A stretch of DNA of 28,006 bases from a virus. This document shows positions 1-28,006 of the stretch, piece after piece. The first letter of the stretch is position 1. Each line of letters begins with the position of its first letter. Below the pieces are notes generated by a model. That model ran no database searches and was not told the DNA's origin. It saw only the letters and a list, made by a program, of their open reading frames with translations. The position numbers and the translations under genes are program-made. The stretch lies in IMG/VR virus record IMGVR_UViG_3300046751_000325, positions 1 to 28,006 of that record. One strand, 5' to 3'.

Positions 1-2704
1 TACCAGCGTTTTTAGTGCTAAACTTTAGGCCGCCTGTATTAGATGCGCTGTTGTGAACCCCGATAGTCCCCAAAACTTTAGAATTAGCGTCAAAAGTAAA
101 ACCAAGAGATATAAGATCATCGTCATTATTGTTGTCAGAGCCTTGGACATGTAGGCCATCACCTTCTGGCGAACTCGTGCCAATCCCGACCCGACCACTG
201 CTGTCGATGGTCATTCTTTGTGACCAAGTAAGTGCAGTACCTGCTGTTCCAGAAGCTGCTGTATGGAATTGATGAGTTCCGCTATCTTGATAATACATAG
301 AAGCAGGGTTCGTAGATGAATACTTCCAGCCACCCGCATAATAAGCGTTCTGAATTACACCGCCTTGCGTTGTAGAATAACCAGCAAGAGAAATATTATT
401 TGCCTGAACCGCATTAAAAGTGTCCCAAACATCAGACGCACCGCCAATCCCCAAGCTCTCAGCACTCGCATCCCAGAAGAACTTTGGCGTGCTGCCTGTG
501 TCCTCGTAGAAGCTGATGTCGCCGCCGTCTTCTACTGTAAGAAGTTTACGACCAGCCGAACCATCTTGAACTTCAAAATAACCTGTCGCTGACAAGTCCT
601 GATTGTCTAATCGTAAGATTAGTGCCTGCTCACTTGACCCAGTAGTAGTAAAATAAGTTTGATTAGTCCCGCTGTTCTGCCAAGCAACAGTCGTACCATT
701 AATATCAACATTATCCACAGTCAGCCCATCGCTGGTCAAAGTCCCAGTGACGTCTACACCTGTGCTGGTGGTGGCGAGTTTTTGTGCATTGCTGTAATAA
801 AAAGCGGAGGCACCAGTGGGATTAAATTCTGCCGCCGTACTGCTGTCTGTGGCATCTTTAATTCTTACATATGTTGAGCCTAGAAGATTAAGACTGCCTA
901 CGCCTTGGTCTGATACATAAGAACCATTTGCAGGATCATGATAAATCTGTAGGTCAGACCCATTACCAAATACAGCTTTAGCATTATCAGCAAACTCTAG
1001 TTGTGAATCAGAAGTGTCATAGAAAAGATCATAATTAGTGCCGTTGTGAGCTCCAATCCGTGAATCACCTTCAACCCATAAGCCATCTGATTTAAGCGTT
1101 CCAAGAATATTAACACCAGAAGATTCAGTAAGAAGCTTAGCAGAGCCAGCATAATAAAGACTTGCAACATTTCCCTGAGCGCCAAAAAACATAGATTGAG
1201 AACCGTCAGGATTTTTTACCTCAAAGTTACTGGCAAGAATTGTTAGTTGCCCTGCGCCCTGATCGCTAATGTAACTATTCTGTCCATCATGATAGATTTG
1301 AAGATCAGAACCAGATCCAAAAATAGCTTTAGCATTATTTACAAAAGAAAGATTGCCACTAAGACCACCGCCGCTAAGAGGCAGAAAGCCAGATCCAGCA
1401 GTAACACCCTGCTCCCATGCAGAGCCAGTATATACCTTTAAAGCGTTTGATGTTGTGTTGTAAAATAAATCACCTTCATCATTATTTGCTAATGGATCAC
1501 TAGAACCAATACGGTACTTTTGTGAGAAATCATTAATCAATGATATGTTGTCAGCGACCGTGTTTACGTTTGTAATTGAAGCGCTAATGGTTGTTACATC
1601 AGATATATTTGTATTAACTGCGCTAATAGATCCAATATTAGTAGCTACAGTATTAACGCTAGATATATTATTGGCTACTGTAGACAGATAACTTACAGAC
1701 GGTGCAACCGCATTAACATTAGCAATGTTATCCGCAACGCTAGTTACCTTCGTAATAACATTAGCAACATCATTGATGTCATCTATATTTGTAGCGGCTA
1801 GATTAATATTTGTTGCGTTGCTGTTGACTGTACTAATTGCACCAGTAATGCCAGCAACAGTATTTATCTTTGTGAAGTCGCTAGCAACAGTCTGAATTTC
1901 GTCATAAACACTAATAACAACACCAATATTGCTGCTTAACAAAGCAACAGCATCAACATTATCAATCGATGCAGCAACAACTTCTACTTGATCAATGCTG
2001 TCAGCAACATCATTAACATCAGAAATAGAAGCGCCAACTAAGTTTACATTAGCAATATTAGTATTAACGGTATTTACATTGCTAATAGATCCTGCAACAG
2101 AAGTAACAGATGATATGTTAGACCCAACGCTGTTTACGTTAGATATTGCCCCAGCAACCGTTGTGATATTTGTCTTAATGCCATCAAGAGCGGTAATTTC
2201 AGATGCAATAGACGCAATGCTTGTTAGCTCATTGCCACTTGGCCCAATTTCTAATGCACCAGTAGTACTATTAAACTGAACAGTTTTACCTAAACGACTA
2301 GCCTTAGCAGGAAGATCTAGCGATACACCCACCTCATAGTCATTTAAAGATATAGAGCGCGATACTCGATCATCTAAATCAGCAACCTGAGTAACAAGCC
2401 GATCTAGCTGGTCATTTAAAGAAGAAGCGCTGTAAGTAGAGGTAAGATCAGTAGTTCGCTCAAGGGGTACATCTCTAACGATAGCAATCTCTGCACCAAC
2501 AGTTTGTCCGCTATTTGTTGTAATAGATCCAGTTGACCCGCTGCCGCCTGTAACCGTGTAATCAGATGCAGACAGAACCGAGCCATCTACATATACAGTC
2601 AGATCAGTGCTGGCAAAGAATTCAAAGGGAACTGTAAATACAGTTTGCCCTGATGTTGCTGTGTAATTTATACGCGGATTGTTATCTGCTACATTTATTG
2701 TCAT
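1..2704 (-). CDS. Tail fibre protein, T7 gp17-like N-terminus, C-terminus cut off by window edge
   Basis: An open frame runs from an ATG at 2704 off the left end, giving at least 901 residues with no stop. A purine-rich ribosome site (AGGAGAGGTGA) lies just upstream. Residues 1 to about 150 resemble the T7 tail-fibre N-terminal domain that attaches the fibre to the tail. Residues 183-392 are 21 unbroken ten-residue repeats of the pattern V-x-x-x-I-x-x-V-x-x, probably a trimeric shaft. Two related modules follow (from residue 454 and residue 571), each holding the motif GSDLQIYHD. The visible end (GGLKFSTKNAG) resembles distal segments of marine phage fibres. The role, host attachment, is inferred from family and position. 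The receptor-binding tip, and any chaperone domain, lie outside the window. Confidence 0.88.
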   Translation of the reverse strand, partial: MTINVADNNPRINYTATSGQTVFTVPFEFFASTDLTVYVDGSVLSASDYTVTGGSGSTGSITTNSGQTVGAEIAIVRDVPLERTTDLTSTYSASSLNDQLDRLVTQVADLDDRVSRSISLNDYEVGVSLDLPAKASRLGKTVQFNSTTGALEIGPSGNELTSIASIASEITALDGIKTNITTVAGAISNVNSVGSNISSVTSVAGSISNVNTVNTNIANVNLVGASISDVNDVADSIDQVEVVAASIDNVDAVALLSSNIGVVISVYDEIQTVASDFTKINTVAGITGAISTVNSNATNINLAATNIDDINDVANVITKVTSVADNIANVNAVAPSVSYLSTVANNISSVNTVATNIGSISAVNTNISDVTTISASITNVNTVADNISLINDFSQKYRIGSSDPLANNDEGDLFYNTTSNALKVYTGSAWEQGVTAGSGFLPLSGGGLSGNLSFVNNAKAIFGSGSDLQIYHDGQNSYISDQGAGQLTILASNFEVKNPDGSQSMFFGAQGNVASLYYAGSAKLLTESSGVNILGTLKSDGLWVEGDSRIGAHNGTNYDLFYDTSDSQLEFADNAKAVFGNGSDLQIYHDPANGSYVSDQGVGSLNLLGSTYVRIKDATDSSTAAEFNPTGASAFYYSNAQKLATTSTGVDVTGTLTSDGLTVDNVDINGTTVAWQNSGTNQTYFTTTGSSEQALILRLDNQDLSATGYFEVQDGSAGRKLLTVEDGGDISFYEDTGSTPKFFWDASAESLGIGGASDVWDTFNAVQANNISLAGYSTTQGGVIQNAYYAGGWKYSSTNPASMYYQDSGTHQFHTAASGTAGTALTWSQRMTIDSSGRVGIGTSSPEGDGLHVQGSDNNNDDDLISLGFTFDANSKVLGTIGVHNSASNTGGLKFSTKNAG

Positions 2705-2729
2705 GTGTCACCTCTCCTACTTCTTGTGT

Positions 2730-2760
2730 CATAAAGAAGCTGAGAAGAACAATGCACAAA
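2730..2760 (-). promoter_or_regulatory. Putative late promoter P1 (TTTGTGCATTG motif) before the tail fibre
   Basis: The motif TTTGTGCATTG at 2760-2750 (minus strand) lies in the 70-bp gap between the large internal protein and the tail fibre, 46 bp before the fibre ATG. A -10-like TTTATG at 2735-2730 lies 18 bp beyond TTGTGC. The same 11-mer precedes two other leftward genes. Confidence 0.5.
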
Positions 2761-2774
2761 TAATCTAAGACAAA

Positions 2775-5700
2775 TTACTGTCTGTTAGGCAAATAACCAG
2801 TAAGATCTTTTGCAGTATCTTTTATAATATCGCCAGTCGCCATTGTTTCTATAAGTGGCGTCATACGAATAAGACCCTTAGCTCCGTCTTGGACATCGCC
2901 AGAAAGCATCTGCCCAATAGAACTTAAAACTTCATAGCTCCAATCAGCAGGGGCGCCACCTAAAGAAACTAATGCACCAATCTTATCTGGTGGAGCTTGA
3001 AACTTTGGCTGAATAGGAAAGTTATTTTCTAATCCCATTTCACTAGCCATTGCTATACCACGATAAACCATATCGCTATAAATTGCTGCAAGACCTGAGA
3101 AGTCAAAAGATCTCATAATCTTATCTTCAACGTCCATATCCTTCCAAGCCCAGCTTGGAGTGCGAGCATTTACAATCATATACCCAAGACCCATAGCGAC
3201 AGCTACATGGGACAAACGATTGCGAACCGCACCAGAAGCATGGTTGGCAGTAATCTTACTTAAAGCACCCATTGTATAGCTATAGAAAGTAAACGGTAAA
3301 GCAAGCAGACCACTTTCTACTCTACGATAACCTTTAACTCTAGGATCAACCGCAGTTTTAAACGGAAGCATTTTAGCTAAATGTTCCGGAATATAAGCAA
3401 TGCCACTCATTACAATTGGTTTGTCTGCTGGCGTACCCATAATTACTCTGTTCATAACGCCAGAAGATAAAGCATTTCTAAATGCAGTAACCGCTGCTTC
3501 GTCCGTCCAACCCTCTGTGTTTGGCAAAAATAAACCGCCTTGGCTCTTTTCATAAGGAGAGTCAGCTATTCGCTTAGCTATCTTTGGGGTAATATTATAT
3601 CTAGCCAAAAACTCTTTCTCAAAATTGCTAGCCTTACCTGTGCCCAGTTTAATAGCTGAGTCAATAATAGTATGGCCGCGAAGTAAGCCATCAAATGTTT
3701 TAATGGCTACAGTAACAGGAGCCAAACCATTCATAATATAAAAAGCATTATTTAACTTGTCAGGAATAGTCTTGCTAAAGACATCATTCGTAAGGCTTTC
3801 CATGTACCGCAAGTGAGTTATGCCACGAACAATCTCTAGTGCTTCACCAGCAAGATTAAGCTCTCTCTTAGATGCCTTTAAAGATATATCGTCCATTGTG
3901 CCAAGCACTGACTTGCCAATAGCTTTAAGCTCATGATCCATAAACAAAGACGCAGCGTCACCAACCGCTGCTAATCCAGAGCCGCCAAGAAACGTCCAGC
4001 TTGTTGCTGTTCTAAGAAAGTCAGCTACTTTAGTATCTATAGCATCAGGACGTTTAAGAGTTGTGCCGACAACTTGATCGTATATCGCAACAAAGTTCTT
4101 AATAAACTTATTTATTGTAGCTTCATCAACACCATCTTTAATAAGCCTAGATCTGTAATAATCTATTCTTCCCTCTAGCGGCATTATCTGATTAGTTTCT
4201 GGATCACGAAAACGTTTGTGATACTCTAGTCGAGGGCCAACACGATTGGTGTAAGCAATCATAACTTCCTTAATGTCAGTCACGATGTAGTCTTTAATCA
4301 AGTGATTAGGAATATTAAGGCGACGAGATACAAGCGGGCCGCTGCGACCAAATCCAGTAAAGATTGCATCGACAGCATCTTCGTCTGTTTCTCCAAGAAT
4401 ATTGTCTATAGTTTCGTTGGCTCTACGCTCAAGAGATACAGGGTCAGTTGCTAGCTCTTGCTTTTTAAATAGCTTGTCATCACCCTTAACAATAATCTGT
4501 GGGTTTTCACGAAACCAATTCATTAAGATATTCTTCAAACCCTCTCGGTCTGATTCAATCTTACGACGATTAAAGATGCGCATAAGGTAATTGTTAGGAG
4601 ATTTAACTGATGGCATTTCATCCATCATATCCATAGCATTATTAATTCTAGACTTTGTTTCATCCATAGCCTTAGCAAGATCTTGCAAAGCACTACGCAT
4701 GTCGGCCGTAAGATCTAACTCTTTATAAAGCAAAGCTAGTTCATCAATTGATTTTGCATTTTGTATTTTATCAAATGCGTCATCAAACCTTCCTACTAAG
4801 TCTTGTTTCATAACAAGTTCTTTTTCTAAATCAGATTTAAAAGTAACCTGCTTATTGGTCAGACCTCTTGTAGTAGAGGTTTTGTTTAGTTGCTTAAGTT
4901 TATTGTTTATTTTTTCTATGTCTGTTGAAAGCCTATCTTGCTGTGGGCGCATCCATCGTTTGTTTTGCTCAACAATGCTTTTGGTAACGCTTTGAAGCTC
5001 CATCTGACGGCCAACATTTTTTAAATAGTTGTCTTCAAAAAGATCCTTTGGATTAATAAGACCAACTTCTTCTAGTTCTTTCCCATACTGCTCAAAGAAG
5101 CTACGAGCGGCTTGCACTGATGCTGCTTCCTGCGGTGTCATTTTTTCATATGGCACTTCATCAACCATTAAACGGCCAACATGATTGTACCATTCGTCAG
5201 GTGCAAAGCTGTCTTTGCCTAACTTACGACGAACACGCTCTACATACTCTCCAACAGGAACATTGAAGAACTCAGCAGAACCACGTGGGCTTACCTCACG
5301 ATAGTTTTGATTAATAACATCAAGAGCTTTAAACCAATCACCTTGACGTCTTGCAGATTCAGTAAAAGCAGAACTGCCTACACTTTTACCAAGCTGGTTC
5401 ATAGCATAAGGCATACCATTGTCGCCACCAATTTGGAGCATGTCCATCTTAGCCCAGTCTGGTAGTTTTTTGTCTTGTATAGTTACACGAAGGGGCGTTG
5501 GTATCGCCTTCATAAACCAAGAGTTAGTAAACCACTCACCTGTAAACGATAAGTCTTCACCTCTTTTTGCTGGCTCATCAGAAACACTATTGAGATATTC
5601 TTTATACTTACGACCAAACGTTGCTTGTCTGGCTTGCGCAGAAATAGGTCTATTCAATGCTGTACCTATGCCAAAGCCAAGAAGACCGCCAACAGCTGCT

Positions 5701-6344
5701 GTGCCCATTGTGTAGAGCGCTGCGTTGCCTATTTCAGTTGCTGGGTCTTCACCCTCGCTAATCTCAGTAAGCGCCTCAGTAAGCGTTATGCTGCCATCTA
5801 CGATCGCTGCATCCAGAGCGCCTATCTTAGAAAGATCTTTAGCGGTGAGGTCTTTGCCTCTCATTAATTGCCTTGCGCGTGCAGCTTGCCTAAGACCAGA
5901 TGTAGAGCCTAAAGCATTAAGACCTTTGCCAAGGTGCAAAGAAGCCGCAACGCCACCGTAAGGAATGGCAATAGACGCATGAAGGCTAGGATCAGTAAGA
6001 AATAAATTAAGACCAGTAGAGCGATTTAATACGCTATAGTTATCTCTACGTTTTTGTATGAACTCTAGCGCAGAAGTAAAGTTATCTTGAGAGCCAATCC
6101 CAAACAAGCGAAGATAGCGAGCATCCTCCTCATTAAGTCCCTGCTTTTCTATTATTGTTTCAACACGATCAATTGACTCTGGATCATAGGTTGAAGCTCT
6201 TGAATAAAAATTTAACTGGTTCTTTATTGGGTTAAACAGTCTTCCATATTGAGCATTCCCCGTTTGCCCAAGTGTAGGCACTGTAGATTGCACTGGCTGT
6301 CTACCAACATTAAACGGCTCTGCTTCTGGAACAACTATCTTCAT
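2775..6344 (-). CDS. Large internal virion / ejection protein, T7 gp16-like by position
   Basis: This 1189-residue protein is the last and largest of three consecutive internal-protein genes downstream of the tail-tube genes, the place of T7 gene 16 (1318 residues). Its ATG overlaps the stop of the upstream gene by four bases (ATGA). A Gly/Ala-rich hydrophobic stretch at about residues 206-230 could insert in a membrane. Residues 450-620 are charged and helical, and the last 250 residues hold further hydrophobic helices. Such proteins are injected to form a channel for DNA across the host envelope. I see no lytic transglycosylase motif near the N-terminus, which T7 gp16 has. The assignment rests on size, order and general character, not on residue-level homology. 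Confidence 0.75.
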   Translation of the reverse strand: MKIVVPEAEPFNVGRQPVQSTVPTLGQTGNAQYGRLFNPIKNQLNFYSRASTYDPESIDRVETIIEKQGLNEEDARYLRLFGIGSQDNFTSALEFIQKRRDNYSVLNRSTGLNLFLTDPSLHASIAIPYGGVAASLHLGKGLNALGSTSGLRQAARARQLMRGKDLTAKDLSKIGALDAAIVDGSITLTEALTEISEGEDPATEIGNAALYTMGTAAVGGLLGFGIGTALNRPISAQARQATFGRKYKEYLNSVSDEPAKRGEDLSFTGEWFTNSWFMKAIPTPLRVTIQDKKLPDWAKMDMLQIGGDNGMPYAMNQLGKSVGSSAFTESARRQGDWFKALDVINQNYREVSPRGSAEFFNVPVGEYVERVRRKLGKDSFAPDEWYNHVGRLMVDEVPYEKMTPQEAASVQAARSFFEQYGKELEEVGLINPKDLFEDNYLKNVGRQMELQSVTKSIVEQNKRWMRPQQDRLSTDIEKINNKLKQLNKTSTTRGLTNKQVTFKSDLEKELVMKQDLVGRFDDAFDKIQNAKSIDELALLYKELDLTADMRSALQDLAKAMDETKSRINNAMDMMDEMPSVKSPNNYLMRIFNRRKIESDREGLKNILMNWFRENPQIIVKGDDKLFKKQELATDPVSLERRANETIDNILGETDEDAVDAIFTGFGRSGPLVSRRLNIPNHLIKDYIVTDIKEVMIAYTNRVGPRLEYHKRFRDPETNQIMPLEGRIDYYRSRLIKDGVDEATINKFIKNFVAIYDQVVGTTLKRPDAIDTKVADFLRTATSWTFLGGSGLAAVGDAASLFMDHELKAIGKSVLGTMDDISLKASKRELNLAGEALEIVRGITHLRYMESLTNDVFSKTIPDKLNNAFYIMNGLAPVTVAIKTFDGLLRGHTIIDSAIKLGTGKASNFEKEFLARYNITPKIAKRIADSPYEKSQGGLFLPNTEGWTDEAAVTAFRNALSSGVMNRVIMGTPADKPIVMSGIAYIPEHLAKMLPFKTAVDPRVKGYRRVESGLLALPFTFYSYTMGALSKITANHASGAVRNRLSHVAVAMGLGYMIVNARTPSWAWKDMDVEDKIMRSFDFSGLAAIYSDMVYRGIAMASEMGLENNFPIQPKFQAPPDKIGALVSLGGAPADWSYEVLSSIGQMLSGDVQDGAKGLIRMTPLIETMATGDIIKDTAKDLTGYLPNRQ

Positions 6345-9300
6345 TGATTTGGCTCTGTCATTTCTATTTGCAATGCATTGCTAAGAGAATTGTACGACTC
6401 TCTTTTTGTTCTAAAGATATTTAACGCCATATCATCTTCGCCAAATATTTTGTTGTACTCTCTCATTTTGCCAATATCAGATAAGAACATTTCTTCAGTC
6501 ATGTGATCTAATGTTGCTATGTAATTAATTTCAGCAATAGCCTTGCTGCCAGCAGGTGCATCCGCTTTAACCGCAGTTTGCAAATTATTGAGAGATTGAA
6601 ATCTCATATCAGCTTTTCGATCAGCTTGAACCCTTGGCTTTTCTAAAGTCAAAGCTGTGTCATTAACTATGATTGGCTCAAACCCACCGTAATCATTTAT
6701 GTACCCTACCTCGTACATAGGTTGGCCTTGGTTAAATGAAGACACAACGGGCTTATAACTCAACTCGATATTTAAAGCTTGCAGCCCTCTTCTTAACCTG
6801 TCTCTATCACTTAGTTTTTCACTAGCTCCAACGCCGCTAGTAAACTCTTCAACAATAGCTCTCGATGTAAGCAAAAGATTGCCGCCAATAGTATTTGCAA
6901 AACCAGCAGCGGCTGAATCTAATGCAGTTCCACCTTTTAAAAGGTCGTTAAACAAACCAGAATCAGCAATAAGATTAGTTACATCTTCTCTATGCGCGGT
7001 AATTTCAGAATCTGCAAAAAAATTATTCCTAGCATATACAGTGCTGTCACCAATATAAGACCCGATAACATTAGGATCTGTTCGCATATTTGAGGTGTAA
7101 TCATCTATTATAGAAGATATTGAATCCTCAGTAATTACATTGCCTCTTACCTTTTGCATCCGAAGCATTGCTAATATTTCTTTTTTATAATTAGCGCTCA
7201 TTGGGTAAGCGTCTAATGCTCTTCCAATGTTTGCATTCTTAGATAAATCAAGATCTGCTTTAATATCAGCATCAATGTTGCCATCATAATTTCTAAACTC
7301 AAGCGCAATTGCTAATGGCTCTACACCCTCTGCACGAGCAGACTGACTTATTGCAGAGTATAAAGCATACGACTCTGGGCTAAGATTCTTACGCATTATA
7401 TCTAAACCAGTACGCCGACCATCTTCTGTAACAGCTTCAAGATTAGAATAACGCTCAAATGCTTGGATGCCAGCATTTAAGTTGTCTTCGTTATTTGATG
7501 TTAAAGCAGATTCTAAAGCAACCTTAGCAGATGGAAGAACAACGCCTTGATTAAGACCATCTACAATTTGTGGAAAATCAAACATAGTTCCAGCAGTTAC
7601 AATAACATCTCCAAACAATTGCTTGTCATAAAATGCTAGCTCATCAGAGCTAACATCAGCAAGATTACTTTCAATATCATCTATTCTAACGCCATTAATG
7701 TATCTATTGTTTTGATTTGTAGATGCTGTTAACTTTCTATCTAGGTAAGCAGATGTACTTGCAGGATCAAACTTGTAAGCTTCTCTTAATAAGTCATAAG
7801 CCTCCTTAGCATTGCCTGTTAGATTTGTTTCTTCTTGAGTTATTGCATCCTTTAGTTCCTCAAGATCTACTGTACTTAACTGTATTCTATCGGCCCTAAC
7901 TCTTGATTGAAGAGCAAAGTTTTCTCTAGCAGCAGTTATTAAAGTTTGCTGAGTTCTTTCATCTAATCCAGATGCTTCTATGTTTGATAAAGCAGACTGA
8001 AAGCTTGCATTTAAATTAGTAGCGTTTTGAAAATCAATTAGACTTTGACGCAATATGTTTTCTTTTTCTAAGTCAGCAACACCTTCCATCCTAGATAAGG
8101 CCGCACGTCTATCAGATATTTCTGTCGCAAGATTAGACCTTTGTTCTTGAGTCATTGTCTGAATCATGCCGGCTACTTTATCACCATGACTTCGACCAAA
8201 CGCATCTTTATTACCACCAATTAAATCAGCTATTGCTTGGTAATCTGGTGATGCTTCATTCTGGAGCGCTTCAGATATAATGTCTAAATCGGAAGACTTT
8301 TTGCCAGCCACATCTAAATTCTTCTCTACCCAGTCAGCAAATAATTCTGTTCCTACTTTCTTTGCAACATTATCATCTTCGATATTTAATATCATCCTTG
8401 ATATATCATTGGCTGTTGTAGATGCACTTATTGTTGGAGCAAGCTCAGATATATAGCTATTAACTTCAGACTCTACATACTCTTCGCTAATAGAAGAAAA
8501 TGAATCTAAACCAGCAAGTAATGTTGGTATACTTGTTGTTATTTTTGCCTCTATAGCTAAAGCTTCTAAATTATTACTTTCTATTTTTTCAGCAAGCTCA
8601 GACATAATTCTTGGATTTGTAAGCCCAAGCTTAAACATAGATTGATCTGAAGGTGAAAGCATAGAGTATATATCTATAAGATTGTTATTTGCAGACAGGC
8701 CTTGAAGTCCATCAATGCGATCATTGGCTGACTTCCACGATGCAAACGTTATGCTGTTTGTGTTTTTTAAGTCTAAGTATTTAGCACGAAGAGAATTAGA
8801 CAAAGCCAAGATGTCTTCATCAGATCCACCAGCAGCAATAAGATTGCCCAGCTTTTTTTCGTCAAGATAACCAGACATCAGCTGTTGATTTGTTAATGCT
8901 TTCTTTGCTGCTTCAGCTTGTTTCTTTGCTAATGATGCATATGTACTTGCAACATACTCAGAGCCAGCTTCCTTAATGTAAGTGCTATAAGCAGTTGCCT
9001 CACCTTCTGAATTGTACATTTCCTGTATGTAGTTGGTCATACGATTTTTGTACTGATCAGCGGTTGAGGAGCTTGATGCAAACTCTGAACCTTTAGATGC
9101 AAACTCATCAAGGATTGCTTCTTCAAATCTACGATCAATCATATTTTGATATGATCTAGCAGCAATAGATCCAAATGATGCTGGAGGCGTATAAGCCACA
9201 GGCATATTAGTATCTGGATCTATTGCTATAAGCTTGTCTGATGGCTGAGCTTTAGCGGCCTGTTGTCCAGCCCTCTCTGCATTTATAGCAGCTTCTCTAT

Positions 9301-9427
9301 AAGCTAACTGAGAAATCCTAGAAGCAGCATTGCTAATTGCCTGACCTACTTGAGCAGCACCAGCATCTGTCCTTACAACACCTACAGGCTGATTAAATAC
9401 TTGTGTTTTTTGTCTAATAACAGCCAT
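6341..9427 (-). CDS. Internal virion protein, T7 gp15-like by position
   Basis: The open frame extends to 9484, but the ATG at 9427 (MAVIRQKTQ) lies four bases past the upstream stop and is the better start, giving 1028 residues. The ribosome site is weak (GAGATAATAAA), which suggests translational coupling. The protein is Ala-, Asn- and Ser-rich, strongly helical, and has no membrane segment that I can see. Its first 200 residues have coiled-coil character (for example YASLAKKQAEAAKKAL). In T7 the gp14-gp15-gp16 set forms the core that is ejected into the host, and this gene sits between the gp14-like and gp16-like genes. It is longer than T7 gp15 (747 residues). The function is inferred mainly from synteny. 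Confidence 0.7.
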   Translation of the reverse strand: MAVIRQKTQVFNQPVGVVRTDAGAAQVGQAISNAASRISQLAYREAAINAERAGQQAAKAQPSDKLIAIDPDTNMPVAYTPPASFGSIAARSYQNMIDRRFEEAILDEFASKGSEFASSSSTADQYKNRMTNYIQEMYNSEGEATAYSTYIKEAGSEYVASTYASLAKKQAEAAKKALTNQQLMSGYLDEKKLGNLIAAGGSDEDILALSNSLRAKYLDLKNTNSITFASWKSANDRIDGLQGLSANNNLIDIYSMLSPSDQSMFKLGLTNPRIMSELAEKIESNNLEALAIEAKITTSIPTLLAGLDSFSSISEEYVESEVNSYISELAPTISASTTANDISRMILNIEDDNVAKKVGTELFADWVEKNLDVAGKKSSDLDIISEALQNEASPDYQAIADLIGGNKDAFGRSHGDKVAGMIQTMTQEQRSNLATEISDRRAALSRMEGVADLEKENILRQSLIDFQNATNLNASFQSALSNIEASGLDERTQQTLITAARENFALQSRVRADRIQLSTVDLEELKDAITQEETNLTGNAKEAYDLLREAYKFDPASTSAYLDRKLTASTNQNNRYINGVRIDDIESNLADVSSDELAFYDKQLFGDVIVTAGTMFDFPQIVDGLNQGVVLPSAKVALESALTSNNEDNLNAGIQAFERYSNLEAVTEDGRRTGLDIMRKNLSPESYALYSAISQSARAEGVEPLAIALEFRNYDGNIDADIKADLDLSKNANIGRALDAYPMSANYKKEILAMLRMQKVRGNVITEDSISSIIDDYTSNMRTDPNVIGSYIGDSTVYARNNFFADSEITAHREDVTNLIADSGLFNDLLKGGTALDSAAAGFANTIGGNLLLTSRAIVEEFTSGVGASEKLSDRDRLRRGLQALNIELSYKPVVSSFNQGQPMYEVGYINDYGGFEPIIVNDTALTLEKPRVQADRKADMRFQSLNNLQTAVKADAPAGSKAIAEINYIATLDHMTEEMFLSDIGKMREYNKIFGEDDMALNIFRTKRESYNSLSNALQIEMTEPNQ

Positions 9428-9431
9428 TTTA

Positions 9432-9881
9432 TTATCTCGTTGTTTCGTATCTATAAATACCTTCTGAGGCAGTACCAATTGCACTAAACATAGCAGCGCT
9501 TAAAGCGTTACGCCCACGGCGTCTTTCAGCCATAGCTGCCATACTTGCCTTCATATTTTCAAACTGAGTTTGCTGGTCTATACGACTAACATCTTGGGCA
9601 ATAATTTCTTTTTGCCTTTCTAAAAAGGCTTCAACACTTCTATCTGATCCAATGTCACGACCGGATGCAGAAAATGCAGCAACATTAGTAGAGGTCGCTA
9701 AGTCATATTGCTCACGCCTAGCCCTTGATGCTTGTAAAGCTTGAACTTTATTTATTTCTTTGTCGGTTTGTATCTGAAATGCGTTTAACTCAGATGCTTC
9801 CCTTTGAGCCTGTCCTGCAGATATTTGACCAAACACACTTAATACAGTTGATCCAATCAGGGCAGTTTCCAATAATGCCAT
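9432..9881 (-). CDS. Small internal virion protein, T7 gp14-like
   Basis: This 149-residue protein starts with a hydrophobic segment (ALIGSTVLSVFGQISAG, residues 6-22). A long charged helical stretch follows, rich in Gln, Glu, Arg and Ala, and a short hydrophobic tail ends the protein. Its ATG shares one base with the stop of the tail-nozzle gene (TAATG). T7 gp14 (196 residues) has the same layout and forms the part of the ejection channel set in the outer membrane. The family call combines position directly after the gp12-like gene with this profile. No catalytic motif is expected or seen. Confidence 0.72.
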   Translation of the reverse strand: MALLETALIGSTVLSVFGQISAGQAQREASELNAFQIQTDKEINKVQALQASRARREQYDLATSTNVAAFSASGRDIGSDRSVEAFLERQKEIIAQDVSRIDQQTQFENMKASMAAMAERRRGRNALSAAMFSAIGTASEGIYRYETTR

Positions 9882-12550
9882 TAGACTATTAACTCCGCTA
9901 CTAATCCATTTACTTGCATACTAACTGGTGAATCCTGCTCAATAGTTATCTGTGGATTTCTATTATAACCTAGTAATCTAACTTCCTTCTTTCCAGTAAA
10001 GTTAGAATTTATAACTGGCCTACTGTTCACCTTCATTGATTCAGTATTCTTAACGTCAACAACCACATTCGTAATACCCCTAACTTCACCAGTAGCAGGG
10101 CCATTGCCTAAGCTTGCGTCTACAGGATTAGTAATAATCTTTGATGTAAACGCCTGACCGACTGCAATAGTTTTTCCTGCATAAGCATTTAAATCTATTT
10201 TAGATTGTGAGTCTAAGGTAGACAAACCTATTAAAGAGTTATCAGAAGTATCGACCAAATAAACTTCTGAGTTTGGCTCAAGAGTATCACTCAGATCATA
10301 GACAAAAGAATCTACCTGCAATGTTATTCTGTCGAACTTAATATAGAATGGAAAGTTTGTAGGCTCTCCCTCAATTATAAATTGAATTTTAGGATTGTCT
10401 AAATTGCTGGTAAGGACAAATGTTTCATCTAACCCATTGGGGTAAGTCCCAGTAGCGCCATCAACTACCACACTATCATCAGTAGCATCAATAATTTGAT
10501 ACTTAATGTCCGTTTGATGCACATTCATCCTAAATGATAGCCTATAGGTTATGCCTGAAAGCAAAGGATATTCAGCTAGATAAAACACTTCATTTGGATA
10601 AGTGTTAGAAAAAAGCCTTTCCATGTTAAGATTTACGCGGCTACCAGAACTAACTGTCCAATTAACATCATATGTTCCAGCTGGATAATACCAAGTAGCG
10701 GTACTTGCTCCAGATGTGTATTCAACAGGAGTTGAGTTGTTATCAAATCCAGAATCATCTACCCCAGCAAGCTGCTGGACTTGAAAAACACTATAGTTAT
10801 CTAAGAATATATTATCGTGAAACTCACAAAGATTAAGCTTGTTATTGTACCAAACATTAACAAACAACCTATCGTGAATAGCGCATACAGAAGAAAAAGT
10901 TCCATCTGTAGTAACTCTAGTCCAAGAGGCTTTCTTCTCAGCCCTGTTAGAGCTAAACAAAGATATATCACCATTTGACAAAGTTATGGCTGCATATGAA
11001 TCTGGCAATCCAAAGCCGCTATGAGCAACAGCTAAATACTTAGGTTTATCTATTAAATGAGAAGCAATAGTGGATATTGAAGTTGCAGTATAAGCCTCTT
11101 CTGTATCTGTATATAGGTATTCCCTTACAGTCCTACCGCCCATCTCCGCAAAGATAGTAGCGCCATCAATAGAGGAAGGCTGAACAAACTCAGTACCGTA
11201 TGGTGTTTGCTTTCTAATCTGAGCGTTTGTTGGAGTAATGGCTTGATTTAAGTAAGTAGGTACATACAATTCACCAGTCGCAGTAAAGATCTGCAAGTCA
11301 CGGTTGGAAACCATATATCTGATTTGGTTTACATCACCCGTTGCGGCAACAATCTGTATTGAATCTGCATCAGCGGCCTCACCTACATCAAAGTTAAAGA
11401 AACTACCAATCTTACTCATCCAGATATTATCTGGCTCTGCTATTGTTCCACCAAAGCACAAACGGTTTTCATGGAATGTTACAGCGGCAGGGTAGCCTCG
11501 AACAGCTGACCAAGACTGCTCATCCCAATCTCGAATAGGTGCGTGTGAAACTACCTTAATATTACCACCGCCATCTTCACTATCATTAGCGGTTCCACCA
11601 GCCTGATAGGTATAAGTATTCTCGTCAATAATTTCTCTGACTTGATCTGTAACATTTAATTGAGCAGTGTTAATTCCACCAGTTGCGCTAGCACCCTCAA
11701 TCGTAATTGCATCACCAACATTAAGGCCATGATTTAAATGAGTAACCTCTACAAGATTAGATCCATCAGCGGTTCTTAATGGATTTAAAACAGACAATCT
11801 TATTTTAAGAGTGTCTAAAACATTGCCAGTAACCACTGTTGCTGAAGTATAGCCTGTAATTAAAACCTCAGACTCATGATACCGAACAGTAACTCCTACA
11901 TGACTTGGAACCCAATAATCTGCGCTTGTTGTGAGCGTAATACCAGTGCCAGTTATTGCTGATGGATCTAGCGTTACGCCATTGGCTTGGAACGTAGAGT
12001 AAGGTTGATAAGTAACTTTGTTATCAGCCCTTTGATCAAAGCTATAAACGCTAATCTCAAACGCATCTAGCGCAGTTCTTGTAAGCATACGCGGTGCAAA
12101 CAAGGGGTGACAGATAAACATTACATCACCATACTGAGCAAATGTATATTCCTGCAAATACTCTTGATCAAAAGGCAAAGCATTACTGCTTGTATCTTGC
12201 GTAATAGTTTCTACTAAATGCAAGTCACCAGCAGTGGTGTAGGTTCCAGAATTATCTAAGAAGAAGCAACGAACCTTCTGATGCTCCACAGAAATTACAT
12301 ATGATTCATTATCATCAAACTCAAACTTAAACAAATGAGATTGCTCAGGATAAGAGGTATTGTAAGTAATCGAATAGTTGTAATGGTTTTTTAATCCGTA
12401 TCTCTTTTTAAGAGAGCCTTCCGCTGTAACAACCATATTTTCCACGCGCTGTGCAGATGAAGAATACACAGGAGAATCAGTTCTCATTATCAAAGAATCG
12501 CTGATTTCGCCAAATTGAAAGCTATTCTGGGGTACTCTAACTTTCTGCAT
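9881..12550 (-). CDS. Tail tubular protein B / nozzle, T7 gp12-like
   Basis: This 889-residue protein opens with a segment typical of podovirus nozzle proteins: NSFQFGEISDSLIMRTD, then an R-x-EN motif and GSLKKRYGLK. The rest is beta-rich and Asn/Thr/Ser-rich, as expected for the propeller-like nozzle that closes the short tail and carries the fibres. T7 gp12 has 794 residues. The gene is coupled to both neighbours by one-base TAATG overlaps, which fits fixed-ratio production of the two tail-tube proteins. Confidence is high from the N-terminal signature and from position right after the gp11-like gene. Confidence 0.88.
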   Translation of the reverse strand: MQKVRVPQNSFQFGEISDSLIMRTDSPVYSSSAQRVENMVVTAEGSLKKRYGLKNHYNYSITYNTSYPEQSHLFKFEFDDNESYVISVEHQKVRCFFLDNSGTYTTAGDLHLVETITQDTSSNALPFDQEYLQEYTFAQYGDVMFICHPLFAPRMLTRTALDAFEISVYSFDQRADNKVTYQPYSTFQANGVTLDPSAITGTGITLTTSADYWVPSHVGVTVRYHESEVLITGYTSATVVTGNVLDTLKIRLSVLNPLRTADGSNLVEVTHLNHGLNVGDAITIEGASATGGINTAQLNVTDQVREIIDENTYTYQAGGTANDSEDGGGNIKVVSHAPIRDWDEQSWSAVRGYPAAVTFHENRLCFGGTIAEPDNIWMSKIGSFFNFDVGEAADADSIQIVAATGDVNQIRYMVSNRDLQIFTATGELYVPTYLNQAITPTNAQIRKQTPYGTEFVQPSSIDGATIFAEMGGRTVREYLYTDTEEAYTATSISTIASHLIDKPKYLAVAHSGFGLPDSYAAITLSNGDISLFSSNRAEKKASWTRVTTDGTFSSVCAIHDRLFVNVWYNNKLNLCEFHDNIFLDNYSVFQVQQLAGVDDSGFDNNSTPVEYTSGASTATWYYPAGTYDVNWTVSSGSRVNLNMERLFSNTYPNEVFYLAEYPLLSGITYRLSFRMNVHQTDIKYQIIDATDDSVVVDGATGTYPNGLDETFVLTSNLDNPKIQFIIEGEPTNFPFYIKFDRITLQVDSFVYDLSDTLEPNSEVYLVDTSDNSLIGLSTLDSQSKIDLNAYAGKTIAVGQAFTSKIITNPVDASLGNGPATGEVRGITNVVVDVKNTESMKVNSRPVINSNFTGKKEVRLLGYNRNPQITIEQDSPVSMQVNGLVAELIV

Positions 12551-13128
12551 TAGCTACGCCTTTGACTTATAAACCTCGAAGTGTTTAGCTTTTTAGTTGT
12601 TTGCTGTTGTGAATCAAGTCTACGCGCTCTCATCAAGAACTGTTCACCCTTTTGCTCCATCAAAGAAGCTAGCTGGGCATCACGCGCAACAGAAATAGAA
12701 AGCATAGCAGCTACTTGAAACTCTACAGCCATTGTAAAGTAAGGAGGCCAGTAAGCCTCATCCGCTCTAAATATATAATCAGCTACAAGAACCTCAGTCT
12801 CGTTGGCATCGCAATAAACCTTATCTCCATAAGTATCATAGATAATAGGTTCATCGTTTATTGTTACAGCACTTAGCATAATAAGATCAGACGGAAGCTG
12901 GTAAGCTGCATCGTATCGACCAGTTGGTGCCGCTACAAGCCTACTAATCTGCTGTTGATTGGTAGCAAAGCGCCATCTTGAGTTAGTTAGCGCAGCGCGA
13001 GCAACGTCTTCATATACAGCGTCAACCACATCAGCTTCAGCCGTTCCCTCATCAAACGATTGGATAGGAGAGCCACCCATTAGTATAGAGGCGCGGGAGC
13101 ATATTTTGATTGCTGTATTTGCTGGCAT
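12550..13128 (-). CDS. Tail tubular protein A / gatekeeper, T7 gp11-like
   Basis: This 192-residue protein (T7 gp11 has 196) opens with AIKICSRASILMGGSPIQSF and continues with a segment (WRFATNQQQISRL) typical of podovirus adaptor proteins that join portal to nozzle. The family forms a twelve-fold ring below the portal. It is the first gene after the capsid gene and is separated from it by a hairpin. I see no good ribosome-binding site before its ATG: the nearest purine run (AGGAGG) is part of, or next to, the hairpin stem 20 bases or more upstream. Translation may therefore depend on coupling or on folding of that hairpin. Confidence 0.85.
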   Translation of the reverse strand: MPANTAIKICSRASILMGGSPIQSFDEGTAEADVVDAVYEDVARAALTNSRWRFATNQQQISRLVAAPTGRYDAAYQLPSDLIMLSAVTINDEPIIYDTYGDKVYCDANETEVLVADYIFRADEAYWPPYFTMAVEFQVAAMLSISVARDAQLASLMEQKGEQFLMRARRLDSQQQTTKKLNTSRFISQRRS

Positions 13129-13137
13129 AAGAAGTTA

Positions 13138-13153
13138 GGGGGCTTTCGCCCCC
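13138..13153 (-). terminator. GNRA-capped hairpin after the capsid gene, possible partial terminator
   Basis: On the minus strand a six-pair stem, GGGGGC and GCCCCC, closes a GAAA loop, seven bases after the capsid stop codon. A weak tail (TAACTTCTTATG) follows instead of a clean U-run. The hairpin could slow or partly stop transcription, or protect the capsid message end. T7 has its main terminator at the same point, just after gene 10. Confidence 0.5.
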
Positions 13154-13159
13154 CTCCTA

Positions 13160-13969
13160 TTAGTTGTTGTCGAGAACTTCAAACACACCGTCATCATCGA
13201 TAACGACAGAGCCCATAGACATCATTGATGTCGCAAGGTGCGCTACCTTCTGCGGTACATAATTGACCTCGGTCTGAACATCAGAGTTAATACCAATGCC
13301 TACAGCACGAGCGTGGTAAGCAAAGTTTTTGCCGCCAGCTACCGCTGAAGTTGAGAAGATCTTGAATCCCAAGAACTCTTTCATTGTCATGCCACCAGCA
13401 AACGGAAGGCTTTGTGGCCCAACGTAATCTGATGAAGCAAACTCATTAATGTTAAACAAGTCAGCAAATCCAGCAGGAGACATAGCTAAGTAACGCTGTC
13501 CGTCTTCCGGAATATCTTCTGCACCAAATGTTTGAAACAAGGTCAGAAGATCTGCTTTTTCAATCGCTGAAGATGTATCGTGGATTTGAGTTGAGTTAGC
13601 ACCAGCATCCATAGCTGCTACAATCAAAGCATCAGTTTGGCGACCCAAGGCAGCAGCAGCAGATTGCGCTACAGCTTGACGCTCGTTGATGTTGATTTTC
13701 AATTCATCCAGCTTGTCGATATACTCAGCTGCATAGTAATCAGCCATAGTTGCTTCGACATTGGTGTGCGCTAGTTCCATTGTAGAAACATCGCCATTGC
13801 GTGTTTTAGTTGATGCAGTGCCTTTTCCAATTACTTGGAAACGTGCAGTTGAACCAGTCACATTGGTTGAGCGTACTGTGTTGCGGAGTTTAGAACCCAT
13901 ACGCTGATATGCCATGTGAACTTCTGATTCAAACTGTTTGATAAAAGCTTGGTCAATAGTATTAGCCAT
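13160..13969 (-). CDS. Major capsid protein (short)
   Basis: This 269-residue protein lies just downstream of the scaffold cluster and just upstream of the tail-tube genes, the place of T7 gene 10. It has the composition of an HK97-fold capsid subunit: an Ala/Gly/Asp/Asn-rich body, a central helix (QAVAQSAAAALGRQTDALIVAAMD) and a C-terminal strand region ending FEVLDNN. It is clearly shorter than T7 gp10A (345 residues), so it probably belongs to one of the compact capsid families. The ATG at 13969 follows an AGGA ribosome site. No frameshifted longer form is evident at the 3' end, because the hairpin starts seven bases after the stop. Assignment is by synteny and protein character. Confidence 0.82.
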   Translation of the reverse strand: MANTIDQAFIKQFESEVHMAYQRMGSKLRNTVRSTNVTGSTARFQVIGKGTASTKTRNGDVSTMELAHTNVEATMADYYAAEYIDKLDELKININERQAVAQSAAAALGRQTDALIVAAMDAGANSTQIHDTSSAIEKADLLTLFQTFGAEDIPEDGQRYLAMSPAGFADLFNINEFASSDYVGPQSLPFAGGMTMKEFLGFKIFSTSAVAGGKNFAYHARAVGIGINSDVQTEVNYVPQKVAHLATSMMSMGSVVIDDDGVFEVLDNN

Positions 13970-14048
13970 TTTACAGTCCTATTTTGAAGTTACAGTTGCC
14001 AACGGGTATCCACTCTTTCACTTCAGCAAGGGTATCCTTTCGGGCCTT

Positions 14049-14570
14049 TCAGTGCGTTATGGGCCGTAATTCCCCATCGTAAACACTTTTTTGATTTGGA
14101 TTGCAACGCACAAAATCAACGTACTTATGCGGAGGTGATATGCTTACACCTACCGGCTCAAAGCCAAGCCACACCGCCCAGTCTACCATGATCTCATAAT
14201 CAGCAAGTATAGTCATGGTCATTTGAGGTTGCGTTTGCTCTAAATAGTTAAGCAACATCTTTGAGCCGCGAGCAATAGATGTAAAGTTTTCTTTGATTTT
14301 ATGAGAAAACATAAAGAACATCTGCGGGTAATCTTGGTCTTCGTTATACCAAAGGCCACCAACTGCAGTAAATACCTCACCCTCCTTGCGAACTAGGTAG
14401 CATTCAGAGCATTCGTACATTTCCATAATGGCTTGCTTAATATCCAAGTGTCCAAGGATTTTAAGCTCTCTTATATTCTCATGACTTAGATTGGCAGCAA
14501 CCTCATCAATATGGTCAAGAGTAAAAGGGGTTAAGTAGAACTCACCCCTCTTAAGAATCTTAACCTCCAT
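14049..14570 (-). CDS. GNAT-fold protein resembling T7 gp13
   Basis: This 173-residue protein has a GNAT-like layout: an N-terminal strand and helix (FYLTPFTLDHIDEVAANL), a central strand pair (CYLVRKEGEVFTAVGGLW), and a C-terminal segment ending WAVWLGFEPVG, which resembles the end of N-acetyltransferase domains. T7 gp13 and its relatives have this fold and aid virion assembly without known enzyme activity. The stretch where acetyl-CoA would bind lacks a clear Q/R-x-x-G-x-G/A motif, so catalysis is doubtful. It overlaps the scaffold gene by 11 bp and precedes the capsid gene, whereas T7 gene 13 follows gene 12. A genuine acetyltransferase is the alternative. Confidence 0.6.
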   Translation of the reverse strand: MEVKILKRGEFYLTPFTLDHIDEVAANLSHENIRELKILGHLDIKQAIMEMYECSECYLVRKEGEVFTAVGGLWYNEDQDYPQMFFMFSHKIKENFTSIARGSKMLLNYLEQTQPQMTMTILADYEIMVDWAVWLGFEPVGVSISPPHKYVDFVRCNPNQKSVYDGELRPITH

Positions 14571-15288
14571 AAAGACGCTTAAAGCCTTCTTCTACCTGCT
14601 TAACATAAGCAGTGTCATTCTTATCCCAGTATCTAGGATCTTGCATCATTTGATCTAACTCAGCTTGAGTTGTCTGACCTGTAGGCTGAGTGCCATCAGA
14701 AAACGAACCATCCTTAGTTGCCTCCATGATTGCCTCAAGAGCAAGAATACCTTCATGACTTTCACACATGCGCTCAATAGCTGGCAGAGATTGCTCAGGA
14801 AAAAACTTGTTTGCAAACATAGACGCTGCTTGAATGCGATCATTTGCATTGTCACCAAGCTTTGAAGCTTCAGCCTCAAGATCAGGTTGGCTTCCATTAA
14901 TGGCTTGAGCATACATCTCAATGCCTTTCTGAAACTCTTCTTGACCATAGCCGTTTTCAAATGAATGCTCTGACCACCACTGCAGTAACTCATTGTCTAC
15001 AGCAAGATCATTATCAACAATATCAGGAAGCTGATAATCACCAGCAGAATCAGGCCGATCCCCAAATGCTTCTGTTTGAATTTCCTCAAGAAGCTTGTTG
15101 CGAATGTCTTCTTCCTTAGTTCCCAGCTTTGACTCAAGCTCTTTGTATGCCTTAGCTAAGTCTTCACCACTGCTATACTTCTCAGGCAACCATTCAGGAC
15201 GTTCTGGCTGACTATCTTCTGCTACAACAAAGTCACGCTGCTCTTCTGCTGCTGGCGCTTCATTGCCTTCCATCAAGCTCTCGCTCAT
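14560..15288 (-). CDS. Capsid assembly scaffolding protein, T7 gp9-like
   Basis: This 242-residue protein is strongly acidic and rich in Glu, Gln and Ala. It has a disordered N-terminus, a segment rich in charged helix (YSSGEDLAKAYKELESKLG) and a basic-aromatic C-terminus (VEEGFKRLYGG), the usual layout of phage scaffolding proteins, in which the C-terminal helix contacts the capsid protein. The motif PEWLPEKYSSGEDLAKAYKE is typical of podovirus scaffolds. The gene lies between portal and capsid. Its ATG overlaps the stop of the small upstream gene by four bases. T7 gp9 is 307 residues long. Confidence 0.85.
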   Translation of the reverse strand: MSESLMEGNEAPAAEEQRDFVVAEDSQPERPEWLPEKYSSGEDLAKAYKELESKLGTKEEDIRNKLLEEIQTEAFGDRPDSAGDYQLPDIVDNDLAVDNELLQWWSEHSFENGYGQEEFQKGIEMYAQAINGSQPDLEAEASKLGDNANDRIQAASMFANKFFPEQSLPAIERMCESHEGILALEAIMEATKDGSFSDGTQPTGQTTQAELDQMMQDPRYWDKNDTAYVKQVEEGFKRLYGG

Positions 15289-15545
15289 TTGTTCTTACTC
15301 CTATGTGAATGTGCAATACGCTGCTCAATCAAGCCAACAATATAACGCTGGCCCTCTATATGTCGCAACTCTTCCGTAGTCACATTAGGCCCATTAACCA
15401 TTTCTATGGTAACGGAACGCAAATAACGAAGAACCTCTTTGCCCGTAGGGGTATTAAATATCTCAGCAATGTTCTGACTTATTTGAACATCCTTGTCAGA
15501 ACCTCTCTGGATTCCATCTAATCCGATATTAACTTTGTTCGGCAA
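15285..15545 (-). CDS. Small protein between portal and scaffold, unknown function, TTG start
   Basis: This 86-residue frame has no ATG. A TTG at 15545 with AGGA seven bases upstream, inside the portal 3' end, is the best start. The gene overlaps portal by 17 bp and scaffold by 4 bp (ATGA), so it is embedded in the head operon and probably coupled. The product is helical, with a basic C-terminus (EQRIAHSHRSKNK), and contains the segment GKEVLRYLRSVTIEMVNGP. Podoviruses often carry a small unnamed gene at this place. I do not recognise the family. Confidence 0.65.
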   Translation of the reverse strand: MPNKVNIGLDGIQRGSDKDVQISQNIAEIFNTPTGKEVLRYLRSVTIEMVNGPNVTTEELRHIEGQRYIVGLIEQRIAHSHRSKNK

Positions 15546-17058
15546 TCATCTGTCCTTGCTGTTGTTGCGCCATTTGCTGCGCTAATGCAGCTATTTGTCT
15601 ACGCTGTTCTTCGTCACGAATCAAGCTCTCTGGCACACCAAATTTTTTCGCAAGGTGAATTGCTGTTTGTTCACCGTCAATTAGAAGCTGCAACATCTCT
15701 GGGCCAAAGGCTCCACCAACCAATTCAAGGAAGCGAGCAACGCTCGAAATGTCCTGATTTGATTGAGCTTGTGCAAGGGGAGACACAGAACGGACTTTAA
15801 CTTCCCGTCCGTTTACTGTAGGAACTTCTATGCGGCCCTGCTTCTTTAAGATGTATATTACACGCTGAAGTACGGGCTGCACGAGCTCTGCTTGCAGACG
15901 CCCAAATGCAGATCCCATTCTTCTAGCCAAGTCACCCATACGCTCCGCTACCTCAGTTGCAGTTGCAGGTGTTTTATCAGGGTTCCCAAGCATGTCGTTG
16001 TATAGAGCCCGCTTAATATTCAAGCGCATGTCACTAAGAACAAGCTGCGCTACATCAAACCGACCAGCGGCTTGTATAGGCTGAAGACCAGCAGAACCCA
16101 TAGCTTTCGGTATGATAGATCCGGGCACTAAATTAATCGTGTCAGGGTTGATTACGCCATCATCTTCCATCTGGTAAATACCAGAGATAGACATCTGAGC
16201 ATTCTCAAGGATAAGCTCGATAGTAAGATTCGTAGTCTTAATAGCAGATAGAGCGTTAAGCAGTGGGCCGCGTCCATAAATCTCACCAGCACACTTGCCC
16301 CAACGAAAGCAAACAAAGGGATTAGAGCCAAGACCAGTCATCTCTTTAGCGTAAAGCAAAGTCTTAGTAGTCATGCAGATCGCATAGTGAAAGTAAGCTT
16401 CTTCATTCTTCTTTTTGTAGTCGCGGCAAACAACCTCAAGCACAGTCGTTTCACGATCAGATCCCATTAAGGAAGTTACCTTTTGGTCAAAGGTTCCCTT
16501 GGGATACATAATAGGAAGATGATCAAACTTAACCTTTTTTCGTTCACGATAAACGTGATCGATCTTATCATCGGGACCGGTGTCAAGGACCACATGAGGG
16601 AGCGGAATTGCTGAGAAGTTTACAGGATTGATTGCATCCCCCTCTTCTACGCACAAGACACCAGTACCCACAGCCAAATCCATGAAGGATTCATGAACCT
16701 CTTGGCTGAAATTAGAGTTTTGAAGAACCTCAAATACATATTCAGTTACTTCATCAAGCTCATTATCTATAGCTTCACGCTGATCTGGCGGCACTTCACT
16801 ACCAGCCATAAGATCAGCCCATCGAGCAAAGTTAGGAACTAAGCCAGACTGCAAGCGGCTAGCAAACTCCTGCACACCAACCACTGCCGTTTCGTCAAAG
16901 ATCTTATCATCTCTGCGCTGACCAGCTTCTTCATAATAAAATGACTCACGCTGAGGCAAAGCATACTCATAGCATTCCTCAAACAACGGAACCCAGTTCT
17001 CACGAAAGGCTTTTGCCTTCTGATAACTTTGAATATATTGCTTTGCTATATCAGCCAT
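15529..17058 (-). CDS. Portal protein (head-to-tail connector), T7 gp8-like
   Basis: This 509-residue protein (T7 gp8 has 536) forms the twelve-fold ring through which DNA is packaged and ejected, and which seeds capsid assembly. Recognisable podovirus portal segments include the N-terminal WVPLFEECYEYALPQRESFY, LQSGLVPNFARWADL, and the central region NDMLGNPDKTPATATEVAER before the long clip/barrel helices. The C-terminus is Gln-rich (ALAQQMAQQQQGQ), as is usual for barrel tails. It is coupled to the upstream small gene by TAATG. The position after terL and before scaffold agrees. Confidence 0.92.
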   Translation of the reverse strand: MADIAKQYIQSYQKAKAFRENWVPLFEECYEYALPQRESFYYEEAGQRRDDKIFDETAVVGVQEFASRLQSGLVPNFARWADLMAGSEVPPDQREAIDNELDEVTEYVFEVLQNSNFSQEVHESFMDLAVGTGVLCVEEGDAINPVNFSAIPLPHVVLDTGPDDKIDHVYRERKKVKFDHLPIMYPKGTFDQKVTSLMGSDRETTVLEVVCRDYKKKNEEAYFHYAICMTTKTLLYAKEMTGLGSNPFVCFRWGKCAGEIYGRGPLLNALSAIKTTNLTIELILENAQMSISGIYQMEDDGVINPDTINLVPGSIIPKAMGSAGLQPIQAAGRFDVAQLVLSDMRLNIKRALYNDMLGNPDKTPATATEVAERMGDLARRMGSAFGRLQAELVQPVLQRVIYILKKQGRIEVPTVNGREVKVRSVSPLAQAQSNQDISSVARFLELVGGAFGPEMLQLLIDGEQTAIHLAKKFGVPESLIRDEEQRRQIAALAQQMAQQQQGQMIAEQS

Positions 17059-17291
17059 TAGCCAAACCTACCTAAGAATCCACCGCCACCGGCTCTAAAC
17101 AAAGAACGGCGACCAGCACCACCACGCATACCGCTTCTGCGAGTTCTGTTTTCTAAAGCTGCAGAAACATCTTCACGCTTTTGCCTAGCTCTTTTTTGAA
17201 TCTCTTCAGATTTAGCTTGCTCAGCTTCTATTCTTTGATCTGCTGCTGCTTGCTTTTCAGCCTGACTAGGGCCGCCGCCACCAAAACACAT
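17058..17291 (-). CDS. Small Gly/Arg-rich protein (MCFG type) upstream of portal
   Basis: This 77-residue protein begins MCFGGGG. It has a charged helical middle (QAAADQRIEAEQAKSEEIQK) and a Gly/Arg-rich tail (GGAGRRSLFRAGGGGFLGRF). A strong ribosome site (AAAGGAG, seven bases before the ATG) and the promoter motif P2 precede it, so it heads the portal-scaffold-capsid transcript. Small proteins of this kind occur just before portal in marine podoviruses, but I know no function. The 58-residue protein at 20625-20801 shares its ends (MCFG start, RRSL near the C-terminus), which suggests a paralogue. Confidence 0.8.
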   Translation of the reverse strand: MCFGGGGPSQAEKQAAADQRIEAEQAKSEEIQKRARQKREDVSAALENRTRRSGMRGGAGRRSLFRAGGGGFLGRFG

Positions 17292-17320
17292 ATTAATCTC
17301 CTTTGTTTTTTACTCGTAAG

Positions 17321-17350
17321 CATAGAAGATAGAAAACATCAATGCACAAA
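17321..17350 (-). promoter_or_regulatory. Putative late promoter P2 (TTTGTGCATTG motif) before the portal operon
   Basis: The 11-mer TTTGTGCATTG occupies 17350-17340 on the minus strand, in the 62-bp gap after terL, 49 bp before the ATG of the MCFG gene. A -10-like TCTATG (17326-17321) lies 17 bp past TTGTGC. The gap also holds a run of six T right after the terL stop, which overlaps the start of the motif. Confidence 0.5.
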
Positions 17351-17353
17351 AAA

Positions 17354-18877
17354 CTACAGCCGTGACCAGAAGCTAGGTTTGTTTCTCTGTTTTGCGCCTC
17401 TACTAAACACATCAAAGTTACGCTTGGCAACCACTGGCCTTGCTGGCTTTTGACTGTTCATCAAAGCCCTGCCTTCACCAGCACCCAAGAATAAATACTG
17501 AGCCGCATCGTGAACGTGGCTAAACATATTCTTATCTGGTTTGTCTGCGTACCTCTCACCGCTTACTTCCATACGCTTATAGGCATAGCCACCTTCAAAC
17601 CCTTTAATTAACTGGGGACAACGCCTGTCTATTAGTAGTGCTGGCTTACCTTCGACCATCTTCGTCAACTGGGAGGAAACCGACTCTAGTCGGAGGTCAA
17701 CAGAGTTGGAAGGCGCAGGAAACGCCTTCAAGCCAGCACCGCGCAGAATATGAAAGGGAGTCGATTCATCAGTCTGCGCTCTAAAATCACCCGCAGGATC
17801 GCCGTAAATAATTACCTCAGAGGCAGCAGCAAACCTAGTAGATAGTTCATTTCTAAGAACCTCGGCAAAACGCACGATGCCCATGTCTACCGCCACAATT
17901 TCTGACTGTAGAAACCACCGCCCCCTTACCTTTTGACCAAAGACCGCAGCAGGAGTTAGACCAAAATCCACACCAACATAGACTGGCATGTTTGCAGCAA
18001 CGGGTATTTCTTCTTGAGCTATGTGAACTTCGGATGCAAACATTGGATATACAGGCTTTCCGTCTTGAATATGCCCCAATCGGTTCATCACATAAACATC
18101 TATCCATGATTTAGTCTTTCCTCGAATGAGGTTTGGATAGTAGCTCTTGAGCATGTTCTTTGTGTTTTCAGCCTTTGGGTTTGGATCATAGTCTTCTATT
18201 TCTCCGTCTTCTGTTTTCCTCTCAACCATACCAGCGGGCTGGGTAAAGAAAGACCAGTTATCTGGTTTGACCAGCATCTTAGCTTGCTCACGCGGAATAT
18301 GATCTGGGATTGGAACTTCGCCAGACATAATCGGCCACCAGTGATCTTCCTCAGGGGCGTTTGTATCGGCAATAACGCCAGTCCAAGAAGGCCCACCATC
18401 ACGCATAGAAGGAAACCTGCCAACACGCATCGTACAGGCATCGATAATACTCTTGGGAATCTCCCTAGCTTCGTTGATCCAGATCCCCGTAAGCTCCAAA
18501 GAAAGAAGCTTCTTAACGTCTTCGGGCCTATCAAGAGCCAAGAAAAGAACCTCAAGATCTATGTCTCCCTTTTGAATGCGGTGGGTGTATGGCACTGACC
18601 AAGTAAACTTGCCCCAGTCTGATTCCGGAAACCAGTCTAGCCAAGTCTTGATAGTAGTAGTTCTAAGCTGTGGATTGGTATTACGAATAATAGCCCAGCG
18701 GCTTTTGCGTATTCCGTCTGGGCCTTTCTTCTGTTGAATAGCGCGGCGAAACACTTCAACACAACAGCCAACAGATTTACCAGAACCAACTGGGCCTCTT
18801 ACGCCACGAAAGAAGGTGTCATCTTTCATAAAGGTTTTTAGTACATTACCATCAGGCTTGTACTTAAAGTCTATCAT
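17354..18877 (-). CDS. terL: Terminase large subunit
   Basis: This 507-residue protein is the ATP-driven DNA-packaging motor and genome-cutting nuclease. The Walker A motif GPVGSGKS is at residues 28-35, and a Walker B-like strand with the catalytic Glu (IWINEARE) is at 132-139. The RNase H-like nuclease has its three acidic positions in place: VDFG (D304), GDPAGD (D360) and HVHDAAQY (D457). Length is normal for the family (T7 gp19 has 586). The ATG overlaps the upstream stop by four bases and has a poor ribosome site, so translation is probably coupled. The sequence gives no reliable statement about the packaging mode. Confidence 0.95.
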   Translation of the reverse strand: MIDFKYKPDGNVLKTFMKDDTFFRGVRGPVGSGKSVGCCVEVFRRAIQQKKGPDGIRKSRWAIIRNTNPQLRTTTIKTWLDWFPESDWGKFTWSVPYTHRIQKGDIDLEVLFLALDRPEDVKKLLSLELTGIWINEAREIPKSIIDACTMRVGRFPSMRDGGPSWTGVIADTNAPEEDHWWPIMSGEVPIPDHIPREQAKMLVKPDNWSFFTQPAGMVERKTEDGEIEDYDPNPKAENTKNMLKSYYPNLIRGKTKSWIDVYVMNRLGHIQDGKPVYPMFASEVHIAQEEIPVAANMPVYVGVDFGLTPAAVFGQKVRGRWFLQSEIVAVDMGIVRFAEVLRNELSTRFAAASEVIIYGDPAGDFRAQTDESTPFHILRGAGLKAFPAPSNSVDLRLESVSSQLTKMVEGKPALLIDRRCPQLIKGFEGGYAYKRMEVSGERYADKPDKNMFSHVHDAAQYLFLGAGEGRALMNSQKPARPVVAKRNFDVFSRGAKQRNKPSFWSRL

Positions 18878-19191
18878 TTTTGCAGCAAACTCTTTTTAGT
18901 TGCTCCACCTTTTTTACTTCTTGTTTTTGCAGCTTCTACAGCAAGCTCTATAGTATTATATCTAGGAAACTTTTTGCCAGTTCTATCCTCAAATGACTTA
19001 GCTTCATTCCAAGCCTTATCTCCTTTTAAAAATTTAGGCTCTTTTGTTTCTGAATCAAACCATATTGTCGGTATGTTCCAAGCCTTTCCTTCTGGAGATT
19101 GCTCACTTGCTAAATATTCTGTAGCAGATCTACCTCCAACAGTTTTTATTGGCTTGTGTTTTTTAGGGTCAAACGGAATTAAATCAGCCAT
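18874..19191 (-). CDS. Conserved-looking phage protein of 105 residues before terL
   Basis: The product contains AWNIPTIWFDSETKEPKFL, then GKKFPRYNTIELAVEAAKTR and a Lys-rich tail. I recall the arrangement 'NIPTIW ... G-x-x-FP-x-x-x-T-x-x-x-A-x-x-x-A' as a recurring short domain in phage proteins, including parts of large virion proteins, but I cannot name a function. It is coupled by TAATG to the upstream gene and by ATGA to terL. The gene is a well-supported member of the terS-terL cassette. A packaging accessory role is only a guess from position. Confidence 0.75.
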   Translation of the reverse strand: MADLIPFDPKKHKPIKTVGGRSATEYLASEQSPEGKAWNIPTIWFDSETKEPKFLKGDKAWNEAKSFEDRTGKKFPRYNTIELAVEAAKTRSKKGGATKKSLLQK

Positions 19192-19397
19192 TATCTTAAA
19201 CCTTTATCGACTCCAAAGCGGATCATATCCTCCACCACTTCTGGCGCAATACTTTCTATCAGCTTATCGCAAGCAGAGTCACTAACCAAGTGACTGCTTT
19301 CACCAAACTTCTCCACAACGTAAGCAAGATGAACCTTGCGCACAATGTTGCGCAAAAGATTTAAGTCTTCCTGTTTAATCGTGCTTATAAAGCTCAC
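19191..19397 (-). CDS. Small helical protein, unknown function, GTG start
   Basis: This 68-residue product is helical, roughly neutral, and has no recognised motif (KVHLAYVVEKFGESSHLVSD, then a C-terminal VVEDMIRFGVDKGLR). The GTG at 19397 overlaps the stop of the upstream mini-gene (GTGA), which supports this start, and its own stop overlaps the next ATG. Unlike most members of the cassette it is not Lys/Arg-rich. Confidence 0.68.
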   Translation of the reverse strand: MSFISTIKQEDLNLLRNIVRKVHLAYVVEKFGESSHLVSDSACDKLIESIAPEVVEDMIRFGVDKGLR

Positions 19398-19555
19398 TTC
19401 TTAGCAGCTTTCTTTTTTGGGGCTGGCTTTGGGTCTGGCCCTTCAACAAGTCGCCGCGAAGAAGAAGTTCGAGTAGCCCCTGAGTAAGTTGTACCGCCCA
19501 ATGTGTGAGTCGGCCCTGTGTAAATCTTATTATCGTTTGCTGTGTACCAAGCCAT
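19394..19555 (-). CDS. 53-residue basic mini-protein (MAWYTAN type)
   Basis: A short complete frame begins MAWYTANDNKIYTGPTH, continues GATRTSSSRRLVEG and ends in a Pro/Lys tail (PKPAPKKKAAKK). Small phage proteins with a similar start, followed by Thr/Gly-rich and SSSRR-like segments, are familiar to me from marine phages, with no known role. The gene starts two bases after the stop of the upstream mini-gene and overlaps the GTG of the next by four bases. That tight fit is the main evidence that it is real. Confidence 0.68.
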   Translation of the reverse strand: MAWYTANDNKIYTGPTHTLGGTTYSGATRTSSSRRLVEGPDPKPAPKKKAAKK

Positions 19556-19556
19556 G

Positions 19557-19721
19557 TTAGCCCAAGTCTTTCTCTAAAAGCTCTTGAAGCGGCTGTCCAA
19601 TAGAAGGCTTAGCCTCTTCGTACATGGCCTCAATCATTTCTAATTGATCTTTAAGGCTGTCAGACTTTAAGACAGCACTTGCCATCTGTTTAAAGCGCCA
19701 CACTTGAGTTACTTCATTCAT
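19557..19721 (-). CDS. 54-residue helical mini-protein
   Basis: The product runs MNEVTQVWRFKQMASAVLKS through an acidic helix to a C-terminal LQELLEKDLG. The start overlaps the stop of the upstream gene by four bases (ATGA), and AAGGAAG precedes it. An overlapping ATG four bases further in leads at once to a stop and is excluded. The family is unknown. Confidence 0.65.
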   Translation of the reverse strand: MNEVTQVWRFKQMASAVLKSDSLKDQLEMIEAMYEEAKPSIGQPLQELLEKDLG

Positions 19722-19954
19722 GTTCTATACTTCCTTACTTTCCGAGCAATAGCTTTCGGTTGAGCCACAAATTGCTTACCCGCAGCCTTACCCTTTCGTT
19801 TAGCTCTGGTTGTAGCTGCATATTCAGCATCACTAAGAGCAGCGATAGCCTTAGAAGGTAAGTAGCGCTCACCAGTCTCACTAGACTTCTTGCCAGACTT
19901 AGTGCGCCACTTTTGTTTCCCCCAATTAAGCAGCGATTTTTGCGATGGTCTCAT
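19718..19954 (-). CDS. 78-residue very basic protein, possible nucleic-acid binder
   Basis: About 30 percent of residues are Lys or Arg, with a conserved-looking core: LLNWGKQKWRTKSGKKSSETGERYLPSKAIAAL is followed by AEYAATTRAKRKGKAAGKQF. I recall close relatives in large marine phages as proteins of unknown function. The basic charge suggests DNA or RNA binding, which is inference only. The gene overlaps the upstream mini-gene by 29 bp and the downstream one by 4 bp. Confidence 0.75.
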   Translation of the reverse strand: MRPSQKSLLNWGKQKWRTKSGKKSSETGERYLPSKAIAALSDAEYAATTRAKRKGKAAGKQFVAQPKAIARKVRKYRT

Positions 19955-20075
19955 GCTCTAACCAAATATATCCACAGCCAAGGTCATCAACCTTGCAGGT
20001 AAACTTTATATCCCGAAGTTGAAGCTCATCAATAATATTAAGCATCATATTTACACTGCAAAATTCAATTCTCAT
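19926..20075 (-). CDS. 49-residue mini-protein
   Basis: A complete frame begins MRIEFCSVNMMLNIIDELQL and ends HETIAKIAA. It has one of the best ribosome sites in the window (GGAGG seven bases before the ATG), and its start overlaps the preceding stop (ATGA). In composition it differs from the surrounding basic proteins: it is acidic to neutral, has three Cys, and looks like an alpha/beta fold. The function is unknown. Its 3' end overlaps the next gene by 29 bp, which is long for this cluster. Confidence 0.62.
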   Translation of the reverse strand: MRIEFCSVNMMLNIIDELQLRDIKFTCKVDDLGCGYIWLEHETIAKIAA

Positions 20076-20239
20076 TTATATCCTCCACCAGCAGCCTTGT
20101 ACCGCTTTGCTAAGAGTTGCGCTTTTCTTGCTGACCACTTGCCAGCAGCAGTGCCTTGAACGTTAGCAGCCTTTATTCTGCTGAACAAAGACTTCCGCAT
20201 CTTGGGCTTGGTGTAGTTACCAGCTGCATTAACCGCCAT
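20072..20239 (-). CDS. 55-residue basic protein of the 'GKWSARKAQLLAKRYK' type
   Basis: The second half, GKWSARKAQLLAKRYKAAGG followed by GYK, is a signature I know from short proteins in many phages and viruses, which I believe correspond to the DUF5872 family. The function is unknown; a basic helix with W-S-x-R-K could bind nucleic acid. The first half (TKPKMRKSLFSRIKAANVQG) also fits that family. The start lies 11 bp inside the upstream gene, and the stop overlaps the next ATG. Confidence 0.72.
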   Translation of the reverse strand: MAVNAAGNYTKPKMRKSLFSRIKAANVQGTAAGKWSARKAQLLAKRYKAAGGGYK

Positions 20240-20492
20240 CTTGTTCCTCGCTTATGTTCTTTTGACTGCGGAACCTTTCAGCCGAAGTCTTCTCCATCTT
20301 CTTAACTTTCTTCAGAAGGTTCTCGCGCTTCATGCTAGTAACCATCTGTCCATCAGAAGTGCCAAGAAACTCTTTAACCTTGCGGCGCAACTTAGTCACC
20401 ATAGAGTAATCTTCGGGCGTACTTTCTAATTGCTTAGATAACAACGAATAACGAGCATTCATTCTATCGCGGGGCGATTGTCCTTTAGGCAT
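20229..20492 (-). CDS. 87-residue basic helical protein
   Basis: The protein starts MPKGQSPRDRMNARYSLLSK. It is almost wholly helical with many Lys, Arg and Glu, and ends in an acidic Gly tail (EEQDGG). Heptad-like spacing around residues 30-70 (VTKLRRKVKEFL, LLKKVKKMEK) suggests a coiled coil. It begins 8 bp inside the upstream gene. I do not recognise a family. Confidence 0.68.
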   Translation of the reverse strand: MPKGQSPRDRMNARYSLLSKQLESTPEDYSMVTKLRRKVKEFLGTSDGQMVTSMKRENLLKKVKKMEKTSAERFRSQKNISEEQDGG

Positions 20493-20625
20493 TCTTATTC
20501 TTCTTTGCTTTAGCAGCCATAATCCGCTTCTTTAAAGAATCAGGCAAAGTCTTCTGAGCGCCAGTCAACAAAGACTTCTTAGGGCGACCAACCTTAGATC
20601 CGTAAGTTCCTTTTCCCTGTGGCAT
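20485..20625 (-). CDS. 46-residue Lys-rich mini-protein (MPQGKGTYGSKVGRPKK type)
   Basis: The start MPQGKGTYGSKVGRPKK is a motif I have met in short proteins of marine phages. The rest is a basic helix ending KAKKNKNA. AGGAGG lies six bases before the ATG. The start overlaps the upstream stop (TGATG), and the stop lies inside the next gene. The G-R-P-K core resembles an AT-hook, which would suit minor-groove DNA binding. This is inference. Confidence 0.68.
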   Translation of the reverse strand: MPQGKGTYGSKVGRPKKSLLTGAQKTLPDSLKKRIMAAKAKKNKNA

Positions 20626-20801
20626 CAATAACCTCCTAATAAACTTCTGCGCTTCATGCCCTTCCGACGATACGGAACATCCGCTAACTCCTGCTCAGGG
20701 CGATCAATAGGCTTCATACTCAAAGAAGGAAGCGGCTGATCTTCAGGCTTCCTCTCTTGATACATCTGTTCGGCACTCTTGCCTCTACTACCAAAACACA
20801 T
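20625..20801 (-). CDS. 58-residue MCFG-type protein, possible paralogue of the pre-portal protein
   Basis: The product begins MCFGSRGKSAEQMYQERKPE, has a Pro-rich centre (QPLPSLSMKPIDRPEQ) and ends YRRKGMKRRSLLGGY. Both ends match the 77-residue gene before portal: an MCFG start and a basic tail with GM, RRSL and Gly. The middles differ. It is tied to both neighbours by TGATG overlaps. A short Met-Cys-Phe-Gly start could be a lipidation or metal site, but no signal peptide precedes it. Confidence 0.68.
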   Translation of the reverse strand: MCFGSRGKSAEQMYQERKPEDQPLPSLSMKPIDRPEQELADVPYRRKGMKRRSLLGGY

Positions 20802-21070
20802 CAGCTTTTCTTATGCCTCCTTGCAAAGTTACGAGCCGCCTCAACAGAACCAAAGCCCCACTTCTTTAAGGCCAACGCCTTTCTAGTAGGGCGGCCCTTC
20901 TCATCTTTCATCGGGCCCTTCATACCAGCAAACCGAGCAGCAAAAGAAACACGCCTTGGATTCGTACCACTCTTTAATTGACGCTTTAAATTAGCGCCCT
21001 CAGTCCGCTTGAAATAAGCACGACCCGCAGCAGTCAATCCACCAGTCTTACTCTTGTGCTCTTTTCGCAT
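20801..21070 (-). CDS. 89-residue basic phage protein, DUF6321-like
   Basis: The protein contains SKTGGLTAAGRAYFKRTEGA and NLK near the start, GPMKDEKGRPTRKALALKKW in the middle, and ends NFARRHKKS. This pattern matches what I recall of the DUF6321 family of marine phages and related viruses, which has no known function. The ATG at 21070 is preferred over an upstream GTG at 21079, since relatives start with MRK/MAR followed by Lys-rich sequence. It overlaps the upstream mini-gene by 23 bp. Confidence 0.75.
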   Translation of the reverse strand: MRKEHKSKTGGLTAAGRAYFKRTEGANLKRQLKSGTNPRRVSFAARFAGMKGPMKDEKGRPTRKALALKKWGFGSVEAARNFARRHKKS

Positions 21071-21155
21071 GCCCAACACTCTTCAATGCAGCCTTCGCAA
21101 CACTCGTATCCGCTCTAGGCGGCTGTGCCTCAGGCTCTCTCTTATACCTACTCAT
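21048..21155 (-). CDS. 35-residue mini-protein, first gene after promoter motif P3
   Basis: A short frame, MSRYKREPEAQPPRADTSVA then KAALKSVGHAKRAQE, starts 34 bp after the TTTGTGCATTG motif, with GGGG before the ATG. It overlaps the next gene by 23 bp. Its size makes it the least certain coding call in the cassette. The alternative is that the motif drives the 89-residue gene directly and this is leader sequence. Confidence 0.5.
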   Translation of the reverse strand: MSRYKREPEAQPPRADTSVAKAALKSVGHAKRAQE

Positions 21156-21169
21156 AAAATACCCCTACA

Positions 21170-21199
21170 CTAAAAAAAATATAACTGACAATGCACAAA
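21170..21199 (-). promoter_or_regulatory. Putative late promoter P3 (TTTGTGCATTG motif) after terS
   Basis: TTTGTGCATTG at 21199-21189 (minus strand) is followed after 17 bp by TTTTAG (21175-21170). It lies in the 114-bp gap between terS and the mini-gene cassette. The same gap holds an inverted repeat, GGGGGAA (21225-21231) and TTCCCCC (21256-21262), next to the terS stop. Confidence 0.48.
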
Positions 21200-21269
21200 C
21201 CTTTAGGGCTAATAATGTGTGCAGGGGGGAAGTAACATAGCGTGAGCCTGCAGTTTTCCCCCTACCCCC

Positions 21270-21641
21270 CTAGCCCAGATCAATTGAAACTTTGATGTCC
21301 CCCGCCACTTGAACCTGTGAACGATCAATAGGTTTATACCCAGCACGATCCAACAAATCCTTACTAGCCTCAAGCTGAACATACTCAGACTTAGCGTTCT
21401 GAGACAGCCTACGCACTGTGTTAACAGCTACGGTAGCACTAAGTCCAAACTCCTCATTCATCCGCTGCATCATGTACTGCTGCACATGGGCTGTCTTGAG
21501 TGCTTTGTAAGCTGAGACGTATCCAGACTTCCCTTCAGCGTACCCAGCTTCGATAGCAGCTTTAGCTGCAGGCAGCCCTTTTGATACCATTATATCCACC
21601 AGCGCAGCCTGTCTATCAGTTAACTTCTTAGCAGGAACCAT
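21270..21641 (-). CDS. terS: Terminase small subunit
   Basis: This 123-residue protein has the start typical of small terminases: LTDRQAALVDIMVSKGLPAA then KAAIEAGY, a helix-turn-helix at residues 8-34 that binds the packaging site. A helical central part (ALKTAHVQQYMMQRMNEEFG) forms the oligomer ring, and the C-terminus would contact terL. It is the first leftward gene. AAGGA lies five bases before the ATG but is inside the arm of a long inverted repeat (see 21644-21732). It is separated from terL by a 2.3-kb mini-gene cassette, whereas the two are usually adjacent. Confidence 0.85.
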   Translation of the reverse strand: MVPAKKLTDRQAALVDIMVSKGLPAAKAAIEAGYAEGKSGYVSAYKALKTAHVQQYMMQRMNEEFGLSATVAVNTVRRLSQNAKSEYVQLEASKDLLDRAGYKPIDRSQVQVAGDIKVSIDLG

Positions 21642-21643
21642 AT

Positions 21644-21732
21644 CAATCCTTCTTCTTAGCAGTGACTAACATCTAGCTAACTGCTGTCCTCTGTGTTTGC
21701 TAGATGCAGTAAGCTATCATTAAGAAGGATTG
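21644..21732 (-). promoter_or_regulatory. Symmetric nested inverted repeat masking the terS ribosome site
   Basis: Outer arms CAATCCTTCTT (21644-21654) and AAGAAGGATTG (21722-21732) are perfect 11-bp complements. Inner arms CATCTAGC (21670-21677) and GCTAGATG (21699-21706) are perfect 8-bp complements. The segments between outer and inner arms are both 15 bp and the loop is 21 bp, so the layout is 11-15-8-21-8-15-11. In the leftward mRNA the downstream outer arm contains the terS AAGGA. A competing stem, AGCAGT with ACTGCT (21658-21663 and 21680-21685), cannot coexist with the inner stem. Confidence 0.6.
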
Positions 21733-21765
21733 TTTAAACACTGGGGCTTATATCTCATTCACTAG

Positions 21766-21788
21766 CCCCCCTCTCCCTCTCTCCCCCC
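21766..21788. repeat. 23-bp pure polypyrimidine/polypurine tract
   Basis: Only C and T occur on the plus strand, with six C at each end and CCC in the middle, giving near mirror symmetry. On the minus strand it is a G-rich purine run that would lie in the terS leader. Triplex or quadruplex DNA is possible, as is slippage during sequencing. Confidence 0.6.
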
Positions 21789-21812
21789 ATTACGACACTA
21801 TTTCTACATTGC

Positions 21813-21842
21813 TTGTCAATAGTGACGTAACGTAACTATACT
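21813..21842 (+). promoter_or_regulatory. Likely early rightward promoter
   Basis: TTGTCA (21813-21818) and TATACT (21837-21842) each match the bacterial housekeeping consensus at five of six positions, with an 18-bp spacer. The spacer holds GTGACGTAACGTAAC, one arm of an inverted repeat, as expected of an operator. Transcription would start near 21849, before the structured region. On the other strand a perfect TTGACA (21819-21814) overlaps this -35 box and points towards terS, with a poor -10 (CGTAAT, 19-bp spacer). Confidence 0.5.
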
Positions 21843-21858
21843 AATTACCCTACGTCAC
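21822..21858. repeat. Inverted repeat GTGACGTA-N21-TACGTCAC
   Basis: Perfect 8-bp arms at 21822-21829 and 21851-21858 flank a 21-bp spacer containing the -10 box. The left arm starts a 17-mer repeated with one mismatch at 23579-23595. The core TGACGT recurs twice more at 22279-22297. It may be an operator or an origin-binding site. Confidence 0.55.
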
Positions 21859-21951
21859 ACTGCATTTCTCTACTTGACAGGGCGTCCGAGCGGGCTGTCG
21901 TAAACCAAGCCCTATTGGTCTTGGCCCTTGCGGGCTTCCATCCCTGACGCA

Positions 21952-21986
21952 TTGGCGTATCACGGCATTGAGCCATGATTCGCCAA
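21952..21986 (+). other. 13-bp hairpin with two symmetric mismatches
   Basis: The pairing is TTGGCG, then ATCA, then GGC on the 5' side, with GCC, TGAT and CGCCAA on the 3' side. The blocks are separated by single T-T and C-A mismatches opposite one another, and the loop is ATTGA. Thirteen pairs in perfect register are very unlikely by chance. Confidence 0.7.
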
Positions 21987-22043
21987 GCAGGGTTCAAAGG
22001 CCACCCTTGCAACCCGCTAGCCTACCCCAGCGTACCGATAGAC

Positions 22044-22070
22044 ATTCAGCCCCTAAGATGTGGGCTGAAT
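22044..22070 (+). other. Perfect 9-bp hairpin followed by a short T-run
   Basis: ATTCAGCCC and GGGCTGAAT enclose a nine-base loop. AGTCTTTTAG follows, so weak intrinsic termination on the plus strand is possible. Alternatively it is one domain of the structured RNA. Confidence 0.65.
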
Positions 22071-22131
22071 AGTCTTTTAGTTGCGACTCAGTTGAGGGGG
22101 TCGCTCGCACGCTCCCGCAAAGTGCTTCGAC

Positions 22132-22160
22132 TAAACGATCATCGGAATGATGACCGTTTA
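22132..22160 (+). other. 10-bp hairpin with a 2x2 internal loop, then C7 and T5
   Basis: TAAACG and CATC pair with GATG and CGTTTA around a GGAAT loop, with AT opposite AC as an internal loop. A run of C and then CTGTTTTTC follows. Its 5' arm also can pair with 22076-22081 (TTTAGT/ACTAAA), an alternative fold. Confidence 0.6.
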
Positions 22161-22202
22161 CCCCCCCTGTTTTTCTATGTGGGTTCGACTAATCTAAGGA
22201 TA

Positions 22203-22247
22203 GATCAATCTCTGAGCGGGTGTAATTCCCCGCACAGGTGATTGATC
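22203..22247 (+). other. Long interrupted hairpin (8 + 3 + 5 bp)
   Basis: GATCAATC (22203-22210) pairs with GATTGATC (22240-22247). CTG pairs with CAG, and GCGGG (22216-22220) with CCCGC (22229-22233), around an eight-base loop. Only small internal loops separate the blocks. Confidence 0.65.
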
Positions 22248-22270
22248 ATGACGCCTCAAGGCTCTGCACA

Positions 22271-22305
22271 ATGACGCTACGTCAATCAAGTTGACGTTGC
22301 ATCAT
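22271..22305 (+). other. Imperfect 15-bp inverted repeat with two TGACGT cores
   Basis: The arms at 22271-22285 and 22291-22305 are complementary at 13 of 15 positions, including a perfect inner ACGTCAA/TTGACGT around TCAAG. The TGACGT core is shared with the repeats at 21822-21858 and 23579-23595, so this may be a protein-binding site as well as a hairpin. Confidence 0.6.
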
Positions 22306-22411
22306 TGCTGGCCCAGCAAAGCTGGCCTTCGGGCCTTGACCCGCCACCTAAGATTAGCCGTGACCACAGGCGTTCTTTTGAACAATAACCTACTAACTTA
22401 TGGAGAAGACA

Positions 22412-22615
22412 ATGATTCAAGACTCACAAAACGATATGCTAATAGATGACCTTCATAACATTAGCCAATGGGCCTGCTGCCGTGGACATGCAGTGCTAGA
22501 ACAAGAGTTAGATAAGATAATAACAACATTAGAAGAACTTCGGGCGTCGACTAGCCGTCAAAGTCAAGACTTCCCAGCAAAGCTGGCGCTGCGCGATCTT
22601 GACTTGGACAACTAG
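22412..22615 (+). CDS. 67-residue protein, first rightward gene, unknown function
   Basis: The ATG at 22412 has GGAG at a good distance, so it is preferred over the ATG at 22400, whose own upstream sequence has no ribosome site. The product begins MIQDSQNDMLIDDLHNISQW, has two Cys (ACCRGH) and one long acidic helix (LEQELDKIITTLEELRAS). It is the first gene after the divergence region and so is probably expressed first, a place where phages often keep host-takeover or anti-defence proteins. That is inference from position. Its 3' end contains a nested hairpin. No family is recognised. Confidence 0.65.
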   Translation: MIQDSQNDMLIDDLHNISQWACCRGHAVLEQELDKIITTLEELRASTSRQSQDFPAKLALRDLDLDN

Positions 22616-22620
22616 ACGGC
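22554..22620 (+). repeat. Nested inverted repeats around the stop codon of the first rightward gene
   Basis: From outside in: GCCGTC (22554-22559) with GACGGC (22615-22620), AAGTCAAG (22561-22568) with CTTGACTT (22598-22605), and CCAGC (22574-22578) with GCTGG (22582-22586) around AAA. All three are perfect. The innermost 15-mer CCCAGCAAAGCTGGC also occurs at 22312-22326 in the structured region. Confidence 0.55.
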
Positions 22621-22676
22621 GCTTCCGATTAGTGTCGAAAGACAATAACACAACTTAATGAGAAAGAGAGAACGAC

Positions 22677-23294
22677 ATGGATAAGAAACTAACTAAGATG
22701 ATTAACTCAGATCTAAAAGCAGCTTACACAGGTGAGGACAACGTAACACTAAGCCAAGCGGTAGCGCGGCTATGTGCAGAGTTCTATGACCCACGCATGG
22801 TATTTGATAACGACAAAGGCTCGTACACAGAAGAGAATATCCACAAGTGGGAACAGATGTTCTTTTTGCAAAACATCGCAAACCACTTATGGGCTAAGAT
22901 GTACGATACCCGCATGGACAAGAAGGGCTACGTCAAAGGCGTTGCTATCAAGCTAGATCGTGCGACACAGCACTTGAAGAACGTTACTGCTAAGCACGAT
23001 GGCACAGAGATTTCTCTCAACGCCATTGACCAAGCCAACGACTGGCAAGACAGGCTACAAGACAAGCTCGCAATATACGAAGAGCAATACCACATGTTTG
23101 CCGACATGATGGAGGTAGCAACAGGCATGGCACACAAGCCATACCAACCATGGACAACAGCGATTGATGAGGCACCAGCCGCATCAAGCGACAAAGAAGA
23201 TGCCTTGGCAGCAAAGCTGGCAGAGAAAGGCATCGATCTCAAGCCAGTCAGTGTTGCAAACACTGATGGCGTAGAGACACAGGAGGTGGCGTAA
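22677..23294 (+). CDS. 205-residue protein of unknown function
   Basis: The product starts MDKKLTKMINSDLKAAYTGE. It is mainly helical, with aromatic and Met-rich stretches (WEQMFFLQNIANHLWAKMY, YEEQYHMFADMMEVATGMAH) and a flexible Ala/Pro/Asp-rich tail from about residue 160. There are no Cys and no enzyme motif that I can see. An AGAGAG ribosome site precedes the ATG. A strong terminator starts four bases after the stop, so this gene and the 67-residue gene form one short early transcript. This is the longest unknown protein in the rightward set. Confidence 0.82.
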   Translation: MDKKLTKMINSDLKAAYTGEDNVTLSQAVARLCAEFYDPRMVFDNDKGSYTEENIHKWEQMFFLQNIANHLWAKMYDTRMDKKGYVKGVAIKLDRATQHLKNVTAKHDGTEISLNAIDQANDWQDRLQDKLAIYEEQYHMFADMMEVATGMAHKPYQPWTTAIDEAPAASSDKEDALAAKLAEKGIDLKPVSVANTDGVETQEVA

Positions 23295-23297
23295 CAG

Positions 23298-23320
23298 AAA
23301 GGGGCTTCGGCCCCTTTTTT
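23298..23320 (+). terminator. Strong intrinsic terminator
   Basis: AAAGGGGC pairs with GCCCCTTT around a TTCG tetraloop, and a run of six T completes a classic rho-independent terminator. It begins four bases after the stop of the 205-residue gene. Downstream rightward genes need read-through, antitermination or their own promoters. Confidence 0.92.
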
Positions 23321-23423
23321 ATTTGGACAGGTTCCTCTGGGGGCGCGCCAAGAGGGGTGAGTGTGTGCAGCAGCAAGCTGCATGCAGTCGCCAGCAAAAT
23401 CAAACTTAAAAAAGGAAAACCAA
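23321..23423 (+). other. Gap after the terminator with small GC-rich palindromes
   Basis: This stretch holds CCTCT/AGAGG (23334-23338 and 23351-23355) around the palindrome GGCGCGCC, and the palindrome CTGCATGCAG (23378-23387). I see no convincing promoter. It separates two transcription units. Confidence 0.4.
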
Positions 23424-23582
23424 ATGTTAAAAACTGTATGGATTGCATTCGTTGCATTCTCTACGCCAGAAGACTGTGATCATTTCTTAGAAACCAATCC
23501 TTCACTTGCTCACGGCGAAATACAATGCGTCATTCACAAGCACGAAGTGCCAGCAATAAAACCAAAACGAAAACCAAAGTGA
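23424..23582 (+). CDS. 52-residue protein, unknown function
   Basis: The ATG at 23424 with AAGGA upstream is chosen; the frame is open to 23361, but that part has no ribosome site. The product begins MLKTVWIAFVAFSTPEDCDH, which might be a weak membrane segment or simply a first beta strand, has two Cys and three His, and ends in a basic tail (KPKRKPK). The stop is embedded in the 17-mer repeat GTGACGTAAGGTAACTA. No family is recognised. Confidence 0.62.
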   Translation: MLKTVWIAFVAFSTPEDCDHFLETNPSLAHGEIQCVIHKHEVPAIKPKRKPK

Positions 23583-23595
23583 CGTAAGGTAACTA
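23579..23595 (+). repeat. Second copy of the 17-mer GTGACGTAA-S-GTAACTA
   Basis: It matches 21822-21838 at 16 of 17 positions. It overlaps the stop of the 52-residue gene and precedes the next promoter-like site, so it is a likely binding site for one regulator shared by two rightward units. Confidence 0.5.
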
Positions 23596-23608
23596 ATGAC
23601 TTTAACTA

Positions 23609-23636
23609 TTGTCACTGCAATAATGCAGGGCATAAC
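23609..23636 (+). promoter_or_regulatory. Putative promoter with palindrome CTGCA-ATAA-TGCAG in its spacer
   Basis: TTGTCA (23609-23614) and CATAAC (23631-23636) with a 16-bp spacer form a moderate promoter. The spacer contains the 14-bp palindrome at 23615-23628, one of three CTGCA-N4-TGCAG sites before rightward genes. A repressor bound there would block RNA polymerase. Confidence 0.38.
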
Positions 23637-23651
23637 CAACGGAGAACTAAT

Positions 23652-23843
23652 ATGAAACTTAATTACATTGACACAGATGAGACGCCGGTCTCAATCACCT
23701 TCGTTGCTGATGAGATCAAAGTAATCAGCAACTTTCTTGAACTGCATAAAGCTCAAGTCGAAAGCTTTAATCGTAGTGCATTAATGGAAGACATGGCTAA
23801 TAAATTTGCAGAGATAACTGCAAGATTGATTATGGAGAAATAG
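23652..23843 (+). CDS. 63-residue protein, unknown function
   Basis: The product begins MKLNYIDTDETPVSITFVAD and ends in a helix (NKFAEITARLIMEK). GGAG precedes the ATG. It lies directly before the DUF932 gene, one base away, so the two are co-transcribed and probably translationally linked. It is acidic with a beta-then-alpha pattern. I do not recognise a family. Confidence 0.72.
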   Translation: MKLNYIDTDETPVSITFVADEIKVISNFLELHKAQVESFNRSALMEDMANKFAEITARLIMEK

Positions 23844-23844
23844 C

Positions 23845-24678
23845 ATGAAACATTTCTCAATGAACGACTTCAACTTTCCAGTTGAGCAACAACCAATCCA
23901 CGATCAGCTTGGCAATATCATTGCTGGTCATCAAGCTGTTGTGCGTACCGACACCGATCAGGTGTTGGGCGTACACGGATCACGTTACAAAATCGTATCG
24001 CACGATGATGTAGTCAACTCAGTTCTCGACGGAATCAAGACAGCAGATCTATCAGACGATTATGAAGTAAGCGTCGATGTACTTGAAGACGGTCGCAAGC
24101 TAAGAGGTGAGATACTATTTAATAATCTTACTGTTGAACCAGCAGTCGGTGACTACGTTAAGTTTAGAGTCAGCTTCTTCAATAGCTACGATGCATCTTG
24201 GTCCTTCTCTCAGCAAGCCAATGGCTTACGGCTATGGTGCCTCAATGGTTGCACTACACCCGACACAGTGGCGCGCAGTAGATACAAGCACACTGCATCG
24301 ATCAACGTCGAAGGTGCAGCAGCTAAGGTAATCAATGGCCTTGAGCACTTTCAGTCTCGCAAAGATGTTTGGCAAAGCTGGATGCACACCAAGCTAGAGC
24401 AACCACAGATCGAAAACTTCTTTAAGAAGACTGTCTGCAAAGCATTCACACGTCAGCAGTCAGTCACCAAGACCAACGAAAAGCAACTAGAAAATTTGCT
24501 AAGCATCTGGAACAACGAGCGCAGCAGCCTCGGCTCTAATAAGTGGGCACTGTACAACTGCCTTACTTACTGGGCTACACACACACAGGATCTGCGTAAG
24601 CCAGAGATTGCTAAGTACAATCGTGAACTACAGATTGCCAGCGCAATGAAATCAAAACAATGGATGGAGATGAGCTAA
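23845..24678 (+). CDS. DUF932-type phage/plasmid protein
   Basis: This 277-residue protein matches the DUF932 family (phage/plasmid-like proteins) from memory: an N-terminal segment with VLGVHGSRYKIVSHDDVVN, a middle holding RVSFFNSYDASWSFS and LWCLNGCTT, a region with the usual RSRYKHTAS, and the C-terminal SNKWALYNCLTYWATH. Members are common in early regions of phages and on plasmids; their biochemical role is not established, although some links to DNA metabolism and defence evasion have been suggested. The start follows GGAG. The stop overlaps the next ATG (TAATG). Confidence 0.87.
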   Translation: MKHFSMNDFNFPVEQQPIHDQLGNIIAGHQAVVRTDTDQVLGVHGSRYKIVSHDDVVNSVLDGIKTADLSDDYEVSVDVLEDGRKLRGEILFNNLTVEPAVGDYVKFRVSFFNSYDASWSFSQQANGLRLWCLNGCTTPDTVARSRYKHTASINVEGAAAKVINGLEHFQSRKDVWQSWMHTKLEQPQIENFFKKTVCKAFTRQQSVTKTNEKQLENLLSIWNNERSSLGSNKWALYNCLTYWATHTQDLRKPEIAKYNRELQIASAMKSKQWMEMS

Positions 24679-24911
24679 TGACTTTTGGAAAAGTGCATAA
24701 GAAAAAAAGCACTTGGTGGTATAGCAAGCAATCAGATAATAGCGATTTGATTTTATCAACCAAGCACAGAACGCAAGGAGATGCTTGGAAAGCTGCTTCT
24801 GTAGATTTGAAAGAAGGTCGAATCAATAAGCTTTATGTTTATCACGGAACTGGTTCGCTTAAAGAAATAATGTCGTATGACTTAAGCTACTCATGGGAGA
24901 CAGTAAAATGA
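24678..24911 (+). CDS. 77-residue basic protein, unknown function
   Basis: The ATG at 24678 overlaps the DUF932 stop and has GGAG eight bases upstream; it is preferred to the in-frame ATG at 24660, which lies inside DUF932 coding sequence. The product starts MTFGKVHKKKSTWWYSKQSD. Alternating hydrophobic residues suggest a small beta-rich fold (LILSTKH, INKLYVYHGTGSLKEIMSY). The stop overlaps the next ATG (ATGA). Confidence 0.68.
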   Translation: MTFGKVHKKKSTWWYSKQSDNSDLILSTKHRTQGDAWKAASVDLKEGRINKLYVYHGTGSLKEIMSYDLSYSWETVK

Positions 24912-25111
24912 GAATGAGTAAACAACACTATGAATTTATTGCAGATACGATTGGGCCAATGGTAGGTTGGCCCTCTCACCTACATTCAATAGCTGATGAG
25001 CTAGAGAAAACTAATCCACGCTTTAATCGTGAGAAGTTTTTGCAACGCGCAACCAAAGCTTGGGAGGATAACCATGACATACCAGATGTTGATGACCACA
25101 TCCCATATTGA
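24908..25111 (+). CDS. 67-residue conserved-looking small protein
   Basis: The ATG at 24908 has GGGAG upstream and overlaps the preceding stop; an ATG at 24893 is less well placed. The product is MRMSKQHYEFIADTIGPMVG, a helix (LHSIADELEKTNPRFNREKF), then an acidic end (DVDDHIPY). Short phage proteins with HY-x-x-IA at the start and NPRF-x-R-x-x-F near the end are familiar to me as unnamed families. Its last 38 bp overlap the next gene. Confidence 0.68.
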   Translation: MRMSKQHYEFIADTIGPMVGWPSHLHSIADELEKTNPRFNREKFLQRATKAWEDNHDIPDVDDHIPY

Positions 25112-25277
25112 ATGCCCAGAGTGCTACGGTCATGGCACTCTGACTTACACTAGGTTTATTAGGCAGGGTTTCGATGTCGATGTAGGCTACGAAGAAGAGT
25201 ACAAAGACACTTGTTTTAATTGCAACGGTGACTGTGAAATTGAAATAGAACCAGAGGATCTTGACAACGACGAGTGA
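25074..25277 (+). CDS. 67-residue zinc-finger protein, DnaJ-type cysteine motifs
   Basis: The ATG at 25074 follows an excellent ribosome site (GGGAGG, 25062-25067). Two cysteine pairs are seen: CPECYGHG at residues 14-21, which is the CxxCxGxG pattern of DnaJ zinc modules, and CFNCNGDC at residues 47-54. Together they would bind one zinc ion. The C-terminus is strongly acidic (EIEPEDLDNDE). Small proteins of this sort are frequent in phage early regions and may bind nucleic acid or protein partners. No J domain is present, so it is not a chaperone partner. Confidence 0.72.
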   Translation: MTYQMLMTTSHIECPECYGHGTLTYTRFIRQGFDVDVGYEEEYKDTCFNCNGDCEIEIEPEDLDNDE

Positions 25278-25281
25278 CTTG

Positions 25282-25295
25282 CTGCATTAGTGCAG
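25282..25295 (+). promoter_or_regulatory. Palindrome CTGCA-TTAG-TGCAG one base before an ATG
   Basis: This perfect 5-bp inverted repeat ends one base before the start codon at 25297. A consensus TTGACA lies at 25261-25266; with an 18-bp spacer a weak -10 (CATTAG, 25285-25290) would fall inside the palindrome and place the transcript start at the ATG. There is no ribosome site. Confidence 0.42.
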
Positions 25296-25296
25296 T

Positions 25297-25581
25297 ATGA
25301 AGTCGTATCTAAAACACCTACAGGATAGAGCAGAGGAAACAGACATCTCTCTGCTCACCTCTTTCAAACGAGCAAGCGTTCCAACGTCTACTTATTATAG
25401 ATCAATAAACGGAGACACAGAACTGAGATACGATACCGCAGTGAAAGTAATCAATGCTATCGAAGAACTTCACTCGATACAACAAGCCCGTGAGCATACC
25501 GAAAGACTACGATCTTCTGGTAAAGATATTAACCGACGCTCGGTACGAGCTAAGTTTAAGCCAAGAAGCATTAGCTCATAA
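25297..25581 (+). CDS. 94-residue putative helix-turn-helix protein
   Basis: Residues 15-60 fit a Cro/XRE-like DNA-binding fold (DISLLTSFKRASVPTSTYYR followed by LRYDTAVKVINAIEEL). The C-terminus, from about residue 65, is basic and overlaps the next gene in another frame. There is no ribosome site: a palindrome ends one base before the ATG, so the message may be leaderless, as for the lambda repressor gene from its maintenance promoter. That is inference. The protein could bind the CTGCA-N4-TGCAG sites, including the one at its own start. Confidence 0.68.
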   Translation: MKSYLKHLQDRAEETDISLLTSFKRASVPTSTYYRSINGDTELRYDTAVKVINAIEELHSIQQAREHTERLRSSGKDINRRSVRAKFKPRSISS

Positions 25582-25711
25582 AATCGGATGCACTGTATCA
25601 CTGATCCACAAGTGGGAAGCACAGAAGCGTATCCCATCTGGGTTTATGCTGATGTGTTGGCTGGATGCTTTAGGTTATGACATCGAAGTCAAAAAAAGGC
25701 AGCGCGATTGA
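25454..25711 (+). CDS. XRE-family helix-turn-helix regulator
   Basis: The core LSLSQEALAHKIGCTVSLIH followed by KWEAQKRIPS is a textbook Cro/CI-type helix-turn-helix, with the recognition helix around TVSLIHKWE. Family proteins repress or activate promoters as dimers at short palindromes. The ATG at 25454 gives 85 residues. A GTG at 25490 gives 73 residues and keeps only the part that looks like protein of this family (MSIPKDYDLLVKILTDARYE onward). Neither start has a clear ribosome site. The overlap with the previous gene is 128 or 92 bp, which is unusual. It ends inside the next gene. Confidence 0.8.
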   Translation: MLSKNFTRYNKPVSIPKDYDLLVKILTDARYELSLSQEALAHKIGCTVSLIHKWEAQKRIPSGFMLMCWLDALGYDIEVKKRQRD

Positions 25712-25997
25712 TTGCATTGCGTGTCAAACTACTACCACTTGGTTCGTTGCAATACTTAAAAACAATGGCGCAGCTACTTACGAGAAGCATTGGTATGTCT
25801 GCCTTCATTGCTATGAGGAGGACAAATGGCAAACCGTAACAAAAACAAAGGAACTTACCACGAGAAGTGGTTCGTCGACTGGCTTACGAAAGCGAAGATC
25901 AAAGCGAAAAGGCAACCCCTCTCAGGCAGCTTGGGAGGAGAGTATAGCGGCGACATCAAGCTTGAACTCTTCGGACAAGAATTGGTGGGAGAAGTAA
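25677..25997 (+). CDS. Zinc-ribbon-like protein overlapping the nuclease gene
   Basis: Residues 13-45 hold two CxxC pairs (CIAC at 13-16, CLHC at 42-45), separated by a strand-like segment, so a small zinc ribbon is likely. The last 55 residues lie in a 172-bp overlap with the nuclease gene in another frame; they are Arg/Lys/Ser-rich, as out-of-frame sequence often is. Either the protein has a long basic tail that happens to be overprinted, or the two genes were once separate and the stop was lost. The ATG lies inside the end of the XRE gene. Confidence 0.58.
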   Translation: MTSKSKKGSAIDCIACQTTTTWFVAILKNNGAATYEKHWYVCLHCYEEDKWQTVTKTKELTTRSGSSTGLRKRRSKRKGNPSQAAWEESIAATSSLNSSDKNWWEK

Positions 25998-26179
25998 AGT
26001 ATAGGGATAAGTCCAACTTCCCTAGCCCATTCACAGTATTAGATAGGCGAGACATTGCCTTCTATAAAAGACGGACAGGAAGTCCGCAAACTCTGGTCAT
26101 CATGAGCGGTGATCAATTCCTTAAACTTATGGAGAACGCAAATGGAGAATCAAAACAAAATGATAAAAGCTCACCTTGA
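25826..26179 (+). CDS. PD-(D/E)XK nuclease resembling Holliday-junction resolvases
   Basis: This 117-residue protein has the motifs of the archaeal-type resolvase/endonuclease fold: Glu13 in GTYHEKWFVDWL, Asp43 in GEYSGDI, and Glu56/Lys58 in VGEVKYR. Such enzymes cut branched DNA during recombination and before packaging. Some phage relatives are simple structure-specific nucleases. Length fits a minimal single domain. GAGGAG six bases before the ATG is a strong ribosome site. Its 5' half overlaps the zinc-ribbon gene and its 3' end overlaps the next small gene. The genes for YqaJ-type exonuclease and annealing protein lie about 600 bp and 1.4 kb downstream. Confidence 0.8.
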   Translation: MANRNKNKGTYHEKWFVDWLTKAKIKAKRQPLSGSLGGEYSGDIKLELFGQELVGEVKYRDKSNFPSPFTVLDRRDIAFYKRRTGSPQTLVIMSGDQFLKLMENANGESKQNDKSSP

Positions 26180-26339
26180 AAAAGGTAAGCGATTAACTTC
26201 ACTAGAAGCATTAGATTTATTCGGCTGCTTTAGATTGTCAGCTAGAATATCTGAACTCAAAACTTCTGGCTATCATATAGAAAAAATTATGATTGAACTT
26301 CCGAGCGGTAAAAAAGTAGCGGAGTATTATAAGCCATGA
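26142..26339 (+). CDS. 65-residue winged-helix-like protein (HTH_39 type)
   Basis: The ATG at 26142, with GGAG eight bases upstream, is preferred over 26109. The core GKRLTSLEALDLFGCFRLSA followed by RISELKTSGYHIEK is the signature I know from the phage helix-turn-helix family called HTH_39, in which T-x-x-EAL-x-x-FG, R-x-x-x-RI-x-x-L and GY are conserved. A short beta tail (VAEYYKP) completes a small winged helix. It is likely a DNA-binding protein, with an unknown target. It is coupled to the next gene by ATGA. Confidence 0.78.
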   Translation: MENQNKMIKAHLEKGKRLTSLEALDLFGCFRLSARISELKTSGYHIEKIMIELPSGKKVAEYYKP

Positions 26340-26593
26340 AAAAACCTAAATCATTAGGCAATGCAGTAGCTAGTAGTGTGTGGGATGCACACATCAACAA
26401 AGCCACAAGCTCACCGCATTATGCCAAAGAATACAAGAAGTATTCTTATGTACTAGATGAGTATGAAATTATAGCCAAGCGTATCAAGAACGGTGAACCT
26501 GTTGGTGAACCATACTTCAAAGGCGAGCAACGAAAAAAACTGCTTGAACTCACTGACATTACTGAAGCTGACCTCAAAAAATATCTTGAGTAA
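26336..26593 (+). CDS. 85-residue basic helical protein, unknown function
   Basis: The product starts MKKPKSLGNAVASSVWDAHI, has a Lys/Tyr-rich middle (YAKEYKKYSYVLDEYEIIAK) and ends LTDITEADLKKYLE. The ATG overlaps the preceding stop. No motif is recognised. A palindrome follows its stop by one base. Confidence 0.72.
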   Translation: MKKPKSLGNAVASSVWDAHINKATSSPHYAKEYKKYSYVLDEYEIIAKRIKNGEPVGEPYFKGEQRKKLLELTDITEADLKKYLE

Positions 26594-26594
26594 G

Positions 26595-26608
26595 CTGCAA
26601 GTATGCAG
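26595..26608 (+). promoter_or_regulatory. Palindrome CTGCA-AGTA-TGCAG in the gap before the 51-residue gene
   Basis: This is the third copy of the CTGCA-N4-TGCAG palindrome, in the 49-bp gap between two rightward genes. TTGAGT (26586-26591) precedes it, and an AT-rich stretch with TATAAT (26621-26626) follows. The spacing does not form a standard promoter. Confidence 0.42.
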
Positions 26609-26642
26609 TAGTCTAACCTATATAATAATAAGGAGAACTGAT

Positions 26643-26798
26643 ATGGATGATCGCATCTGTATGTATTATGTATTGTCTCGACTAGATGATATAATCAAAG
26701 CTGAAAGCATAGAGCTAAGCTATGAAATGGTAAGCTCACTTAAAGATGAGCTAATTTATAATCTAGGTGTTAATGCAAGGTTACGTCATGGAGCGTAA
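26643..26798 (+). CDS. 51-residue mini-protein
   Basis: The ATG at 26643 follows AAGGAG, a good ribosome site, and is preferred to the longer frame that begins inside the previous gene. The product begins MDDRICMYYVLSRLDDIIKA and is a mostly helical acidic protein ending ARLRHGA. It overlaps the exonuclease start by 11 bp. Confidence 0.66.
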   Translation: MDDRICMYYVLSRLDDIIKAESIELSYEMVSSLKDELIYNLGVNARLRHGA

Positions 26799-27564
26799 AG
26801 GTTTCATAGGCGGCAGCGACTGCGTAAAAATTATGAATGGTGACTGGCTTGAGCTATGGCAGATCAAAACTGGTCGCGTAGAGCCAGAGGATTTGTTTCG
26901 CAATATTGCAGTACAACTCGGCAGCTGGACTGAAGACTTCAATCTTGAATGGTTTGAGCATGAGCATGATTGTGTTCTGTCTAATCAGCAGCATGAATAT
27001 AAACAAGAGATTGGCATTGTACCAGCTAAAGGTACAATTGATGCTAAGTGGGGAAGCTTCATAGTCGAGGCCAAGCACACCAATCCATACAAATCTATGG
27101 ATGATGTCATTGAATACTACATGCCACAAATACAACTGTACTGTTATCTTGCCAAAGCAGACGGTGCTTATTTCTCAGTAATTTTTGGCAACAATAAATG
27201 GGAGTCAGCGCATGTCTCGTTCGACCTACGCTATTTCAATTCTATGTGGGCGGTGGTGTCAGACTTCTGGGGTTACGTTGTACGCGACGAAGAACCGATT
27301 GGTGTTCAAACGCCAGACATCTCCATTGACAAGATTGAGGTGGACAACATGGTCAAGCGAGATGCCAGCACAGACAACCAGTTCATCGACGCAGCAGTTA
27401 CCTACATCAACGGATACGAACACAACCGCGTGTTCGAGAACGCAAAGAAAGATCTCAAGAACATGGTCGGTAGTAACGAGCGAGAAGTTTACTGCGACCA
27501 CCTTACAATCAAACGAGACAAGCGGGGATCACTCCGCATAACAAGGAGAACCAACAATGACTAA
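26788..27564 (+). CDS. YqaJ-type recombination exonuclease
   Basis: This 258-residue protein carries the YqaJ/lambda exonuclease motifs: IGGSD at residues 7-11, GSWTE with Glu49, the core IDAK with Asp85 followed by VEAK with Glu94 and Lys96, and YMPQIQLYCYL with Gln114. It would resect double-stranded DNA 5' to 3', giving single-stranded tails for the annealing protein encoded next to it. The ATG at 26788 with AAGG seven bases upstream is chosen over a GTG at 26767 and an ATG at 26773. The overlap with the annealing-protein gene (8 bp) points to coordinated production. Confidence 0.88.
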   Translation: MERKGFIGGSDCVKIMNGDWLELWQIKTGRVEPEDLFRNIAVQLGSWTEDFNLEWFEHEHDCVLSNQQHEYKQEIGIVPAKGTIDAKWGSFIVEAKHTNPYKSMDDVIEYYMPQIQLYCYLAKADGAYFSVIFGNNKWESAHVSFDLRYFNSMWAVVSDFWGYVVRDEEPIGVQTPDISIDKIEVDNMVKRDASTDNQFIDAAVTYINGYEHNRVFENAKKDLKNMVGSNEREVYCDHLTIKRDKRGSLRITRRTNND

Positions 27565-28006
27565 TAACCTCGACATCTGGGACAAGCTGGCCTCTTCAGA
27601 CCCCAAATATCTGAAGAAGGTCAGCTTCGGCAGCCGATCATTCACCGCCATTGATCCACAATACCAAGTTAAGAAGATGACTGAGCAGTTCGGATCAGTC
27701 GGTGAGGGCTGGGGTTGGCACAACACAACAGAGATTGTGCCTGTAAGCAACGGAGACAGCGCTGTACTAGCGCATGTTACTGTTTGGCATACATCGCCAG
27801 CAAATTCATTTGGCCCCTTCACAGGGTGCCGTAAGTTCTTTGATGCAGCTAAAGGTCGTATGGCTGAAGATGCACCGAAGATGGCTATCACTGATGGCCT
27901 AACCAAAGCACTGTCGCACATTGGCTGTGATGCTGACATCTTCTTAGGTAAGATGGATGGCAACAAGTACGATCAAGACAGTGGTAACAAGAGCAGTGGC
28001 TGGTAG
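27557..28006 (+). CDS. Single-strand annealing protein, Rad52/ERF-like
   Basis: This complete 149-residue protein ends at a TAG that is also the last codon of the window. The segments EQFGSVGEGWGW and EDAPKMAITDGLTKALSHIG followed by CDADIFLG match short phage annealing proteins of the Rad52/ERF group, where the last part is the most conserved. The family pairs complementary single strands in recombination. AAGGAG precedes the ATG. Its placement directly after the YqaJ exonuclease strongly supports the role, as in lambda Red pairs. Which annealing family it belongs to is uncertain (Rad52-, ERF- or Sak3-like). The C-terminal tail is very short. Confidence 0.78.
   Translation: MTNNLDIWDKLASSDPKYLKKVSFGSRSFTAIDPQYQVKKMTEQFGSVGEGWGWHNTTEIVPVSNGDSAVLAHVTVWHTSPANSFGPFTGCRKFFDAAKGRMAEDAPKMAITDGLTKALSHIGCDADIFLGKMDGNKYDQDSGNKSSGW

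Follow-up and report, generated by a model that had tools for sequence, protein, structure and literature searches.

An 11-bp box recurring before the late operons of uncultured marine phages, with a small helix-turn-helix protein as its candidate activator

The window analysed here is the whole of a linear viral stretch of 28,006 bases (IMG/VR virus record IMGVR_UViG_3300046751_000325), and comparison with its relatives indicates that the 11-bp word WTTGTGCRTTG is a genuine late-gene switch sequence that a large group of uncultured marine phages carry in front of their virion genes. With a probability of about 0.7, we favour an activator-dependent late promoter read by the host RNA polymerase, for which c37, an 85-residue protein encoded in the early region (25454-25711, plus strand), is the candidate activator. 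The word would constitute the recognition box of this phage-specific promoter and would stand at the head of four late units of transcription, all on the strand of the virion genes: the terminase or minigenes, the portal operon, the capsid operon and the tail fibre. c37 would bind the box and recruit host polymerase, which would make use of a poor extended -10-like element, TGnTTA, located 16-19 nt downstream, so as to start late transcripts roughly 30 nt after the box. Such a late box with its candidate activator would be a fresh variation on a known theme, that of phage activators redirecting host RNA polymerase. A literature search on the exact word returned, among the matches listed, none about phages by title.

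As annotated, the minus strand of the window carries a T7-like virion module, with the terminase small subunit terS (21270-21641), a run of small genes (minigenes) between it and the terminase large subunit terL (17354-18877, with its stop at 17354), a pre-portal gene (17058-17291), the portal (15529-17058), a scaffold-like gene (14560-15288), a gene upstream of the capsid (14049-14570), the major capsid gene (13160-13969), tail tubes and internal virion proteins, and a tail fibre (2-2704) that runs off the contig. The early genes, including a RusA-like resolvase and a RecE-like exonuclease, lie on the plus strand from about 22.4 kb. When searched with megablast, the window matched none of the described phage records. 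Among named phages, Pelagibacter phage EXVC031P Hodr comes nearest; it and related podophages share the divergent early/late layout, and its portal is 63% identical. Hodr differs, however, in that no box was found in the 28 kb scanned.

The preliminary description had reported three exact copies of TTTGTGCATTG on the minus strand, each in an intergenic gap and at distances of 34, 49 and 46 bp from the start codon that follows, and both the copies and the distances were borne out. The first (late box 1, 21189-21199) is found between terS and the minigenes, and the start of the minigene cassette said to follow it is present at 21155, with the correction that it opens a 35-codon ORF. The second (late box 2, 17340-17350) lies between the terL stop and the pre-portal gene, and the third (late box 4, 2750-2760) precedes the tail-fibre gene; late boxes 1 and 4 occupy the same place in relatives. 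The list was incomplete, since it missed a fourth late-strand copy, TTTGTGCGTTG (late box 3, 14104-14114, minus strand), which has one difference and lies 135 bp before the capsid ATG in the 3' end of the 14049-14570 gene, as well as an exact plus-strand copy (781-791) antisense inside the tail-fibre ORF. The former is counted, on comparative grounds, as a real member of the set because relatives carry the box there; the latter is judged a chance match and no promoter. The chance expectation of about 0.01 copies was an underestimate: a first-order Markov model predicts 0.044 copies of the 11-mer in the window, and 0.12 when all four WTTGTGCRTTG words are counted. As the 11-mer had been picked in the window for being repeated, the relatives are its proper test.

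For this purpose 80 portal relatives were fetched, and 50 whole IMG/VR records, mostly contigs that may be incomplete, were scanned for the box. WTTGTGCRTTG matched 129 times in 41 of the 50 records, on a single strand within each record, and the reversed pattern used as a control gave no match in the same 50. In the maps of G002, G004, G006 and G007 every box is on the virion strand. The places are those of the window: before the post-terminase minigenes, the pre-portal gene (mostly 45-50 bp before it), the capsid and the tail fibre; some relatives also have a box before the terminase small subunit. Of the 81 portal loci that could be scored, 66 have a box no more than 450 bp ahead of the portal gene, and most of the motif-free relatives that were read no longer have the gap that precedes the pre-portal gene. 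The portal tree needs three changes of motif state: it contains one large clade with the motif, neighbours that are free of it, and two tips at which the portal site has been lost; one relative, L031, has lost the portal box and kept the capsid box. Coding coincidence was considered as a source of the box, and explains one match that falls within the G049 portal gene, together with comparable ones in L019, L041, L060 and L082; it does not account for the intergenic sites. Had the motif lain mostly inside genes in relatives, the promoter reading would have been refuted, but apart from the capsid site and these few coincidental matches this is not what was found.

The capsid site, where the box overlaps the codons of a conserved Phe-Val-Arg-Cys (FVRC) peptide, allows the constraint on the nucleotides to be separated from that on the protein. 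All 52 relatives with the portal motif read TTT GTG CGT TG(C/T) at this place. The valine codon is thus GTG in 52/52 of them, compared with 1/12 informative relatives without the motif, the other 11 using GTT, GTA or ATT; three further relatives, cut off before the portal gap, were left outside the 12. FVRC or a close variant is retained in motif-free relatives despite the codon change, and the peptide explains part of the capsid box, not its GTG codon. The capsid box is under nucleotide-level constraint beyond the peptide. Taken with position, strand and conservation in relatives, this constraint supports the original proposal of a phage-specific late promoter or activator box.

A motif search on 120 non-redundant sites yielded a downstream element,.TG.Tta.ga, with 6.8 bits per site compared with 4.2-4.3 in shuffles. 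Its spacing after the box is 17 nt at portal, 18 at capsid, about 16 at minigene and 19 at terminase sites; at fibre sites its position scatters. On the minus strand of the window the putative elements are TGCTTACGA at the portal site (17314-17322), which is extended -10-like, TGTTTACGA at the capsid site (14077-14085), TGTAGGGGT at the minigene site (21161-21169; placed by the class consensus, in an uncertain register) and TGACACAAG at the fibre site (2723-2731), which falls in the loop of a possible hairpin and whose register is likewise uncertain. The -10-like hexamers described earlier (TTTTAG, TCTATG and TTTATG) are present, but the element conserved in relatives is TGnTTA, overlapping or following them 16-19 nt after the 11-mer, and the reading of TTGTGC as an ordinary -35 with these hexamers as -10 found no support. 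No canonical sigma-70 promoter, with a TTGACA-like -35 and a TATAAT-like -10 at 16-18 bp spacing, was recognized: the late strand of the minigene site has no sigma-70-type match, and at the other three sites, judged from conserved elements only, the conserved parts are the 11-bp box and TGnTTA at a class-dependent spacing. TGnTTA looks like an extended -10 whose hexamer is poor, similarly to activator-dependent promoters, and because of this element we infer a transcript start about 30 nt after the box. At the capsid site a structured leader RNA begins 37 nt after late box 3, which fits this start but does not prove it.

A similar arrangement is known from the T4 middle promoters, at which host polymerase uses a MotA box together with a -10 (PMC2988021). 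In both cases a phage box would take the place of the -35 region and the host polymerase would be the enzyme, with no phage polymerase, and a -10/TGn element lies downstream. However, the MotA box has the consensus (a/t)(a/t)(a/t)TGCTTtA and is centred at -30 (PMC2988021), from which the present box differs in sequence and, with a centre at roughly -38 if the starts are as inferred, in position. Moreover, MotA is a two-domain double-wing protein whereas c37 is a small XRE helix-turn-helix protein, and the T4 promoters serve middle genes where the present ones would serve late genes.

Two readers of the box had been suggested, host polymerase with a phage activator and a phage polymerase encoded outside the window. 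A T7-like polymerase would suit the T7-like structural genes, and, as with T7-type late promoters, the virion operons of this podophage share a single short sequence upstream. Nevertheless, seven relatives of 31-35 kb have no match to the T7-type RNA polymerase profile (PF00940), which found T7 itself as positive control (E 1e-109), and the maps of G002, G004 and G006 show no early gene large enough, the largest encoding about 280 aa. The present element is also bipartite and of another sequence, and box and downstream element span about 36 nt; a T7-type promoter is shorter. This second reader is largely refuted, and we give it hardly any credence. A sigma-like phage protein was rejected as well, since no sigma region 4 was found in near-complete relatives with a model that matched in 14 of 14 control genomes. 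The first suggestion, host polymerase with an activator, is favoured because there is no T7-type polymerase, no sigma region 4, and one XRE-type helix-turn-helix gene that tracks the motif. A common box upstream of co-regulated operons on one strand, in phages whose near-complete relatives have neither an RNA polymerase nor a sigma factor of their own, is what an activator-dependent promoter would present.

That gene encodes c37. The protein scores 32.8 bits against Pfam HTH_3 (cut-off 23; E 7e-8), and its AlphaFold2 model (mean pLDDT 82.6; helices at 19-32, 37-44, 48-55 and 63-72) has a helix-turn-helix fold, which together place it in the XRE/HTH_3 family. The model resembles XRE proteins of known structure in the PDB, including the P22 c2 repressor and restriction-modification controller (C) proteins, with weak Foldseek E-values (best 6e-3). 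The predicted recognition-helix residues are invariant across 27 homologues and the N terminus varies. A phyletic comparison set eight genomes that carry the motif against five that do not; among the 1,120 query ORFs with a match, only the c37 family, with its antisense shadow, was present in 8/8 of the former and 0/5 of the latter; the next closest, a tail-fibre domain, was 8/1.

The c37 gene was found in 26 of the 50 records, and all 26, plus the window, carry the motif. A neighbouring helix-turn-helix-like gene, c33 (25297-25581, plus strand), was considered as an alternative regulator and rejected, being present in motif-free relatives too, for which reason it served as a control for coverage of the early region. 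Six records have c33 without c37 and with the region of the following gene on the contig (in G048 judged by profile search only), and none of these has a promoter-like match: five are motif-free, and G049 has the single match inside its portal coding sequence. Apart from G049, motif-bearing records without a detected c37 also lack c33 or end inside it (G027), and they are fragments that do not cover the locus. The association, 27/27 vs 0/6, has p ~1e-6, a figure that ignores shared clade. The genes of c33 and c37 (together 25297-25711) share about 128 nt, read in different frames; in G004 and G005 the shared stretch is only about 20 nt because c33 is shorter there.

The motif phages form nearly one clade, so that few independent gains or losses stand behind the link with c37 and the association could be due to ancestry. 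On these grounds a host sigma factor or host regulator could recognize the box, with c37 as a passenger of the same clade. Against this stands the observation that c37 is the only regulator family among the 1,120 query ORFs to follow the motif, and that neither box nor c37 occurs in relatives whose portal and terminase genes are the same, which makes a host factor a rather improbable reader. Nor can co-occurrence alone tell activation from repression. The box could be a late promoter element read by host polymerase alone, with c37 keeping the late genes silent until replication; repression is a common role of XRE proteins, the P22 c2 repressor is among the nearest folds of c37, and co-occurrence is compatible with either direction of regulation. 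However, the sites have no convincing sigma-70 -35/-10 pair, the box would occupy about -43 to -33 relative to the inferred start, as activator sites typically do, and box and c37 gene are missing together. We hold repression to be unlikely, and c37 is probably the activator of the box, as judged from these comparisons.

Some features count against activation by c37. The box lacks the palindromic symmetry that is usual in targets of XRE dimers; the -10-like element is a poor one, spaced 16-19 nt from the box depending on the site class; Hodr encodes a related helix-turn-helix protein (44% over 55 aa) yet is box-free; and boxes are lost or variant in L031 and L015. The closest analogy for a small XRE protein as activator is given by the C proteins, such as C.EcoT38IS, C.AhdI and C.Esp1396I, and their C-boxes (PMC4824078). 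They share with c37 a small XRE fold, can activate host RNA polymerase and, in C.Csp231I, depend for DNA binding on SQE residues (PMC4824078) that also occur in c37. C-boxes are, in contrast, palindromic and precede the C gene itself, whereas the present box is asymmetric, heads virion operons and is absent from the early strand; the sole plus-strand copy in the window lies in the fibre gene and not before 25297-25711. Restriction-modification genes were not found beside c37, the neighbours matching PHROG families of RusA-like resolvase and exonucleases, and the rest having no assigned function.

The leaders bear on whether the word might act in RNA, in processing or translation, instead of as a DNA site. 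The capsid leader (14002-14067, minus strand) is a structured RNA without a match in Rfam: its alignment (A5) supports 17 pairs, with 97.5% of cells paired and two-sided changes in seven pairs, which 0 of 500 shuffles reach. Fibre leaders, too, often form a hairpin that extends to the Shine-Dalgarno sequence. The capsid structure is, however, conserved even where relatives have no late box, and a different leader follows the box at each site; action in RNA therefore seems very unlikely. Hairpins down to -26 kcal/mol can form in the fibre leaders of the window (2712-2749, minus strand) and of L216, L223, L226 and L348, pairing the post-box stretch with the Shine-Dalgarno region, inconsistently across relatives. 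Similarly, in the leaders of T4 gene e, soc and I-TevI a late promoter lies inside the hairpin arm that hides the ribosome site (PMC3014915), and by analogy only fibre transcripts from a local start would be free. The fibre structure is found in part of the relatives and as a group is barely above shuffled spacers, so that the likeness is a lead only; as a translational gate the hairpin was set aside, being strong in some relatives but with no consensus fold and with spacer shuffles pairing almost equally well.

Where the candidate activator gene is missing, the promoter gap of about 50 bp before the pre-portal gene is mostly missing too, and the capsid site is without the key codon. It is conceivable, though we would put it slightly below even odds, that a small XRE activator and four or five near-identical boxes form a late-gene module that marine podophages lacking an RNA polymerase have acquired or lost as a whole; if so, the group would have switched its late transcription strategy and kept the same virion genes. 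Podophages that have T7-like virions and lack an RNA polymerase are widespread in viral contig collections, and to our knowledge the timing of their late genes has not been described. The present finding supplies a specific promoter, a specific candidate for its activator and a naturally occurring group of relatives that have neither, which makes the question testable in a standard reporter assay with no phage culture.

Some further observations concern variant sites and the region upstream of terS. A subclade (L015/L364, L368, L370, L373, L376, L378, L381 and L383) has TTTGTACGTTG at the capsid site, and L015 has in addition TTTGTACATTG at the fibre site, so that two of its sites show the form TTTGTACRTTG; its portal site is the degenerate TTTTCCATTG. 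A specificity switch in this clade was considered, but the early region, with the regulator locus, lies off the contig, and a close relative, G051, mixes both forms. The divergent early/late intergenic region (21642-22400), about 750 bp with GC-rich stretches, contains a plus-strand sigma-70-like match at 21813-21842 and possibly holds an origin and an early promoter. Directly before terS lies a 23-base polypurine run, GGGGGGAGAGAGGGAGAGGGGGG (about 21764-21789, minus strand; also in L068, L078, L081, L043 and L045), which adjoins the terminase box where relatives have one. Viral contigs, those of motif-free relatives included, contain this run in at least 120 stretches, and it is perhaps a packaging or replication site.

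Follow-up and report, generated by a model that had tools for sequence, protein, structure and literature searches.

We found that the ribosome-binding site of the small-terminase gene terS, in the 28,006-nt stretch of viral DNA analyzed here (the window), would be covered by the outer stem of a hairpin in the terS leader. Comparison with related leaders shows a long-range stem on this site that appears to have been kept by selection in several lineages. We propose that the leader probably represses terS translation in cis and that translation of a short upstream open reading frame (uORF) relieves the repression. The two parts of this proposal differ in strength: repression by the stem is well supported by the comparison and seems likely, whereas the opening of the stem by uORF translation is put forward tentatively. 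The element belongs to a family of uncultured bacterial viruses whose habitat appears to be aquatic.

The inverted repeat occupies positions 21644–21732 of the window and has a layout of exactly 11-15-8-21-8-15-11 with both arm pairs perfect; a previous reading of the letters alone (the sequence-only reading) had described it in these terms, and had correctly placed the AAGGA of the 3' outer arm on the minus strand, five bases 5' of the terS ATG (21641–21639; Table 1). The gene heads a leftward run that includes the terminase large subunit, portal, and capsid genes. Folded as RNA, the 89 nt gave −32.3 kcal/mol (z = −4.9), which none of 200 shuffles equaled, and as single-stranded DNA they gave z = −3.6. 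The full 201-nt leader was less striking (z = −1.9). In the predicted mRNA, the mean pairing probability of the Shine-Dalgarno (SD) sequence in the window leader was 0.89. Short-loop inverted repeats of 11 bp are expected 0.95 times per shuffled 28-kb window, and four hits at two sites were seen; the outer arms had no second occurrence elsewhere in the window. Since repeats of this size arise about once per shuffled window, the mere existence of the hairpin is not unusual, and its weight would come from its position over the terS ribosome-binding site and from its conservation. What exceeds chance is this position, the recurrence in 49 of 50 arm-bearing contigs, and the outcome of the SD duplex test.

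Table 1. Features of the terS leader region in the window (all on the minus strand).
Feature	Position	Strand	Remark
terS, small terminase subunit, 123 aa	21270..21641	-	PHROG 2538, E 6e-13
3' outer arm, AAGAAGGATTG (mRNA)	21644..21654	-	holds the terS SD, AAGGA
3' inner arm, GCTAGATG	21670..21677	-	only the GCTA half kept, not the perfect stem
5' inner arm, CATCTAGC	21699..21706	-	conserved half is TAGC only
5' outer arm, CAATCCTTCTT (mRNA)	21722..21732	-	complement of the 3' outer arm; within the uORF
Putative 12-codon uORF, translation MRYKPQCLNNPS, then stop	21720..21758	-	position kept in relatives; modeled effect on the SD
G-run element, GGGGGGAGAGAGGGAGAGGGGGG	21766..21788	-	extremely conserved; predicted transcript start; possible uORF SD
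-35-like TTGACA of the predicted terS promoter	21814..21819	-	conserved in aligned leaders; -10 weak

In the duplex test, run on 27 leader representatives, the best pairing of the SD region with upstream leader sequence was compared with that in 300 shuffles of the same leader. The duplex of the window was the best of 301, and those of the window type, the L022 type, L120, L317, and L303 were all best or nearly best (p of about 0.003 each). The p values apply per type; related leaders were counted as separate through the choice of representatives and the shuffling within each type, so a p value combined over the types would be misleading. The arms of four families differ in sequence, yet each pair remains complementary and overlies the terS ribosome-binding site: window, CAATCCTTCTT/AAGAAGGATTG; L022, GAGTATCTCAATCCTTCT/AGAAGGATATGAGATGCTT; L317, AAACCTTTATCCTTCT/AGAAGGATAATAGGTTT; and L303, CATCACTCATTCCTT/AAGGAATGAGAGATG. 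Counting outward from the CC/GG, the window has A-U as its second pair where L303 has U-A, and A-U and C-G as its third and fourth pairs where L317 has U-A at both. Outward extension of the stem uses a complementary sequence particular to each family, and the stems of L022 and L303 include the start codon. The hiding of the terS ribosome-binding site claimed from the window alone is thus upheld for the outer stem, whose pairing survives through compensatory changes. In the c-type arms, an extra A forms an uncompensated bulge, and p was only 0.086; RNAalifold on MAFFT alignments of window-type leaders returned a weak structure (−9 kcal/mol) because this extra A was misaligned. The opposite strand forms an about equally good duplex, and fold z-scores likewise do not separate the strands, so strand bias cannot settle between RNA and DNA. 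Exact symmetry was not conserved among relatives; the outer stem matters and the symmetric layout does not.

We investigated the distribution of the element by scanning IMG/VR with three sequence variants of the outer arms. They occurred in 50 contigs, in 49 of which they lay directly upstream of terS, with the 3' outer arm no more than 7 nt from the aligned terS start. Further relatives came from three TerS searches, and folding covered about 160 distinct leaders, each taken from the G-run element to 30 nt inside terS. The promoters ahead of leaders longer than 100 nt bore TGACG palindromes, apart from a few that fell into no class, and all 39 leaders behind the GTGCGTTGACA promoter type were short (15–43 nt) and stemless. 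The stem was also missing from a group of 62-nt leaders and from several long-leader types (L049, L116, L117, L164, and L308), and SD cover was not significant in many long leaders, these five and L226 among them. Its absence from many relatives indicates that the stem is dispensable. A DNA similarity search of annotated phages gave no match, the element was absent from Pelagibacter phage Hodr, the closest annotated relative by protein, and no Rfam family matched. In addition, leaders longer than 200 nt (L268, L269, L281, L306, and L312) have a second hairpin, CGCACCT...AGGTGG(TTTT), ahead of terS, and L269 and L312 contain a CTCCTA(G) able to pair with the (C)TAGGAG of the SD.

The aligned leaders have in common a TTGACA, a spacer of 16–18 nt, a poor -10, and then the G-run element. 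From the placement of TTGACA and the G-run, we infer a transcript start near 21785 on the minus strand, which would put both arms inside the transcript. A start downstream of 21722, which would remove the upstream arm from the mRNA, therefore looks unlikely. A consensus scan of the minus-strand leader found no alternative sigma70-like promoter; it did not report the predicted terS promoter itself because of the weak -10. Just 5' of the -35, at 21821–21858, the window has GTGACGTAACGT and CTACGTCAC repeats that form palindromic TGACG/CGTCA sites, and relatives have one or two copies of TGACG-N-ACGTCA or a GTGCG motif at the same place. A phage regulator probably uses these palindromes as its operator. 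Farther upstream, the approximately 200 nt between the divergent operons (21880–22085) contain many short inverted repeats, no notable ORF, and no Rfam match, and are possibly a structured RNA.

The G-run element was found wherever the leader was complete or nearly so. At least 119 IMG/VR contigs, whose TerS proteins are as little as about 55% identical, have exactly this sequence upstream of terS; of 50 contigs checked, 49 contained it, once each. Variants retain two G-runs, as in G7 ACTTACA G7 (L226) and G7 AAGAGGGAA G7 (L030). Candidate functions are a packaging site, a quadruplex or R-loop primer, and the SD of the uORF; literature searches returned nothing direct on G-run elements in phages. 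A bolder idea, to which we give little credence, is that a modular control region is built around the ultraconserved G-run pair (G6-7, 7–13 nt, G6-7), which would serve both as the ribosome-binding site of the stem-opening uORF and as a nucleic-acid signal in its own right (e.g., a hybrid G-quadruplex/R-loop priming replication, or a packaging cleavage site), coupling TerS translation to that event. Contig ends near the G-run were considered as physical genome ends and set aside: in a sample picked by eye, which is not a fair one, they scatter over about 150 bp and do not fall on one base, and assembly breaks are as likely.

The sequence-only reading saw the stem and overlooked both the G-run element and the uORF running through the 5' outer arm. 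In the window, the uORF starts with an ATG 7 nt past the G-run and stops immediately after the 5' outer arm. Every window-type (CAATCCTTCTT) leader has an ATG 7 nt after the G-run, and where the frame stops early (CCCTAATG), its stop overlaps a new ATG (TAATG restart) whose frame crosses the 5' arm, such that the arm is crossed by either the original or the restarted frame. Modeling a ribosome on the uORF, by holding the translated region unpaired, lifted SD accessibility in the window from 0.11 to 0.43; in L228 and L011 it came to 0.65. An open frame of 12 codons is not unlikely by chance, and the uORF of the stem group is no proof alone; its peptide is not conserved. The best evidence for translated, terS-coupled frames behind the G-run comes from stemless relatives: in 23 leaders of 29–32 nt, a comparable uORF runs into terS, its stop and the terS ATG overlapping as ATGA. 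Three leader lengths are represented among these, and between them the uORF start position and the number of codons change in step. In six leaders of 62 nt, the uORF ends one base before the terS start.

Taken together, transcription would begin near the G-run, and once both arms are made, the outer stem would pair the terS SD with leader sequence some 80 nt upstream. Comparison and folding suggest that ribosomes would load poorly on terS in this state. A ribosome starting on the uORF just behind the G-run would cross the 5' arm and terminate at its end, and occupation of the arm would free the terS site, a case of translational coupling by RNA unfolding. TerS would then be made at a low level that depends on active leader translation. 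Because L317 and L303 have the stem and no uORF, relief by a uORF cannot be general.

The same two leaders lend themselves to a simpler account, in which the stem sets a constant low TerS level with no uORF-dependent relief. TerS is required in few copies, as such a dampener would provide, and pairing over the SD is conserved in L317 and L303 although neither has a uORF. However, a constant dampener leaves aside the kept position of the uORF behind the G-run in the window's group and the uORF–terS stop–start overlap kept in stemless sister leaders, and we consider it rather unlikely. Less probable still is that the stem serves RNase III processing or stabilizes the 5' end of the late mRNA and covers the ribosome-binding site as a side effect. 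Such elements usually take the shape of a long stem with interruptions at an operon's 5' end, and the closing stem of L268, L269, and L312 (about 11–15 pairs) leaves the terS SD uncovered; against this, the stem sits on the SD or start codon in the window's lineage, L317, and L303, and it follows the SD as sequences change.

It had also been suggested that the dyad acts as double-stranded DNA, for example as a packaging site bound by TerS. It adjoins terS, where packaging sites often sit, and its Watson-Crick symmetry holds on the opposite strand too. Nevertheless, near-identical hairpins accompany different TerS domains, and one domain also occurs hairpin-free: the L048 leader is identical to that of the window at 118 of 124 positions, whereas TerS residues 1–60 match at only 40 of 60, and the N-terminal domain of L272 matches that of L048 at 56 of 59 residues, yet the L272 leader is 62 nt long and stemless. 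L041, whose TerS shares 78% over residues 6–60 and 92% over the rest, has a 16-nt leader. This decoupling of leader and N-terminal domain indicates that the hairpin does not behave as the recognition site of that domain. Arm spacing also differs between families, and the G-run would be a better candidate for a packaging site; recognition of the dyad as DNA is thus very unlikely. Between L048 and the window, the leader and first codons are nearly identical and the remaining terS is about 70% identical, with the drop at about codon 10, which looks like recombination at the start of terS.

A two-state switch in which the inner stem competes with an AGCAGT/ACTGCT stem, as the sequence-only reading proposed, scarcely deserves consideration: both competing motifs are present in the window, which permits either stem, and another possible alternative (GACGAC/GTCGTC) occurs in 14 of the 26 distinct hairpins of the window's group, but ACTGCT is retained in only 6 of these, the 8-bp inner stem is perfect in 3, and its fourth pair is unpaired in 16 and varies without any bias toward pairing; only the TAGC/GCTA half is kept. 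In this comparison, both stems are incidental, and what persists of the proposed RNA switch limiting small-terminase output is its repressing outer stem with compensatory pairing. An RNA thermometer was judged unlikely, the leader being very stable (−36.6 kcal/mol).

Hidden ribosome-binding sites in phage leaders are already known, and terS is a newly described instance. In T4 genes e, soc, and 49, an mRNA helix covers the SD or start codon and lowers 30S binding (PMC3014915); the terS leader resembles these in having a helix over the ribosome-binding site of a phage gene, here predicted and conserved by compensatory change. The helix of T4 gene e forms in longer early transcripts and late transcripts escape it (PMC3014915), whereas the sole predicted terS promoter lies upstream of both arms and an ordinary transcript would carry the stem. 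In MS2 coat/lysis and Escherichia coli rpmI-rplT, ribosomes translating an upstream frame unfold a structure that conceals the ribosome-binding site downstream, and long stop–start distances are known (+52 nt in rpmI-rplT; PMC12548453). In the terS leader, the upstream frame overlaps the sequestering arm; here, the coupling is inferred, and the upstream frame would be a 12-codon leader without a conserved peptide.

Translational control of the small terminase has been little described; our literature searches on small-terminase leaders returned nothing direct and no earlier account of such control. The natural set of variants (stem with uORF, stem without uORF, uORF without stem, and neither) is suited to tests of how the TerS level is set, and the conserved G-run is a clear target for finding a packaging or replication signal of these phages. 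If the proposed mechanism is true, a widespread family of uncultured phages would limit a packaging protein by means of a swappable leader module.

Follow-up and report, generated by a model that had tools for sequence, protein, structure and literature searches.

Why a phage should maintain, between its late and early genes, a non-coding gap crowded with hairpins is the question raised by the window (that is, the whole 28,006-nt stretch of DNA that was analyzed). A first-pass annotation had proposed that this gap encodes a large structured RNA. Here it is argued that the gap, which lies where the early and late genes of a marine podovirus-like phage diverge, is on balance probably a DNA-level block of exchangeable modules that fold as single strands, the first of which (termed here D1) would serve as a start point for priming. 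The landmarks on either side of these modules are as follows (strand is given where assigned):

21270-21641, minus strand: small terminase gene (terS), the first late gene, separated from the early operon by the gap
21642-22399: the gap between terS (minus strand) and the early operon (plus strand)
21766-21788, plus strand: conserved pyrimidine tract CCCCCCTCTCCCTCTCTCCCCCC, between terS and the leader, a marker of this phage group
21813-21842, plus strand: sigma-70-like early promoter TTGTCA-18-TATACT, found by motif scan and kept in relatives with a different leader
23845-24678, plus strand: DUF932 gene of the early operon (PF06067, E = 5.8e-17 on its homologue at L202:7188-8018)

The 23-nt tract is invariant or almost so among relatives and was found in identical form in at least 120 stretches in a scan of viral contigs; beside terS, it is a candidate for a pac, triplex or operator role. 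The promoter-like site that had been noted upstream of the hairpins is indeed present and conserved in relatives, but it does not exceed chance expectation (one found versus 1.2 expected in the scan), so that the case for it comes from its conservation rather than from its scan frequency. A palindromic, operator-like sequence, GTGACGTnACGTnAC at 21822-21858, overlaps this promoter and is largely palindromic in the relatives as well.

Within the gap, an independent scan recovered the hairpins at 21952-21986, 22044-22070, 22132-22160 and 22269-22307. Four hairpins with a score of at least 8 occur there, whereas 200 dinucleotide shuffles gave 0.195 on average and never more than 2, and the gap contains the best 542-nt stretch for hairpins in the whole window. 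Minimum free energy z-scores are -6.8 (plus strand) and -8.7 (minus strand) with RNA parameters and -8.3 and -9.3, respectively, with DNA parameters; no tRNA was found in the gap. The structural elements are:

21882-21950, minus strand: module D1, a three-way junction (model R1, covariation in 51 sequences, pair counts in 208 copies)
21952-21986, minus strand: hairpin, 13 of 15 pairs, with mismatches T.T and C.A on the plus strand (A.A and G.T on the minus strand)
22044-22070: hairpin, 9 bp, perfect
22132-22160, minus strand: hairpin, 11 of 12 pairs, the sole mismatch being A.C on the plus strand (G.T on the minus strand)
22178-22199: 5' arm of a long-range helix, 77% complementary to 22347-22368
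22203-22247: stem module, altered in the relative L206
22269-22307, minus strand: hairpin, 15 of 17 pairs, with mismatches C.A and T.T on the plus strand
22312-22335: two small neighboring hairpins, CCAGCAAAGCTGG and GGCC-TTCG-GGCC
22347-22368: 3' arm of the long-range helix, pairing with 22178-22199

Most of these had been described correctly in the first-pass annotation: the 13 pairs with two mismatches at 21952-21986 and the perfect 9-bp hairpin were found unchanged, and the TTCG tetraloop was located, within GGCC-TTCG-GGCC, at 22324-22335. The hairpin at 22132-22160 lies where it had been placed, but it has one A.C mismatch instead of a 2x2 loop, and that described as 13 of 15 pairs at 22271-22305 exists but reaches further, to 22269-22307. 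Absent from that earlier list were the long-range pairing, which encloses the last (3') hairpins, and the best conserved element of the gap, namely D1.

Written in the plus orientation, the D1 helices are P1 (GCGTC/GACGC), P2 (CCAAG/CTTGG) and P3 (CCC/GGG), with an extension of P1 that consists of GGG..CCC plus a U-A and an N-N' pair; the conserved junctions are TCGTRAA and CTTC. Covariation, which the first-pass annotation had proposed to look for, is very strong in this module: across an alignment of 51 copies, pairing holds in 95.4% of cells, double changes number 104 versus 32.6 +/- 4.1 after shuffling, and the covariation score is 0.392 versus 0.141 +/- 0.012 for shuffled and 0.088 for the best slid control, where both kinds of control leave the relatedness of the copies in place. 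Among 208 distinct copies, the junction pair N-N' likewise covaries (G-C 87, C-G 67, T-A 38 and A-T 3). A covariance model (R1), whose training set includes the window but leaves out plasmids F and R100 and the microvirus MH572438, matches the window at 21862-21950 (70.9 bits, E = 4e-19). The window module thus has both junctions of the D1 family together with covarying P1, P2 and P3 and, by this comparative evidence, belongs to a large family, so far uncatalogued, of three-way-junction elements of roughly 70-100 nt.

D1 was first recognized across diverse leaders and then by a degenerate two-junction pattern, which occurs in viral contigs (at least 119 stretches) and in prokaryote genome contigs (at least 120 stretches, against about 7 expected by chance given uniform base composition). 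A blastn search with the 69-nt D1 consensus matched 3,423 PLSDB plasmids, of which 2,590 are conjugative (R100 among them), and one microvirus. Outside its training set, R1 finds two copies in F, at 58093-58172 and 63481-63560 (E = 1.9e-20 and 8e-18), one in R100 at 33317-33396, upstream of ssb (E = 1.4e-20), and one in microvirus MH572438 (E = 3e-14). The ssDNA phages identified as carrying D1 are three: MH572438, L281 (with Phage_F) and L223 (with a GPA-type rolling-circle Rep). In bacterial genomes, ArdC accounts for 13 of 103 neighboring proteins, and ArdA, RadC, SSB, DUF932 and integrase also occur; D1 lies on the same strand as the next downstream gene in a ratio of 80:27. On plasmids and islands, members of the family are found close to ardC, ardA or ssb. 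Some genomes carry several copies (at least four in Bradyrhizobium nitroreducens, L353, L360, L376 and L385, and others on contig 3 of Raoultella planticola, L370 and L387), which suggests multiple islands. A terminator-like hairpin and a T run come after D1 in some bacterial copies (L393, L413, L414, L421), and a D1 transcript may exist there.

None of the known classes that were compared accounts for D1. The statement that the block matches no known class stands: the Rfam check found neither GOLLD, ROOL nor any other family in the window at gathering thresholds or at E up to 10, beyond three chance matches far below gathering. GOLLD and ROOL are likewise large, ornate structures of phages, from which the window differs by this lack of an Rfam match. 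Searches of the window, of its relatives and of both F and R100 gave no Rfam match at D1 either, whereas the positive control, RF01695 on P1 c4, worked. That family, C4 antisense RNA, had been suspected from its three-helix layout and shares with D1 an association with phages and prophages; its model finds P1 c4 and not D1, however, and its consensus differs. The STAXI motif (RF01728) occurs near SSB, anti-restriction and integrase genes and possibly functions as ssDNA (PMC2864571). It thus resembles D1 in being structured, in its neighbors and in the suggested single-stranded state, but it consists of tandem pseudoknots, and in the window, F and R100 there was no Rfam match between it and D1. 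D1, a seemingly folded-DNA element that occurs in thousands of conjugative plasmids, F included, and in many bacterial genomes, appears to lack an entry among RNA and DNA motifs.

Whether such an element acts as RNA or as DNA can be judged from its mismatches. Wobble pairs, which are expected in RNA, are nearly missing from D1, and this deficit points to DNA. The helices contain 9 G.T and 15 A.C in 1248 cells, a wobble share of 0.7% versus 7.2% in tRNAs (9/1248 versus 26/362 pairs in 17 tRNAs from the same loci; Fisher, 6e-11), and a second count gave 2 in 711 cells; the rate of G.U pairs usual for an RNA is thus not reached on the transcribed strand. The strand bias extends beyond D1. The minus strand of the window folds better than the plus strand with RNA and DNA parameters alike, three window hairpins carry A.C mismatches on the plus strand that are G.T on the minus strand, and, across 119 leaders read on the plus strand, mismatches in A.C-tolerant stems outnumber those in G.T-tolerant stems (256 versus 187).

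The orientation of D1 elsewhere leads to the same strand. In all three of the ssDNA phages (n = 3 for this argument), D1 is antisense to the genes, and the viral strand therefore carries its reverse complement. The D1 copies of F and R100 have the same sense as the leading genes. Since these genes are expressed with the entering strand as template (PMC11541004), that strand likewise has the reverse complement. The folding strand of D1 is thus probably the minus strand.

These observations bear on the possibility that the transcript from 21813-21842 folds as a structured 5' UTR, which would regulate the early genes or serve as a small RNA. In line with it, the conserved promoter-like site is directed into the block, D1 mostly has the same sense as the downstream gene in genomes, terminator-like sequences follow some bacterial copies, and the gap has both a TTCG hairpin and a low RNA z-score on the plus strand. 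Yet G.U is nearly missing from the covarying helices, three window hairpins have A.C mismatches on the plus strand, it is the minus rather than the promoter-proximal plus strand that folds better, and the D1 copies of ssDNA phages are antisense to the genes. An RNA leader is accordingly considered unlikely. Thus the claim of a structured non-coding block is upheld, the block being real and under selection and its first module covarying, but its interpretation as a new plus-strand phage RNA is supported in part only, DNA being favored. If the promoter is real, D1 lies within the early 5' UTR transcript, and an added RNA role may exist.

A further property of the block, its modularity, emerges from its relatives. 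A TerL search matched hundreds of marine contigs, the nearest isolate being Pelagibacter phage EXVC031P Hodr (65%), whose early operon encodes ArdC, SSB, a possible replication initiator, RecE and RusA; D1 was found neither in Hodr nor in phage P1. (The Hodr early gene at L446:2574-3455, annotated as hypothetical, encodes an ArdC-type anti-restriction protein, with PF08401 and PF18818.) The closest relatives keep the terS-side segment 21642-21880, with its invariant pyrimidine tract and early promoter; past about 21880 their leaders are different ones, also rich in hairpins, which run up to the ribosome site of another early gene, and the tract scan revealed many such leaders in several clusters. 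By contrast, phages with the same early gene as the window (22677-23294) retain most of the window leader at 92% or better, with single modules swapped. In these relatives the first module is exchanged for a different one of unchanged P1/P1.1/P2/P3 layout. In L206 a different and longer sequence, which brings an extra second hairpin, replaces 22203-22247, with the outer stem rebuilt from GATCAATC/GATTGATC to GATTGATCT/AGATCAATC; in L209, L204 and L102 a longer stem stands in place of the terminal part of the hairpin at 22269-22307.

The leader has no direct similarity to phage records, and 21951-22399 matches no plasmid, these remaining ~440 nt being matched by the nearest relatives only; for the hairpins outside D1, it is the strand bias and the module swapping that suggest a DNA-level role. 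When a second widespread module was sought, starting from D1b of L149, only 8 stretches were obtained. The commonest alternative leader (cluster 0, among L001-L197) is also uncatalogued and rich in hairpins; it combines a TTCGCAA...TTGCGAA hairpin with a CGCGAGGnTGGTCCTCGCG motif across 44 contigs and has no meaningful match in plasmids.

Since the block adjoins terS, and since the minus strand folds better, it could be thought to act as a pac-type site or, transcribed as the minus strand, as a leader RNA for the late operon. This is very improbable, however: between close relatives it is the terS-side segment 21642-21880 that is conserved and the hairpin block that is swapped, D1 also occurs in plasmids and ssDNA phages that have no terminase, and the wobble deficit argues against a minus-strand RNA as well.

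The plasmid copies of D1 lie in leaders of established importance. In F, ssb lies downstream of Frpo2, and ygeA and ygeB lie downstream of Frpo1, these two Frpo regions being 92% identical, and both leaders are needed for early expression of the leading genes (PMC9849209); Frpo elements are the single-strand promoters of anti-defense islands (PMC11541004). One F copy of D1 is upstream of ssb, and that at 63481-63560 is upstream of hypothetical and DUF932 genes at 64-65 kb. Judged by gene order, these leaders correspond to Frpo2 and Frpo1, respectively, and the DUF932 family thus lies downstream of the Frpo1 leader in the F annotation, as it does downstream of the window leader. The leaders of ColIb-P9 share sequence with F from the point right after D1 onwards, but have another module ahead of that sequence; hence the upstream module D1 is exchangeable in plasmids, as it is in these phages. 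(In ColIb-P9, L451, the different hairpin module occupies the D1 position at 5800-5890 and 12830-12920, upstream of ssb and downstream of ardA.)

It is conceivable, though doubtful, that the folded minus strand of the window recruits host RNA polymerase to the early genes as a single-stranded promoter of the Frpo type, and this is the main alternative to priming within the DNA-level interpretation. The window leader, the Frpo1 and Frpo2 leaders and the R100 ssb leader all have D1 as upstream module and are hairpin-rich, non-coding and modular, their downstream gene families overlap (DUF932, SSB and anti-restriction genes), and the leaders that contain D1 are those needed for early leading-gene expression (PMC9849209). 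On the other hand, the window is a dsDNA phage and not a conjugative plasmid, it has an ordinary duplex promoter, and it aligns significantly with the F Frpo leaders over the D1 stretch only, being unlike the remainder of the F leader, the AT-rich hairpin included. Moreover, D1 is GC-rich, inspection of its stem by eye revealed no -35/-10 boxes, and ColIb-P9 leaders lack D1.

Under the preferred interpretation, that of D1 as a priming start, the minus strand (i.e., the reverse complement of D1) would fold when single-stranded; a host primosome or primase, or possibly RNA polymerase, would start a primer at the folded D1; and the complementary strand would grow rightwards from D1 into the early genes, so that the block may serve, with host enzymes, as part of a replication origin or as a lagging-strand start. 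A role for host enzymes is suggested by the early genes visible, which comprise recombination genes (for RusA and for a RecE/YqaJ exonuclease) together with a DUF932 gene and one for an SSB-like protein, with no polymerase or primase seen among them when the early operon is read beyond the window to the end of locus L202. The cumulative GC-skew minimum at 22-23 kb fits an origin, though it is confounded with gene direction. Primer start, single-strand promoter and origin are all candidate functions. The DNA-level, strand-specific secondary structure of ssi sites is found here, in the wobble deficit and the strand bias. Such sites are reportedly the subject of papers by Nomura (1991) and Masai (1997). 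No paper found in the open literature describes D1, parts of which may lie within mapped ssi fragments.

Against a single-strand start count the double-stranded genome of this phage and the complementary-strand origins of phiX174 and G4, which have no D1 match. The latter, the G4 DnaG site and the phiX174 primosome assembly site, resemble D1 in being non-coding hairpins on a single viral strand, and some microviruses carry D1; as kin of D1 they were rejected, the model finding no match in G4 and none in the phiX174 F-G intergenic region. A broader and more tentative suggestion is that D1 is a so far undescribed entry site on ssDNA, of wide phylogenetic range, for a host replication or transcription protein in conjugative plasmids (where it lies beside Frpo), ssDNA phages and polymerase-less dsDNA phages alike, and that it is recombined, cassette-like, with other modules that share its layout.

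Together with the same gene families (DUF932 and SSB-like, and ArdC in a relative), the presence of D1 at the head of a dsDNA-phage early operon connects the early regions of phages with the leading regions of plasmids through their cis elements. It makes testable both the content of Frpo leaders other than the promoter hairpin and the way in which host replication is recruited by phages with no visible polymerase. Lastly, a second strong structure lies outside the gap, at 22544-22622, at the end of a short ORF (22400-22615); its 35-nt arms are 74% complementary, it includes an exact copy of the CCCAGCAAAGCTGGC hairpin of 22312-22326, and a similar structure is present at locus L090.
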